A stretch of 64,000 nt of DNA from Polaromonas sp. (GCF_010365105.1 NZ_JAAFGZ010000001.1:62001-126000), one strand, 5' to 3'; positions 1-64,000 are shown, counted from the first letter of the stretch. Numbers and translations: made by a program. Notes: generated by a model from the letters alone, not told the origin.

Positions 1-50
1 GGCCTTACCGGGCGGGCATTGGGCGTTTTTGCATTGAACATCGGTCAGCA

Positions 51-166
51 TGGGGAACAACTCCAGACAGAGGGAACAGGAAAAAAGGGGCTGCTCATTG
101 GGGAACGGGGGAACGACTGTCCCAAAACCCCGATTTACCCCCACTTGTTCCCCCGTATGTTCCCCC
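51..166. repeat. Cluster of short GGGGAAC boxes: direct copies near 52, 71, 100 and 107, and inverted GTTCCCCC copies at 147 and 159
   Basis: Read directly: ggggaac (52-58), agggaac (71-77), ggggaac-gggggaac (100-114), gttccccc (147-154), gttccccc (159-166). Confidence 0.7.
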
Positions 167-233
167 GCTATGGCGTGACTGTCAATGTCGCGCTTTAGCG
201 TTCCCTGCACTGTAAATTGTTGATTCATCAATG

Positions 234-269
234 AAAAAGGCCGCTAGGGATATGTCCTTAGCGGCCTTT
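234..269 (-). terminator. Rho-independent terminator-like hairpin downstream of tRNA-Met
   Basis: aaaaaggccgctaggga..tccttagcggccttt inverted repeat; on the minus strand it ends in a T run. Confidence 0.7.
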
Positions 270-280
270 GTCGGAAGTGG

Positions 281-357
281 TGGTGGTGATAGGTGGACTT
301 GAACCACCGACATCAGCATTATGAATGCTGCGCTCTAACCAACTGAGCTATATCACC
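281..357 (-). tRNA. tRNA-Met (CAT)
   Basis: Reverse complement ggtgatatagctcagttggttagagcgcagcattcataatgctgatgtcggtggttcaagtccacctatcaccacca: cloverleaf, anticodon loop ttCATaa, encoded CCA. Confidence 0.96.
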
Positions 358-452
358 TGAAGGGCCAAATTATAGCCAATTTTCGCAGCGGTTTCGACGC
401 ACGATATTGGCATGAATTTTCACCACGTCAGTCTGTACGGCACATCATCATG

Positions 453-519
453 TGCTACTGAATAAATAGCTGCAAGCCCAAGTCCAGAGAGCGAAAAAGC
501 CTGTTTTGATGCTTGAAAT
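453..519 (+). repeat. Family A dispersed element, copy a
   Basis: TGCTACTGAATAAATAGCTGCAAGCCCAAGTCCAGAGAGCGAAAAAGCCTGTTTTGATGCTTGAAAT. Confidence 0.85.
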
Positions 520-544
520 TCACCGGGCGGCCCACCGGCGCATG

Positions 545-1333
545 CTAACGGTGCTTGAAAGCCGGCTTGCGCTTGTTGACGAAAGCGTCCATGCCTTCCT
601 TCTGGTCCTCGGTGGCAAACAGCGCGTGGAACAGGCGCCGCTCGAACATCACGCCGTCGCTCAGGCCGCTTTCGAAGGCGCGGTTGATCGCTTCCTTGGC
701 CGCAAAGACGCTCGGCTGGCCGTAGCCGCAGATCATCAAGGCCGCGCCCAGCGCCTCGTCCATCAGTTTTTCCAGCGGCACGACGCGGCTGACCAGCCCG
801 GCGCGCTCGGCTTCCACCGCATCCATCATGCGGCCGGTCAGCGCCAGGTCCATGGCCTTGGCCTTGCCGATGGCGCGCGGCAGGCGCTGCGTGCCGCCGG
901 CGCCGGGAATGATGCCCAGCTTGATTTCGGGCTGGCCGAACCTGGCGTTGTCGGCGGCAATGATGAAGTCGCACATCATCGCCAGTTCGCAGCCGCCGCC
1001 CAGCGCAAAGCCGCTGACCGCCGCAATCACCGGCTTGCGCACGTTGCGGATTTGTTCCCAGTTGCGCGTGATGTAGTCGTTGTTGTAGACATCGGCAAAG
1101 CTGTACGTCGCCATGGCGCCGATGTCGGCGCCGGCGGCAAAGGCCTTTTCGCTGCCCGTCAGGATGATGCAGCCGATGCTGTCGTCGGCGTCGAAGGCTT
1201 TCAGTGCTGCACCCAGCTCGCCCATCAATTGGTCATTGAGCGCATTGAGCTGCTTGGGCCGGTTCAGCGTGATGATGCCTACCTGGCGGGCGTCCGGCCC
1301 TTGGGTAGACGTGACAATCGTTTCATAGGTCAT
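545..1333 (-). CDS. Enoyl-CoA hydratase/isomerase family protein
   Basis: [11 protein letters not shown]...[16 protein letters not shown]...AGADI...[15 protein letters not shown]: crotonase fold motifs. Confidence 0.93.
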
Positions 1334-1438
1334 GGTTCGGTCCTTGTAAAGCCTTTCATCATGCCATCCCCGCAAGGTAGCAAGAACTGGTCCGGCCCAG
1401 GCCGGCCGGCAATGCTAAATTCGATGCAGGAGAAAACC

Positions 1439-2257
1439 ATGACCCATCCAGAATCCGAACCCCGCACCGAATCCACGGTGCTGTATGCCACCCAGGGCGC
1501 CGTTGCCATCGTGACGCTTAACCGTCCGCAAGCACTGAACAGTTTCAGCCGCCAGATGCACCACGACCTGTGGGCCGCGCTGGACCGGGCCGAAGCCGAT
1601 CCGCTGATCCGTGCGCTGGTCATCACCGGCGCGGGCCGGGGCTTTTGCGCCGGTGCCGACCTGTCGGAGTTTGATTTCGCACCCGGTCCCAATCTGGTCG
1701 AACGCGCCGACCCCGGGCCGCTGATCGAGCAGGCCTTCAACCCGACGGCGCGCCGCCTGCTGGCGCTGCGCATGCCGACGGTGGCCGCCGTCAATGGCGT
1801 GGCGGCAGGCGCTGGCGCGTCGCTGGCGCTGACCTGCGACATGGCGGTGGCCGCGCCGACCGCCAGCTTCATCCAGGCCTTCAGCAAGATCGGCCTGGTT
1901 CCCGATGCGGGCGGCAGCTGGCTGCTGGTGCAAAAGCTGGGGCTGGCGCGCGCCATGGGGCTGGCATTGACCGGCGACAAGCTGCCGGCCGCGCAGGCCA
2001 GGGAGTGGGGAATGGTCTGGGACGTGGCTGACGACCCGCTGGCCGCCGCCATTGCGCTGGCCCAGCGGCTGGCCGTCATGCCGACCAAAGCGCTGGTGGC
2101 AACCCGGCATCTGCTGCGCGAAGGCATCACCCGGACGCTGGACCGGCAGCTCGACGAGGAGCGCGACCAGCAGTCGGCCTTGTCGCGGACGCACGACTAC
2201 ATCGAGGGCGTGACGGCTTTCCTTGAAAAGCGGCCAGCGGCCTTCAGGGGCGAGTAG
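1439..2257 (+). CDS. Enoyl-CoA hydratase/isomerase family protein (PaaG-like)
   Basis: MTHPESEPRTES..VAIVTLNRPQALNSF...GRGFCAGADLSEF...GAGASLALTCDMAVAA. Confidence 0.9.
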   Translation: MTHPESEPRTESTVLYATQGAVAIVTLNRPQALNSFSRQMHHDLWAALDRAEADPLIRALVITGAGRGFCAGADLSEFDFAPGPNLVERADPGPLIEQAFNPTARRLLALRMPTVAAVNGVAAGAGASLALTCDMAVAAPTASFIQAFSKIGLVPDAGGSWLLVQKLGLARAMGLALTGDKLPAAQAREWGMVWDVADDPLAAAIALAQRLAVMPTKALVATRHLLREGITRTLDRQLDEERDQQSALSRTHDYIEGVTAFLEKRPAAFRGE

Positions 2258-2301
2258 TCGGGCGCAAGCTGAAGGATGCCTTTGTTTTGGCTGGCAAGCA
2301 A

Positions 2302-2370
2302 ATTTTCAGCATCAAAAAGGCATCTTCCGAACGTCTGGCATGCACAAACAGCTATTGATTCAGTAGCAAA
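2302..2370 (-). repeat. Family A dispersed element, copy b
   Basis: Minus: TTTGCTACTGAATCAATAGCTGTTTGTGCATGCC..GATGCCTTTTTGATGCTGAAAAT. Confidence 0.87.
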
Positions 2371-2406
2371 GAGGATGCGGGAAGCCGCGCATGCCGGGAT
2401 GGAAAG

Positions 2407-4290
2407 TCAGACGGATGTGCCGCTGGGGTCCAGCCATTCATTGACCCGCGCCTCGTTCTTGACGGCCAGCCGCCAGGTCGTGATCGCAGGCGGCAAGGTC
2501 AGTTCAAGCCGCAGCAGGCGCTTGTCCCGCGCCACCAGCGCCATGACCTTTTTTGCATCGCCGGTATACAGCAGCAGGTCATCGAGTTTGTTCAGGCGCC
2601 ACCCCGCGTCTGGTTGCCGGCCTGTTTTTGATGAAACCGGCTTGCCGATCAACTCCAGCCCCAGCCATTCATCGCCAGCGGAAAAACCCGCCATTTCAGC
2701 CGCGCCACCGCGCAGCACGGTTTTGACCTGGACGCTGTGGTTTTCAGCGACGCGCAGGCCCAGCCGCTGCGCCAGTTGCGCCGGTTCATCCAGCACCGTC
2801 ACGCCATGCTGCTCCAGCAGGATTTTCAGGGGCAACTCGTCACGGCCATGCACCCAGGCGGCCAGTTCGGGCGCAAAGGAGCGCAGGCCCAGCGTTTCCA
2901 GCACGCTGGCCACGTCCAGCTCGCGCATCGGCCCGGCCTTGCAATGCTTCCACAGCGCGCGCATCACGTCGTCCAGTGTTTTTTCATGCGTGGTGCGGCC
3001 TTCGCTGCGCAGCGTCAGGTCCAGGCACAGGGCGACCAGCGCGCCTTTGGTGTAATAGCTGATCGTCGCGTTCGGCGTGTTCTCGTCAGGCCGGTAGTAC
3101 TTGACCCAGGCGTCAAAACTCGCCTCGGCCACGGACTGCACCTGCCGGCCGGGCGCCTGCGCCACCTGGTTGACGGTGGTGGTCAGCCGCTTCAGGTAGC
3201 CGGCGTTGTCCAGCAGCCCGGCGCGGCGCAGCAGCAGGTCGTCGTAGTAGCTGGTGAATCCTTCAAAGAACCACAGCAGTTCGGTGTAGTTTTCCTGGCC
3301 ATATTGGTAGTGTTCAAACTCGGCCGGGCGCAGGCGCTTGACGTTCCAGGTGTGGAAATACTCGTGGCTGATGAGGCCGCACAATGTGGCGTAGCCGTCA
3401 CTCGTTTTCGGATCGCCCTGGCGCGGCAGGTCTTTGCGGTTGCAGATCAGCGCTGTGGAATTGCGGTGCTCCAGCCCGCCGTAGCCGTCATCGACCACGT
3501 TCAGCATGAACAGGTAGTTTTGATGCAGCGGTTTGCGCTTGCCGTGCCAGAAGCGGATTTCGGCCTCGCAGATTTTTTGCGTGTCGGCCAGCAGCCGCGC
3601 GCCGTCGAAACTGTCGGCCGCGCCGGCCACGACAAAACGGTGCGGCACGCCGCGCGCAGTAAAACTGCCGCTCCAGAACGCGCCCATTTCGACCGGGCTG
3701 TCGACCAGCTCGTCGTAGTCGGCCGCCTGGTAGCGGCCAAAACCCCGGCTGTCGATGGCTTGCGGCGTCAATCCGGTGGCCAGCGACCAGCCGTCCATGG
3801 CCTTGGCCGCAGGAATTTCCAGCACATGCGGCAGGACCTCCTGGCCTTCGACCTTCAGGCAGACGCTGGTGCCGTTGAAAAAGCCGCGGCTTGCATCCAG
3901 CCAGGCGGTGCGTACCGAGTTGTCGTGCGCATACACCAGGTAGCGCAGCACCAGCGCGCTGTCCGGCGCACAGGCGATTTGCCAGTTGGATTTGTCCAGT
4001 TGTTCGACGGCCAGCGGCTGCGGATGGCGGCTCTCCTGGTGCGCCTGCAGGCCCTGCAGGTTTTTGGAAAACTCTCGCACCAGGTAGCTGCCTGGAATCC
4101 ACGCCGGCAGCGACACGCGCTGCAGCGCGGCGGGCCTGGCAATCGTCAGCGTGACCTGAAACAGGTGGGCGTGCAGGTCGCCAAGTTCGACGCGGTAGTG
4201 AAGCGCGGCCAAGGCCGGGGCTGGCTTGCTGGATTTTCTGGACTTCGGGGTTTTCGGGATGGGGGAGGGGTTGGGCGTGGAGGCGGGCAT
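2407..4290 (-). CDS. M61 family metallopeptidase (glycyl aminopeptidase-like, PDZ domain)
   Basis: LPAWIPGSYLVREFSKNLQ N-domain, HEYFHTWNVKRLRP zinc motif, C-terminal PDZ-like region. Confidence 0.92.
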   Translation of the reverse strand: MPASTPNPSPIPKTPKSRKSSKPAPALAALHYRVELGDLHAHLFQVTLTIARPAALQRVSLPAWIPGSYLVREFSKNLQGLQAHQESRHPQPLAVEQLDKSNWQIACAPDSALVLRYLVYAHDNSVRTAWLDASRGFFNGTSVCLKVEGQEVLPHVLEIPAAKAMDGWSLATGLTPQAIDSRGFGRYQAADYDELVDSPVEMGAFWSGSFTARGVPHRFVVAGAADSFDGARLLADTQKICEAEIRFWHGKRKPLHQNYLFMLNVVDDGYGGLEHRNSTALICNRKDLPRQGDPKTSDGYATLCGLISHEYFHTWNVKRLRPAEFEHYQYGQENYTELLWFFEGFTSYYDDLLLRRAGLLDNAGYLKRLTTTVNQVAQAPGRQVQSVAEASFDAWVKYYRPDENTPNATISYYTKGALVALCLDLTLRSEGRTTHEKTLDDVMRALWKHCKAGPMRELDVASVLETLGLRSFAPELAAWVHGRDELPLKILLEQHGVTVLDEPAQLAQRLGLRVAENHSVQVKTVLRGGAAEMAGFSAGDEWLGLELIGKPVSSKTGRQPDAGWRLNKLDDLLLYTGDAKKVMALVARDKRLLRLELTLPPAITTWRLAVKNEARVNEWLDPSGTSV

Positions 4291-4334
4291 AGGCCTGCAA
4301 GGATAATCCAAGCGGCGCAGCGCCCCGGCGGGCG

Positions 4335-5027
4335 TCAGGTGAAGGACTGCGTCTGAATCACGCTGCGCAACAGCTCTTCCAAGCCATCCCAGACAATCTG
4401 CACGCCCAGGCACAGCAAGATGAAGGCCGAGAGGCGCAGAAAGATCACCGAACCCGCATCGCCCAGCGGCTTGAGCAGGCGCTGCGCATACTTGAGCGCC
4501 AGGTACAGCACGATGCCGATGACAAACAGCGCCAGCACGCCGCCGCCCATGCGCGCCAGCGACAGTGTCAGCTTCTGGTCATGCAGCGACACGCCCACGG
4601 TGATGGCTGCGGCAATCGAGCCGGGCCCGCAGCTGATGGGAAAGGTCAGCGGGTAAAAAGCCTGGCGCCGGGCATGCTCGACCGTGAACGATTCGGCCAG
4701 TTCGGTACGCCTGTCGTCGCCGGCATGGCTGGCATTGAGCAAGCGCCAGGCATTGGCGGCAACGATCAGGCCGCCGCCCACGCGCACGATGGGCAGTGAG
4801 ATGCCAAACAGGTCGAGCACATACGAGCCCACCAGCATCGAGCCGGCCATCAGCGCAAACATGTTGCGCGCTATGCGCCGGGCCAGCAGTGCGCGGGTGC
4901 TGATCGAGGCGCCTTCGGTCAGCCCCAGGAAGATGGGCGCCGTGGCCGCCGGGTTCAGGATGGGCAGCAGCGCGGCCAGCACAAACAGAAAGCTCTTGCC
5001 GAACAGAATCAGTAATTCGATGACCAC
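4335..5027 (-). CDS. MarC family integral membrane protein
   Basis: MVIELLILFGKSFLFVLAALLPILNPAATAPIFLGLTEG..; multiple TM segments. Confidence 0.88.
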   Translation of the reverse strand: MVIELLILFGKSFLFVLAALLPILNPAATAPIFLGLTEGASISTRALLARRIARNMFALMAGSMLVGSYVLDLFGISLPIVRVGGGLIVAANAWRLLNASHAGDDRRTELAESFTVEHARRQAFYPLTFPISCGPGSIAAAITVGVSLHDQKLTLSLARMGGGVLALFVIGIVLYLALKYAQRLLKPLGDAGSVIFLRLSAFILLCLGVQIVWDGLEELLRSVIQTQSFT

Positions 5028-5089
5028 ATGCAGCTTTCGTCGCCAGACTTTGTCAATGCCGTGCTGATCGTTACGATCAGGCAGTCTGA

Positions 5090-5157
5090 GAGGCTATTAA
5101 AAAAATAGCTATCAGCGTCCGGTTAACGGGCGCTGGAGCCATTATTTGTTTGTAAAG
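5090..5157 (+). repeat. Family A dispersed element, copy c
   Basis: GAGGCTATTAAAAAAATAGCTATCAGCGTCCGGTTAACGGGCGCTGGAGCCATTATTTGTTTG. Confidence 0.8.
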
Positions 5158-5183
5158 GTTTGGATAATCATCCAGCCCGGGGT

Positions 5184-5921
5184 TTATTTGCCTGCGGCGC
5201 TGGCGAGCTGCTTTTCGATGTCCTGCGCGCTGATGGCGCCTGGTACGCGCGTGCCGTTGGCAAAAAACACCGTCGGCGTTCCGGTGATCTTGTACTTTTT
5301 GCTGAAGGCCAGGTTGCGCTCCAGCGCTGACGTGTCGCAGCTGGCCTTGGCGGCAGCCTGGTCGCGCACCATCCAGTCGAGCCAGGCCTTGCCCTTGTCT
5401 TTGGCGCACCAGATGTTTTTCGACTTGTCCACCGAGTCCGCGCTCAGGATGGGAATCAGGAAGGTGTGGATCGTCACATCGTTGACCTTTTGCAGGTCGC
5501 GCTCGAAGCGCTTGCAGTAGCCGCAGTTGGGGTCTTCAAACACCGCCATCTTGCGCTTGCCGTTGCCGCGCACCTGGGTGAAAGCGTCTTTCAGCGGCAG
5601 GGCGTCAAAGTCGATGGCGCTGAGTTTTTCGACGCGTTCCTCGGTCAGGTTGCGCTTGCCCCGGGTGTCGATCAGGTTGCCCTGGATCAGGAAGTTGCCT
5701 TCGGCGTCGGTGTAGAAAATCTCGCTCTCGTTGACGCGCAGCTCATACAGGCCGTTCATCGGCGTCTTGCTGACTTCATCGATTTTGGGCAGCGCCGGCA
5801 GCCGTTCGGCCAGGTTCTTGCGAATCACGGCTTCCTGCGCCAGCGCGGCGCCCAGGGTGCAGGCCAGCAGGCCGGCAAGTCCTGCAAGCCTGAGGCCGGC
5901 AGTCAGTCGAGGGTGTTTCAT
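5184..5921 (-). CDS. dsbC: Thiol:disulfide interchange protein DsbC-like
   Basis: Signal peptide, FEDPNCGYCKRFERDL (CxxC), cis-Pro TPTVFFANGTRVPGA. Confidence 0.92.
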   Translation of the reverse strand: MKHPRLTAGLRLAGLAGLLACTLGAALAQEAVIRKNLAERLPALPKIDEVSKTPMNGLYELRVNESEIFYTDAEGNFLIQGNLIDTRGKRNLTEERVEKLSAIDFDALPLKDAFTQVRGNGKRKMAVFEDPNCGYCKRFERDLQKVNDVTIHTFLIPILSADSVDKSKNIWCAKDKGKAWLDWMVRDQAAAKASCDTSALERNLAFSKKYKITGTPTVFFANGTRVPGAISAQDIEKQLASAAGK

Positions 5922-5956
5922 GGGGGTCCTGTTGTTCAACGAATTCTTTGGGGGAG

Positions 5957-7066
5957 TCACAGGCCGGCGGCCTGGCGGGTGACCCAGCGCTTGAGCAGGC
6001 TGCTGCGCGCAAAGCCCTTCATGCCCCAGTTGCGCAGCGCCTGCCAGCGTTCATCGGGCTGGGCGAACAGGCCATGCAGTCCGTCGGTCACCGCGCCCAT
6101 GGCGGCCACATCGGCCTTGCGCGCGCGCTCGTAGCGACGCAACAGTTTTTCATCGCCCAGTGCGCGCCAGTATTCGCGCTGCGCCAGCACATTGGCCAGG
6201 CAGGCGGCGTCGGCCAGCCCCAGGTTTAGGCCCTGGCCCGACAGCGGATGCACCGTGTGCGCGGCATCGCCGGCGAGTGCCCAGCCGCTGCCGACCCAGC
6301 GGTCGGCGTTGGACAGCGCCAGCGGCCAGCTGGCCCGGCCGCTGGTCAATGTCAACTGGCCTGCCCCGGGTCCACAAATGGCCTGCAGGGCCGCGCAAAA
6401 CTGTTCCGGCGGCATCTGCTCCAGCGACTCGGCGCGCTCCTGCGCAGCCGACCAGACGAGCGCCACGGCATTCGCGTCGTGGCCTCCCAGTGGCAGCAGC
6501 GCCACGATGTCGCCGTTGACGAACCACTGGCGCGCAATGCCCTGGTGCGGCAGGTCGGCATCGAGCCGCGCGGCAATGGCTTTTTGCGGATAGGCCTTGA
6601 CCGTCCACTGCACGCCGAATTCATCGCGGCTGGCGCTTTTCTTGCCTTCGCAAATCACCGTCAGCGCGGCCTTGGCCGGCGCGGCGACGATCTCGATTTG
6701 CGGCTGGTAGCGCACCGCCTGGATCAGCTGCTGCTCCAGCGCGTGTACATCGACGATCCAGGCCAGCGCGTCCTGTGCCACGCTGTCGGCGGTGAAATCA
6801 ACCTGGCCGCCGTCGTCGCCCCAGACCTGCATTTCCCGGACCGGTGTGGCAAACGGCGCATCGGGCCAGACCCGCAGGGCCTCCAGCACCTTGCGCGACG
6901 CGCTGTTCAGGGCATAGGCGCGCACATCGGCAACAGGCAGCTCACCCGGCGCCGGCGATGGCCGGCTGACCAGCGCCACGCGCAGGCGCTCGCGCGCCAG
7001 CAGCAGCGCCAGGGTGCGGCCGACCACGCCGTCGCCGCGAATACAGACATCAAAGGTTTTGGACAT
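5957..7066 (-). CDS. UbiH/UbiF-family FAD-dependent monooxygenase
   Basis: MSKTFDVCIRGDGVVGRTLALLLAR FAD motif; GDAAHTVHPLSGQGLNLGLADA motif. Confidence 0.88.
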   Translation of the reverse strand: MSKTFDVCIRGDGVVGRTLALLLARERLRVALVSRPSPAPGELPVADVRAYALNSASRKVLEALRVWPDAPFATPVREMQVWGDDGGQVDFTADSVAQDALAWIVDVHALEQQLIQAVRYQPQIEIVAAPAKAALTVICEGKKSASRDEFGVQWTVKAYPQKAIAARLDADLPHQGIARQWFVNGDIVALLPLGGHDANAVALVWSAAQERAESLEQMPPEQFCAALQAICGPGAGQLTLTSGRASWPLALSNADRWVGSGWALAGDAAHTVHPLSGQGLNLGLADAACLANVLAQREYWRALGDEKLLRRYERARKADVAAMGAVTDGLHGLFAQPDERWQALRNWGMKGFARSSLLKRWVTRQAAGL

Positions 7067-7176
7067 GCCCCATTTTAGGAGTGAGTGCAAAATCACCGCT
7101 TTGCAGGGCTGGCGTAAGGGCAAAGCGTGTGAAATTCCTCTGCTGCAGCCCTGAAAACGCAAGAACTGGAAAAAAA

Positions 7177-8109
7177 GTGAACGATTCATTGAACGAAACC
7201 GTGTCGGACACGGCAGCCGCTGCAGCGTCAGACAATCCTTCGGATCTGGCCGCCCGCATTGCCGGTCTGTTTGTCTATCCGGTCAAGTCCTGTGCCGGCG
7301 TGCGGATGGAGCAGGCCCTGCTGCTGGACACCGGACTCGAATTCGACCGCGCCTGGATGGTGGTGGACGGCCACGGCAATTTCCTGACGCAGCGCGAACT
7401 GCCGCGCATGGCGCTCATCCGGCCGCAGCTGAAAACTTTCGAGATGATCCTGCGCGCGCCGGGCATGCTGGCGCTGCACATCGCGCTGGACCAGGTCGAA
7501 GCCCCAGCGCGGGTCACGATCTGGAACGAAGCGGTGGCGGCCTTCGACATGGGACCGATTGCCGCCCAGTGGTTCACCGATTTCCTGGAGATTCCAGCGC
7601 GGCTGGTGCGCTTTGACCCGGACCACCCGCGTGTCAGCAATCTGGACGAGACCGGCGGCATAGAGGCACTGAACCAGTTCAGCGACGGCTACCCGCTGCT
7701 GGTCATCAGCGAGGCATCGCTTGAACAGTTCAATGCAAAGCTGACTGCCCAGGGCTTTGCCGCTGTCGGCATGGAGCGCTTTCGACCCAACATCGTGCTG
7801 GGCGATGCGCCGGGCGAACTGCCTCTGTCGCCACACGACGAAGACCGGCTCGACCTGATTCAAATCACCACCGCGCAAGGCCCGGTCCGGCTCAAGCCGG
7901 TCAAGCCGTGTCCGCGCTGCCCGATTCCCAATATCGACCCAGCCACCGCCCTCAGCAGCCATGAGGTCGGCGACCTGCTGCAAGGCTACCGTCAGGATGC
8001 GCGGCTGGGCGGCGCGGTGACCTTCGGCATGAATGCCATCGTGCTGGCCGGCATCGACCACCTGCTTAGGGTCGGCCAGCGCGCAGGGGCCAGCTATCGT
8101 TTTGATTGA
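7177..8109 (+). CDS. MOSC domain-containing protein
   Basis: AGLFVYPVKSCAGV...DRAWMVVDGHGNFLTQRE...KPCPRCPIPNID; GTG start inferred. Confidence 0.88.
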   Translation: MNDSLNETVSDTAAAAASDNPSDLAARIAGLFVYPVKSCAGVRMEQALLLDTGLEFDRAWMVVDGHGNFLTQRELPRMALIRPQLKTFEMILRAPGMLALHIALDQVEAPARVTIWNEAVAAFDMGPIAAQWFTDFLEIPARLVRFDPDHPRVSNLDETGGIEALNQFSDGYPLLVISEASLEQFNAKLTAQGFAAVGMERFRPNIVLGDAPGELPLSPHDEDRLDLIQITTAQGPVRLKPVKPCPRCPIPNIDPATALSSHEVGDLLQGYRQDARLGGAVTFGMNAIVLAGIDHLLRVGQRAGASYRFD

Positions 8110-8157
8110 TCCGGCGATTCCCTGTTGTTAAAGGCGGTTTGCAGTCCGGCACATTTC

Positions 8158-9948
8158 ATGAGCGATTCCATCCCTCCGTCCGCACCGCCGCAGCCTGCCC
8201 GCCTGGCGCGCGCCGTGCCAGCGACCGGCTGGCTGCGCTGGCTGCCGGGCCTGCTGGCCTTGCGCCACTACGAGATCGCCTGGCTGCGCCATGACCTCGT
8301 GGCCGGCCTGGTGCTGACCACGGTGCTGGTGCCGGTCGGCATTGCGTATGCGGTCGCGTCTGGGCTGCCGGCCATTTCGGGCCTGTACGCAACCATCTTC
8401 GGGCTGCTGGCCTATGCGCTGTTCGGACCCAGCCGGGTACTGGTGCTGGGGCCGGATTCTTCTCTCGTGGCGCTGATCCTGGGTGTCGTGCTGCCGCTGT
8501 CGGCGGGGGACCCGCAGCGCGCGCTGGCGCTGGCGGGAATGATGGCGGTGGTCTCCGGCGTCCTGTGCATTGCGGCGGGCTCGGCGCGTCTGGGGTTTGT
8601 CACCGAACTGCTCTCCAAGCCCATCCGCTACGGCTACATGAACGGCATTGCGCTGACCGTGCTGGTCAGCCAGTTGCCGGCGCTGTTCGGCTTCTCGGTC
8701 CCGGGTGACGGGCTGCTGGACAAAACCCTGGCGTTTGGCGAGGCGGTACTTGCCGGCAAAACCAACGGGACCGCACTGCTGCTCGGCTTGTGTACGCTGG
8801 CCGTGATTTTTGGGCTCAAGCGCAGCAAACGCCTGCCGGGCGTTTTGATCGCCGTGGTCGGCGCAACCGCCATCGCCACCGCGCTGGACCTGGCCACACG
8901 CGCGGGCGTTTCGGTGCTCGGCGCGCTGCCCCAGGGCTTGCCGGCGCTGGTGTTTCCCTTGATCACGTCCAGCGACATCGTCCCGGTGCTGCTGGGCGGG
9001 CTGGCCGTGGCGCTGGTGTCGTTTGCCGACACCAGCGTGCTGTCGCGCGTGTATGCCGCGCGCGCAGGCACTTTCGTCGATCCGAACCAGGAAATGGTCG
9101 GGCTGGGGATGGCGAACCTGGCGGCGGGCATCTTCCAGGGCTTTCCGATCAGCGCGAGCGCTTCGCGCACCCCGGTGGCCCAGGCGGCCGGGGCCAAAAC
9201 CCAGCTGGCGGGCATCGTCGGGGCCATTGCCGTGGCCGGGCTGCTGCTGGTGGCGCCCAGCCTGCTCAGGAACCTGCCGACCGCCACGCTGGCCGCCGTG
9301 GTGATTGCGTCGGCGATTGCCCTCATCGAGATCACCGACCTGCGCCGCATCTACCGCATCCAGCGCTGGGAGTTCTGGCTGTCCATGGTCTGCATGGCTG
9401 GCGTTGCGGTGCTCGGGGCGATTGAGGGCATTGCTTTGGCGATCGTGATTGCCGTCATCGAGTTTTTGTGGGACGGCTGGCGTCCGCACTTTGCGGTGCT
9501 GGGCCGGGTCGATGGCGTCAAGGGCTACCACGACATCACCCGCTATCCAGACGCCCGCATCGTTCCGGGGCTGGTGCTGTTCCGCTGGGATGCGCCGCTG
9601 TTCTTCGCCAATGCCGAGCTGTTTCGGGATCATGCGCTGGACGCCGTGGTCGCATCGCCGACGCCCGTGCGCTGGCTGGTCGTCAGCGCGGAGCCGGTCA
9701 CCAGCGTGGATGTCACCGCCGCCGACGTGCTGGAAGAACTCGATGCTACCTTGCACGCCGCCGGCATCGAGTTGTGCTTTGCTGAAATGAAAGACCCGGT
9801 GAAGGACAAGCTCAAGCGCTTCGGCCTTTTCTCCCGCCTGGGCGAGCAGCGCTTTTTTGCCACGCTGGGCCAGGCCGTGAATGGCTATCTGAAGGCCACG
9901 CAGGTGCCGTGGGTGGACTGGGAGGACCGCGAGGGCGGGAAGGGATGA
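8158..9948 (+). CDS. SulP family anion permease with C-terminal STAS domain
   Basis: LVLTTVLVPVGIAYAVASGLPAISGLYATIFGLLAYALFGPSRVLVLGPDSS; STAS-like C-terminus. Confidence 0.93.
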   Translation: MSDSIPPSAPPQPARLARAVPATGWLRWLPGLLALRHYEIAWLRHDLVAGLVLTTVLVPVGIAYAVASGLPAISGLYATIFGLLAYALFGPSRVLVLGPDSSLVALILGVVLPLSAGDPQRALALAGMMAVVSGVLCIAAGSARLGFVTELLSKPIRYGYMNGIALTVLVSQLPALFGFSVPGDGLLDKTLAFGEAVLAGKTNGTALLLGLCTLAVIFGLKRSKRLPGVLIAVVGATAIATALDLATRAGVSVLGALPQGLPALVFPLITSSDIVPVLLGGLAVALVSFADTSVLSRVYAARAGTFVDPNQEMVGLGMANLAAGIFQGFPISASASRTPVAQAAGAKTQLAGIVGAIAVAGLLLVAPSLLRNLPTATLAAVVIASAIALIEITDLRRIYRIQRWEFWLSMVCMAGVAVLGAIEGIALAIVIAVIEFLWDGWRPHFAVLGRVDGVKGYHDITRYPDARIVPGLVLFRWDAPLFFANAELFRDHALDAVVASPTPVRWLVVSAEPVTSVDVTAADVLEELDATLHAAGIELCFAEMKDPVKDKLKRFGLFSRLGEQRFFATLGQAVNGYLKATQVPWVDWEDREGGKG

Positions 9949-10125
9949 ACCGGCGCGGCCCGCCCGGCGAACCCCGGCGTGGCGACTCATTACAATCGCC
10001 CGAGTTGTTTCCGGACAAAACCCGGTACAAAGCCGGGTACACGCACAGGGTCCGGGCGGGGTTGTTCTCAGCCCCGAAGCCTCCTGCGGGTCCATGCCGG
10101 AGTTAATGATTTCTAAGGAAAATTG

Positions 10126-11217
10126 ATGAGTTTGAAGTGCGGCATCGTTGGCTTGCCCAACGTCGGAAAATCCACCCTGTTCAATGCGTTGACCAAAGCG
10201 GGCATCGCGGCGGAAAACTATCCCTTTTGCACCATCGAGCCGAATGTCGGCATCGTTGAAGTGCCGGATGCGCGGCTCGATGCGTTATCCGCCATCGTCA
10301 ACCCGCAAAAGGTCCAGCGCGCGATTGTCGAGTTTGTCGATATTGCCGGACTGGTGGCCGGTGCCAGCACCGGCGAAGGCCTGGGCAACAAGTTTTTGGC
10401 CCACATCCGCGAGACCGACGCCATCGTCAACGTGGTGCGCTGCTTTGAAGACGACAACGTGATCCACGTGTCGGGCAAGGTCGATCCGATCGACGACATC
10501 GAAGTGATCCAGACCGAACTCTGCCTGGCCGACCTGTCGGCGGTCGAAAAAGCCCTGCACCGCGTCGGCAAGCTGGCGCGCTCGGGCGACAAGGACTCGG
10601 CCAAGCTGGTCGCCATCCTGGAGAAATGCCAGGCCGCGCTGAACGAAGCCAAGCCGGTGCGCACGCTGGACTTCAGCAAGGACGAGTTGCCGCTGCTGCA
10701 GCAATTCTTCCTGATCACCGCCAAGCCGGCAATGTTCGTTGCCAACGTCGCCGAGGACGGCTTCGAGAACAACCCTTTCCTTGACCGCCTGAAGGCCTAT
10801 GCCCAGTCGCAAAACGCGCCGGTGGTCGCCATCAGCGCCAAGCTCGAAGCCGAAATGGCCGAGATGAGCGACGAAGACCGCCAGATGTTCCTCGAAGAAC
10901 TCGGCCAGACCGAGCCGGGACTGAACCGCCTGATTCGCGCCGCCTACACGCTGCTCGGCCTGCAGACGTATTTCACCGCCGGCGTGAAGGAAGTTCGCGC
11001 CTGGACCATCCACGTTGGCGACACCGGCCCGCAGGCCGCTGGCGTGATCCACACCGATTTTGAAAAGGGCTACATCCGCGCCCAGACCATCGCGTTTGAA
11101 GACTTCATCACCTTCAAGGGCGAGCAGGGCGCCAAGGACGCGGGCAAGATGCGCGCCGAAGGCAAGGAATATGTTGTCAAGGACGGCGACGTGATGAACT
11201 TCCTGTTCAGCTCCTGA
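10126..11217 (+). CDS. ychF: Redox-regulated ATPase / GTP-binding protein YchF
   Basis: [51 protein letters not shown] domain C-terminus. Confidence 0.97.
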
Positions 11218-11261
11218 GCGGGCAGGGGCGGGCGGCAACGGAAACATTCCGGCGCCGCTCA

Positions 11262-11331
11262 GTTTTTTAAGCATTATTGGCTGTTTGCGCAATACCTACG
11301 GGTGCAAGTAGCTATTAATTTTATAGCATCA
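11262..11331 (-). repeat. Family A dispersed element, copy d
   Basis: Minus: TGATGCTATAAAATTAATAGCTACTTGCACCCGTAGGTATTGCGCAAACAGCC. Confidence 0.85.
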
Positions 11332-11370
11332 AGTTTGATTTCAACCGGACTCACCAGGACGCCCGCAGCC

Positions 11371-12126
11371 ATGACCGAACCGGTACGACTCGCCAAACGC
11401 CTCGCCGACATGCTGGCCTGCTCACGCCGCGAGGCCGAGCAGTACATCGAGGGCGGCTTTGTCACGGTCGATGGCGCGGTGGTGGAAGAGCCTCAATTTC
11501 GCGTCCAGAACCAGTCTGTCGTGCTGTCGCCTGACGCCAGCCTGCTGGCGCTGACGCCGGTGACCATCCTGCTGCACAAGCCGGCGGGCTACGAATCGCG
11601 TGACGCGGCCCATGCCAGCGGCGACGCCGGTGTTCAAACCGCCGCACAGTTGCTGACGGCCGCCAACCACGCGCCGGGCGACCGCTCGGGCATCCGTCCG
11701 CTGAAAAAGCATTTCTCCAGCTCCGAACTGCTCACGCCGCTGGCCACGGCGGCCAGTGGCCTGGTGGTTTTTTCAAGCGACTGGCGTGTCGTGCGCAAGC
11801 TGCGGGAAGACGCCCGCCTGCTGGAGCACGAAGTGGTGGTCGAGGTCAGCGGCGACATCAAGCCTGGCGGCCTGGAGCGGCTGAACCGTATCGATCACGG
11901 CTTTACCTACCAGGGCGCACTGCTGCCGCCGGCCAAGGTGAGCTGGCAGAGCGAGGCGCGGCTGCGTTTTGCGCTCAAGGGCGAGATGCCCGGCCAGATC
12001 GCCTACCTGTGCGAGAGCGTCGGGTTGCAGGTCACAGCGATGAGGCGCTTGCGCGTGGGCCGCCTGCCGCTGAGCCAGTTGCAATCAGGGCAGTGGCGAT
12101 ACCTGATGCCCTACGAGCGGTTTTAG
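11371..12126 (+). CDS. RNA pseudouridine synthase (S4 domain, RsuA/RluF-like)
   Basis: RLAKRLADMLACSRREAEQYIEGGFVTVDG S4 domain; C-terminal VTAMRRLRVGRLPLSQL. Confidence 0.85.
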   Translation: MTEPVRLAKRLADMLACSRREAEQYIEGGFVTVDGAVVEEPQFRVQNQSVVLSPDASLLALTPVTILLHKPAGYESRDAAHASGDAGVQTAAQLLTAANHAPGDRSGIRPLKKHFSSSELLTPLATAASGLVVFSSDWRVVRKLREDARLLEHEVVVEVSGDIKPGGLERLNRIDHGFTYQGALLPPAKVSWQSEARLRFALKGEMPGQIAYLCESVGLQVTAMRRLRVGRLPLSQLQSGQWRYLMPYERF

Positions 12127-12160
12127 GCGTTGTTGACGCTTGACGCTTGAAGCGGGTGCT

Positions 12161-12643
12161 TCAGTTCCCGATGACGCCCGGAAACGCCCAGATCAAGCTG
12201 CCGGTCATCAAAAAATAGCGCAGGAACTTGCCGACCGCCATGTAGGCCAGGCAGGGCCAGAACGGAAACTTCAGCCACCCGGCCACGGCGCACAGCGGGT
12301 CGCCCACCACCGGCAGCCAGGCCAGCAAACAAGCCTTGGGGCCGAGCTTTTCCAGCCAGCGAACAGCGCGGCCGTGGTGCGAAGAATGCGTGTACTTGTC
12401 GGCTACCCGGTGCGCGCCAAAACCCAGCCACCAGTCCAGCGCGCCGCCCAGTGTGTTGCCGGCGGTGGCGACCAGGACGGCTGGCCAGAACATCGCCGGA
12501 TTCAGCTTGACCAGCCCGAACACCACCGGCTCGGAACCCAGCGGCAGCAGGGTGGCCGAGATGAATGAGACGATAAATACCGTGCTCAGCCCGAATTCAG
12601 GCAGGGCCAGCAGTTCGATCAGGTGTTGTATCCAGGCTTCCAT
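12161..12643 (-). CDS. YqaA family membrane protein (DedA/SNARE-associated-like)
   Basis: FISATLLPLGSEPVVFGLVKLNP...GNTLGGALDWWLGF...PVVGDPLCAVAGWLK. Confidence 0.85.
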   Translation of the reverse strand: MEAWIQHLIELLALPEFGLSTVFIVSFISATLLPLGSEPVVFGLVKLNPAMFWPAVLVATAGNTLGGALDWWLGFGAHRVADKYTHSSHHGRAVRWLEKLGPKACLLAWLPVVGDPLCAVAGWLKFPFWPCLAYMAVGKFLRYFLMTGSLIWAFPGVIGN

Positions 12644-12785
12644 ACGGGCCTGAGTATAGGCAGGCAAGCCGCTGCAAGCCGGCGCCCTGGATTTACAGGT
12701 TCTCGGGTCGGATTTCAAGTGCTGAAATTTTGGGCAGCTACAATCGTGCCTCCTTTTTCAGCAACCCCAGGCTTTCACTCCCTCC

Positions 12786-13856
12786 ATGAACATCGGTCCC
12801 TATGCCTTGGCAAACAACGTGTTTGTCGCGCCCATGGCCGGCGTCACGGACCGGCCGTTCCGCCAGCTGTGCAAAAAGCTCGGCGCGGGATATGCGGTCA
12901 GCGAAATGGTCACGTCGCGCCGCGATTTGTGGGACACGCTGAAAACCTCGCGCCGCGCCAACCATGACGGCGAGCCGGGTCCGATTGCCGTGCAGATCGC
13001 CGGCACCGATGCGCAGATGATGGCCGAAGCCGCCGCCTACAACCTCGACCGTGGCGCCCAGATCATCGACATCAACATGGGTTGCCCGGCCAAGAAGGTC
13101 TGCAACAAATGGGCTGGTTCGGCGCTGATGCAGGACGAAACCCTGGCGTTGCAGATCATCGAGGCAGTGGTCGGCGCCTGCGCCCCGCACGGCGTTCCGG
13201 TCACGCTGAAGATGCGCACCGGCTGGGCGCAAACCCATAAAAATGCCTTGACGATTGCGCGCGCCGCCGAAAGCGCCGGCGTGCAGATGATTGCCGTGCA
13301 TGGCCGCACGCGTGAGCAGGGCTACAAGGGCCTGGCCGAATACGACACGATTGCCGAGGTGAAGGCTGCGCTGCGCATCCCGGTGGTGGCGAATGGCGAC
13401 ATCAGCAGCCCTGAAAAAGCGCGCGATGTGCTCGCCTACACCGGCGCCGATGCGGTGATGGTCGGCCGCGCCGCGCAGGGCCGGCCGTGGATATTTCGTG
13501 AACTGACGCATTTCCTGGCGACTGGCAACCATTTGGCGCCGCCGCTGGTGGCCGACGTCAAGCGCCTGCTGCTCGACCATCTGCTCGACCATTACCAGCT
13601 CTACGGCGAGTATTCAGGCGTGCGCACGGCGCGCAAGCACATTGGCTGGTACGTCAGGAGCCTGCCCGGCGGCGAGGCGTTTCGCGGCCGGATGAACGGG
13701 CTGGAGGACTGCCAGGCGCAGCTGGACGCGGTGAACGAATTTTTTGACGGCCTGGGCGAAGGCATGGACCGCATTCCGGCCGCACCCCAGGGCCACGATG
13801 CCCCGGAAGATGAACTGATGAACAACGATAAAAACAAGGAGGAAGCTGCACTATGA
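12786..13856 (+). CDS. dusB: tRNA-dihydrouridine synthase DusB
   Basis: VAPMAGVTDRPFRQLCKKLGAGY...DINMGCPAKKVCNK...VHGRTREQGYKG; directly upstream of fis. Confidence 0.96.
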   Translation: MNIGPYALANNVFVAPMAGVTDRPFRQLCKKLGAGYAVSEMVTSRRDLWDTLKTSRRANHDGEPGPIAVQIAGTDAQMMAEAAAYNLDRGAQIIDINMGCPAKKVCNKWAGSALMQDETLALQIIEAVVGACAPHGVPVTLKMRTGWAQTHKNALTIARAAESAGVQMIAVHGRTREQGYKGLAEYDTIAEVKAALRIPVVANGDISSPEKARDVLAYTGADAVMVGRAAQGRPWIFRELTHFLATGNHLAPPLVADVKRLLLDHLLDHYQLYGEYSGVRTARKHIGWYVRSLPGGEAFRGRMNGLEDCQAQLDAVNEFFDGLGEGMDRIPAAPQGHDAPEDELMNNDKNKEEAAL

Positions 13857-14089
13857 GCAAAATTAACCTGGAGGAGTGCGTCCGTACCAGCCTTGAAGGC
13901 TATTTCACCGACCTCGGCGGCACCGCGCCCGACCGCATGTACGACATGATGGTCCGGGTGGTCGAAAAGCCGCTGCTGGAAGTGGTCATGCAGCATGCCG
14001 AACAAAACCAGTCGCGCGCCGCCGAATGGCTGGGCCTGAACCGCAATACGCTGCGCAAGAAGCTGGTCGAGCACAAGCTCATCAAGTAA
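13853..14089 (+). CDS. fis: Fis family DNA-binding protein
   Basis: 78 aa; C-terminal [32 protein letters not shown] overlap with dusB. Confidence 0.95.
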
Positions 14090-14169
14090 GCCGGCGACGC
14101 CATTTCCCTTTTCTGTTTCCGGATCTTTCCGAATCGTTCCGACTACCTGCATATCCAACAAAGAAGCCC

Positions 14170-15768
14170 ATGAACGCCCTGATTTCCGTTTCCGACAAAA
14201 CCGGCATCCTTGAATTCGCCCAGGCGCTGCACGCGCTGGGCATCAAGCTGCTGTCCACCGGCGGCACCGCCAAACTGCTGGCCGATGCGGGCCTGCCCGT
14301 CACCGAAGTAGCCGACCACACCGGTTTTCCGGAAATGCTCGATGGCCGCGTCAAGACGCTGCATCCGAAAATCCACGGCGGCCTGCTGGCCCGGCGCGAC
14401 CTGCCCGAGCACATGGCGGCGCTGCAAACGCACGGCATCGACACCATCGATTTGCTGGTGGTCAACCTCTACCCGTTTGAATCGACCGTGGCCAGGCCCG
14501 GCTGCACGCTGGAGGACGCGATTGAAAACATCGACATCGGTGGCCCGGCCATGGTGCGCTCGGCGGCCAAGAACTGGAAAGACGTGGGCGTGCTGACCGA
14601 CGCGTCGCAATACGCCGGCGTGCTGGCCGAACTGAAAGCCGACGGCAAGCTGACCGACCCGACCAAATTCGCCCTGTCGGTGGCCGCGTTCAACCGCATC
14701 AGCCAGTACGACGGCGCCATCAGCGATTACCTGTCGTCGGTGGCGTTTGACGCTGGCAAGCTCACACCAGGCTATGTGCCCGAGCGTGCGATGTTCGCCG
14801 GCCAGTCCAACAGCCAGTTCACCAAGCTGCAGGACCTGCGCTACGGCGAGAACTCGCACCAGCAGGCCGCGCTGTACCGCGACCTGCATCCCGCGCCCGG
14901 CTCGCTGGTCACGGCCAAACAATTGCAGGGCAAGGAACTGTCGTACAACAATATTGGCGACGCCGATGCCGCCTGGGAATGCGTCAAGAGCTTCACCGAA
15001 TCGGCCTGCGTCATCGTCAAGCATGCCAATCCGTGCGGCGTGGCCGTGGGCGTGGATGCACTGGAGGCTTACAGCAAGGCCTTCAAGACCGATCCGACCT
15101 CGGCGTTTGGTGGCATTATTGCCCTCAACCGCACAGTGGATGAGCGCGCAGCGCTACAAATTTCGAAGCAGTTCGTCGAAGTGCTGATGGCCCCGGGCTT
15201 CACGCCTGAAGCGCTGGAAGTGTTCAAGACCAAGGTCAATGTGCGGATTTTGCAGATCAATCTGCCTCCCGGTGGTGTAACGGCCTGGGACCAAGGGCGC
15301 AACCTGATCGACATCAAGCGCGTCGGCTCGGGCCTGTTGATGCAGACCGCCGACAACCATGAGCTGGCGCTGTCCGACCTGAAGGTCGTCAGCAAGCTGC
15401 AGCCCACGCCAGACCAGTTGCAGGATTTGCTGTTCGCCTGGACGGTGGCCAAGTACGTCAAGTCCAACGCCATCGTGTTCTGCGCCGGCGGCATGACCAT
15501 GGGCGTCGGTGCCGGCCAGATGAGCCGCCTCGATTCCGCCCGCATCGCCAGCATCAAGGCCGAGCATGCCGGCCTGTCGCTCAAGGGCACGGCGGTGGCC
15601 AGCGACGCCTTCTTCCCGTTCCGGGATGGCCTTGACGTGGTGGTGGATGCCGGCGCGACGTGCGTGATCCAGCCCGGCGGCTCGATGCGCGACCAGGAAG
15701 TGATTGATGCCGCCGACGAGCGCGGCGTGGTCATGGTGCTGAGCGGCGTGCGCCATTTCAGGCATTGA
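14170..15768 (+). CDS. purH: Bifunctional AICAR formyltransferase/IMP cyclohydrolase
   Basis: [37 protein letters not shown]...[30 protein letters not shown]. Confidence 0.98.
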
Positions 15769-15802
15769 GCCATGGCGCCGGCGACTCGCTGGCTTCGGAA
15801 TC

Positions 15803-15830
15803 AAAAAAAGCGGCCTTGGCCGCTTTTTTT
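15803..15830 (+). terminator. Rho-independent terminator downstream of purH
   Basis: aaaaaaagcggccttggccgcttttttt, perfect symmetric stem with flanking A/T runs. Confidence 0.92.
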
Positions 15831-15892
15831 ATGAGAAATCAGGTGTTTGCGCAGGGTGGGTATGCGCAAGCAGCTATGCTATTAATAGCAAG
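15831..15892 (-). repeat. Family A dispersed element, copy e
   Basis: Minus: CTTGCTATTAATAGCATAGCTGCTTGCGCATACCCACCCTGCGCAAACACC. Confidence 0.85.
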
Positions 15893-15933
15893 CAGCGGCG
15901 CATGGAGGATTTCACCCTGGTCGGTATTGACGT

Positions 15934-17265
15934 TCAGAGGCTCGCGAAAAACCGGGCTGCGGCATCCACCGTGGCGTCGATGTCTTCGGCCGTGTGCGCC
16001 GCGCTGACAAAGCCGGCTTCGTAGAGCGCGGGCGCGTAATACACGCCGCTGTCCAGCATGGCGTGGAAAAAGCGGTTGAAGGCCGGGCCGTCAGTCTTCA
16101 TGACCTGCGGATAGTTCTGCGGCAGCGTGCCCAGCAGGAAAAAGCCGAACATGCCGCCTTCGCTGTCGCCGCAAAAGGGCACGCCGGCTTGGTGCGCGGC
16201 GTCCGTCAGGCCGGTCACCAGGCTGCGCGTGCGTGCGCCCAGTGCGTCGTAAAAACCGGGTTTCTGGATTTCACGCAATGTGGCCAGGCCGCAGGCCGTG
16301 GCGATCGGGTTGCCCGACAGCGTGCCGGCCTGATAGACCCCGCCCAGAGGCGCCAGGTGCTCCATCACGGCGCGGGTTCCGCCAAAGGCCGCCATCGGCA
16401 TGCCGCCGCCAATCACCTTGCCCAGCGCGGTCAGGTCCGGCTTGAAACCGGGAATGCTTTGCGCAAAGACGCTTTGCGCGCCGCCCAGCGCCACCCGGAA
16501 ACCCGTCATCACCTCGTCGAACACCAGCAGCGTGTCGTATTCCGTGCAGAGTTCGCGGCAGCGCTTGATGAAGGGCACGCTGGCACGCACAAAGTTCATG
16601 TTGCCGGCAATCGGCTCGATCATCAGGCAGGCAATCTCCCGGCCATGCAGCGAAAAGGCTTCTTCGAGCTGGGCGATGTGGTTGTATTCCAGCACCAGGG
16701 TGTCCTTGACCACCTCCGCCGGAACCCCTGCGCTGGTCGGGCTGCCGAAGGTCGCCAGGCCCGATCCGGCCTTGACCAGCAGCGCGTCGGAGTGGCCGTG
16801 GTAGCAGCCCTCGAACTTGACGATCTTGTTGCGCCCGGTCGCGCCGCGCGCCAGCCGGATCACGCTCATCGTCGCCTCGGTGCCGGAGCTGACCAGCCGC
16901 ACCATTTCGATGGACGGCACCAGCTTGACGATTTCCTCGGCCATCTCGACTTCGCGCTCGGTCGGCGCGCCGTAGGAGAAGCCTTCCAGCACGGCTTTCT
17001 GGACGGCTTCAATCACCGCCGGATGGCCATGGCCCAGGATCATGGGACCCCAGGAGCCGATGTAGTCGATGTAGCGCTGGCCGTCGGCGTCCCAGAAGTA
17101 AGCGCCCTGGGCGCGCTGGATGAAGCGTGGCGTGCCGCCTACCGCCTTGAAAGCCCGCACCGGCGAGTTGACGCCGCCGGGGATCAGTTTCTGGGCGCGT
17201 TCGAACAGGTCTGCGTTGCGGGACGTTGTCGTGGAGAGGTCGGGCTTAATGTTTGGTTGTTCCAT
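15934..17265 (-). CDS. hemL: Glutamate-1-semialdehyde 2,1-aminomutase
   Basis: [34 protein letters not shown]...[16 protein letters not shown]. Confidence 0.97.
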
Positions 17266-18220
17266 TAGGGGGAAATTCAAAAGGTGGATGGGAAGTCAGG
17301 CCGGCATCGTCGGTGCCGGCGGTATCGGTTGTTTCGTCGCCAGTCTCTTCATCGGACTCGGCCTGCGCCCAGAACAGCCGGTCCGGAATGATATGGCCCA
17401 TGCCGGGGTGAAAGCCGGCGTCCAGGCTGTGGTCCAGGTAGGTCAGCGCTTCGGCCGTGGCGGCCTGCAGGTCGTGGCCGTTGGCCAGCAGGGCGCACAG
17501 GGCGGCCGACAGGGTTTCGCCGGCGCCTTCGAAGACCGCCTCGAAACGCTCGAACTTCTCGCTGTAGAGCACGGCCTGCGGCGTGGCGAGCACGTTGTCG
17601 ATGAACTGGTCAGGCAGCGGGATGCCGGTCACCAGCGTGTAGGGAACGCCCAGCGCGGCAGCCGCCTTGGCAATGTCGCGCGCCGACGGATTGCGCTCGG
17701 TGGACCAGTCGGGCAGCAGCCAGCGCCAGAGCGTGCTGTGGTTGCCAATCAACAGGGTAACCTGGGGCAGCAGCAGTTCGCGAAAGGCATCCAGGTAGCT
17801 GTCGATCTCGCTCTCATCCCACCAGGACAGGCTGGGCATGTAGGCCACCAGCGGCACTTCGGAGTAGTCGGAGGCAATTTCGGCAATCGTGCTGATGTTC
17901 TCGGGACTGCCGACAAAACCGACCTTGATGGCGGCCACCGGCATGTCTTCCAGCGCAGCACGTGCCTGCTCGGTGACTGCGTCGTCGTCAAACGGCAAAT
18001 GGTCGAAAATTTCAGCCGTGTCGCGCAGGTAGGTGCCGGTGACGACAGACAGCGGATGGGCGCCTGCCGAGGTAATGGCCGTGATGTCGGCCGTGAGGCC
18101 GCCTGCGCCGCTCGGGTCATTGGCGTTGAACGTCATGACGCACGCCGGTGACGCATCGGCATCGCTGTCCTCGATCTGGAGTTGCCGGCTGTCCAGTTCA
18201 GGTGTGTGGGGGTTTGCCAT
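17246..18220 (-). CDS. ThiD-like hydroxymethylpyrimidine/phosphomethylpyrimidine kinase family protein
   Basis: [49 protein letters not shown]; acidic C-terminal extension; overlaps hemL start by 20 nt. Confidence 0.82.
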
Positions 18221-18302
18221 AGGCTTTGATTTTGCCCTTTGCATGAATTAGCAACGCCGGCTAGATACAATTGTTGCATTCTATTCGAAGGCAATTTAAG
18301 CT

Positions 18303-18476
18303 GTGACTCAATCAATGACCTGGATGTGTTTGATCTGTGGATGGATTTACGACGAGGCGCTGGGAGCCCCGGAACATGGCATTGCCGCAGGCACGCCATG
18401 GAGCCAGGTTCCCATGAACTGGACCTGTCCTGAATGCGGGGCACGCAAGGAGGATTTTGAAATGGTTGAGATGTAG
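18303..18476 (+). CDS. Rubredoxin (GTG start; alternative ATG at 18315)
   Basis: My translation: (V)TQSMTWMCLICGWIYDEALGAPEHGIAAGTPWSQVPMNWTCPECGARKEDFEMVEM; two CxxC motifs. Not in the supplied ORF track because it is short. Confidence 0.93.
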   Translation: MTQSMTWMCLICGWIYDEALGAPEHGIAAGTPWSQVPMNWTCPECGARKEDFEMVEM

Positions 18477-18553
18477 GCCCTGGGGCCTGCTTGCAAAAAA
18501 TATGACCGCAATGAACCCAACTGCTTCGGCGGCTGCAAAACAGGAGTAGCACA

Positions 18554-18952
18554 GTGAGCATTTCCAGTTCCGGACTCAAGGTATTGGTCATCGACGACAG
18601 CAATACCATCAGGCGCAGTGCAGAGATTTTCCTGAAGCAGGGTGGTCATGAGGTATTGCTCTCCGAAGATGGCTTTGATGCCCTGTCCAAGGTCAATGAC
18701 TTCCAGCCCGACCTCATTTTTTGCGACATCCTCATGCCGCGTCTGGATGGCTACCAGACCTGCGCAATTATCAAGCGCAATGCCAAATTTTCAAGCGTGC
18801 CCATTGTGATGCTGTCGTCCAAGGATGGCGTATTTGACAAGGCGCGTGGACGCATGGCGGGCTCGCAGGACTACCTGACCAAGCCCTTCACCAAAGATCA
18901 GTTGCTGCAAACCGTTCAGGCTTTGGGCTCTGCAAAACAAAGGGAAATCTAA
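18554..18952 (+). CDS. pilG: Twitching motility response regulator PilG-like
   Basis: LKVLVIDDSNTIRRSAEIFLKQGGHEV...FCDILMPRLDGYQTC...SKDGVFDKARGRMAGSQDYLTKPF. Confidence 0.92.
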   Translation: MSISSSGLKVLVIDDSNTIRRSAEIFLKQGGHEVLLSEDGFDALSKVNDFQPDLIFCDILMPRLDGYQTCAIIKRNAKFSSVPIVMLSSKDGVFDKARGRMAGSQDYLTKPFTKDQLLQTVQALGSAKQREI

Positions 18953-19317
18953 TGTCAATCAATAAAGTGCTGGTGGTGGACGACTCGAAAACCGAGTTGA
19001 TGTTCCTGACCGATTTGCTGGTGAAAAACGGCTTCAGCGTCAAGACGGCGGAAAACGCAGAAGACGCCTTTCGCCGGCTGGCCGAGGAAAAGCCGGAACT
19101 GATTCTCATGGATGTGGTCATGCCGGGGCAAAACGGCTTCCAGCTGACCCGAGCCATAGCGCGTGACCCCCAGTATGCGGACATTCCCATCATGATGTGT
19201 ACCAGCAAGAACCAGGAAACCGACCGGGTTTGGGGCATGCGTCAAGGTGCGCGCGACTACATCACCAAACCGGTCAATGCCGGCGAACTGATGGCCAAGA
19301 TCAAGGCTCTTGGTTGA
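18952..19317 (+). CDS. pilH: Twitching motility response regulator PilH-like
   Basis: MSINKVLVVDDSKTELMFLTDLL...LMDVVMPGQNGFQLTRAI...QGARDYITKPV. Confidence 0.9.
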   Translation: MSINKVLVVDDSKTELMFLTDLLVKNGFSVKTAENAEDAFRRLAEEKPELILMDVVMPGQNGFQLTRAIARDPQYADIPIMMCTSKNQETDRVWGMRQGARDYITKPVNAGELMAKIKALG

Positions 19318-19336
19318 GCTTTGGCATAAAAACACC

Positions 19337-19867
19337 ATGGCAAACAGACAAGCGCTTAAAGAGCTGCAAACGCGTCTGGCAGAGCGATTGCAGCTTGCCA
19401 AGACACAGGGCATCGCGCCTTCCTGGCTGGCTGTCGAGGCCGCTGAAAAAAAATACCTTTTCCCGCTGGACCAGTCAGGCGAAATCTTTCCCTGGGCCGG
19501 AATCCAGCCGGTTTCTTACACACAGTCCTGGTTTCTGGGCGTAGCCAGCTTGCGCGGTGGTCTTTATGGCGTGGTGGATCTGGCCGGTTTTGTTGATGGC
19601 CAGGCATCCGGTTCCCGAAGTGAACTTGCACGCACCGAGTCGCGCCTGGTCTCACTCAACAGCGCCCTTGAAGTCAATTGCGTCTTGCTGATCGACAAAC
19701 TGGCAGGCCTGCGCAACCAGAATGATTTCATCGATTTTTCGGCGCCGGAGCCCGAAGCCGGTGTTTTTTTTGGAAACCAGTACGTCGATCGCAATGGCGC
19801 AAGCTGGCAGGAAATCAACCTGCAACAGCTTGCACAGCAGGTTGATTTTTTAACCATTGCCGCCTAG
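19337..19867 (+). CDS. pilI: CheW-like adaptor PilI
   Basis: CheW-like domain, position between pilH and pilJ. Confidence 0.82.
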   Translation: MANRQALKELQTRLAERLQLAKTQGIAPSWLAVEAAEKKYLFPLDQSGEIFPWAGIQPVSYTQSWFLGVASLRGGLYGVVDLAGFVDGQASGSRSELARTESRLVSLNSALEVNCVLLIDKLAGLRNQNDFIDFSAPEPEAGVFFGNQYVDRNGASWQEINLQQLAQQVDFLTIAA

Positions 19868-19910
19868 TGCACCTTGGCATCCGTTTTACACGTTTTATGA
19901 AGGCTCATTC

Positions 19911-22181
19911 ATGTCTGTTCTAGAAAATATCCAGAAGCTGTTTAAAACGAAGCCAGACCGTCCTGACGGCAATACAAGCACTTTTGGCATGATGAATGAG
20001 TCTGTTGCCGGCAACACGACGCCACGCGACCGGGCGGGTTCAGCAGAAGCGCAAGAAGAAATTTTTTCACCCAGCGGCATGGTCGTTGCTGAAGATGGCG
20101 TGCTGATGAGTACCGAACTGCTCAGCCTTCCGGTGCTGGGGGTACGGCCGCTTGCGGAGCACCAGAAGATACTGGTCGTGGCACTTGGGCTTGCTGTCGC
20201 CGTCCTGGCGGTCGTCACATTTTTTGCACTCAGCAAGTCCGACCGCGTTGCGCAGCAGGTGGCGGCAACCGGCCAGGCGCTGATGCAGTCGCAGCGCCTC
20301 GCCAAATCGGCCTCGCAGGCACTGATCGGAAGCGCCCAGGCCTTCCCGGATGTGCGTGAAAGCGCCGATGTTCTCGGCAAGACCGTCGCCGGAATGAAGT
20401 CGGGCGACGACACCCTGCGCCTGTCGGCAGTGAGTGGCGGGTTGCAGCCTGAAGTGGCAAAGGTCACGCCGCTGGTCGAGCGGGCCGGGCAGAATGCAGA
20501 TATCGTGATGGGCCAAAAGGCCATCCTGCTTCAGGTGGGTGAGGCCTTGCGCACCATCAACCGGCAGTCGTCCGACCTGCTTGAAATTGCTGAAACTGTT
20601 TCTTCGCTCAAACTTCAGCAAAATGCTGCGCCGACAGAAATTTCCGCCTCCGGCCAGCTGGTGATGCTGACCCAGCGGATCGGCAAGTCCGCCAATGAGT
20701 TCCTGACCATGGAAGGCGTTAGCCCCGAGGCGGTCTTCCTGCTGGGCAAGGACCTGAACTCCTTCAAGGAAATTGCCCAGGGCTTGCTGGACGGCAGCCC
20801 TGAGTTGCGTCTGGGCGCATCAAAGGACACGCAGACGCGGGAACGCCTGGAAGCCCTGATCGCGCTTTACGAAAAAACGCGTGTCCAGGCCGGTGCCATT
20901 CTGGGCAATCTCCAGGGCCTGGTGTCCGCCCGTGAAGCGCAGGTTTCCATCATTGCCGACAGTGAACCCCTGCGTCGTGATCTTGAGGATCTGCAGGAAA
21001 AGCTGTCTTCCCAGACGGGTCTGGGCATCGGGGCGCTTGCAACTCTGGTGGCTGCCGCCTTGGTTGCCCTGCTGGGCGCAGCGGGTCTGGCTCGTCTGCA
21101 GGTGATGGACAGCCAGCAGCGTCAGGCTGTGGCCGAAGGCCAGCGGCAGGATGCCAAAAGCCAGGAACAGGATGCCAAGCGCGTCAACGATGCCAACCAG
21201 GCCGCCATTTTGCGTTTGATGAATGAATTGCAGACCGTGGCTGAGGGTGACCTGACGCAGGAAGCCACCGTGACTGAAGACATCACCGGCGCCATTGCCG
21301 ACTCGGTCAACTACACCGTGGAAGAACTGCGCCAGCTGGTGGGCAACGTGCAGGACACGGCAACCCGGGTTGCGCAGACGACTGCACGGGTGGAAAACAC
21401 TTCCACGGAACTGCTGGCCGCTTCGACCCAGCAGCTGCGAGAGATTCGTGAAACCGGCCAGTCGGTTCTTGACATGGCAACCCGAATCAACGAGGTGTCC
21501 ACCCAGGCTCAGGAATCTTCCCTGGTGGCTCGTCAGTCGCTGACAGCGGCCGAATCCGGTCTGCAGGCGGTGCAAAACGCCATTGGCGGCATGAACTCCA
21601 TCCGCGACCAGATCCAGGAAACCTCCAAACGCATCAAGCGTCTGGGCGAGTCGTCACAGGAAATTGGTGAAATCACGGAACTGATTTCCGACATTACCGA
21701 GCAGACCAACGTGCTGGCGCTCAACGCCGCCATTCAGGCCGCGTCGGCCGGAGAGGCGGGCCGGGGCTTCTCGGTGGTGGCCGAGGAAGTGCAGCGCCTG
21801 GCCGAGCGGTCCGCCGATGCAACCCGGCAGATTTCCGCGCTGGTCAAGGCCATTCAGACCGATACCCAGGATGCCGTAGCCGCCATGGAGCGCTCGACGC
21901 AGGGCGTGGTCGAAGGCGCCAAGCTCTCCGACAACGCCGGCACCGCATTGACCGAGATTGACCAGGTGTCGCGCCATCTGGCCGAGCTGATTGGACAGAT
22001 TTCCGATTCTGCCTCCCGGGAAGCGGCTTCGGCCAATGTGGTGGCCGACAACATCCAGCATATTTTCGTGGTGACCGAGCAGACCGGAGAAGGAACCCGT
22101 TCAACGGCGCAGCAGGTGCGCGATCTCTCGCGGATGGCTGAGGAACTCCGCCAGTCGGTTTCACGATTCAAGATCGCGTAA
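19911..22181 (+). CDS. pilJ: Type IV pilus methyl-accepting chemotaxis protein PilJ
   Basis: TM segment, PilJ-type periplasmic region, MCP signalling domain ITEQTNVLALNAAIQAASAGEAGRGFSVVAEEVQRLAERSADATRQI. Confidence 0.93.
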   Translation: MSVLENIQKLFKTKPDRPDGNTSTFGMMNESVAGNTTPRDRAGSAEAQEEIFSPSGMVVAEDGVLMSTELLSLPVLGVRPLAEHQKILVVALGLAVAVLAVVTFFALSKSDRVAQQVAATGQALMQSQRLAKSASQALIGSAQAFPDVRESADVLGKTVAGMKSGDDTLRLSAVSGGLQPEVAKVTPLVERAGQNADIVMGQKAILLQVGEALRTINRQSSDLLEIAETVSSLKLQQNAAPTEISASGQLVMLTQRIGKSANEFLTMEGVSPEAVFLLGKDLNSFKEIAQGLLDGSPELRLGASKDTQTRERLEALIALYEKTRVQAGAILGNLQGLVSAREAQVSIIADSEPLRRDLEDLQEKLSSQTGLGIGALATLVAAALVALLGAAGLARLQVMDSQQRQAVAEGQRQDAKSQEQDAKRVNDANQAAILRLMNELQTVAEGDLTQEATVTEDITGAIADSVNYTVEELRQLVGNVQDTATRVAQTTARVENTSTELLAASTQQLREIRETGQSVLDMATRINEVSTQAQESSLVARQSLTAAESGLQAVQNAIGGMNSIRDQIQETSKRIKRLGESSQEIGEITELISDITEQTNVLALNAAIQAASAGEAGRGFSVVAEEVQRLAERSADATRQISALVKAIQTDTQDAVAAMERSTQGVVEGAKLSDNAGTALTEIDQVSRHLAELIGQISDSASREAASANVVADNIQHIFVVTEQTGEGTRSTAQQVRDLSRMAEELRQSVSRFKIA

Positions 22182-22237
22182 CCCCCCTTGCCAAGCCTCT
22201 GACTGCGAACACCAATTCCTGAACCTGCCTGTTATTT

Positions 22238-25200
22238 ATGCACTCCATGGTCACGAATTCAATTGCCGCCAAACCCGATGTCGTCATGAGTGACCTGGGC
22301 CCGCTGGCCTGGGTGCTCAACGAGCTCTGTAAATCTCTGGAGGCCGCGACCAAGGCGCTCAAGCGATTTACAAAAGAGGCTGAAGCCGCACGCGGTTCTG
22401 ACCTGGGGGCGGCCGACACCAGCCAGTTGCGCACCGCACGCCAGCAACTCCATCAGGCGGTTGGGGTATTGGAAGTGGTCGGACTTGCAGAGCCTGCCAT
22501 GGTGCTCCGCGCCATGGAGGCTGCGGTACAAAAGTTTGTACAGCAGCCAGAACTTTGCAGCCAGGACGCAGTCGCCAAAATCGAGTGCGCCAGCTTCGCC
22601 CTGACAGAGTATCTTGAAGGCGTCGTGGCCGACAAGCCGTTTTCCGCCGTGTCCCTGTTCCCTCAATTCCGCGATGTTCAAGAGCTTGTACGAGCCGAGC
22701 GCATTCATCCGGCCGATTTGTGGTCGTACGAGTGGCGCTGGCTTGAGCCGCAAGTGCCTCCGGTCGACGCGCATTCCTACGACGACGATGCACGCGAAAT
22801 ACTCGACAAGGCCATTCTCCAGCTGATGAAGGGCAAGGCTCCGCAAGCTGCCGCCGGCCTGAAGGATCTGAGCCTCGGATTTGCAGCCAACCAGACCCGG
22901 CAGCAGCCGAGAATTTTCTGGCTGCTTGCGGCCGGGTTCTTTGAGGCCATTGCCCATAACCTGCTGGGCTCCGACCTTTACGTCAGGCGCGCCGCTTCCC
23001 GAATCCTGTTGCAATATGCCTCTTTGTCCCGAGGCGAGGCCGCCATCCCGGAGCGGCTGGTGCTGGACCTGCTGTTCTTTTGCTTTCAGGCAGTGTCTGG
23101 CCGTGCCAGCGACACGCCCGTGCTTTCGGCGGTTCGCTTTACTTACGGCCTGGCCCGTTTCAAGCCCGTGGACTATGAGTTGGTTCAATTCGGCCGTTTT
23201 GACCCCGCACTGCTGGCGCAGGCGCGCAAGCGCATTGTTTTGGCCAAAGATGCCTGGTCTTCGCTGTGCGCGGGCGAGAGCACAAAAATCAAACAGGTCT
23301 CCGATCAGTTCAGCCTGGTGATTGATTCGCTGCGAAAACTTCATGCCGCCAGTGAACCGCTTGCGCAGGCCTTGTCCCAGGCAATTGAAGCCACGTCAAA
23401 CAGGAAGCAGGTGCCGGATATTCCGCTGGCAATGGAAGTTGCAACTTCCATGCTTTATCTTGAAGCCGTGTTCGATGACCTGGACCCTTCCGATCCGCAA
23501 CTGGCGATCCGGACCACCAGTCTGGCAGAGCGGCTTCAGGGTGTTATCGATGGCGGCGCACCCCGGCCGCTGGATGGCTGGATGGAGGAGTTGTACCGCC
23601 GGGTCAGCGACAAGCAGACCATGAGCAGCGTGGTGAGCGAACTGCGCGTCGCACTGGCCGAGATTGAAAGCTCGCTCGATCTGTTCTTTCGAGATTCGCA
23701 GGACAAGAGCCTTCTGCAACCGGTGCCGGCGCAGTTGGCGCAGATGCGCGGCGTGCTGTCGGTGCTGGGCCTTGACCAGGCTTCCCGGGCTGTTTTGCAG
23801 ATGAAGGGCACTGTCGAGCAAATGATTGACACCGAGATCAATGATCAGCAGGTGCGCGCGGCAGGAACTTTCGAGCAGCTGGGCAACAACCTGGGGGTCT
23901 TGAGTTTCCTCATCGACATGCTCAATTACCAGCCAGCGCTGGTGAAAAAACTGTTTGTTTACGATGAGGAAAAAGACCAGCTGACCTCCTTGATGGGGCG
24001 CCCGCCAAGCACCGGCGATGCCGCTTTGAGCATCACCTTGAATATCGAGCCGCTTTCACCGGACCATGCTGTGATTGTGGAAAAAGCCGCAGACAAGATT
24101 TTTCATGAGATGCCTGGCGACCGTTCCGACGGAGTTTCAAATCCGCAGGGCATGGTTGTGCCGATGGCCGAATTTCAATCGGCATTACTTGTTGATGACG
24201 CCGTGTTTCAACCAGCGGCTGAAGTCCCGGCACTGACCAAAATCAAGGGCATTGAGATGCCCTTGCCTTCAGCGATGCCTGAGACGTCCGCTGCCATCGA
24301 TTTCGAAGAAGATGATTTACGCGATATTTTCCTTGAGGAAGCCCGGGAAGTTGCCGGCCATGCCGTGCTGGCAATCGCCATGCTGGAAAGTCATCCTGAA
24401 GACCTGGAGCAACTGACGGTATTGCGACGCGCCTTCCACACACTCAAGGGCAGTGCCCGAATGGTAGGGCTGGACGAATTTGGTGAAGCCTCCTGGGCGA
24501 TGGAGCAATTGCTCAACAGCTGGCTGGCTGACCAGAATGCGGCGAGCAGAGAATTTCGTGCTTTGTGCGGCCAGGTCATGGCGGGACTGGAGCGCTGGAT
24601 CGAAGATATCGCGGGCAACCAGGACAGCGCGTGGTCGGCCCTTGCGTTTTGTAACAGTGCACAAGCCATGCGCATTGACGGTCGTTACCTTGCCTTGGAC
24701 CTTTCTGATCAGTCCGGCAATGTATTTGATACGCCATCGCTGGTCGATATTCCTGTTTCACAGACCGCACTCCAGAGGGGGACTGGCATTGAGGGTGAGC
24801 CCATGCCGGAGTTTTTCTTTGAGGAAAAACCTAGCATCTTGGCTACAACCCTGCCGTCCGGTCAAGCCGATCCGGTTCCTGCCGAACTGGAAGAACTGGA
24901 TTTTGACATCCTGTTCCCGATGGCTTCCCAAGACAGCGTTGTGGCTGCAATTGCTGATGCTGATGCTGCCCCCAATGTTTTGACTGAGGCGATCTCGCTG
25001 GAAACACCTCTCGGCATTCCAGCAGGAGACAGCAACATCACGCAAGAAAAAGCGTACGAAAGCGAGTCGCATGAAGAGAAGGAAAGAGAAGACGACACGA
25101 TCAAGGTCATCGATGGCTTGCGCATAGGCATTCCGCTTTACAACGTTTATTTGAATGAGGCGGACGAATGGTCGCGTCGCCTGGTCAGTGAAGTGGCGGA

Positions 25201-28072
25201 ATGGGCACTTGAAAGCCACCAGCCCATCAGCGCGTCCACCGTGGCGCTTGCCCATTCACTGGCAGGAAGCTCTGCAACGGTGGGTTTTCTGGTCTTGTCC
25301 GACCTGGCGCGTGCGCTGGAGCATGCGCTTGAAAATTCCCGCAATCACCACCGCCATGGTGCCGGCGCCTATGGTGACTTGTTTATTGAGGCTTCCGAGG
25401 ACATACGCCGCCTGCTTCACCAGTTTGCAGCCGGTTTCCTGAGGCATCCCTTGCCTGGCATCCTTGAGCGTCTGGCCGGGCTTGAGTTTTCCGACTCGGT
25501 CTTGCCGGAAACAGACGACGATGGGCTTGAAGGCCTTGATGACCTGATGCCGGCCGATTCAGCCGACGTTCCTAGGCCCGCAGAGCGTTCGATGTCCAGC
25601 CTTGGCCGATTCATTAGCCAGGCAGCGTATGACGATGTCCATGACGACATTGATGCCGTCGATGTGATTGATCTTGACCTGTTCCCGATCTTTGAGGAGG
25701 AATGCGGCGAACTCATGCCTCGTCTGGGTTCGGCCCTGCGCCAATGGTCAGAAACGCCTGATGATGCCGGCCCTCGATTGGAAATGCTGCGTGTGCTGCA
25801 CACCCTCAAAGGCAGTGCACGCCTTGCCGGTGCGATGCGTCTTGGGGAGATGGCTCACCGGATCGAGTCCGAGCTTGCCTCCATTGGCTTGCAAGCGCCT
25901 GCCAGTCAGGAGATTGAATTTCTGTTGACCCGTTTTGACAGAATGCAAAATGCGCTTGAAAGCTTGCGTCGTCTGGACGCTGCAACGTCGCAGGCCATGC
26001 CCACCCAGGTTGAAACCTTTCCTGCCATTCCCTTTGAAGCGGAACCACAGGACCTTCATGTTTTCCTGTCCGAAAATGATGCTGAGGAAAATGATGTTGA
26101 AATTTCCCCCGCTATCGACAGCACCCGTGTTACCACCAGTGCCTATGCCTATGCCAGCAAAATTGAAATTCCCGGGCCGCAGGCCATGGTCATGCAGCCC
26201 TTGCGCCAGGCTGCCAATGCCAGCATACGGGTGCGCACCCAGTTGCTTGACCGCATGGTCAACCAGGCCGGTGAAGTCATGATCAGCCGTTCACGCCTTG
26301 AGGCAGAAGTGGGCCAGCTGCGCATTTCCCTGACCGACATGACGGGCAGCCTGACCCGCTTGCGCCAGCAGTTGCGGGACATCGAACTGCAGGCGGAAAC
26401 CCAGATGCAGTCGCGTCTGGCGCTGGCCAAGGAAGCCAAGGCAGGCTTCGATCCGCTGGAGTTCGACCGTTTTACCCGCGTGCAGGAATTGACCCGCATG
26501 ATGGCCGAGTCGGTGAACGACGTGGCCACCGTGCAGCGCACATTGCAGCGCACCATTGAAGCCACGGAAGACGACCTGGTCGCCCAGGGTCGCCAGGCAC
26601 GGGAACTGCAACGCGATTTGCTGCGTACCCGGATGGTTGAGTTTGAAAGCGTTTCCGAGCGGCTGTATCGCGTGGTCCGGCAAACGTCCAAGGAAACCGG
26701 CAAGCAGGTGCGCCTGGACCTGCACGGCGGCAACCTCGAAATGGACCGGGGCATGCTGGACCGCATGATGCCCGCTTTCGAGCATCTGCTGCGCAACTGC
26801 CTGACCCACGGCATCGAAGCACCGCAAGTGCGCGCCCGGGCCGGCAAGGAGGCTGTTGGTCTGATCACCATCCAGCTCCGCCAGGAAGGCAATGACGTCT
26901 CCGTGCAACTGGGTGATGACGGCGCCGGCCTGGACCTGGCCCGCATCCGTGCGCAAGGCATCAAACAAGGCCTGATACCGGCAGGCCAGGCCAGTGATGA
27001 TGAAGCCACGGCCAACCTGATCTTCCTCCCCGGCTTTTCAACGGCTCAGGAAGTGACTGAACTGGCCGGGCGCGGCATTGGACTGGATGTGGTGCGCAGC
27101 GAAGTGATTTCACTTGGCGGCAGGATCAAGACCTCGACCGCCCTGGGCAAAGGCACAGAATTCACCATGGTGTTGCCGCTGACCACGGCCGTGACGCAGG
27201 TGGTGATGATTCGCGCGGGCAGCATGTCGGTCGGTGTGCCGTCCAACGTGGTGGAAACCGTACGGCGCGCCAGTGCTGCCGAACTTCAACAGGCTTACCG
27301 CTCCGGCATGCTCGATGTGGGCGGCGAGTCCGTGCCATTTTTCTGGTCGGGCGCCTTGCTGCAGGCCTCGCATTTCAGCAGCGAAACCCAAGCCAAGACC
27401 ACACCTGTCGTTGTCTTCAGAAGCGCTGCACAGCGGATTGCCATGCACGTCGACGAGGTGCTGGGCAACCGCGAAGTGGTGGTGAAGAACCTTGGCCCCC
27501 AACTGTCCGGTTTGCCGGGACTGACCGGCATGTCGATGCTGCCGTCCGGTGCCGTGGTGCTGATCTACAACCCCGTGGCACTGGCCGCTGTCTACGGAAA
27601 ACAGGCCCGGTCATGGAGCAAGGATTACCTTGAGCAAGGCGCCGGTCGCCCGACAGGCAATATTGCACCGGTGCTGGCCGCACCGCGGACCCCACTGATT
27701 CTGGTGGTCGATGACTCCATCACCGTGCGCCGTGTGACCCAGCGGCTGCTGCTGCGCGATGGCTATCGGGTGGCCATGGCCGCCGACGGGCTGCAGGCGC
27801 TCGAAAGGCTGCAGGAAGAAATCCCGGCCGTGGTGCTCTCGGACATTGAAATGCCGCGCATGGACGGGTTTGACCTGGCGCGCAACATCCGGGCCGATGC
27901 GCGCACGAAAGACCTGCCAATCATCATGATCACGTCGCGCATTGCCGGAAAGCACAACGAGCATGCGGTGGAGCTGGGCGTCAACCATTACTTGGGCAAG
28001 CCTTATTCCGAAGACGAGTTGCTGCGGCTGATCCGGCAATACTGTTCGGTGCAAACTGCTGTATCAGCTTAA
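22238..28072 (+). CDS. chpA: ChpA-type hybrid CheA histidine kinase (multiple Hpt, HATPase, CheW-like, REC)
   Basis: 1944 aa; Hpt motifs AFHTLKGSARM and VLHTLKGSARL plus HSLAGSSATV; HLLRNCLTHGIE N-box; C-terminal REC LVVDDSITVRRVTQRLL...LSDIEMPRMDGFDL. Confidence 0.93.
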   Translation: MHSMVTNSIAAKPDVVMSDLGPLAWVLNELCKSLEAATKALKRFTKEAEAARGSDLGAADTSQLRTARQQLHQAVGVLEVVGLAEPAMVLRAMEAAVQKFVQQPELCSQDAVAKIECASFALTEYLEGVVADKPFSAVSLFPQFRDVQELVRAERIHPADLWSYEWRWLEPQVPPVDAHSYDDDAREILDKAILQLMKGKAPQAAAGLKDLSLGFAANQTRQQPRIFWLLAAGFFEAIAHNLLGSDLYVRRAASRILLQYASLSRGEAAIPERLVLDLLFFCFQAVSGRASDTPVLSAVRFTYGLARFKPVDYELVQFGRFDPALLAQARKRIVLAKDAWSSLCAGESTKIKQVSDQFSLVIDSLRKLHAASEPLAQALSQAIEATSNRKQVPDIPLAMEVATSMLYLEAVFDDLDPSDPQLAIRTTSLAERLQGVIDGGAPRPLDGWMEELYRRVSDKQTMSSVVSELRVALAEIESSLDLFFRDSQDKSLLQPVPAQLAQMRGVLSVLGLDQASRAVLQMKGTVEQMIDTEINDQQVRAAGTFEQLGNNLGVLSFLIDMLNYQPALVKKLFVYDEEKDQLTSLMGRPPSTGDAALSITLNIEPLSPDHAVIVEKAADKIFHEMPGDRSDGVSNPQGMVVPMAEFQSALLVDDAVFQPAAEVPALTKIKGIEMPLPSAMPETSAAIDFEEDDLRDIFLEEAREVAGHAVLAIAMLESHPEDLEQLTVLRRAFHTLKGSARMVGLDEFGEASWAMEQLLNSWLADQNAASREFRALCGQVMAGLERWIEDIAGNQDSAWSALAFCNSAQAMRIDGRYLALDLSDQSGNVFDTPSLVDIPVSQTALQRGTGIEGEPMPEFFFEEKPSILATTLPSGQADPVPAELEELDFDILFPMASQDSVVAAIADADAAPNVLTEAISLETPLGIPAGDSNITQEKAYESESHEEKEREDDTIKVIDGLRIGIPLYNVYLNEADEWSRRLVSEVAEWALESHQPISASTVALAHSLAGSSATVGFLVLSDLARALEHALENSRNHHRHGAGAYGDLFIEASEDIRRLLHQFAAGFLRHPLPGILERLAGLEFSDSVLPETDDDGLEGLDDLMPADSADVPRPAERSMSSLGRFISQAAYDDVHDDIDAVDVIDLDLFPIFEEECGELMPRLGSALRQWSETPDDAGPRLEMLRVLHTLKGSARLAGAMRLGEMAHRIESELASIGLQAPASQEIEFLLTRFDRMQNALESLRRLDAATSQAMPTQVETFPAIPFEAEPQDLHVFLSENDAEENDVEISPAIDSTRVTTSAYAYASKIEIPGPQAMVMQPLRQAANASIRVRTQLLDRMVNQAGEVMISRSRLEAEVGQLRISLTDMTGSLTRLRQQLRDIELQAETQMQSRLALAKEAKAGFDPLEFDRFTRVQELTRMMAESVNDVATVQRTLQRTIEATEDDLVAQGRQARELQRDLLRTRMVEFESVSERLYRVVRQTSKETGKQVRLDLHGGNLEMDRGMLDRMMPAFEHLLRNCLTHGIEAPQVRARAGKEAVGLITIQLRQEGNDVSVQLGDDGAGLDLARIRAQGIKQGLIPAGQASDDEATANLIFLPGFSTAQEVTELAGRGIGLDVVRSEVISLGGRIKTSTALGKGTEFTMVLPLTTAVTQVVMIRAGSMSVGVPSNVVETVRRASAAELQQAYRSGMLDVGGESVPFFWSGALLQASHFSSETQAKTTPVVVFRSAAQRIAMHVDEVLGNREVVVKNLGPQLSGLPGLTGMSMLPSGAVVLIYNPVALAAVYGKQARSWSKDYLEQGAGRPTGNIAPVLAAPRTPLILVVDDSITVRRVTQRLLLRDGYRVAMAADGLQALERLQEEIPAVVLSDIEMPRMDGFDLARNIRADARTKDLPIIMITSRIAGKHNEHAVELGVNHYLGKPYSEDELLRLIRQYCSVQTAVSA

Positions 28073-28129
28073 AAAGGTCTTTTGCGCAGATAGGTTGGGC
28101 GTTTGCTGCTATTGAAAAAATAGCGATCA
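28066..28129 (-). repeat. Family A dispersed element, copy f (contains the chpA stop codon)
   Basis: Minus: GATCGCTATTTTTTCAATAGCAGCAAACGCCCAACCTATCTGCGCAAAAGACC. Confidence 0.8.
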
Positions 28130-28133
28130 GGCG

Positions 28134-29606
28134 TCAGGCCTTTTTTACAACCGCATAGCGCTCCAAGGTCTGCAACCGTGCCTTGGCATGGTCGACCAGC
28201 GGCATGGGGTAGTTGCTGCCTGGTGCCACGTCTGCGGCCATCAGTTCCACCGGAGAAGCCAGCCAGGGGCTGTGCAGCGCCCCCTTGGGTAGCCGGGCCA
28301 GCACTGGCAGGTACTTGCGGATGAACTTTCCGTCCGCGTCGAACTTTTCGCTCTGGCTGACGGGGTTGAAGATGCGGAAATAGGGCTGCGCATCGCAGCC
28401 GGTGCTGGCGGCCCACTGCCAGCCGCCATTGTTCGAGGCCAGGTCAAAATCATTGAGCTTTTCGGCAAAGTATCGCTCGCCCCAACGCCAGTCGATGCCC
28501 AGGTCCTTGACCAGGAAACTGGCCGTCACCATGCGCAGGCGGTTGTGCATGTAGCCGGTCTGGTTGATCTGGGCCATGGCGGCATCAACCAGCGGATAAC
28601 CGGTCCGGCCTTCGCACCAGGCGAGAAATAGCGCCTGAGCCGTTTCGCCCTGTTCCCATTGAATCGCATCGTATTCGGGTTTGAAGGCATTGCCTGCAAC
28701 ATGTGGAAAGTTGGACAGGATCTGGGCGTAAAAGTCCCGCCAGATCAGCTCGCCGAGCCAGGTGGCCGCGCCTTCGTTGCCTGCTTGAAGCGCCAGTGCG
28801 ACGGACGCCAGTTTTCGGATCGAGACGGTCCCGAAGCGCAAATGGACGCTCAGGTAACTGGGTCCCCGGACGGCGGGGAAATCGCGGGTTTCCCGGTACT
28901 TTTCCATTCGGCCCAGGAAGTCTTCAAGCAGCGCATTGCCGCCCTGGCTTCCCGCCGGCAGCTTGAGCGTTGACAAATTGGTGACCTCAAAACCCAGTTC
29001 GGCCAGCGACGGCACGTCACGGGCTTCGCTCGCCGGCAGGGGCGCCAGTGCAGAGCCGTAGGCTTCAACCGGATAGGGCTTGAGGTAGAAGGCATCGACC
29101 TTTTTCAGCCAGGCGTTCTTGTACGGCGTGAACACGCTGTACGGTTTTCCTGCCAGCGTCAACACTTCCTGGCGTTCAAAAATGACATGGTCCTTGAAGG
29201 TGTGAAACGCCACGCCCTGGCCTTCGAGCACGGCCTGCACCTGGGCATCGCGCGCCAGGCTGTAGGGCTCGTCGTCGTGGTTGGCGAACACGGCATTCGC
29301 CGACAGTTGCTCCGCCAGCGCGGGCAGGGCAGTGTTTGCTGTGTCATGTCGCACCAGCAAACCGGCTGGATGCTCCTGTTTTTGGGAACATAGTTGCGCC
29401 AGCTGGCCATTCAGGTCCACCAGCGATTCCCGGATGAATTCCACGCGCCGGTCTGTCCTGGGCAGCGCATCCAGAATCGACCGGTCAAAAACGAAGGCGC
29501 AATACACCTGTTCGCACGAATTCAGCGCATGAAATAGCGCGGCATTGTCCTCGGTCCGCAAATCCCGCCTGAACCACATCAGCCCTGTCTTGTATTTTTT
29601 GTGCAT
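28134..29606 (-). CDS. phrB: Deoxyribodipyrimidine photo-lyase (cryptochrome/photolyase family)
   Basis: TGLMWFRRDLRTEDNAALFHAL...TGYPLVDAAMAQINQTGYMHNRLRMVTASFLVKDLGIDWRWGERYF. Confidence 0.95.
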   Translation of the reverse strand: MHKKYKTGLMWFRRDLRTEDNAALFHALNSCEQVYCAFVFDRSILDALPRTDRRVEFIRESLVDLNGQLAQLCSQKQEHPAGLLVRHDTANTALPALAEQLSANAVFANHDDEPYSLARDAQVQAVLEGQGVAFHTFKDHVIFERQEVLTLAGKPYSVFTPYKNAWLKKVDAFYLKPYPVEAYGSALAPLPASEARDVPSLAELGFEVTNLSTLKLPAGSQGGNALLEDFLGRMEKYRETRDFPAVRGPSYLSVHLRFGTVSIRKLASVALALQAGNEGAATWLGELIWRDFYAQILSNFPHVAGNAFKPEYDAIQWEQGETAQALFLAWCEGRTGYPLVDAAMAQINQTGYMHNRLRMVTASFLVKDLGIDWRWGERYFAEKLNDFDLASNNGGWQWAASTGCDAQPYFRIFNPVSQSEKFDADGKFIRKYLPVLARLPKGALHSPWLASPVELMAADVAPGSNYPMPLVDHAKARLQTLERYAVVKKA

Positions 29607-29738
29607 GCGGCCAATGGTAGTGAAAACCATCCCGTCCTGACGCCTGCATGACTTTTGGTGGGCAAGATGGGTCCGCAAGGGTAGCTACTTGCATCCGGCG
29701 TGCTTCGCTTGCGGCAAGGCAACGCGTAAAATCCACCG

Positions 29739-30329
29739 ATGGCCACGGAATCCCCCCCCTCGATCAACCTCACGCATCATTTCCTCATTGCCATGCCCGG
29801 GCTGGAGGATGAAGGGTTTTCAAAAAGCGTGATCTACATGTGCGAGCACAGCGAGCGGGGCGCCCTGGGCCTGATCATCAACAAGCCCAGCGACATCAAT
29901 GTCCAGGGCTTGTTCGACAAGGTCGAATTGCCGCTGCGCCGCGAAGACCTGACGACCACCCCGGTGTTTCAGGGCGGGCCTGTGCAGACCGAGCGCGGAT
30001 TCGTGCTGCACGAATCCATGATGCCTGGCAGCGAATCGGTGTACGCCTCGACCATGTCGATCCCGGGTGGCCTGGAAATGACGACCTCCAAGGACGTGCT
30101 CGAAGCCCTGTCCACCGGCGCCGGCCCGCGCAAGGTGTTTGTCTCGCTCGGCTATTCGGCCTGGGGCGAAGGCCAGCTCGAATCGGAACTGCTCGACAAC
30201 AGCTGGCTGACGGTCGCCGCCGACCTGGGCGTGATTTTTGACACCCCGGTTGAGGAACGCTACGACAAGGCGCTGAAGCTGCTGGGCCTTGAAAGCTGGA
30301 TGATTTCGCCCGTTGCCGGACATGGATGA
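29739..30329 (+). CDS. YqgE/AlgH family protein
   Basis: NLTHHFLIAMPGLEDEGFSKSVIYMCEHSERGALGLIINKP. Confidence 0.95.
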   Translation: MATESPPSINLTHHFLIAMPGLEDEGFSKSVIYMCEHSERGALGLIINKPSDINVQGLFDKVELPLRREDLTTTPVFQGGPVQTERGFVLHESMMPGSESVYASTMSIPGGLEMTTSKDVLEALSTGAGPRKVFVSLGYSAWGEGQLESELLDNSWLTVAADLGVIFDTPVEERYDKALKLLGLESWMISPVAGHG

Positions 30330-30804
30330 GCCACAAGGCCTGGCGTACCCCGATGGTTTTCAGCCAGGTGAGCCGCCTGCTGCCGTGCCGCATCCAGTGG
30401 CGCGCCTGCAGACCTTCCTGGCCTTTGATTTCGGGCTGAAGCGCACCGGTGTGGCCTCGGGAAACAGCCTGACCCGCACGGCCTCGCCGCAGGCCACCAT
30501 TGCCGCCGAAGGGGTCGCGCGTTTCCCGCTGATCCAGGCACGCTTGAAGGAATGGCAGCCCGATGCGCTGGTGGTCGGCGTTCCGTTTCACCCGGACGGC
30601 GCCAGCCACGACAATACCGTGCGCGCGCAAAAGTTTGCGCGACAGCTGCGTGGCCGCTACGGCCTGCAGGTGTTCGAGGTCGATGAGCGTTACAGCACCA
30701 CCGAGGCCCTGGCGGGCGGCGCAAAAGATGCCGATGCCGCGTCGGCCTGCATCATTCTGGAACAATTTCTAAGGAGCCTTCCCCATGAGCAGTCTGGTTC
30801 TTGA
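30322..30804 (+). CDS. YqgF/RuvX-like Holliday junction resolvase
   Basis: FLAFDFGLKRTGVASGN...VVGVPFHPDG...VDERYSTTEA. Confidence 0.93.
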   Translation: MDEPQGLAYPDGFQPGEPPAAVPHPVARLQTFLAFDFGLKRTGVASGNSLTRTASPQATIAAEGVARFPLIQARLKEWQPDALVVGVPFHPDGASHDNTVRAQKFARQLRGRYGLQVFEVDERYSTTEALAGGAKDADAASACIILEQFLRSLPHEQSGS

Positions 30805-31303
30805 CGCCGAGGCGCTGTATGCCGATCTGCTGCGCGGCATGCGCCAGCAGCTGGCCGCTTCCTCCCAGCCGCCGCGACTGGTCGGCGTGGCGTCGGGCGG
30901 CGCCTGGCTGGCAGAGCGACTGCAAAAAGACCTGGGGCTGAACGAAGACATTGGCATCCTGTCGTCGTCCATGCACCGCGACGATTTTTCGCAGCGCGGG
31001 ATGTCGTCCAGCGGCCAGACGGTGCTGCCCTTTGATGTCAATGGCGCGCACCTGGTGGTGGTCGATGACGTGCTGTATACCGGCCGCACGATCCGCGCCG
31101 TGCTCAATGAACTGTTCGATTACGGCCGGCCCGCCAGCGTCAGGCTGATGGTGCTGGTGGACCGGGGCGGGCGCGAACTGCCGGTGCAGGCCGACCTGGC
31201 CGTGGCGCGCGTCACCCTGCCGGCTTCGCAAACGCTGGAACTGGCCCGCACCGACGACGGCCGGTTCCGTTTCCGCCTCCAGGATATTCACACCCCCGCC
31301 TGA
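30785..31303 (+). CDS. pyrR: PyrR bifunctional pyr regulator/uracil phosphoribosyltransferase
   Basis: VVVDDVLYTGRTIRAVLNELFDYGRPASVRLMVLVDRGGRELPVQAD. Confidence 0.95.
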   Translation: MSSLVLDAEALYADLLRGMRQQLAASSQPPRLVGVASGGAWLAERLQKDLGLNEDIGILSSSMHRDDFSQRGMSSSGQTVLPFDVNGAHLVVVDDVLYTGRTIRAVLNELFDYGRPASVRLMVLVDRGGRELPVQADLAVARVTLPASQTLELARTDDGRFRFRLQDIHTPA

Positions 31304-31330
31304 ACTGAAAGCGCAAGAGGAACTTAACGC

Positions 31331-32293
31331 GTGTTGTACCGACGAAACCCCCAACTCAACAAGAACGGCGAGCTGATCCACCTGCTGTCCACCGAAGGCC
31401 TGTCCAAAGCCATCCTGACGCAGATTCTGGACACCGCCGCCAACTTCGTGTCCGTCAGCAGCCGCGAGGTGAAAAAAGTCCCGCTGCTGCGCGGCAAGAG
31501 TGTGTTCAACCTGTTCTTTGAAAACTCCACCCGCACCCGCACGACGTTTGACATTGCCGCCACGCGCCTGTCGGCTGACGTGATCAACCTGGACATTGCC
31601 CGCTCGTCGGCGTCCAAGGGCGAGTCGCTGCTCGACACCATTGCCAACCTGAGCGCCATGGCGGCCGACATCTTCGTGGTGCGCCACAGCGAATCGGGCG
31701 CGCCCCACCTGATCGCCCAGCACGTTGCGCCGCATGTGCATGTCGTCAACGCCGGCGATGGCCGCCATGCGCACCCGACGCAGGGCCTGCTCGACATGTA
31801 CACCATCCGCCACTACAAGAAGGACTTCAGCAACCTGACGGTGGCCATCGTCGGCGACGTGCTGCATTCGCGCGTGGCGCGCTCGGACATCCATGCGCTG
31901 ACCACGCTGGGCTGCGCCGAAGTGCGGGTGGTCGGCCCCAAGACCCTGGTGCCGTCCGACATGGCGCAGATGGGCGTTCGCGTCTGCAACACGCTGGAAG
32001 AAGGCATCAAGGACGCCGACGTGATCATCATGCTGCGGCTGCAGAACGAGCGCATGGCCGGCGCGCTGCTGCCCAGCAGCCAGGAGTTTTCGAAAAGCTT
32101 TGGCCTGACGCCCGAAAAGCTGCAACTGGCCAAACCGGATGCCATCGTGATGCATCCCGGCCCGATCAACCGGGGCGTGGAAATCGACTCGGCCGTGGTC
32201 GATGGCGCGCAGAGCGTCATCCTGCCGCAGGTCACGTTCGGCATTGCAGTGCGCATGGCCGTGATGAGCATCGTTGCAGGGAATGAGGCTTGA
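31331..32293 (+). CDS. pyrB: Aspartate carbamoyltransferase catalytic subunit
   Basis: [23 protein letters not shown]...[17 protein letters not shown]...[15 protein letters not shown] start. Confidence 0.97.
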
Positions 32294-32390
32294 GCCCCCA
32301 CGGTCGCCCACTGCGTGTGGCTTCCTGCCCCCCGAGGGGGCCGCTGCGCCTGCGGCCTGGCAAAGCCAGTTCCGCGGCCCCTGCTGGTCT
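32294..32390 (+). repeat. Family B structured repeat, copy 1 (between pyrB and pyrC')
   Basis: gcccccac..cccactgcgtgtggcttcctgccccccgagggggccgctgcgcctgcggcctggcaaagccagttccgcggcccctgctggtct; near-identical inverted copy at 53159-53253. Confidence 0.9.
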
Positions 32391-32489
32391 GCAGAAAGAG
32401 GCTCTGTCATGCCTGCAACAAAATGGTTTCGCTAGGGCCGGCTTGTTGCCTGGATCAGCATTTTCATTTTTCACGGTTGAAAAAATCAA

Positions 32490-33785
32490 ATGAAGCTTCT
32501 CATCAAGAACGGCCGGGTCATCGACCCGGCCACCGGCTTTGACCAGGTCGGCGACCTGGCGATTGCTGCTGGCCGCATCGTCTCGCTAAACGGCGGGCTG
32601 GCTGATTTCACCCCGAACAAGACCATCGACGCCACTGGCTGCATCGTCGCCCCCGGCCTGATCGACCTGTCGGCGCGGCTGGGCGAGCCTGGCCATGAGC
32701 ATGAAGGCATGCTGGAAAGCGAACTGGCCGCTTCCGTGGCCGGCGGCGTGACCAGCCTGGTCTGCCCGCCCGACACTGACCCGGTGCTCGATGAGCCCGG
32801 CCTGGTGGAAATGCTCAAGTTCCGTGCTGAAAAGATGCACCAGTCGCGTGTCTTTCCGCTGGGCGCCCTGACGCGTGGCCTGAAGGGCGAATCCCTGACC
32901 GAGATGGTCCAGCTGACCGAATCGGGCTGCGTGGGCTTCAGCCAGGCCGAGGTGCCGCTGGCCAATACGCAGGTGCTGATGCGCGCCATGCAGTACGCCG
33001 CCACGTTTGGCTATTCGATCTGGCTGCGGCCGCAGGAAGTTCACCTGGGCAAGGGCGTGGCTGCCAGCGGGGCGCTGGCCACGCGCCTCGGGCTGAGCGG
33101 CGTTCCGGTCGCCGCCGAAACGATTGCCCTGCACACGATTTTCGAGCTGGTGCGCGCCACCGGCGCGCGCGTTCACCTGTGCCGCATCAGCAGCGCGGCC
33201 GGCGTGGCGCTGGTGGCCCGGGCCAAGGCCGAGGGCCTGGGTGTGACCTGCGACGTCAGCATCAACAGCCTGCACCTGACCGATGTGGACATCGGCTACT
33301 TTGACAGCCGGATGCGCCTGGACCCGCCGCTGCGCCAGCAGCGCGACCGCGATGCGCTGCGCCTGGGGCTGCTCGACGGCACGGTCGATGCGCTGGTGTC
33401 CGACCACACGCCGGTCGGCGCGGATGCCAAGACCCTGCCGTTCGCCGAAGCCGAAGCCGGAGCGACTGGCCTGGAACTGCTGCTGGGCCTGGCCTGCAAA
33501 TGGGGTGCCGAGAGCGGCGCGGACATGCGCCGGGTGCTGGCCGTGCTGACCAGCGAGCCGGCGCGCGTGCTCGGCCCTGCGCTGGGCACGCTGCAGGCCA
33601 GCGCGGGCCGGCTGGTCAAGGGCGGCGTTGCCGATATCTGCGTGTTCGACCCTGCCAGCGAGTGGACGGTCGAACCCGCCGCCTTGCGCAGCCAGGGCAG
33701 GCACACCCCGTTTTCCGGGCACGCCCTGCCAGGCGGCGTGCGCTACACGCTGGTCGGTGGACAGCTCGCCTTCGAGCGCGGCTGA
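32490..33785 (+). CDS. Dihydroorotase-like protein (probably non-catalytic PyrC'/PyrX type)
   Basis: MKLLIKNGRVIDPATG...IVAPGLIDLSARLGEPGHEHEG; amidohydrolase HxH replaced (DLSARLGEPG). Confidence 0.9.
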   Translation: MKLLIKNGRVIDPATGFDQVGDLAIAAGRIVSLNGGLADFTPNKTIDATGCIVAPGLIDLSARLGEPGHEHEGMLESELAASVAGGVTSLVCPPDTDPVLDEPGLVEMLKFRAEKMHQSRVFPLGALTRGLKGESLTEMVQLTESGCVGFSQAEVPLANTQVLMRAMQYAATFGYSIWLRPQEVHLGKGVAASGALATRLGLSGVPVAAETIALHTIFELVRATGARVHLCRISSAAGVALVARAKAEGLGVTCDVSINSLHLTDVDIGYFDSRMRLDPPLRQQRDRDALRLGLLDGTVDALVSDHTPVGADAKTLPFAEAEAGATGLELLLGLACKWGAESGADMRRVLAVLTSEPARVLGPALGTLQASAGRLVKGGVADICVFDPASEWTVEPAALRSQGRHTPFSGHALPGGVRYTLVGGQLAFERG

Positions 33786-33838
33786 GCCATGCCGGCTGGC
33801 TGTTTTCCGCTGGCTGGCAACCTGCCCGCCAACGCTCG

Positions 33839-34576
33839 ATGAGGCGCATCCGGGCCTGCTGGCGCTTGCTGCGCGTTTTTCTGCATATCCTGGCCGGCCT
33901 GTGGATTGCCGCCGTGCGCCTGCCGCGCCTGCAGCCTGCCGGTCAAAGCGCCCAGGTCCAGGTCTGGTCGCTGGCGCTGCTGGGCCATATCGGCATTGCG
34001 CTGGAAGTTCGCGGTCAGCCGCCGCTCCTCGGACCGGTGCTGCTGGTGGCCAACCACATCTCCTGGCTCGACATCCCGGTGATGCACGCCGCGCGGCATT
34101 GCCGCTTCGTCTCCAAGTCCGACATCAGGGACTGGCCGCTCGTCGGCACGCTGGCCACGGCGGCCGGCACGCTGTACATCGAGCGCCGCTCACGCCGCGA
34201 TGCCATGCGCGTGGTGCACCTGATGCGCGATGCGCTGCTGGCCGGCGAGGTGCTGGCAGTATTCCCCGAAGGCACCACCGGCGATGGCTTGAGCGTGCTG
34301 CCGTTTCATGCCAACTTGCTGCAGGCGGCGCTGTCGGCCGATGCGCCGGCCCAGCCCGTGGGCCTGCGCTTTATCGACAAGGCCAGCGGCCAGCCCAGCC
34401 TCGCGCCAAGCTATGTGGGCGACGACACCTTGCTGGGCTCGATCTGGCGCACCTTGTGCGCGCCGCCGATGGTGGCCGTGGTGCATTACGGAGCGCCCGA
34501 ACAGGCTGCGGGGCGCGACCGGCGTGCCTGGAGCGAGCAGTTGCGCGGCAAGGTGGAGGGTCTGCGCCGGGGCTGA
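33839..34576 (+). CDS. 1-acyl-sn-glycerol-3-phosphate acyltransferase-like (PlsC domain)
   Basis: LLVANHISWLDIPVM (the usual NHxxxxD) and FPEGTTGDG motifs. Confidence 0.9.
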   Translation: MRRIRACWRLLRVFLHILAGLWIAAVRLPRLQPAGQSAQVQVWSLALLGHIGIALEVRGQPPLLGPVLLVANHISWLDIPVMHAARHCRFVSKSDIRDWPLVGTLATAAGTLYIERRSRRDAMRVVHLMRDALLAGEVLAVFPEGTTGDGLSVLPFHANLLQAALSADAPAQPVGLRFIDKASGQPSLAPSYVGDDTLLGSIWRTLCAPPMVAVVHYGAPEQAAGRDRRAWSEQLRGKVEGLRRG

Positions 34577-34588
34577 ACCTTGCCTGAA

Positions 34589-35743
34589 TCAGGCGCTGTC
34601 GCTTTTTGCTACTGAATCAATAGCTGTAAGCGCACGTGGAGTATGCGCAAGAGGCTTATTTTGTTCAGAATTTGCATCCGTTTCGCGCACGAAGGTCACC
34701 ACGTGGTCCACTTCGGCCCGGATGCCCACCCATTCGCCGACCGCATGGTCGTGGTGACTGGGCACATGGGCCAGCAATGCTTCGCCGCTGGCCAGCTGCA
34801 TCGTGTACAAAAACTCCGAACCGCGAAAAGACTTGCGGATGATGCGGGCCTTCACCGGCGCGTTGTCGTCATGCACGATGTCGTCGGCGCGCAGCAGCAC
34901 GTCGCATTCGCCGCCGGGGTAGCTCGACGGCAGCGGGCATTCGTCCAGCCCGACCAGGTCGCCCAGCGGTGTGCGCGCCACCACGCCGCTTGGCTGGTGC
35001 ATCAGGGTGGCCGGTACAAACACGCCGTGACCGATGAAATCGGCGACAAAGCGCGTGGCCGGCCGGTGGTACAGCGCATAGGCGTCTTCCCACTGGTGCA
35101 GGTGGCCTTCATGCATCACGCCGATGCGGTCGCCGATGGCAAAGGCTTCGAGCTGGTCGTGCGTCACGAACAGGGCGGTGGCGCCCGCCGCTTTCAGGAT
35201 GGCGCGCACCTCATGCGCCAGCCGTTCGCGCAGATCGACATCGAGGTTGGAAAACGGTTCGTCGAGCAACAGCAGGCGCGGCCCCGGCGCCAGCGCCCGG
35301 GCCAGCGCCACACGCTGCTGCTGTCCGCCCGACAGTTCGTGGGGAAAGACCTTGTGGGCATGGCCCATGCCGACCAGTTCCAGCACCTCGTCAACGCGCC
35401 GGCTGCGGGCCAAAGCGCCCAGGTGGTTCAGGCCGAAGGCCACGTTGCGGGCCACGTCAAGGTGCGGAAACAGCGCGTAATCCTGAAACACCATGCCGAT
35501 CTGGCGCGACTCGGCCGGCAGATGAAACTGCGGGCTGCTGACGATTTGCCGGGCCAGCCGGATGCTTCCCGCATGCGCGCGTTCCAGCCCGGCGACGGCG
35601 CGCAGCAAGGTGGTCTTGCCGCAACCCGACGGGCCAATCAGTACGCCGATCTCGCCGGCCTGCAGGTTGAACGACACGCCATCGACCGCCGCATGGCGGC
35701 TTTTTGCGTAGTGCACACCGAGTTGGGAGACTTCGAGAAACAT
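34589..35743 (-). CDS. ABC transporter ATP-binding protein (Fe3+/FbpC-like)
   Basis: Walker A GPSGCGKTTLL, LSGGQQQRVALARAL signature, LLLLDEPFSNLD; C-terminal regulatory domain. Confidence 0.92.
   Translation of the reverse strand: MFLEVSQLGVHYAKSRHAAVDGVSFNLQAGEIGVLIGPSGCGKTTLLRAVAGLERAHAGSIRLARQIVSSPQFHLPAESRQIGMVFQDYALFPHLDVARNVAFGLNHLGALARSRRVDEVLELVGMGHAHKVFPHELSGGQQQRVALARALAPGPRLLLLDEPFSNLDVDLRERLAHEVRAILKAAGATALFVTHDQLEAFAIGDRIGVMHEGHLHQWEDAYALYHRPATRFVADFIGHGVFVPATLMHQPSGVVARTPLGDLVGLDECPLPSSYPGGECDVLLRADDIVHDDNAPVKARIIRKSFRGSEFLYTMQLASGEALLAHVPSHHDHAVGEWVGIRAEVDHVVTFVRETDANSEQNKPLAHTPRALTAIDSVAKSDSA
34603..34674 (+). repeat. Family A dispersed element, copy h (inside the ABC ATPase 3' end)
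   Basis: TTTTTGCTACTGAATCAATAGCTGTAAGCGCACGTGGAGTATGCGCAAGAGGCTTATTTTGTTCAGAATTTG. Confidence 0.9.
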
Positions 35744-35853
35744 GGGTTGATTGTAGATGCTTACAATTCTCATTTGCAGTGACTGGCTGCAGACACCACG
35801 GCGCAAGCGGGCAGGGCAGGGGCCGGCCGGCAACAGCCTTCCATCGGGTTTCC

Positions 35854-37479
35854 ATGTTCCGCCGACTTTTTTTTCGCTTTGTTCCTTCCGCCTTTTTGCT
35901 CCTGCTGGTGGCATTCCTGACGCTGCCGGTGCTGGCCGTGGCGCTGTCCTGGCTCGAATTCGACGCCGCGGCGCGCTCCATCCTGACGCAGATGCTGCAG
36001 ACGGTGCTGCCCGACTACACCTGGACGTCGCTGCTGCTGTGTGGGTTGGTGGGCATTGGCGTCGCTGCCGTCGGCATGGCCACGGCCAGCGCGGTGACAC
36101 TGTTCGAGTTTCCGGGCCGGCGCACGTTTGAATGGGCCTTGCTGCTGCCGCTGGCCATGCCGGCCTATGTGGTGGCCTATGCCTACACCGACTTCCTGCA
36201 ATACGGCGGGCCGCTGCAAACCTGGCTGCGCTCGGCGTTCGGGCTGCAGGGGCGGCTGTTGCCGGAAGTGCGCAGCCTGGGCGGTGCGGTGCTGGTGTTC
36301 ACGGTGGCCTTGTACCCGTATGTCTATCTGCTGGCGCGCACCGCCTTGTCCGAGCGCGCCGCGCACCTGATGGAAGCGGCCCGGCTGCTGGGCGCGCCGC
36401 TGTCCCGGCGCATCCGCGAGGTTGCCCTGCCGCTGGCGCGTCCGGCGGTGGCGGCCGGCGTGGCGCTGGCGCTGATGGAAACGCTGGCGGACTTCGGCGT
36501 GTCCAGCTACTTTGGCATCCAGACCTTCACCGCCGGCATCTACAAGGCCTGGCTGTCAATGGACAACCGGATGGCGGCCGCGCAACTGGCGACCGTGCTG
36601 CTGGTGTTCGTCGCGGTGCTGCTGCGCATCGAGCACGGCGCCCAGCAGCGCATGCGCTTTGCCGCCGGCCGGGGCGCACGCGCCGGGTCTGCCGATGCAG
36701 TGCCGGTGCCCTTGCGCGGCGTGCGGGCGGCGCTGGCCTGGTGCCTGTGCGCCGCACCGATCGCCTTAGGCTTCGTGCTGCCGGTGCTGTTCATGCTCCG
36801 GCCGCTGGTGCTGGGCTGGGACAACCTGCTCTGGGACCAGTTTGCCAACTGGACGCTGAACAGCGTCCGGCTTGCCGGGCTGAGTGCCGTGCTGGCCACT
36901 GCGCTGGCGCTGGGCCTGGCGTTTGCCGTGCGGCGCCAGCCCGACCTGCTGACGCGTGGCGCGGTGCAGCTGGCCAGCCTGGGCTATGCCGTTCCGGGCG
37001 CGGTCATTGTCGTCGGGCTGCTGCTGCCGGTCGGCTGGCTGCAGGCGGCCGCGCCGCAAACCGGCGCGGGCTACTGGGTCACCGCCACCGTGCTCGGCGT
37101 GGTCTGGGCCTACCTGGTGCGTTTCAGCGCGGTGGCGCTGCAAAGCATCCAGAGCGGCTATTCGCGCATTCCGGCCAGCTTTGACGACAGCGCCCGCATG
37201 CTCGGCACCACCGGCGCCGGCCTGCTGGCGCGGGTGCACTGGCCGCTGCTCAAACGCTCGGTGGCGGTGGCGGGCCTGCTGGTGTTTGTCGATGTGATGA
37301 AGGAACTGCCTGCCACGCTGGTGCTGCGGCCCTTCAACAGCGACACCCTGGCCGTGGTGACCTACCAGCTGGCGCGCGACGAGCGCCTGGGCGAGGCAGC
37401 CCTGCCGGCGCTGGCGCTGGTGCTGGTCGGCTTGCTGCCGGTAGCCTTGCTGAGCCGCACGCTGCGCGCCAGAAAATAA
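35854..37479 (+). CDS. ABC transporter permease, iron(III)-type (FbpB-like, two fused permease domains)
   Basis: Two EAA-like regions (LMEAARLLGAPLSRRIREVALPLARPAVAAG; FDDSARMLGTTGAGLLARVHWPLLKRSVAVAG). Confidence 0.92.
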   Translation: MFRRLFFRFVPSAFLLLLVAFLTLPVLAVALSWLEFDAAARSILTQMLQTVLPDYTWTSLLLCGLVGIGVAAVGMATASAVTLFEFPGRRTFEWALLLPLAMPAYVVAYAYTDFLQYGGPLQTWLRSAFGLQGRLLPEVRSLGGAVLVFTVALYPYVYLLARTALSERAAHLMEAARLLGAPLSRRIREVALPLARPAVAAGVALALMETLADFGVSSYFGIQTFTAGIYKAWLSMDNRMAAAQLATVLLVFVAVLLRIEHGAQQRMRFAAGRGARAGSADAVPVPLRGVRAALAWCLCAAPIALGFVLPVLFMLRPLVLGWDNLLWDQFANWTLNSVRLAGLSAVLATALALGLAFAVRRQPDLLTRGAVQLASLGYAVPGAVIVVGLLLPVGWLQAAAPQTGAGYWVTATVLGVVWAYLVRFSAVALQSIQSGYSRIPASFDDSARMLGTTGAGLLARVHWPLLKRSVAVAGLLVFVDVMKELPATLVLRPFNSDTLAVVTYQLARDERLGEAALPALALVLVGLLPVALLSRTLRARK

Positions 37480-37656
37480 CCGTTCCAGCGTCTGCCCAGC
37501 CCGGCTGTAGTCATCAGACTACCGCTTCAAAATCCGCCGGCCTACTTCTTTGCCGCCTTGTCATGGCTAGCATCTTCTTTCTGCAGGCAGGGACGGTTGC
37601 CCTTGCGGCATTCTCCAGAATGCCAGGCAGAGTGACACCATAACGAGGAGAAAAGC

Positions 37657-37878
37657 ATGAACCAAGATCGAGTGGAAGGTAACTGGCTCCAGTTCAAAGG
37701 CAAGGTCAAGGAGCAATGGGGCAAGCTGACCGATGATGACCTTGATGTCATTGCCGGCAAGCGCGACCAGTTGCTGGGCAAGATCCAGGAGCGCCATGGC
37801 GTGACGCTCGAAGAAGCCGAAAACCAGGTCAATGCCTGGCATGAGCGCAACCCGACCAATTTCTTCGAGCGTTACTGA
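37657..37878 (+). CDS. CsbD family stress-associated protein
   Basis: MNQDRVEGNWLQFKGKVKEQWGKLTDDDLDVIAGKRDQLLGKIQERHG. Confidence 0.94.
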   Translation: MNQDRVEGNWLQFKGKVKEQWGKLTDDDLDVIAGKRDQLLGKIQERHGVTLEEAENQVNAWHERNPTNFFERY

Positions 37879-37959
37879 GCGGTTGCTGGCCGAGCGCCCG
37901 CTTTGATAAAACCCGAAACCCGGCCACCTCAAACTTCTTAAACTTCTCAAGGATTCATC

Positions 37960-38529
37960 ATGAAAACCAAACTTTTGATGCTCAGCGTCGCCATGTCATG
38001 CATTTTTGCCGGTAACGCCCTGGCGCTGACCAAGGCCGAATACGACACCCAGAAAAAACAGGTCAGCGCCGACTACAAGGTCAACCGCGACAAGTGCGGC
38101 AGCCTCAAAGCCAATGCCAAGGACATTTGCGTGTCCGAAGCCAAGGGCGCGGAAAAGGTCGCCAAGGCCGAGCTTGAATCCCAGTACAAGCCCAGCGCCA
38201 ACCACACCCGCGATGTCGCCATGGCCAAGGCCGATGCAGCTTACGACACCGCCAAGGAAAAGTGCGATGACCTGGCCGGCAATGCCAAGGATGTCTGCGT
38301 CAAGGATGCCAAGGCCGTGCATGTGAAAGCCAAGGAAGATGCCAAGGTTGCCGAGGCCGCCAACGCTGGCACTGCCAACAAAACGGCGAATGTCAACGAA
38401 GCCAAGAAAGAGGCCAATGCAGAAACGCGCGAAGCCAATTACAAGGCCGCCAAGGAGCGCTGTGACAGCCTGGCCGGCAATGCCAAGGACACCTGCCAGG
38501 CCGATGCCAAGGCCAAGTTCGGCATGTAA
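37960..38529 (+). CDS. Hypothetical exported protein with three Cys-pair repeats
   Basis: Signal peptide MKTKLLMLSVAMSCIFAGNALA; repeats DKCGSLKANAKDICVSEAKG / EKCDDLAGNAKDVCVKDAKA / ERCDSLAGNAKDTCQADAKA. Confidence 0.85.
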   Translation: MKTKLLMLSVAMSCIFAGNALALTKAEYDTQKKQVSADYKVNRDKCGSLKANAKDICVSEAKGAEKVAKAELESQYKPSANHTRDVAMAKADAAYDTAKEKCDDLAGNAKDVCVKDAKAVHVKAKEDAKVAEAANAGTANKTANVNEAKKEANAETREANYKAAKERCDSLAGNAKDTCQADAKAKFGM

Positions 38530-38644
38530 TCTTCACCTGAATGCAGGTCGGGGCAGTCCATGTCCGTGACTTCAAGGTCCTGAAAATCCCGGAACTGTGC
38601 AGACAGGCCGGGATTTTTCATTTTCAACGGGGAAGGCAACTCTC

Positions 38645-38702
38645 TTTTTGATAGCTGAAAGTGCATGCAGGACATGCGCAGCAAGCTGTTTTCATCAAGA
38701 AT
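38645..38702 (+). repeat. Family A dispersed element, copy i (left hairpin truncated)
   Basis: TTTTTGATAGCTGAAAGTGCATGCAGGACATGCGCAGCAAGCTGTTTTCATCAAGAAT. Confidence 0.72.
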
Positions 38703-38711
38703 CCTGAGGGT

Positions 38712-39860
38712 TCAGGCCGCCATGCGCTGGTCGCCTGCCCATTCAAACGATGACGGATCGGGCAGGAGTTTTTCCAGGGTCTGGGCAATTCGCAGCAGGC
38801 GCGGATCGTCGCCGGCCGCTTCGTCGCAGGTGTCGTTGATGCAGAAAAACGGCAAGTTGCCGAAGTTTTGCAGCAGCGTGTCAAACTCCCGTCCCGCCTG
38901 GGCATCGCCCGTGTTGATGTAGAGAGGATTGAGCACCTGCTGCTCGGCGTAGCCCATCTGCACCATCCAGCGCGGTGCCAGGTCCGGAACGATGGGCGGA
39001 ATCCGCCAGGAGCGGAACACGGTGGACCGGACCTGCGCAAACCAGTCCTGGGCCAGGTGTTCAAGTTCATGCATCAAGCTTTTGCGCATGGCACGCGGCG
39101 TGTGCGAATACACCTGGGGAAGGTGCCGGTAGTGTGGATAGCGCTCGGTGAGCCAGCGCCCGGACTCGATCGACGCATTGACCAGCGCTGTCTCGCCGGG
39201 ATGCAGCGCCTCGGGGTGCGCCGTCGATGCAGGCTCCAGGAACACCTTGATCCTGTCCTCGAACCACCACGCCGGATTGACCTGCTGGCCAAAAAATACG
39301 TCGTCGTTCAGGTAGATGAAACGCTCGGACAGGCCGGGTATGTGGTGCAGGTAGGACTCGATATGGCCTGAGTCGAACACCTCCGGCGATGCACACGGCA
39401 GCAACTGTCGGTGGTCCACCAGCGTCACCTGGCTCGAAGGCCGCAACCAGGCCGGCGTTTGCCCGTCGGTCACGATGTAGACATGGCCATGGTCCGGGAA
39501 AAACAGTTCCAGCGCGCGCAGGTTGAAAAGCAGTTCTGAATTGTCCCGGTAGCGGCCGGCCACGTTGCCAAAAGCCGCCAGTTCTTCACCATTCTGCCGT
39601 GTCCACGCGGTGTAGGCGCGATGGCGCTTGCGCAGCCAGACGGGGTCGGCGCCGTTCACCCAGAGGTAAACAACATCAATCCGTCCAGCATCTTCAGCGG
39701 GGCGATGGAGCAGATGTTTCAATTTTTGTTTGTCCTTGCCATTCAAGGCGTGAGCGCGTTCAGCAGGGTTTGCAGGGGCGAGACATGCGCAGAAAATTCC
39801 GGGCGGCTTGTCGAGTGCCAGCGGTCTGAAAAGGCTGGCAAGTTCCGGCCGAGTTGCCAT
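38712..39860 (-). CDS. Stealth family protein (putative sugar-phosphate transferase)
   Basis: IDVVYLWVNGADPVW (CR1-like), RYRDNSELLFNLRALELFFPDHGHVYIVTDGQTPAWL (CR2-like), LHHIPGLSERFIYLNDDVFFGQ (CR3-like), PFFCINDTCDE (CR4-like). Start moved from the ORF-track start 39911 to ATG 39860, because the extra 17 codons are largely a dispersed repeat. Confidence 0.88.
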   Translation of the reverse strand: MATRPELASLFRPLALDKPPGIFCACLAPANPAERAHALNGKDKQKLKHLLHRPAEDAGRIDVVYLWVNGADPVWLRKRHRAYTAWTRQNGEELAAFGNVAGRYRDNSELLFNLRALELFFPDHGHVYIVTDGQTPAWLRPSSQVTLVDHRQLLPCASPEVFDSGHIESYLHHIPGLSERFIYLNDDVFFGQQVNPAWWFEDRIKVFLEPASTAHPEALHPGETALVNASIESGRWLTERYPHYRHLPQVYSHTPRAMRKSLMHELEHLAQDWFAQVRSTVFRSWRIPPIVPDLAPRWMVQMGYAEQQVLNPLYINTGDAQAGREFDTLLQNFGNLPFFCINDTCDEAAGDDPRLLRIAQTLEKLLPDPSSFEWAGDQRMAA

Positions 39861-39870
39861 CAAGCATGAA

Positions 39871-39937
39871 TTGTTGATCAAATGTGGCTTTTGCGCATAT
39901 CCTGCTTGCACCTCTAGCTATTTAAATAATAGCGAAA
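39871..39937 (-). repeat. Family A dispersed element, copy j
   Basis: Minus: TTTCGCTATTATTTAAATAGCTAGAGGTGCAAGCAGGATATGCGCAAAAGCC. Confidence 0.85.
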
Positions 39938-40349
39938 AGACGGCAGCGAAGAACTTGTCTGATAGCCGCCGTGCCACCGGATTGTTCAATATCCGGTATC
40001 CCCATCAACATTTATTTTGTGAATAGCCAGTGAAAAGTTACATTTTAAGCAGGTTTAATACAAGGCAATGTCCCGGAAACAATGGCATTTTCTGTTTGGG
40101 GCTTGGGTTGTTGCCGCCAATCAGTCGCGAATGATTTTCAGCGCTGCGATGTGAAATGCCGGGCAAAGTCTGGTTGAGGCTTTGGGCACACTGGCGTGCA
40201 TCCACCGCCGTGTTTGATGGCGACAAAATCCTGGTGGCAAGAGTGATGTTCCGAATCCCACGATAAAGCGAGTAATGTCACATTTGATGCAAAATGACTT
40301 TCTTCAGCAAGCCTGACCGACCCCGGGTCAGAACAAACGCCTGCCTCGC

Positions 40350-42590
40350 ATGCTTAAAAACCATCAGAACGACCTGGTAGACGCTTCGCAGATGCCTGCT
40401 TTTCTAGCCAATGGTGGCGAAATGGGCGCGCTGATCCATGCCCAGGACTGGCACGGGACCCCTCTCGGTCCACCGGCCAGCTGGCACCCCTCCCTTAAAA
40501 GCATGCTGGCCACGCTGCTCAGCAGCCCCCAGCCGATGATCATGGGCTGGGGACCGGGCTTTCTCTCGTTCTTCAACGACAGCTATCGCCAGATGCTCGG
40601 TTCGCGATTCAACGGCGTGTCGGGACTGCCTGCCGCACAACAATGGACCGATTCCTGGACAGAAATCGAGCCGATTGCAAAGAAGGCGCTTGGCGGCGAG
40701 GGCGCCTATTACGAGGACATGCCCTTGACCCTGACACGCAAAGGCTACAGGGAGCCGACCTGGTGGAGTCTTTCATTCCTGCCGTTTCGCGATGAAACCG
40801 CCCAGGTCGTTGGCGTGTACTGCCTTCTCGCAGAAACCACTGAAAAACGGCACGCGGAGCAATGTAAGGCGCAAGCACAAAAGCAGCAGGCTTTTCAGGT
40901 CGACATCAGCGATGCCTTGCGCGATGCCGTGGAACCCGAGCCCATGATGACGCTGGCGGCGCAAAAGCTGGGCGAGTATCTCGACGCCGCGTGTGTCGGC
41001 TATGCCGAGCTTGCACAAACCGGTGAATGGAGCGATGCGATGCCAATGTGGACCGATGGCAGGTATTCCAGCCTGGCCGGAAGCCACCGGCTTGAAGCTT
41101 ACGGAGCAGCCCTGGTTGCAGAGCTTCGTTCCGGGCGCACCGTGGCCGTCAATGACACGACTGTCGATTTACTCACGGCCGCAGCAGCCTGCAAGCTCCG
41201 CGACAAGCCCGTGCGGGGCACTGCCTTCATGGCTTCGCCGCACACCGTGAACGGCCGCCTTTCGATGGTGCTGTACGTGGTGGATTCCCGGCCACGCGTC
41301 TGGCTGGACTGCGAGAAAACGTTGATTGAGGAGGTCGCGGCACGTACCTGGATTTCACAGCGGCGGCAGCTGGCAGAAAAAAACCTGCGCCTGACGAATG
41401 CCATGCTTGAACAGCGCACGACCGAACTGCTGCGCAGCGAGACGGCGTTGCGCCAGTCGCAAAAGCTGGAGGCGCTGGGGCAACTCACCGGCGGAGTCGC
41501 CCACGATTTCAACAACCTGCTGGGCGTGATCAGCTCGTCGGTCGAACTGCTGCGCAGCCATCGGCTGCCTGCGGAGCATTGTGACTATTACCTGGACCTG
41601 ATTTATGACACGGTCGGCCGTGCCGTCAAACTGACGGGCCAGCTGCTGGCCTTTGCCCGCCAGCAACCGCTCATCCCGGAAGTGTTCGACGTTGACCGGC
41701 AGGTACAAAGCGTGATTGCGCTGGTCAAACCATTGCTGGGGTCACGGATGGAAATCCTTCATCGGTGTTGCCTGCAGGAAGGCTGTTTTGCCCTGGCCGA
41801 TGTCAACCAGTTTGAAACGGCCTTGCTCAACCTGGCGGTGAATGCCCGCGATGCCATGGATGCCGAAGGCCAGTTGGTCATCGCCGTTCAACAGGTGGAC
41901 AAGATACCGGCAGGCCCAGGCCGTGACCTGCATCAGGGAAGTTTCATTGCCATTTCGGCCAGCGACACCGGTTGCGGCATTGCTTTGGAAAAACTGGGAG
42001 CGATTTTCGAGCCTTTCTACACCACCAAGGAGGTGGGCCGGGGCACCGGCCTGGGCTTGAGCCAGGTGTTCGGCTTTGCCAAGCAATCGGGCGGAGAGGT
42101 GGATGTCAGGAGCGAGCCCGGCAAGGGGTCTGTTTTTACCCTCTACCTGCCACGCGCCGAAAGAGCCTCTGAGCCGCAGGCACCGGCGGCGCCAGAACCG
42201 GCAACGTCCCGCCAAGGCATTGGTGTGCTGGTGGTGGAAGACAACGAGGCGCTCGGTCAGATTACCTGCGAGATTCTCGAGGTATTGGACTACCAGCCGG
42301 TCTGGGTCGCCAGCGCCGCCGCCGCGCTGAAACTGCTGGCTGATGACGCCGGGCGCTTTGGTCTGGTTTTTTCCGATGTCGTCATGCCTGGCATTGATGG
42401 ATTCGAGTTCGGCGAACAGGTCCGGCGCCAGTATCCTCACCTTCCGGTGGTGCTGACCAGCGGCTACAACGCGGCCATGGCGGAACAAGGCCATCACCAT
42501 GCGTTCGAACTGGTCTTGAAGCCTTACACGTCGGACACCCTGGCGCGCGTATTCCGGCAGGCCCTTGCCGGGCACCCATCGACTGGCTGA
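40350..42590 (+). CDS. Hybrid sensor histidine kinase/response regulator (PAS-like, HDFNN-type HisKA, HATPase, REC)
   Basis: LEALGQLTGGVAHDFNNLLGVI; GRGTGLGLSQVFGFAKQSGGEV; C-terminal REC VLVVEDNEALGQ...FSDVVMPGIDGFEF. Confidence 0.92.
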   Translation: MLKNHQNDLVDASQMPAFLANGGEMGALIHAQDWHGTPLGPPASWHPSLKSMLATLLSSPQPMIMGWGPGFLSFFNDSYRQMLGSRFNGVSGLPAAQQWTDSWTEIEPIAKKALGGEGAYYEDMPLTLTRKGYREPTWWSLSFLPFRDETAQVVGVYCLLAETTEKRHAEQCKAQAQKQQAFQVDISDALRDAVEPEPMMTLAAQKLGEYLDAACVGYAELAQTGEWSDAMPMWTDGRYSSLAGSHRLEAYGAALVAELRSGRTVAVNDTTVDLLTAAAACKLRDKPVRGTAFMASPHTVNGRLSMVLYVVDSRPRVWLDCEKTLIEEVAARTWISQRRQLAEKNLRLTNAMLEQRTTELLRSETALRQSQKLEALGQLTGGVAHDFNNLLGVISSSVELLRSHRLPAEHCDYYLDLIYDTVGRAVKLTGQLLAFARQQPLIPEVFDVDRQVQSVIALVKPLLGSRMEILHRCCLQEGCFALADVNQFETALLNLAVNARDAMDAEGQLVIAVQQVDKIPAGPGRDLHQGSFIAISASDTGCGIALEKLGAIFEPFYTTKEVGRGTGLGLSQVFGFAKQSGGEVDVRSEPGKGSVFTLYLPRAERASEPQAPAAPEPATSRQGIGVLVVEDNEALGQITCEILEVLDYQPVWVASAAAALKLLADDAGRFGLVFSDVVMPGIDGFEFGEQVRRQYPHLPVVLTSGYNAAMAEQGHHHAFELVLKPYTSDTLARVFRQALAGHPSTG

Positions 42591-42597
42591 AACAGAA

Positions 42598-42627
42598 AAA
42601 CCTGCATGCCCATGGGCATGCAGGTTT
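42598..42627. terminator. 30-bp perfect palindrome, probable terminator of the hybrid kinase gene
   Basis: aaacctgcatgccca|tgggcatgcaggttt, 8 bp after the stop codon; short T tract. Confidence 0.6.
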
Positions 42628-42691
42628 CGCGGGGCCAGACAAATGGTCGGTGGGCTCGGACGTGATCTGTTATTTCCGATCCGCAAACAGC

Positions 42692-42721
42692 AAAGCGGCT
42701 GGTACAGGACCAGCCGCTTTT
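42692..42721. terminator. Hairpin terminator (minus-strand CsbD gene, possibly bidirectional)
   Basis: aaagcggctggt-acagg-accagccgctttt. Confidence 0.75.
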
Positions 42722-42740
42722 GTTCGGACGTTAAGCCGAA

Positions 42741-42929
42741 TCAGAGTTTGTCAACGGCGTCTTTGAGAACTTCCTTGGCGTCGCCAACGTTTTTCTGGAC
42801 ACGTCCTTCGGATTGCTTCAACAGACCCTTGGCCTCTTGTTCAGGACTGTCGATCAATTCGCCAGTCGTGGATTGAACCTTGCCGGCGGCTTCCTTGAGC
42901 GCGCCCTTGACTTGATCGGTGTTCATCAT
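42741..42929 (-). CDS. CsbD family stress-associated protein
   Basis: MMNTDQVKGALKEAAGKVQSTTGELIDSPEQEAKGLLKQSEGRVQKNVGDAKEVLKDAVDKL. Confidence 0.9.
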   Translation of the reverse strand: MMNTDQVKGALKEAAGKVQSTTGELIDSPEQEAKGLLKQSEGRVQKNVGDAKEVLKDAVDKL

Positions 42930-43093
42930 TTAATCCTTTTCAGTATTCAGGTGAGTGATGGATGTAATTTAGTACCCTTGTTACTGCATGAAAAGCGGTA
43001 CAAAGCTCAAGCACACGTGGGCTGCTTCCTACACACTGATCTGCACACGGCGACATCCTGCCGCCAGGCCTTGACACGCGGTCAAACGCCGGT

Positions 43094-44332
43094 TTAGCGC
43101 GCCAGCTGGTTGAGCTGGATGATGGGCAGCAGCACGGCCAGAACGATCAGCATCACCACCAGGCCCATCACCACGATCAGCAGCGGCTCCAGCAAGGTGG
43201 CCAGTTGCAGTGCGCGGCGCTGCACTTCGGTGCCGAGCTGCTTCGCCGCGCGGTCCAGCATCACCGGCAACTGGCCGGTCTGCTCGCCCAGGCGGGCAAA
43301 CATGCTCAGCAGCCCCGGGAAACGCTTTTTATGCCCGATGGCCGAGGCCAGCGGCGTGCCTTCGCGCACCAGCACCAGCGCGTCAAGCGCATCGGCGCGC
43401 ATGGCCCGGTTCGACAGCGTGTCGGCCGCTGCCTGCAGGGCCTTGAGGATGGGCACGCCGGCGCCTGCCAGCATTGCCAGGGTGCCGGCAAAACGCGCAG
43501 CGTTGTAGCCGCGCGAGAGCTTGCCCAGCACCGGCAGCGACAGCCAGGCGGCATCGAACCTTTCACGAAAAGCAGCGCTTGTCCAGGCCAGCCGGAATCC
43601 GCCCGCCATTGCCGCCAGCGCCAGGAGAACCAGCCAGCCCTGGTTGCGCACGAAGCCTGCCAGGCCGAGCATGATGACGGTCAGCACCGGCAAGGCCCGC
43701 TTGCTGCCGGCAAACACCTGCGCCACCTGCGGCACCACGTAGCCCAGCAAAAAGGTGACGATGGCAATGGCCACCAGCGTGACGATGGCCGGGTACAGTG
43801 CCGCGCCCACCAGCTTGGCCTTGAGTTCCTGGCTTTGCTCCAGGTCATCGGCCAGCCGCTCCAGCACCATGCCAAGGTTGCCGCTGTGCTCGCCAGCGCC
43901 CACGACCGCGCAATACGTCGCCGAAAACTCGCGCGGGTGCTGCGCCAGCGCGGTGGCAAAAGGCGTGCCGCCGTTGACCTCGGCGCGCAGGTTGGCAACC
44001 AGGTGGCGCTGGGGAATGTTTTCGGATTCGTCGGCCAGCGCCGTCAGCGCCCGCTCCAGCGGCAGGCCCGAAGTCACCAGTCCGGCGATCTGGCGGGTCC
44101 AGATGGCCAGTGCCGTGGCATTGAAGACCCGTTTGCTCCACAGCGTGGTGTTCCAGCCCGAAGCGCCGGCCGGCTGCACGCCCTTGCCAGCCGCGCCGAC
44201 CGCCTGGACCGCCAGCGGCACCAGCGCCTGCGCCCGGAGCATGCTGCGCGCCGACCGCGCGGTGTCGGCCTCGATGATGCCCTTGCGGGTTGCGCCCTCG
44301 GCGGTCAGGGCTTCGAATGAATAGGCGGGCAT
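43094..44332 (-). CDS. gspF: Type II secretion inner membrane protein GspF
   Basis: MPAYSFEALTAEGATRKGIIEADTARSARSMLRAQ; two T2SSF domains. Confidence 0.95.
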   Translation of the reverse strand: MPAYSFEALTAEGATRKGIIEADTARSARSMLRAQALVPLAVQAVGAAGKGVQPAGASGWNTTLWSKRVFNATALAIWTRQIAGLVTSGLPLERALTALADESENIPQRHLVANLRAEVNGGTPFATALAQHPREFSATYCAVVGAGEHSGNLGMVLERLADDLEQSQELKAKLVGAALYPAIVTLVAIAIVTFLLGYVVPQVAQVFAGSKRALPVLTVIMLGLAGFVRNQGWLVLLALAAMAGGFRLAWTSAAFRERFDAAWLSLPVLGKLSRGYNAARFAGTLAMLAGAGVPILKALQAAADTLSNRAMRADALDALVLVREGTPLASAIGHKKRFPGLLSMFARLGEQTGQLPVMLDRAAKQLGTEVQRRALQLATLLEPLLIVVMGLVVMLIVLAVLLPIIQLNQLAR

Positions 44333-44339
44333 GGATCGG

Positions 44340-45749
44340 TCAGTCTCTGGTGACCCGCACGAGTTCCTCGCGCGTGGTGATGCCGGCCTGCACCAGCCGC
44401 TCGCCGTCGTCGCGCATCAGCATCATGCCGTTTTTGAGGGCAGCTTCGCGCAGGTCGGCTTCCGCTGCCTGGTGGTGGATCTGCGCCCGGATGGCGTCGT
44501 CGGTCGCCAGCAGTTCGAACACGCCGGTGCGTCCCTGGTAGCCGGTCTGGCCGCAGGTGGCGCAGCCGGCGCCCTGGCAATGCACGCACACTTTTCGCAC
44601 CAGCCGCTGCGCCAGCACGCCGAGCAGCGACGAACTGAGCAAAAACGGCTCGATGCCCATGTCGGTCAGCCGCGTGACAGCGCTGGCGGCGTCGTTGGTG
44701 TGCAGCGTGGCCAGCACCAGGTGGCCGGTGAGCGAGGCCTGGATGGCGATCTGCGCGGTTTCAAAGTCGCGGATCTCTCCGATCATGATCACGTCCGGGT
44801 CCTGGCGCAGGATGGCGCGCAGGGCCTTGGCAAAGTCCAGGTCGATCTTGGCATTGACCTGGGTCTGGCCGACGCCGGCCAGCTCGTACTCGATCGGGTC
44901 CTCGACCGTCATGATGTTCTGCCGCCGCGTGTCGAGCCGCTCCATGGCGGCGTACAGCGTGGTGGTCTTGCCCGAGCCCGTCGGGCCGGTCACCAGAATG
45001 ATGCCGTGCGGCTGCGCCACCAGGTGCTCGAAGCGGCTCAGCACGTCGCCCTGCATGCCGACGGCCTCCAGGTTGAGCCGGTCTCCGCTCTTGTCCAGCA
45101 GCCGCAGCACGGCGCGCTCGCCATGTGCGCTGGGCAGCGTGCTGACGCGCACATCCACCGCCCGCGTGCCGATGCGCAGCGAAATGCGGCCGTCCTGCGG
45201 CAGGCGCTTTTCGGCAATGTCGAGTTCGGCCATGATCTTCAGCCGCGAAATCAGTGCCGCATGCAGCGCGCGGTTCGGCTGCACCACGTTGCGCAGCGAG
45301 CCGTCCACGCGAAAGCGCACGGCGGAATGGCGCTCGTAGGGCTCGATGTGGATGTCGCTGGCGCCGTCGCGCACGGCCTGCGTCAGCAGGGCGTTGAGCA
45401 TGCGGATGATGGGCGCGTCGTCCGAGGTTTCCAGCAAGTCCTCGATGGCCGGCAGCGCCTGCATCATGCGCGACAGGTCAACGTCGCTTTCAACCTCGCT
45501 GATGACGGTGGCGGCGCTCGATTCGCTCTGGGAATAGGCGGCGCTGATGCGTTGCTGGAGCAGCTCGGGTGCCTCGATGCTGATGTGCTGGACTTCAAAC
45601 TTGCGCATCACTTCGCTGATGGCGCCTGCCGTTTGAGGCGTGCCCAGGCTGTGCAGCCAGAGCGTCAGGTCGCCGCCAAAGTCCTCCAGCAGCAATTGCT
45701 GGCTGCGCGCGAACGCATAAGGCAAGGGGTAGCGGGCGGGATGTTCCAT
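44340..45749 (-). CDS. gspE: Type II secretion ATPase GspE
   Basis: GPTGSGKTTTLYAAMERLDTRRQNIMTVEDPIEYELAGVGQTQVN; CVHCQGAGCATCGQTGYQGR tetracysteine motif. Confidence 0.96.
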   Translation of the reverse strand: MEHPARYPLPYAFARSQQLLLEDFGGDLTLWLHSLGTPQTAGAISEVMRKFEVQHISIEAPELLQQRISAAYSQSESSAATVISEVESDVDLSRMMQALPAIEDLLETSDDAPIIRMLNALLTQAVRDGASDIHIEPYERHSAVRFRVDGSLRNVVQPNRALHAALISRLKIMAELDIAEKRLPQDGRISLRIGTRAVDVRVSTLPSAHGERAVLRLLDKSGDRLNLEAVGMQGDVLSRFEHLVAQPHGIILVTGPTGSGKTTTLYAAMERLDTRRQNIMTVEDPIEYELAGVGQTQVNAKIDLDFAKALRAILRQDPDVIMIGEIRDFETAQIAIQASLTGHLVLATLHTNDAASAVTRLTDMGIEPFLLSSSLLGVLAQRLVRKVCVHCQGAGCATCGQTGYQGRTGVFELLATDDAIRAQIHHQAAEADLREAALKNGMMLMRDDGERLVQAGITTREELVRVTRD

Positions 45750-45751
45750 GC

Positions 45752-47956
45752 TTATCGGCCGTTCATCAGCGGCAGTGGCGCCGCCTGGAACAGGGGTGCC
45801 GCCACGGGCCGGGCCGATTCCACCGCAGGCATGGGCGTGAGGGCCGGCAGCACCGGCGACTCATTGACCGGCACCAGGCTGCTGTTGACCGGCTGGGTCT
45901 GCTGCTGGGTGGTTCGCATCAGGTCATAGCGGTCCATCGACAGGGCGTTCGTCGAGGCGGCATCGCGCACCACCACCGGCCGCAAAAAGACCATCAGGTT
46001 GGTTTTCTTGCGGCTGCGGCTTTCGGACTTGAACAGGTTGCCGAACACCGGCACATCACCCAGGCCGGGCACCTTGTCCTGGTTGCCCGAATACTCGTCC
46101 TGCAGCAGCCCGCCGAGCACGATGATGGCGCCGTCCTCGACCAGCACGTGCGACTCGATCGAGCGCTTGTTGGTGATCAGTCCGGTGGCCGAATTGACCG
46201 AGCCCGGCTGCACGCTGGAGACTTCCTGGAAGATCGCCATCTTGACGGTGCCGTTCTCGCTGATCTGCGGCTTGACCCGCAAGGTCAGGCCGACGTCCTT
46301 GCGCTCGATGGTCTGGAAAGGGTTGACGCTGCCGTTGCTGCCGCCGCTGCCGGTGTTGGTGAACTGGCCGGTGACGAAAGGCACGTTCTGGCCAATGATG
46401 ATCTTGGCCTCTTCATTGTCCAGCGTGATGAGGTTGGGCGTTGACAGGATGTTGCCGGCGCCCGAGGTCTGCAGGAAGTTGGCCAGGAAGCCGAGGAAGT
46501 ACACGCCGTTGCTGCGCGCCGCCACACCCAGGTTCAGGCCGGTTCCGGGCGTCAGCGGCGTGCCGCTGGCCGCTGCGACCGCCGACTGGATGATGTTCTT
46601 GCCGCTGGCGCCAAAGTTGGTGCCCAGCAGGCCGATCAGGCTGTCGCCCTTGCCGCCGAGAGGCCCTTGCCACTGGATGCCGAACTCGGCCGCCTTGTCC
46701 ATGTTGACTTCGGCAATCAGGCTTTCCACATAGACCTGCGCCCGCCGGGCATCGAGCTTTTCAATCACCGCGCGCAGTTGCCGGTATTGCGGCTCGGAGG
46801 CGGTGATGATGAGCGAATTGGTCGACGGGTCGGCCTGGATCTGCCCGCCGGTCGAAGGGCCCGCGCTTGGCGTGATGGGGGCGGTTGCCGCACTGCTGGG
46901 CTGGCCCATGCTGCCGGCGCCGCCCGACTGTCCCGCCGTGTTCATGGCCGATGCATTGCCCATCTGCGGCGATGCCGGGCTGGCCGAGCCGCCGCCGGTC
47001 CCGGTCATGGAGGCGCGCAGGACCGTGGCCAGGTTGGTGGCGTCGGCATTCTTCAGGTAGACCACGTAGATGTTGCCGGCGTCGCCGTTCGGACCGTTCA
47101 GCGTCGGTGTGTCCAGGGTCCTGAGCAGCGACTTGACCAGTTCCAGGCGGGCGCCGTTGGCGGCACGGACAATCAGCGAATTGCTGCGCGGCTCGGCGAG
47201 CACGGTGGTTTTGTAGCTGGCCTCGGCCGTCACCACGCCGCCGCCGGCGCTGTTGTCGAGCAGCCGCGTGATCAGGGGCGCCAGGTCGGTCACCGACGCA
47301 TAGCGCACCGGGAGCAGTTCGACATTGGTGGCGTTGGCCACGTCCAGCGCGGCAATGATGCGGCCCAGGCGGTTCAGGTTGTCGGCATAGTCGGTGATCA
47401 CCAGCGAGTTGTTGCCGGGGTTGACGTTGATGGTGTTGTTCGGGCTGATCAGCGGCCGCAGGATGGGCAGCAGGTTGTTGGCATTCTCAAAGCTGAGCTT
47501 GAAGATCGTCGTGGCGATCTGGCCGCCGCCGACCGGCACGTTGGTGGACACGGCGCCGCCCTGCAGCTTGGCATCGGCCTCGGGAACGATCTTGTCCAGG
47601 CCGGCGGCGTTGACCACGGTAAAGCCCTGCAGCCGCAGGATGGCCAGGAACTGGCTGTAGGCCACGGCCGGGCTGACCGGGCGTTCGGTGGTCAGCGTGA
47701 TCGTGCCCTTGACGCGCGGATCGACCACCACGTTGCGGCCCGTCAGCGTGGCCATGGTCCGGGCCACCGCGTCGATGTTGGCATTGACGAAGTTCAGCGT
47801 GATGGCTTCACCACGCCGGCCTTCGGCTGCCGGCGACGCGACTTGCGGCTGAGCCTGCAAATTTGAAGGAAATATGCCTGTTCCGCAGGCTAGCAGGGCA
47901 CTTCCAGCTATTGAAAAAATAGCAAGCTGGTGTCGTTTGAAGTTCGGATGTTTCAT
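45752..47956 (-). CDS. gspD: Type II secretion secretin GspD
   Basis: N-domains LNFVNANIDAVARTMATLTGRN; secretin core VPGLGDVPVFGNLFKSESRSRKKTNLMVFLRP. Confidence 0.96.
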   Translation of the reverse strand: MKHPNFKRHQLAIFSIAGSALLACGTGIFPSNLQAQPQVASPAAEGRRGEAITLNFVNANIDAVARTMATLTGRNVVVDPRVKGTITLTTERPVSPAVAYSQFLAILRLQGFTVVNAAGLDKIVPEADAKLQGGAVSTNVPVGGGQIATTIFKLSFENANNLLPILRPLISPNNTINVNPGNNSLVITDYADNLNRLGRIIAALDVANATNVELLPVRYASVTDLAPLITRLLDNSAGGGVVTAEASYKTTVLAEPRSNSLIVRAANGARLELVKSLLRTLDTPTLNGPNGDAGNIYVVYLKNADATNLATVLRASMTGTGGGSASPASPQMGNASAMNTAGQSGGAGSMGQPSSAATAPITPSAGPSTGGQIQADPSTNSLIITASEPQYRQLRAVIEKLDARRAQVYVESLIAEVNMDKAAEFGIQWQGPLGGKGDSLIGLLGTNFGASGKNIIQSAVAAASGTPLTPGTGLNLGVAARSNGVYFLGFLANFLQTSGAGNILSTPNLITLDNEEAKIIIGQNVPFVTGQFTNTGSGGSNGSVNPFQTIERKDVGLTLRVKPQISENGTVKMAIFQEVSSVQPGSVNSATGLITNKRSIESHVLVEDGAIIVLGGLLQDEYSGNQDKVPGLGDVPVFGNLFKSESRSRKKTNLMVFLRPVVVRDAASTNALSMDRYDLMRTTQQQTQPVNSSLVPVNESPVLPALTPMPAVESARPVAAPLFQAAPLPLMNGR
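47858..47926 (-). repeat. Family A dispersed element, copy k (inside the gspD signal-peptide coding region)
   Basis: Minus: CTTGCTATTTTTTCAATAGCTGGAAGTGCCCTGCTAGCCTGCGGAACAGGCATATTTCCTTCAAATTTG; shares GCTATTTTTTCAATAGC exactly with copy f. Confidence 0.8.
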
Positions 47957-47962
47957 GCGGCG

Positions 47963-48772
47963 TTAACCCACTTTGATGACGGCCGTTGCGCCGTTGCGCC
48001 GCCCGATGATGTTCAAGAGATTCGAGAGCGCGTCGACGCTCCCGGATGTGGCGCTGGCAGTGCCATCGAAATGCAGCCGCTGGCCGACCCACCGGCCCTG
48101 GCCGGTGAGCAGCAGGCTGCCGCCCAGGGTGCTCAGCTCCAGCGTGGACGGGTTGCCGCCTGTCAGCGTGACGCGGTAGCTGCCCATGGGCTGCAGCGTG
48201 GAAAGTCGTGAGGAAATTTGCAGGGCGTCAAGCTGCAGGCGGCCTGCCAGCGCCAGCCGGCCTTGTGTCCAGCGGGCGTTGAGGCCCTGGGTCGAAGCCG
48301 CCAGCTGGCCTTGCGCCTGCACCGTGTTCCACGGTGTGCCCAGGCCTGAGAGCAGGGCGGCGGGCCATTGCGACTGGCTGTCGGAAAGCGCCAGCTGCAC
48401 GCCGCCCCAGCCTGCCGGCCTGGCCTGAAGCCTCCAGGCCTGCTGCATGCAGCATTCGGCGTTGAGTTGAAGGTCCAGGCCGGTCCAAGCCGGGCGGATG
48501 TGCCAGCTCACCCGTCCGGGCAAGGCCACAGCGTCGAGGCTGCCAGCGCCTCCCGACAACACGAGTTGCGCCGAACCCTGCCAGAAACTGCCCCGGGGTG
48601 CCGCCAGCACGGCATGGCCGCCACTGGCCTGCAGGACCAGCGACGCCAGCCAGCGTGCCGGGGCAAACAGCACAAAGGCCAGCACCAGCCCGCCCAGCGC
48701 GCCCGCCGCTGCCCAGCGCCAGGGGGCAGTGGCAAAGGCAGGGCTGGCAGCGCTGGAGGTCGGGTAAGGCAT
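47963..48772 (-). CDS. gspN: Type II secretion protein GspN-like
   Basis: Single N-terminal TM; position between gspD and gspM; ..PMGSYRVTLTGG.. Confidence 0.82.
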   Translation of the reverse strand: MPYPTSSAASPAFATAPWRWAAAGALGGLVLAFVLFAPARWLASLVLQASGGHAVLAAPRGSFWQGSAQLVLSGGAGSLDAVALPGRVSWHIRPAWTGLDLQLNAECCMQQAWRLQARPAGWGGVQLALSDSQSQWPAALLSGLGTPWNTVQAQGQLAASTQGLNARWTQGRLALAGRLQLDALQISSRLSTLQPMGSYRVTLTGGNPSTLELSTLGGSLLLTGQGRWVGQRLHFDGTASATSGSVDALSNLLNIIGRRNGATAVIKVG

Positions 48773-48779
48773 GGTCTGG

Positions 48780-49280
48780 CTAGCGGGCCGGCAGGCCCAT
48801 CACAAGAACGCCATTCCAGACCTGGCCGCCTGGCGTCGAGGCGCGCACCAGGCGGGCCTCGATCAGGGCCGAGCGGGCATTCAGGCGCGCCTGCGCCAGC
48901 CACTGTGCCAGCGCATCGGGGCTGGCGTTCTTGACGGTGATGCTGGCGCGCTCGCCAGCCAGCACCAGCTGGGCGCTGGCGCCCAGCGTCTGCTTGGTGG
49001 CGGCGGTCAGGGCACGCACCGCCTCGTCAAAGCCCAGGGGCGGCTGCTTCTGGACGGCCTGCGCCTGCAGCTGCATGGCCTGCATGGTTTGCAATTGCGC
49101 GCCCAGCACCCTGGCCTGGTTGTCGGCGCTGCGCAGCGTGGCCAATGACGGCCCGACGCTGAATTGCCAGAGCAGGAATGCCAGGACCAGCAGGCCGGCC
49201 AGCCGGATGCCGTTTTTTTCGCGGCCCGGCAGCCCGGCCCAGCGCGCTCGCAGCGGCTCCAGGGCGCTTGTCAAGCTCAT
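48780..49280 (-). CDS. gspM: Type II secretion protein GspM
   Basis: Short bitopic protein, position between gspN and gspL. Confidence 0.87.
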   Translation of the reverse strand: MSLTSALEPLRARWAGLPGREKNGIRLAGLLVLAFLLWQFSVGPSLATLRSADNQARVLGAQLQTMQAMQLQAQAVQKQPPLGFDEAVRALTAATKQTLGASAQLVLAGERASITVKNASPDALAQWLAQARLNARSALIEARLVRASTPGGQVWNGVLVMGLPAR

Positions 49281-50506
49281 GGAAAACGCTCCTCTTTCAT
49301 CGTCAGGCCATCGGCCTCGGTGCGCAGGCGGTAACCCCGGGGCTGCAGCCGTGCCGCAGTTTCGGCCAATGCGGAAGCTGAAAGTGAAACCCCTTTCAGA
49401 CGCAGTTCGTTTGCTATGAATTCAATAGCTTCTGGCGTCGGCGCATCGGGCGCTGCAGCCTGAAAATGCCCCAGCATGGTTTCCATGTCGGCAGACGAGG
49501 CGACGCCATTGCGGCGCTGCAGGTCGGACACCGCCCGGGCCATCTGCACCGGCGCATCGACGACCACGCGCACGTCGGGGAAGGTGGCGGTGAGCAGGTT
49601 GCGGATGGCGGCGCGCTGCGCCGCCTGCGCGGACTGCTCTTTCCAGGCCCAGGCCTGAAGGCCTGCCAGGTTGACCAGCACCAGGGCCACGCTGGCCCAG
49701 CGCGCAGCGCGCCAGCGCGGCGCCCTGAACAGCGAGGAAATCATGGCTGACAGATGCTTGCGGGTGCGCGTGCCCCGGGTGTAGAGCAGGTCGAACTGCG
49801 CCAGGTCCCAGTCCGACTGCGCCGCCGCCAGCCAGCGCTCGGGCGGCGTCTGCAGCCGGGCAGGACGGTTGAAGAAATGTTCTGCCAAGGCGGCCACGCC
49901 GGGTTCGGCCAGAACTTCGGAATCCTCTGGCCATGCCATCAGCGCGGCACTGGCCACCGACAGCGGCAGCAGCGTCACGCCCTGTGGCCCGGTGCGTATC
50001 AGCTGGGGCTGGTCGGGCGTGCCGGTGACATGCAGCGACGCAGGCGCATCGTCAGCAGGTGGCGTCAGTTCGGGGACGATGCGCGCGACCGGCCGGCCGG
50101 CCTGCGTCAGCATCGCCAGCCAGGCATGCAGCCAGGCTCTTTCGCAGGTCGCTACCCATACCGGTTGGTCGGCGCGAGGCTTCGGCTCGATGGCGAAATG
50201 CAGCTGGCTGGTCTCGTCGAGCACGCTGTCTTCGAGCAGCCCGTCGAGCACGGCACGCAGCCGCCCGGCATTGCCATCCTGGAACAAGCCGCCTTTCAGC
50301 GCACCCCGGGGCAGGGCTAGCCGGTGCCAGGACAGGCGGCAGGCGGGAACCACCGCCACGATGTCGGCACCGGAGGGCGCGGGCAACAGCGCTGCGGGCG
50401 CCTCGACAGCGCGCAAAACGGTGAACCCGTCATCGCTCAGAACGCCCTCGCAAAGCATGGCGGCGGTCGGAAGTGCCCGGGGAAGGGTGACGATCAGGGT
50501 TGTCAT
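49277..50506 (-). CDS. gspL: Type II secretion protein GspL
   Basis: Actin-like cytoplasmic domain, TM, C-terminal ferredoxin-like domain; overlaps gspM by 4 nt. Confidence 0.87.
   Translation of the reverse strand: MTTLIVTLPRALPTAAMLCEGVLSDDGFTVLRAVEAPAALLPAPSGADIVAVVPACRLSWHRLALPRGALKGGLFQDGNAGRLRAVLDGLLEDSVLDETSQLHFAIEPKPRADQPVWVATCERAWLHAWLAMLTQAGRPVARIVPELTPPADDAPASLHVTGTPDQPQLIRTGPQGVTLLPLSVASAALMAWPEDSEVLAEPGVAALAEHFFNRPARLQTPPERWLAAAQSDWDLAQFDLLYTRGTRTRKHLSAMISSLFRAPRWRAARWASVALVLVNLAGLQAWAWKEQSAQAAQRAAIRNLLTATFPDVRVVVDAPVQMARAVSDLQRRNGVASSADMETMLGHFQAAAPDAPTPEAIEFIANELRLKGVSLSASALAETAARLQPRGYRLRTEADGLTMKEERFP
49409..49468 (+). repeat. Possible family A element, copy l (inside gspL)
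   Basis: GTTTGCTATGAATTCAATAGCTTCTGGCGTCGGCGCATCGGGCGCTGCAGCCTGAAAATG; the right half is weak. Confidence 0.55.
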
Positions 50507-50541
50507 GCTTGAATTAAGGGGGCCATTGTAGGGGGGGCGTG

Positions 50542-51540
50542 TCAAGGCGACGAAGTGCCCCGGTCGCGCCACAAGGTCTTCACCTTCAGCCCGTCGCGCT
50601 GCACCACCGAATGTTCCTCGACCACCACCTGGTCCAGCCGCAGCCGCCCCTGGACTTCGAAGAAACGTGAATTCACGCTGTGTTCCGATTCATTCAGTGG
50701 CACCGTGGTCTGGCCGAGCTGCGCGGTCACTTCAGCCAGCGTTTTGAAGTGATTCGCCTGGCGCGTGTTCACCAGCTGCTGGGCCTGCCCCATTTCCAGT
50801 GAGGGAATGCAGGCCGACAGCACAGTGGGGCTGGCGGTGTTCAGGTTGACCGGGGTGCGCACCGGCAGCAGGGTGATGTAAGGCCGCAGTACAGCCAGGC
50901 TGGTCGGCGACAAGCCCAGCCAGACCAGCTGGTCGAGGCGCTGCGGCAGCAGGGGTGCCTGCGGGGCCGCTGCATTTTCAGGGCTGGCGTCCAGTGCGAG
51001 CCGCAGGTTTTCAACCAGCACCTGCAGTTCTCCGGGAGGAAGCCCTAGCAGTTCGAAGAGTTTGGCAAAGGCTTTCAATGAAGGCTCGGACACCTTGCCG
51101 GCACTGTCCACCAGGTTGGTGACGTTCAGCCGCGACTGCAAATCAGTGATCAGGCCCGACAGGAAGGTTTGCGAAGCGTTGGCCTCGTCGTCCGGGTCGG
51201 TTTTCTTGTCGGCGGCCAGAAAGGTTGACAGCCGGGCTTCTTCCAGCGGCACCGCCCAGGGTTCCGACAGGTAGTCGGCGCCGCCTGAGCGGGCGTCCTC
51301 GCGCAGGATCAGGCGTGCCCAGTCGAGTGCGCCGGTCAGCAGCCAGAGCGACTGCACCCGCGCACGTTCGGCAGCCTCGACTTCCACGCTGCGCCATTGC
51401 TGCCACAGGGCGCTGGCCGCCAGGCTGGCCACCAGCGCCACGGTCAGCATCGCCGTGAGCAGGGCGGCGCCCGCCTGGCGGGCCTGGCGTGCAGCTGCTG
51501 CCACACCGCGCCGCGCCGGGGAGTTTTCAGCCGGCATCAT
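50542..51540 (-). CDS. gspK: Type II secretion minor pseudopilin GspK
   Basis: RQAGAALLTAMLTVALVASLAASALWQQ; LQSRLNVTNLVD; VNLNTASPTVLSA. Confidence 0.9.
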   Translation of the reverse strand: MMPAENSPARRGVAAAARQARQAGAALLTAMLTVALVASLAASALWQQWRSVEVEAAERARVQSLWLLTGALDWARLILREDARSGGADYLSEPWAVPLEEARLSTFLAADKKTDPDDEANASQTFLSGLITDLQSRLNVTNLVDSAGKVSEPSLKAFAKLFELLGLPPGELQVLVENLRLALDASPENAAAPQAPLLPQRLDQLVWLGLSPTSLAVLRPYITLLPVRTPVNLNTASPTVLSACIPSLEMGQAQQLVNTRQANHFKTLAEVTAQLGQTTVPLNESEHSVNSRFFEVQGRLRLDQVVVEEHSVVQRDGLKVKTLWRDRGTSSP

Positions 51541-52262
51541 GACTTGGCGGCCGCCAGCGCCGGGCGCACCCAGTCGCGTGTGATGACGCCGTGGATCGCT
51601 TCGCCGCCAGGCAGGGTCAGCACCAGCCGGACGCCATCGGGCAGCGCCAGGTCGGTGTCCACGGCTTGTGCCGGGTTGCGAATCGGCGCCGCCGGGGCGT
51701 TGGCGTTGTCGCTGGACAGGGGATTGGTCCAGGCATTGCCGCGAAAGTAGAAGACCTGCCATTGTTCAAGCGGCGTGATGCGGACTTCGTCCCTTTTTTC
51801 GGCATCGCCCGGATTCTGTGCCCACTGGGCGGCACGCTCCCAGGCGGTTTGCAAGGCCCCCCGGGAAAACTGCGGCGGGGACTGCCAGCGCAGCCACTGG
51901 TCGGTGCCGTTCACATTGCGCCGTGACCAGGCCACCACCAGCAGGCCGTCGCCGGGCCGCACGGTGCTGCGGCGGACAATCCGCAGTCCGCGCCCGTCCC
52001 AGTCCAGCGTCGGAATGCGAGGCAGCTGCGCCAATGCGTCCAGGTCGGCCGACCATTGCGTGAGGCCGGCCTGAAGCGTGAGTACCGCATCGGCCCGCTG
52101 CTGGATCTGCGCCTGTGCGCGCGCCATGCCGTCGAGCCCGCGCCAGCTCAGTCCGGCCATCAACGCCATCGCGGCCAGGGCCACCAGCAGCTCGATCAGG
52201 GTGAAGCCGCGCGCCTGCGCAGGAAGCGGCAAACCGCGTGAAGCAGCACGTGGCAGCGCCAT
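51537..52262 (-). CDS. gspJ: Type II secretion minor pseudopilin GspJ
   Basis: QARGFTLIELLVALAAMALMAGLSWRGLDGM. Confidence 0.92.
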   Translation of the reverse strand: MALPRAASRGLPLPAQARGFTLIELLVALAAMALMAGLSWRGLDGMARAQAQIQQRADAVLTLQAGLTQWSADLDALAQLPRIPTLDWDGRGLRIVRRSTVRPGDGLLVVAWSRRNVNGTDQWLRWQSPPQFSRGALQTAWERAAQWAQNPGDAEKRDEVRITPLEQWQVFYFRGNAWTNPLSSDNANAPAAPIRNPAQAVDTDLALPDGVRLVLTLPGGEAIHGVITRDWVRPALAAAKS

Positions 52263-52264
52263 AG

Positions 52265-52645
52265 TCAGTACCGTCCCACGATGGTCGAAAGCGCGAGTAT
52301 CCGGTTTGCACCGTCGAGCACCTGTGCTTCAACCCGGAGAAAATTCGGATTGGGCGTGGGCTGCACCCACAGCCGCACGGCCAGGCTGCGGCCGGCCTGT
52401 TCGCAGGTGCTGGTGTTGTCGCCAACCGCCGGCATCTGCTGCGACAGCCGCACATTCACCAGTGCGTTTTCAGCGCACAGGTGGGCCAGCAGCAGGTCGG
52501 ACTGGCGCTCGGAATTGCGCGTCAGCGAGCCTGTGGCGCGCACGCCGGCAGCCAGTGCGACTGCAACGATGCCCAGCGCGACCAGCACCTCGATCAGCGT
52601 GAAGCCGCGAACGCCAGAGCGCTTGGGCCGGTTGCGCCACATCAC
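52265..52645 (-). CDS. gspI: Type II secretion minor pseudopilin GspI
   Basis: GVRGFTLIEVLVALGIVAVALAAGVRA. Confidence 0.92.
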   Translation of the reverse strand: MMWRNRPKRSGVRGFTLIEVLVALGIVAVALAAGVRATGSLTRNSERQSDLLLAHLCAENALVNVRLSQQMPAVGDNTSTCEQAGRSLAVRLWVQPTPNPNFLRVEAQVLDGANRILALSTIVGRY

Positions 52646-53070
52646 CGGCTACCTTCCGCCACAACCGAAAAAGGCCGGATGCCGTCCGTCGCCAGAATCA
52701 GGCTGCGCGAAGGGTCTGCAGTGGACACCAAACGAATTTGCTGCGGCCCGATCACCGGTTCCGGCCCCAGTACTACGACGTTGGCGACGGCTGCCCGCAC
52801 GTCGGGTCCCAGCCAGGTGGAAGGGAAGCTTGAACCTTTCGCCAGGCCTTCAAAAACAAAGCCGGTGGCGGTGGGTCGCCAGCGCACCGGGTTGGCGGTC
52901 ATGCGCGACTGCGCCCGGGCTGAATCCAGCAGGACCGCCAGCCGCTGCGCTTCGCGTTCCAGCGCCGTCCCCGACGTGTCGCGCAGCGCCAGCCCCACCC
53001 CCGCCGTGGCAATGGCCATGATGGCCACCACCATCAGCAGTTCAATCAGCGTGAATCCGGCCTGGCGCAT
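52642..53070 (-). CDS. gspH: Type II secretion minor pseudopilin GspH
   Basis: MRQAGFTLIELLMVVAIMAIATAGVGLAL; start at 53070, so the upstream part of the track ORF is repeat/intergenic. Confidence 0.9.
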   Translation of the reverse strand: MRQAGFTLIELLMVVAIMAIATAGVGLALRDTSGTALEREAQRLAVLLDSARAQSRMTANPVRWRPTATGFVFEGLAKGSSFPSTWLGPDVRAAVANVVVLGPEPVIGPQQIRLVSTADPSRSLILATDGIRPFSVVAEGSR

Positions 53071-53158
53071 CCGCGCGGACGTTGCACCCCGCGTTGTGGC
53101 ACTCCCGGTCGCTAGCGAATCACATGATGGCAGCTGCGTCGTGAATGTGCCAGCTCCA

Positions 53159-53253
53159 AACCAGCCGGGGCCGCGGAACTGGCTTTGCCAGGCCGCAGGC
53201 GCAGCGGCCCCCGCGGGGGGCAGCGAACCACACGCAGTGGGAAGCGTGGGGGC
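53159..53253 (-). repeat. Family B structured repeat, copy 2 (between gspG and gspH)
   Basis: Reverse complement matches 32294-32390 over about 95 nt; about 88% identity by eye. Confidence 0.9.
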
Positions 53254-53257
53254 TATT

Positions 53258-53707
53258 TCAATCCCAGCTGCCAACATCCGCATTCTTGCCCTCGCCCCCG
53301 GGTTGCCCGTCGGCACCGAAGGACATCACGTCGATTTCGCCCTTGATGCCAGGGTTCAGATACTGGTAAGGGCGGCCCCAGGGGTCGTTGGGCAATTTGT
53401 CCACATAGGATTTCCAGTTGGAGGGAATCGGCCCGGTGGTCGGCTTGGCCACCAGCGCCTGCAATCCCTGCTCGGCGGCAGGGTAGCGCTGGTTGTCGAG
53501 CCGGTAAAGCTTGAGCGCCTGCATCAAATTGTTGACGTCGGTCTTGGCCGCCGTGGCGCGCGCATCGTCAGCGCGGTCCAGCACGTTGGGAACCACCAGC
53601 GCGGCCAGCACGCCGATGATCACCAGCACCACCATCAGCTCGATCAGGGTGAAACCTGCGGAAAGGCGCCGCCGAAGGGACGAGGAGTAAGGTTGTTGTG
53701 TAGTCAT
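53258..53707 (-). CDS. gspG: Type II secretion major pseudopilin GspG
   Basis: RRLSAGFTLIELMVVLVIIGVLAALVVPNVLDRADDARATAAKTDVNNL. Confidence 0.96.
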   Translation of the reverse strand: MTTQQPYSSSLRRRLSAGFTLIELMVVLVIIGVLAALVVPNVLDRADDARATAAKTDVNNLMQALKLYRLDNQRYPAAEQGLQALVAKPTTGPIPSNWKSYVDKLPNDPWGRPYQYLNPGIKGEIDVMSFGADGQPGGEGKNADVGSWD

Positions 53708-53733
53708 ATGGTCGCTTCAATGATAATCCTGCC

Positions 53734-54186
53734 ATGCAGACAGATGCCTATCGCCTATGGGCTACCAGAATTGTGACATTCGCCATCTCCGCACTGGCTG
53801 CTGCCAGCGTGGTGTACTGGGGGTTGAAGGTCTGGGGCCTGTCCACACCGGCCGTGCCGGCCGCCACGCTGGTTGAGCCAATGCCTGCTGTCAGTTCACA
53901 GGCCATTGCCCGGGCGCTTGGCGGCGGGATGGCCCCGGTTGCAACCGCTTCCACCGCAGCGCCCGCAGCCAGCCGCTATAACCTGATTGGCGTAGTGGCA
54001 GGACGCATCCGGGCCGGTGCTGCGCTGATTTCGGTCGATGGCCAGGACGCAAAACCTGTACGCGTAGGTACCCTGGTGGACAACGAGATGGTGCTGGAGT
54101 CAGTGAACGGCCGGCAGGCGGTATTGTCTTCGAGCACGGGAAGCCCGGCCAAACTGACGCTGGAGATGCCCAAGCTTTCGCAGTAG
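53734..54186 (+). CDS. gspC: Type II secretion protein GspC-like
   Basis: Single TM followed by NLIGVVAG..RAGAALISVDGQDAKPVRVGTLV..L HR-domain-like sequence. Confidence 0.85.
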   Translation: MQTDAYRLWATRIVTFAISALAAASVVYWGLKVWGLSTPAVPAATLVEPMPAVSSQAIARALGGGMAPVATASTAAPAASRYNLIGVVAGRIRAGAALISVDGQDAKPVRVGTLVDNEMVLESVNGRQAVLSSSTGSPAKLTLEMPKLSQ

Positions 54187-54278
54187 TGCTTCTGTTTTCA
54201 TAGCATCGAGCGCATGATTCATCGCCTTGCGAGGAAACCATCTCAGAAACGGTTGGGCTGGAGCCGACAGTCACTGTT

Positions 54279-54317
54279 ATGTTGCGTCATTGATTAATTT
54301 GTGAATGATTGCAACAT
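54279..54317. promoter_or_regulatory. Inverted repeat/stem-loop upstream of pilB
   Basis: ATGTTGC-G-TCATT-gattaatttgtg-AATGA-TT-GCAACAT. Confidence 0.5.
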
Positions 54318-54398
54318 GACGCTACCGTTATCAGTCCCGGTGGTTTACACCTTGTAATCATTAAGCGATGATTCTTTCTTTGACCCCTATTGAACACC

Positions 54399-56129
54399 AT
54401 GTCTGTTATCGAGACCACACCAAAAAATCCAGCTCTCACGGCATTGCCCGGCCTGGGCAGAGCTTTGGTGGCGGCCGGCAAGCTGGGCCAAAAGACGGCC
54501 GAGGACATTTTCCTCAAGGCGCAGGGCAGTCGAAACAGTTTCATCGCCGAGCTGACCGGGTCCGGCGCGGTCTCGGCTTTCGATTTGGCGCACATCATGT
54601 CGACGTCCTTTGCCGCACCGCTGGTGGACATGGACGCTGTCGACATGCAGCGGCTGCCTCAGGGTTTGCTGGACACAAAAATCTGCCAGGCCTTTCGCAT
54701 CGTGGTGCTGGGCAAGCGGCATAACCGGCTGATCATTGCAACGGCTGACCCGTCAGACCAGGGCGCAGCGGAAAAGATCAAGTTCTCCACCCAGCTGGGC
54801 GTGGACTGGATCATTGCCGAATACGACAAGCTGACCCGGTTGGTGAATGCGTCCAGCGCCACCGCGTCCGAGGCGCTTGAAAACATCGTCAGTGAAGAGT
54901 TCGAGTTTGACGAGGACATTTCCGAGGCCGCCAGCCAGGAGGAGGAAGTCATCTCGGAAGTCGAAGACGCGCCGATTGTCAAATTCCTGCACAAGATGCT
55001 GGTCGATGCTTTCAATATGCGTGCCTCCGACCTGCATTTCGAGCCTTTCGAGCATTCCTACAGGGTTCGATTTCGCGTCGACGGCGAACTGCGTGAAATT
55101 TCTTCTCCGCCCGTGGCCATCAAGGAAAAGCTGGCAGCGCGTATCAAGGTGATTTCCAAGCTGGACATTTCCGAGAAGCGCGTGCCGCAGGACGGCAAGA
55201 TGAAGCTCAAGATCGCACCCGATCGCGTGATCGACTTTCGGGTCAGCACCTTGCCCACCATGTTCGGCGAAAAAATCGTCATCCGTATCCTGGATCCCAG
55301 CAGCGCCAAGCTGGGCATTGATGCGCTGGGCTATGAGCCGGCTGAAAAGGAACGTCTTCTTGAAGCGATCAAGCGGCCCTACGGCATGGTGCTGGTGACG
55401 GGGCCGACAGGCTCTGGGAAAACTGTCTCGCTTTACACCTGCCTGAACATCCTGAACACTGCCGGCGTGAACATTTCCACGGCGGAGGATCCTGCCGAGA
55501 TCACCTTGCCCGGGGTCAACCAGGTCAGCATGAACGAGAAGGCCGGAATGACCTTCCCGGTGGCACTGAAGGCCTTTTTGCGCCAGGATCCGGACATCAT
55601 CATGGTCGGCGAAATCCGCGACGTTGAAACTGCCGACATTGCCATCAAGGCGGCGCAGACCGGCCACCTGGTGCTGTCCACACTGCACACCAACGATGCG
55701 CCCACGACCCTCACGCGCATGCGCAACATGGGCATTGCGCCTTTCAATATTGCCTCCAGTGTCATCCTGATCACCGCGCAACGGCTGGCGCGGCGTTTGT
55801 GCCCGCATTGCAAGACGGCCATCGAGATTCCGCGCGACGCCTTGCTGCAGGCTGGCTTCAAGGACGATGAGGTCGATGGTTCCTGGAAGCCCTTCCATCC
55901 GGTGGGTTGCGCCAAATGCAACAACGGCTACAAGGGCCGGCTGGGCATTTACCAGGTCATGCCCATCTCCGAGGAAATCCAGCGCATCGTCCTGCGCGAC
56001 GGCAGCGCCATGGAAATCGCGGCCCAGGCCGAAGCCGAAGGCGTGCGCAGCCTGCGCCAGTCCGGCTTGTACAAAGTTAAACTGGGCATGACCTCGATGG
56101 AAGAAATATTGGGCTGCACGAATGCCTAG
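54399..56129 (+). CDS. pilB: Type IV pilus assembly ATPase PilB
   Basis: GPTGSGKTVSLYTCLNILNTAGVNISTAEDPAEITLPGVNQVSMNEKAGMTF; RRLCPHCK..CAKCNNGYKGR. Confidence 0.97.
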   Translation: MSVIETTPKNPALTALPGLGRALVAAGKLGQKTAEDIFLKAQGSRNSFIAELTGSGAVSAFDLAHIMSTSFAAPLVDMDAVDMQRLPQGLLDTKICQAFRIVVLGKRHNRLIIATADPSDQGAAEKIKFSTQLGVDWIIAEYDKLTRLVNASSATASEALENIVSEEFEFDEDISEAASQEEEVISEVEDAPIVKFLHKMLVDAFNMRASDLHFEPFEHSYRVRFRVDGELREISSPPVAIKEKLAARIKVISKLDISEKRVPQDGKMKLKIAPDRVIDFRVSTLPTMFGEKIVIRILDPSSAKLGIDALGYEPAEKERLLEAIKRPYGMVLVTGPTGSGKTVSLYTCLNILNTAGVNISTAEDPAEITLPGVNQVSMNEKAGMTFPVALKAFLRQDPDIIMVGEIRDVETADIAIKAAQTGHLVLSTLHTNDAPTTLTRMRNMGIAPFNIASSVILITAQRLARRLCPHCKTAIEIPRDALLQAGFKDDEVDGSWKPFHPVGCAKCNNGYKGRLGIYQVMPISEEIQRIVLRDGSAMEIAAQAEAEGVRSLRQSGLYKVKLGMTSMEEILGCTNA

Positions 56130-56214
56130 CCTGGCGCATGGCATGGTCAGGACAAGGGCATCAGGCAACACGGACAAGACGGCTCGAACACCGTCCACAC
56201 AACAATAAGGCTTT

Positions 56215-57432
56215 ATGGCAACCGCACTGTCCAAAGATATCAAGGAATATGTCTTCGAGTGGGAAGGCAAGGATCGCGGCGGCAAACAGGTTCGCGGCGA
56301 GGTCCGTGCCGGGGGCGAAAACCAGGTCAAGGTGTCGCTGCGCAGGCAAGGCGTGATGGCAACCAAGATCAAAAAGCGCCGTATGCGGTCAGGCAAGGCC
56401 ATCAAACCGCGTGACATTGCCATTTTCACCCGCCAGCTGGCCACGATGATGAAGGCTGGCGTGCCGTTGCTGCAATCTTTCGACATCGTGGGCCGCGGCA
56501 ATCCCAACGGCAGCGTGACCAAACTGCTGAACGATGTGCGTACCGACGTGGAAACCGGAACGTCGCTGAGCGGTGCTTTTCGCAAGTATCCGATGTACTT
56601 CAATGCGCTGTACTGCAACCTTGTCGAGGCGGGTGAGGCGGCCGGCATTCTGGAGTCGCTGCTGGACCGCCTGGCGGTCTACATGGAGAAAACCGAGGCC
56701 ATCAAGTCCAAGATCAAGTCGGCGCTGATGTATCCGGCTTCCGTGGTGGTGGTGGCTTTCGTGGTGGTGGCCGTGATCATGATTTTTGTGATTCCTGCGT
56801 TCAAGGAGGTGTTTTCATCCTTTGGCGCCGATCTGCCGGCGCCCACCTTGATCGTCATGGCCATCAGTGAGTTCTTCGTCGCCTATTGGTGGCTTATTTT
56901 TGGCGGCGTCGGCGGCGGAATCTATTTTTTCCTGCAGGCCTGGAAACGCAGCGAGAAAATGCAGAAGGTCATGGACCGGCTGCTGCTGAAAATGCCAGTG
57001 TTCGGCACCCTGATCGAAAAATCCGTCATTGCCCGCTGGACCCGTACCCTGTCCACGATGTTCGCGGCCGGTGTGCCGCTGGTCGAAGCGCTGGACTCGG
57101 TTGGCGGTGCATCGGGAAACTCTCTCTACGCGGACGCCACCGAGAAAATCCAGCAGGAAGTCTCGACCGGCACCAGCCTGACCGCTGCCATGGGCAATGC
57201 CAACCTGTTTCCCACCATGGTGCTGCAGATGTGCGCCATTGGCGAGGAGTCGGGCTCGGTGGACCACATGCTGGGCAAGGCAGCCGATTTTTATGAAGCC
57301 GAGGTCGATGAAATGGTGGCCGGCCTGTCCAGCCTGATGGAGCCCATCATCATCGTGTTTCTGGGAACCCTGATCGGCGGGATCGTGGTGTCGATGTACC
57401 TGCCGATCTTCAAGCTGGGTCAAGTCGTTTGA
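56215..57432 (+). CDS. pilC: Type IV pilus inner membrane protein PilC
   Basis: YVFEWEGKDRGGKQVRGEVRAGGENQVKVSLRRQGVMATKIKKR; two T2SSF domains. Confidence 0.96.
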   Translation: MATALSKDIKEYVFEWEGKDRGGKQVRGEVRAGGENQVKVSLRRQGVMATKIKKRRMRSGKAIKPRDIAIFTRQLATMMKAGVPLLQSFDIVGRGNPNGSVTKLLNDVRTDVETGTSLSGAFRKYPMYFNALYCNLVEAGEAAGILESLLDRLAVYMEKTEAIKSKIKSALMYPASVVVVAFVVVAVIMIFVIPAFKEVFSSFGADLPAPTLIVMAISEFFVAYWWLIFGGVGGGIYFFLQAWKRSEKMQKVMDRLLLKMPVFGTLIEKSVIARWTRTLSTMFAAGVPLVEALDSVGGASGNSLYADATEKIQQEVSTGTSLTAAMGNANLFPTMVLQMCAIGEESGSVDHMLGKAADFYEAEVDEMVAGLSSLMEPIIIVFLGTLIGGIVVSMYLPIFKLGQVV

Positions 57433-58289
57433 TGCTGCTGGCAGCGGAGATGGGCACCGGATTCGTCGCGGCGCTCGCTGGTATCCTTGGTTTGCTCATT
57501 GGCAGCTTTCTCAATGTCGTCATCTACCGGGTTCCCAGGATGATGGAGCGTCAGTGGGCCGCCGAATGTGCCGAATTGAACGGCGCGCCAGCGCAGCCCG
57601 CAGAAAAGTTCAACCTGCTGGCACCGCGTTCGCGCTGCTCCAGTTGCGGCCATGTGATCCACTGGTACGAAAACATTCCGGTGCTCAGCTATGTTTTCCT
57701 TCGCGGCAAGTGCTCGGCTTGCGGCGCACCTTACGGTGTTCGCTATCCACTTGTCGAGGCCGTCACGGGCGCCCTGTTTTTCTTTTGCGCCTGGCGCTGG
57801 GGTTGGACGATGACGGCGCTGGCCTGGTGCGGATTTTCTGCTGCGCTGCTGGCATTGGCCATGATTGACTGGGACACGACCCTGTTGCCCGACGACATCA
57901 CCTTGCCCCTGCTGTGGGCGGGGCTGATCGCTGCAGCATTGCAGTGGAACCCGGCGGTCGATCTGCCATCGGCCCTGTGGGGCGGGGTGGCCGGCTATCT
58001 TTCACTGTGGGCGGTGTACTGGGCTTTCAAGCTGGCCACCGGCAAGGAAGGCATGGGTTACGGCGATTTCAAGCTGTTTGCCGCGCTCGGGGCCTGGTTT
58101 GGCTGGACCGCGCTGGTGCCCATGATCCTGATGGCTTCGGTGATTGGCGCGGCAGTCGGCATCGCGATGAAGTTCTCCAGCGGCCTGCGCGAGGGCGGCT
58201 ATGTGCCCTTTGGCCCTTTTCTGGCCGGGGCGGGCCTTACCGCGATGATTTTCGGCCCCCAGTCGATTCTTCGGTTCATTGGTTTGTAA
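57432..58289 (+). CDS. pilD: Prepilin peptidase PilD
   Basis: LLIGSFLNVVIYRVPRMM; CSSCGHVIHWYENIPVLSYVFLRGKCSACGAP; GMGYGDFKLFAALGAW. Confidence 0.96.
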   Translation: MLLAAEMGTGFVAALAGILGLLIGSFLNVVIYRVPRMMERQWAAECAELNGAPAQPAEKFNLLAPRSRCSSCGHVIHWYENIPVLSYVFLRGKCSACGAPYGVRYPLVEAVTGALFFFCAWRWGWTMTALAWCGFSAALLALAMIDWDTTLLPDDITLPLLWAGLIAAALQWNPAVDLPSALWGGVAGYLSLWAVYWAFKLATGKEGMGYGDFKLFAALGAWFGWTALVPMILMASVIGAAVGIAMKFSSGLREGGYVPFGPFLAGAGLTAMIFGPQSILRFIGL

Positions 58290-58292
58290 GCC

Positions 58293-58904
58293 ATGCATTC
58301 GTCGATTCAGCGCATCGGCCTGACGGGCGGCATTGGCAGCGGCAAAAGCACCGTGGCGCGCATTCTGGTGGCTTTTGGCGCCGCGTTGATCGATGCGGAT
58401 GTGATTTCCCGCGAACTGACAGCGCCCGGAGGCGCCGCCATCGGCGAACTGGCGAAGCAGTTCGGGCCGCACATCATCACTGCAGAAGGCGCGATGGACC
58501 GTGAGCGCATGCGCCAGCTTGCGTTCAGCGACTCCGCGATCAAAGGGCAGCTCGAAGCCATCATTCATCCGCTGGTCAGCCAGGAATCCACCCGCCAGGC
58601 CAGCGCCGCCGTGCAATCCGGCCGCGCCTGCATCGTGTTCGACATTCCCTTGCTGGTGGAGTCCGGGCGCTGGCGCCAGCAGCTCGACCGCGTGCTGGTG
58701 GTGGACTGTACGGAAGAAACGCAAATTGCCCGTGTCATGGCCAGAAACGCCTTGTCGCGTGAAATGGTCGTGAAAATCATCGCCGGCCAGGCCAGCCGCG
58801 CGCAACGGCTGGCGGCGGCGGATGCCTGTATTTGTAACGAGGGTTTGTCGCTGCATGCGCTTGAGCGGCAGGTGCGTGAGCTGGCGAACAGCTTCGGGCT
58901 ATGA
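58293..58904 (+). CDS. coaE: Dephospho-CoA kinase
   Basis: IGLTGGIGSGKSTVARILVAFGAALIDADVISRELTAPG. Confidence 0.96.
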   Translation: MHSSIQRIGLTGGIGSGKSTVARILVAFGAALIDADVISRELTAPGGAAIGELAKQFGPHIITAEGAMDRERMRQLAFSDSAIKGQLEAIIHPLVSQESTRQASAAVQSGRACIVFDIPLLVESGRWRQQLDRVLVVDCTEETQIARVMARNALSREMVVKIIAGQASRAQRLAAADACICNEGLSLHALERQVRELANSFGL

Positions 58905-58941
58905 TGACAAAACATCTACTGAAGCCAGGAAAACCAGTTCC

Positions 58942-59697
58942 GTGATTCTTTACGAGCATCCCTTCAACGAACGCATACGCACCTATCTGCGGCTTGAGCA
59001 CCTGTTTTTGCGCCTGGCCGAGCTGGTAAAACGGGAAAGCCCGATAGACCATCACCACGCGCTGGCGACCATTTTTGAAATCATGGACGTCGGTGCGCGG
59101 GCAGACCTGAAAACCGATGTGCTCAAGGACATTGAAAAACAGAAACACGTGCTCAACGGCTACCGTGGCAACCCGGTCATCTCCGAGCGGGTGCTTGACG
59201 ACATCACCGCCGAGCTTGAAGCATGTTTTTCCAGCATGAATGAACTCTCCGGCAAGGTCGGCCAGTCATTGACCGAAAACGACTGGCTGATGAGCATTCG
59301 CAGCCGTGTCGGCATTCCGGGCGGCACCTGCGAATTCGACTTGCCGGCCTACCATGCCTGGCAGCACCTTGGCGTCAACGTTCGCCAGCACGACCTGCAG
59401 CGCTGGGTGTCGCCGCTGGTGCCGCTGGCCGAGTCGCTGAACCTGCTGCTCAAACTGGTGCGCGATTCGGGGGCGCCGCAAAAGGTGATCGCGCCAGCCG
59501 GCCAGTACCAGCAAATGCTGCCGCAGGGACGCACGTTCCAGCTGCTGCGGCTGAGGCTGCGTTCGGGCGTCGCGGTGATTCCCGAAATCAGCTGCAACCG
59601 CCTGATGGTGTCGGTGCGTTTCATGTCGCATGACAACGACGGTCGCCAGCAGGCCAGCAACGAGGAAACCGTGTTTGACCTGACACTGTGCACCTGA
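58942..59697 (+). CDS. zapD: Cell division protein ZapD
   Basis: (V)[27 protein letters not shown] start; coaE-zapD-yacG order. Confidence 0.94.
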
Positions 59698-59761
59698 GCC
59701 GGACCAGACCAGACCGAACGCGCATGGCGTCCTTCATCCTCACCCGAACTTCCTTCTTTAC

Positions 59762-59968
59762 ATGAAAAAAGACCCTTCCCCTGTGCGGCAGGTGGTATGT
59801 CCCCATTGCGGCGGTCCCAGTATTTATGCGCCCAGCAATGCTTTTCGTCCCTTTTGCAGCGAACGCTGCAAAAAAACCGACCTGGGTGCCTGGGCGAGCG
59901 AAGATTTCCGCCTGCCCGCCGACACGCCGCCCGATGACGCACTTTACGGCGATCCGAAACTGCATTGA
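59762..59968 (+). CDS. yacG: DNA gyrase inhibitor YacG
   Basis: [42 protein letters not shown]. Confidence 0.95.
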
Positions 59969-60039
59969 GATCTGGCGGGCAGTTGACGGCTGGCCAAAGT
60001 GGAACGGCAGCGTAAGCAGGTAGAAACAGGGAGATAAAC

Positions 60040-60303
60040 ATGAAAAATATCGTAGTCAGGCCATTCTGGACCGCCATGTTCCTGGCGGCCATGCTGGTCG
60101 GCACCGCGCACGCCGGGGCATCTTCTGCAGCTTCCGGCGACAAGCCGGCGGCGTCCGCCAAGAAGAAGAAAAAAACCGGCGCCAGCGGCCAGGTGCGGTT
60201 TTTGCCGGGTTCCGCCGAAACGGTCAAGGAACGCAGCGGCCGTTTGAAGCGTGAATGCGAGGGACAGGTCAATGCCGGTGCCTGCGCAGGCTATACGCGC
60301 TGA
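60040..60303 (+). CDS. Hypothetical small exported Lys-rich protein
   Basis: Signal peptide then ASAKKKKKTGASGQVRFLPGSAETVKERSGRLKRECEGQVNAGACAGYTR. Confidence 0.72.
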   Translation: MKNIVVRPFWTAMFLAAMLVGTAHAGASSAASGDKPAASAKKKKKTGASGQVRFLPGSAETVKERSGRLKRECEGQVNAGACAGYTR

Positions 60304-60314
60304 GGCAGAAACGA

Positions 60315-60338
60315 AAAACGCCCGCAGTGCGGGCGTTG
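60315..60338. terminator. Hairpin between convergent small protein gene and grxD
   Basis: aacgcccgcagtgcgggcgtt flanked by A run. Confidence 0.7.
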
Positions 60339-60357
60339 CAGGTTGGGGACGCCGGCT

Positions 60358-60687
60358 TCAGTCCTGGGGCGTGCCAAGCATTTCCTGGAGTTCACCGTTC
60401 TGGTACATCTCCATCATGATGTCCGAGCCGCCCACGAACTCTCCCTTGACATACAACTGGGGAATGGTCGGCCAGTTGCTGTAGGTCTTGATGCCGTTGC
60501 GGATGCCTTCGTCTTCCAGCACATTGACCGTGGCCGGCTTGGTCACGCCGCAGGCCTTGAGCACCTGGATCGCGCGTCCGGAAAAACCGCACATCGGGAA
60601 CTGGGCCGTGCCCTTCATGAAAAGCACCACATCGCTGGATTTGACAATCTGGTCAATGCGCTGCTGGGTCGGGTCGGTGGGGCTCAT
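60358..60687 (-). CDS. grxD: Monothiol glutaredoxin, Grx4 family
   Basis: VVLFMKGTAQFPMCGFSGRAIQVLKACGV...YSNWPTIPQLYVKGEFVGGSDIMMEM. Confidence 0.96.
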   Translation of the reverse strand: MSPTDPTQQRIDQIVKSSDVVLFMKGTAQFPMCGFSGRAIQVLKACGVTKPATVNVLEDEGIRNGIKTYSNWPTIPQLYVKGEFVGGSDIMMEMYQNGELQEMLGTPQD

Positions 60688-60845
60688 GTTGAAATCCTTC
60701 AGGGTGAAAAGGCCTTTCCAGGCCGTGAGGTCGGTAACCGGCAATGGGGGCCGGAGCGGTGAATGCATGGAATTGAATGCAGCCATTCCTAAAACTGATT
60801 ATCGCCGTCTGCCCAATGCCGCGCACCCATCAGGGATTGTCTCTG

Positions 60846-61697
60846 TCATGCCGTCCATTGTCCGCCCGAGCAGCGCTCGATGCCTGCCAGGTCGTGGCGG
60901 CTCTGCACTTGCAGGAATCCTTGCTGCATTAGCAGCGAGCGGACCTGCACCGCCTGGTCGTAGCCATGCTCCAGAAGCAGCCAGCCGCCCGGCAGCAGGT
61001 GCACGGGCGCCTGCTGGATGATGTGCCGGATGTCGTCAAGCCCGTCCGTGCCGGCAGCCAGCGCCTGCAGCGGTTCATGCGTCAGGGCCGCCAGGTGCGG
61101 GTCGGCGCTGGCAATGTAGGGCGGATTGCTGGCGATCAGGTGAAAGCTTGCACGGACCTGCTCAAGCCAGCAGCTTTCAATGAAGTCCACGGCCAGGCCC
61201 AGCCGCCGGGCGTTTTCACGGGCGACATCCAGCGCACCGGCGCTCGCATCGACCGCCGTGACCTGCGCTTCGCTGCCTGCCGCCTTCAGGCTGTGCGCAA
61301 TGGCCAGGGCAATCGCGCCGCTGCCCGTGCCCAGGTCCAGCACTTGCAGCGGGTGTGCCGCGCCTTGCGCCTTCAACACCTCCAGCGACCATTCCACCAG
61401 GGTTTCGGTATCGGGCCGGGGCACCAGCACGCGCTTGTCGACTTGTAGCGCCAGTCCAAAGAACTCCTTGCTGCCGACGATGTAGGCCAGCGGCTCGCCA
61501 GTCGCCCGGCGCAGGCTCAGCGCGCAAAACAAGTCGATCAACCCTGGCGCGAGTTCGTCGGTGTCATGCGCCAGCAGCCAGGCACGTTCGATGGCGGGCT
61601 TGCCCAGCGCGTGCAGCAGCAGCAACTGGGCGTCCAGCCGGTCGAGCCCAAGGCGTTGGGCCTCTGCCAGGGCTAGCGCGCAGGTGAATGAGTTCAC
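60846..61697 (-). CDS. prmC: Release factor glutamine N5-methyltransferase PrmC
   Basis: VLVPRPDTETLVEW...VLDLGTGSGAIALAIA...IASNPPYIA. Confidence 0.95.
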   Translation of the reverse strand: MNSFTCALALAEAQRLGLDRLDAQLLLLHALGKPAIERAWLLAHDTDELAPGLIDLFCALSLRRATGEPLAYIVGSKEFFGLALQVDKRVLVPRPDTETLVEWSLEVLKAQGAAHPLQVLDLGTGSGAIALAIAHSLKAAGSEAQVTAVDASAGALDVARENARRLGLAVDFIESCWLEQVRASFHLIASNPPYIASADPHLAALTHEPLQALAAGTDGLDDIRHIIQQAPVHLLPGGWLLLEHGYDQAVQVRSLLMQQGFLQVQSRHDLAGIERCSGGQWTA

Positions 61698-61710
61698 GGT
61701 CTTGCTTTGA

Positions 61711-61779
61711 GTTGCTATGTAAATAATAGCTGCTTGTGCTTATGGATACTGCGCAAGAGGGCAATTTGATATAAGAAAC
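61711..61779 (+). repeat. Family A dispersed element, copy m (between prfA and prmC)
   Basis: GTTGCTATGTAAATAATAGCTGCTTGTGCTTATGGATACTGCGCAAGAGGGCAATTTGATATAAG. Confidence 0.9.
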
Positions 61780-61793
61780 AGGGCTTTGTCCGG

Positions 61794-62915
61794 TCAGCCG
61801 CCGTTGTTCGCCGTTTCCAGCTCGTTCAGCTGCTCGGCGCCGCGCGCCACCTGCAGCGCCGTGATGACATCGTCCAGGTCGCCTTCCATGATGGTGAGCA
61901 GCTTGTACAGCGTCAGGTTGATGCGGTGGTCGGTCAGCCGCCCCTGCGGGAAGTTGTAGGTGCGGATGCGGTCGCTGCGGTCGCCGCTGCCAATCAGGCC
62001 CTTACGCTCGGCGGCGTCCTTGGCGGCCTGCGCCGAACGGTCCTTTTCATGGATGCGCGCGGTCAGCACCTTCATGGCCTGCGCCTTGTTGCCGTGCTGG
62101 CTGCGGCCTTCCTGGCATTCGGCGACGATGCCGGTCGGCAGGTGCGTGATGCGCACGGCCGAATCGGTCTTGTTGATGTGCTGGCCGCCGGCGCCGCTGG
62201 CACGGTAGGTGTCGATGCGCAAATCAGCCGGGTTGATCTGGATGGCGACGGCTTCGTCAGGCTCTGCCAGCACGGCCACAGTGCAGGCGCTGGTGTGGAT
62301 GCGGCCCTGGGTTTCGGTTGCCGGCACGCGCTGCACGCGGTGGCCGCCCGACTCGAAGCGCAGCTTGCCGTACACGCCCACGCCCAGAATGTCGGGCGGG
62401 CCGTCGATGCGCAGCACCACTTCCTTGTAGCCGCCGAGCTCGCTTGGCGACTCGCTGATGATCTCGACCTGCCAGCGCTTGCGCTCGGCAAAGCGGGTGT
62501 ACAGGCGAAACAGGTCGGCGGCAAACAGCGCCGATTCGTCGCCGCCCGCACCGGCGCGGATTTCAATAAAGGCCGCACGCTTGTCGTCCGGGTCCTTGGG
62601 AATCAGCATCAGCTGCAGCGCTTCGTCGATTTGCGCGATGTCGGCCTTGGCGGCGTCGATTTCTTCCTCGGCCATGGCCGCCATATCGGGGTCGCTCCTG
62701 GCTTCGGTCAGCATGCTTTCAGCGCCGGCCAGATCGGCCTCGCGGCGGGTGAGGCGGTTGTACTGCTCGGCCACGACGCTGGCTTCGGCGTGCTCGCGGG
62801 TCAGGGTGCGAAATCGGTCCAGGTCACTGACCACGTCGCTGGCAGACAGCAGGGCGTCAAGTTCATGCAGGCGCAAAAGCTGGCGGTCGAGGGTCTGGCG
62901 GAGAAAGGGTTTCAT
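61794..62915 (-). CDS. prfA: Peptide chain release factor 1
   Basis: [50 protein letters not shown]. Confidence 0.97.
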
Positions 62916-63011
62916 GGGCAAGGACAAGAAGGCATCAGGGGAGGCTTCCGGCAACTTGCCGGGAGGAGGGCGCAGTGTGCTTTGGCGGCTGCGGCGGTTC
63001 GAAGCCCGTCG

Positions 63012-64000
63012 CTAACGCTCTTTGCGATCTGCCGTGGCCCGGGGCGTCTGGCCTCGCAGGAACAGCTTGGACACGGTGCGCGCCGTGGCTTCTCGGCTGC
63101 TGGCATCGCCCGCATGCAGCTCGGCCATGGCGCCGTGCAGCATTTTTTGCGTCAGGCCACGGCTCATGGCTTCGAGCACTTCCTCGATGGACTCGCCCCG
63201 GGCCAGCAGTTTTTTGGCGCGTCCGATCTCCAGCGCGCGCCAGGTATCGGCCTGCGCATTGAGCTGCTGGATCAGCGGCACGCTGCCGCGCTGGTCCAGC
63301 CAGTGCATGAAGTTCTGCACGCCCGCGTCGATGATGACCTCGGCTTCGGCCACTGCCGCCTGCCGGCTGTCGCGGCCGGTCTGCACCACATGCGCCAGGT
63401 CATCGACGGTGTAGAGGTAAACATCGGACAGCGCCTTGACTTCGGGCTCGATGTCACGTGGCACCGCCAGATCGACCATGAACATCGGCCGGTACCGGCG
63501 TTGCTTCAGTGCGCGCTCTACCGCGCCCAGGCCGATGATGGGCAGGGTGCTCGCGGTGCAGCTGATGACCGCGTCGAATTCATGCAGGCGGTCGGGCAGG
63601 TCGCCCAGGCGCATCACCTCGGCGCCAAAGCGGCTGGCGAGTTTTTCGCCGCGCGCCAGGGAGCGATTGGCAATTGCCATGGCCTTGGGGTTTTTGGCGG
63701 CGAAATGGGTGGCCGCCAGGTCGATCATTTCACCGGCGCCGACAAACAGCACCTTGATGTCGCCCAGGTCTTCAAACAGCTGGCCGGCCAGCCGCACGGC
63801 GGCGGCGGCCATGCTGATGCTGTGCGCGCCGATTTCGGTGCTGGTGCGAACCTCTTTGGCCACGCAAAAGGAGCGCTGGAACAGCTGGTGCAGCGTGGTG
63901 CCCATTGCGCCAGCGTCTTCGGCTGCGCGCACCGCGTCTTTCATCTGGCCGAGGATCTGCGGCTCGCCCAGCACCATCGAATCGAGGCCGCTGGCGACGC
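63012..64000 (-). CDS. hemA: Glutamyl-tRNA reductase (5' end beyond window)
   Basis: [21 protein letters not shown]...[16 protein letters not shown] open at the window edge. Confidence 0.95.

Follow-up and report, generated by a model that had tools for sequence, protein, structure and literature searches.

The closest described systems to the element analysed here are the DNA uptake sequences of the Neisseriaceae (DUS) and the Pasteurellaceae (USS), and these are the only two families in which the cited literature documents uptake sequences. Such sequences occur in hundreds to thousands of copies, account for about 1% of the chromosome at most, and arise by point mutation without insertion. 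They are evenly spaced, show no strand or orientation bias, are in excess in noncoding DNA while also occupying permissive coding sites, and form dialects that track clades (PMC1939737, PMC3630211). The Comamonadaceae element resembles DUS and USS in these respects (PMC3630211, PMC1939737), with a point-mutational origin seen for coding copies and a gain in evenness of spacing that is modest. It differs in size, at 66 bp and ~49 bits versus ~9-29 bp, in its palindrome GCTA..TAGC where DUS and USS are not palindromic, and in its host family. A literature search did not find the term 'DNA uptake sequence' together with Comamonadaceae.

Parts of the element have been seen before. Table 7 of PMC5217627 (2017) lists ATAGCT(N)22CAAAAG with 125 copies in P. 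naphthalenivorans CJ2 and GCTTAT(N)5AAGCG with 114 copies in A. ebreus TPSY, both intergenic and often between convergent genes. The first pair has the register of our consensus columns 19-24 and 47-52, and 9 of our own copies match it in register. The second corresponds to the core of the G121-type dialect (3/3 G121 copies, at column 31) and also occurs in 11 named Comamonadaceae loci. In that paper, however, the pairs are two unrelated 'potential novel motifs' given without an explanation, and the full 66-bp element, its dialects, its evolution in place and its family-wide range are absent there.

Three families of dispersed repeats also invite comparison. REP/BIME elements with RAYT are likewise dispersed, intergenic, located 3' of genes and hairpin-capable, but the present element is not inserted in coding sequence, shows neither REP-like clustering nor an association with RAYT flanks, and switches dialect in place. 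Rickettsia palindromic elements (RPEs) carry a palindrome and lie in frame within genes, yet RPEs are insertions, whereas orthologues lacking our motif are equally long. Finally, the Beta-proteobacterial repeat element (BRE) is a repeat family present in Polaromonas and other betaproteobacteria, but BRE is 75-91 bp long, with a GC content of ~69% in Bordetella and a frequent tandem arrangement, whereas our element has ~43% GC and no tandem copies in the sample; the two are set apart here by the description of BRE and not by its sequence (PMC3110155).

A dispersed family in the window and the genome

A 74-column profile HMM was built from 105 seed copies anchored only on GCTA-N9-TAGC and a nearby TGCG-like word. 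We searched the 64-kb window, which is the whole stretch of DNA analysed, together with 1.19 Mb of the same genome (1.256 Mb, or 28% of the 4.5-Mb assembly, in 20-kb stretches). The search returned 200 matches at E<0.01, compared to none in an order-2 Markov shuffle of the sample at that threshold; the reversed genome sequence gave no match when the threshold was relaxed to E<1. All 12 copies reported by the initial annotation were recovered, in both orientations and with E values of 4e-15 to 1.7e-6, so its claim of a high-density dispersed family was borne out. The copies in the window are as follows.

454-518, + strand: element copy 1 (HMM E=1.2e-11); adjoins tRNA-Met (281-357) and a gene called at 509
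2303-2367, - strand: element copy 2 (E=3.6e-12); between convergent genes 509-2257 (+) and 2407-4290 (-)
5093-5157, + strand: element copy 3 (E=1.0e-6); core is GGGCGCT instead of TGCGCAA
11263-11327, - strand: element copy 4 (E=3.6e-11); co-directional genes on either side
15825-15889, - strand: element copy 5 (E=2.1e-11); convergent genes on either side; adjoins a separate terminator-like hairpin, AAAAAAAGCGGCCAAGGCCGCTTTTTTT
28060-28124, - strand: element copy 6 (E=1.1e-9); between convergent genes for a CheA-like hybrid kinase and a photolyase
34608-34672, + strand: element copy 7 (E=4.3e-15, the best of the whole sample)
38639-38703, + strand: element copy 8 (E=2.7e-8); degenerate left palindrome arm
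39869-39933, - strand: element copy 9 (E=6.1e-12); divergent region
47859-47923, - strand: element copy 10 (E=8.7e-11); co-directional genes on either side
49413-49477, + strand: element copy 11, weak (E=1.7e-6); inside a GspL/T2SSL-like gene (Pfam T2SSL), antisense, phase 0
61714-61778, + strand: element copy 12 (E=8.4e-12); between PrmC-like and RF-1 genes

Copy 6 overlaps the last codons of the gene to its left, and the congener G001 has GCTATTAAAAAATAGC at this position. In the ABC-transporter ATPase gene at 34589-35773 (-), the C-terminal codons are supplied by copy 7, and alignments of relatives end at the edge of this copy. At the site of copy 12, G001 is shorter by ~57 nt.

With 12 copies in 64 kb, the window has a density representative of the genome sample. 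Scaled from the sample, ~700 copies are expected in the 4.5-Mb assembly, or one per ~6 kb, and at 66 bp each these would amount to about 1% of the genome. In the 4.5-Mb genome each strand contains 77 occurrences of the string GCTATTN5AATAGC, against 0 in the control, and all of the strict palindromes in the sample (88/88) lie within full elements, with none solitary. No Rfam family matched the element in the 64-kb window above the gathering score, and only a tRNA was found. The initial annotation recognised no named family, and Rfam has none; the element is not entirely new to the literature, since the two motif pairs of PMC5217627 share its exact register.

A rigid DNA motif and its coding copies

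Each element consists of a palindrome (GCTAY-N-WWW-N-ATAGC), a lineage-specific core and two W-tracts ~10 bp apart, for a total of ~66 bp. Over columns 7-70 the consensus can be approximated as GCTATTnAAWTnATAGC-TGCTTGCGCAnGCCnGnATGCGCAAAAGGCC-TTTTTGATnCTTAAAA. The spacing hardly varies: a TGCGCAA-like word lies exactly 19 nt after hairpin 1 in 100/105 palindrome-anchored seeds, and 192/192 HMM copies are ungapped. The second hairpin had been annotated with a variable loop, and while the loop sequence does vary, its length is fixed, as this 19-nt spacing shows. The literal tail AGGCCTnTTTTGATnCTTGAAAT is matched by one copy within 3 mismatches, and the literal sequence patterns first proposed gave 0-1 matches; the real feature at this end is the pair of W-tracts at columns 57-60 and 67-70, which, like the tract at columns 14-16, accept A or T. 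Mean GC is 43%. Conservation falls to zero just beyond columns 5-71, and the conservation profile of the copies revealed no terminal repeats at the element ends. The information content is ~49 bits, compared to the ~13.6 bits needed to locate ~700 sites, a figure that comes from HMM-selected copies and that common ancestry could inflate.

It had also been proposed that the arms covary and that structure is under selection. In 192 ungapped copies, APC-corrected mutual information (APC-MI) with per-pair shuffles placed no stem pair meaningfully above the column-shuffled expectation (|z| mostly <2). At pair 29-47, pairing is lost in the 18% of copies that have G47, and no second change restores it; the 3' arm TGCGCAA is much more conserved than its 5' partner. 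Furthermore, the core of some lineages cannot form hairpin 2, as in G113, where TTTGCGCAGATTCTATGCCGGCGA has no complementary arms. Selection on structure is thus not supported. The family is instead a motif of ~66 bp in double-stranded DNA, with rigid spacing.

Copies inside genes allowed the origin of the motif to be followed. These include copies in purK-, ileS- and nuoEF-like genes, and 33/39 coding copies are in phase 0, a bias to be anticipated if stop-free frames are few. No gap is needed to align the purK copy (E=1.2e-13) with PDB homologues or with nine congeners; in G003 and G005, two of the nine, the length is identical but the motif is missing. The NuoEF, IleRS and YfiH copies show 0 gaps within the element when aligned to genus orthologues by MAFFT, and in IleRS of G001 and G003 the motif is absent at equal length; some blastn alignments of the NuoEF and IleRS copies contain small, nearly balanced gaps. 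Additionally, the gene holding the NIF3 copy is colinear with E. coli YbgI to within one residue, and YfiH, although longer than E. coli YfiH, is ungapped against the congener G004. Since coding orthologues are colinear with and without the motif, the tested coding copies, as judged by these alignments and a simple orthology assignment, arise and change in place, the motif being gained and lost by substitution. An RPE-like in-frame insertion, a candidate prompted by the predominance of phase 0, was ruled out by the same orthologue and PDB alignments.

The strength of this test is confined to coding copies. Orthologous intergenic lengths could be compared for 4 informative pairs only, and at two sites, 34602 and 61708, relatives are shorter by 29-89 nt. 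Pairwise identity among copies has a standard deviation of 0.071 versus 0.056 in column shuffles, indicating some copy-to-copy relatedness, and occasional duplication of copies is possible. Together, the weak subfamily structure and the two shorter intergenic sites make some history of duplication or indels possible for intergenic copies.

Dialects, range and placement

The core changes in concert between congeners. It reads TGCGCAAAAGG in the species of the window and AAGGGCTGGAGG in G004, a congener whose purK is 84% identical. At core column 45, 185/192 of our own copies have C, whereas 64/66 copies of G004 have G. At four orthologous coding sites that retain the motif in both species (purK, yfiH, L046:1043 and L046:6257) it lies at the same codons, with a GCG core in the species of the window and a GGG core in G004. 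Other genera carry further cores in the same register, namely CGCTTATTTTACAAGCGCTAGAGG in G121, GCGCAGGTGGAATATGCGCTAGAGG in G050, AGGCAATAAATACGCCGGCTACAG in G042 and TTTGCGCAGATTCTATGCCGGCGA in G113, and their copies are nearly all ungapped. Across the dialect genomes the element occurs once per 3.5-6.1 kb. The palindrome was present in 46/121 Comamonadaceae genomes, with a maximum of 87 per genome and ~0 in the control; in members of the same order outside the family it was found 0-2 times, equal to the control. Named genera in which the exact string was present include Polaromonas, Rhodoferax, Acidovorax, Diaphorobacter, Simplicispira, Giesbergeria, Ottowia, Curvibacter and Hylemonella. 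The element is confined to one family, the Comamonadaceae, with many dialects.

With simple, home-made gene calls, 196 copies were placed, of which 86 are in co-directional, 49 in convergent and 12 in divergent regions, 39 are inside called genes and 10 are at stretch edges. The median distance from element to gene 3' end is 31 bp, and among intergenic regions of at least 60 nt the element occupies 52% of convergent, 21% of co-directional and 10% of divergent ones. The initial annotation had put most copies immediately downstream of genes or in convergent regions; this holds as an enrichment, but ~20% of copies, including the one at 49409, are inside called genes. No strand preference was seen (36 same versus 50 opposite; 25:24 in convergent regions). 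The 145 intergenic copies fall in 145 different regions, with zero doubles versus 13-20 expected, and no tandem or clustered copies were found in the genome sample. Gaps below 2 kb numbered 15 versus 23 in a region-matched simulation (P=0.015; P=0.015-0.08 over the range of tests), consistent with slightly more even spacing.

On two Polaromonas plasmids, 250 kb contain 5 copies against an expectation of 31-38, a ~7-fold depletion, and phages gave no convincing element match. Element-free stretches correspond to a flagellar operon and a glycan-export cluster, which are not clearly mobile DNA. An apparent exclusion of ordinary intrinsic terminators near the elements was gone after a random length-matched 74-nt mask, and thus reflects lost space.

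Probable recognition by a trans-acting factor and rival readings

The origin in place, the rigid spacing typical of a protein site, the independence of orientation and the concerted change of dialect together point to recognition by a co-evolving trans factor. We consider it very probable that a putative DNA-binding factor reads the motif as DNA, whichever way round it lies, and that the specificity of this factor evolves together with the core. As in the descriptions of uptake sequences, there are hundreds of copies or more, equal on both strands, with a noncoding excess and some tolerant coding sites; they originate by point mutation in pre-existing sequence (for coding copies only) and form species and clade dialects. 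Because this combination of features matches those descriptions, a self-DNA signal for natural transformation, like DUS and USS, is the leading candidate role, although by analogy we hold it only tentatively. Motif-bearing DNA would be taken up preferentially and then recombined, and near-matches would thereby be pushed to consensus at permissive sites (intergenic regions and tolerant codons), the same drive as that of the DUS of Neisseria and the USS of Haemophilus. Neither a receptor nor a connection between the motif and competence was found. ComEC is present in 118/121 family genomes, and since it is near-universal, its distribution does not discriminate. In G051, comEC is undetectable while 8 strict palindromes are kept, which counts against an uptake role. 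The enrichment between convergent genes suits a gene-end function equally well.

Such a function defines the main rival, which we regard as possible but doubtful: the element would be the site of an intracellular chromosomal protein, acting in nucleoid architecture, supercoiling management or as a roadblock at transcription-unit ends, with a specificity that drifts between lineages. The high occupancy of convergent regions, the proximity to gene 3' ends, the limit of one copy per region, the absent strand preference and the depletion on plasmids are all in keeping with this reading, and a dyad with W-tracts suits binding by multiple dimers. However, about a fifth of the copies lie within genes, the bias toward convergent regions and 3' ends could reflect mere promoter avoidance, and the excess of information over that needed to locate the sites suggests a force beyond ordinary site selection, unless common ancestry inflates it.

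A mobile element of the REP/BIME or MITE type, for example one mobilised by RAYT, with copies dispersed by transposition and diverging later, had been suggested from the lifestyle of the repeat, and we consider it unlikely. Hundreds of dispersed intergenic copies, the weak subfamily structure and the two intergenic sites at which relatives are shorter would suit it, but the tested coding copies contradict it, since they align colinearly to orthologues as well as to distant PDB homologues and show no insertion. There is no length change in coding orthologues and there are no conserved termini or flanks, as might mark a MITE or RPE; conservation stops sharply, copies are essentially free of indels, none are clustered, and dialects change in concert at orthologous sites. 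A RAYT-like Y1_Tnp gene is present in 34/35 motif-bearing versus 56/86 other genomes (p=1.4e-4), but family phylogeny confounds this co-occurrence, and the motif-rich genome G031 has no Y1_Tnp. A RAYT/TnpA gene flanked by the element had been envisaged as well; the whole genome holds one RAYT-like gene, which is not preferentially flanked, and the ~10/20 RAYT loci with one neighbouring copy represent background at this element density.

Least probable of all is a structured RNA or bidirectional transcription terminator with two hairpins under selection, for although the elements lie near 3' ends and between convergent genes and two inverted repeats are visible in individual copies, covariation and strand bias are absent, the W-tracts are T or A interchangeably, the G113 core has no hairpin 2 arms, just 4/125 elements have a terminator-like hairpin plus T, and copies lie within purK-, ileS- and nuoEF-like genes.

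Returning to the uptake reading, we tentatively propose, from comparison of sequences, a third, independently evolved genome-wide self-DNA signal in the Comamonadaceae. It would be a long uptake or recognition sequence in three parts, and a putative co-evolving receptor or DNA-binding protein would drive the concerted shift of its core dialect, across hundreds of loci, from one congener to another. These results carry the warning that a 'dispersed palindromic repeat' need not mean a mobile element. Even with an intracellular reader protein, concerted change at ~700 sites between congeners would represent an unusual coupled evolution of site and protein. If the uptake reading is true, a long, dialect-rich uptake signal across much of the Comamonadaceae would be the third case of its kind, and the long-standing dispute over self-recognition, molecular drive or chromosomal function would become testable in environmental bacteria.

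Element copies and gaps in the source genome

The C-terminal end of an ABC-transporter ATPase (gene at window 34589-35773) is encoded by copy 7 of the element, and alignments of the ATPase orthologues stop at the edge of this copy. A small subset of source-genome copies has in common the tail GATGCTGAAAA and the hairpin-1 variant GCTACTGAATCAATAGC, hinting that copies that pair the two constitute a subfamily. Example copies with this tail (L, sampled DNA stretches) are:

window 2300
L034:17574
L006:4240

One stretch without elements and with few genes, L033:4000-19000 (G000:C12 ~44000-59000), may be an island or remnant.

Transposase-type and competence genes

The RAYT-like Y1_Tnp gene, found in 90 of the 121 family genomes, is single-copy in the source genome (L001:1-3330; G000:C63, ~152008), and degenerate element-like sequence lies immediately downstream (L001 ~1115-1185). 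The source genome carries two full-length ComEC-type competence genes (G000:C2:9431 and G000:C65:6883). In genome G016, comEC is broken across three frames (G016:C1:1836740-1837544) and palindromes are few (4 strict copies); genome G051 has no detectable comEC and retains 8 strict palindromes. The motif may have decayed after competence was lost.

Plasmid copies and defence clusters

Five copies of the element were found on plasmids, and the following four sit at gene boundaries inside defence clusters (BREX-2; type I restriction system):

L325:21070-21132 and L325:22430-22490, P. naphthalenivorans plasmid pPNAP01
L328:19623-19680 and L328:21128-21189, Polaromonas plasmid pA29BJ2

Their positions suggest that these clusters were derived from motif-bearing chromosomes.
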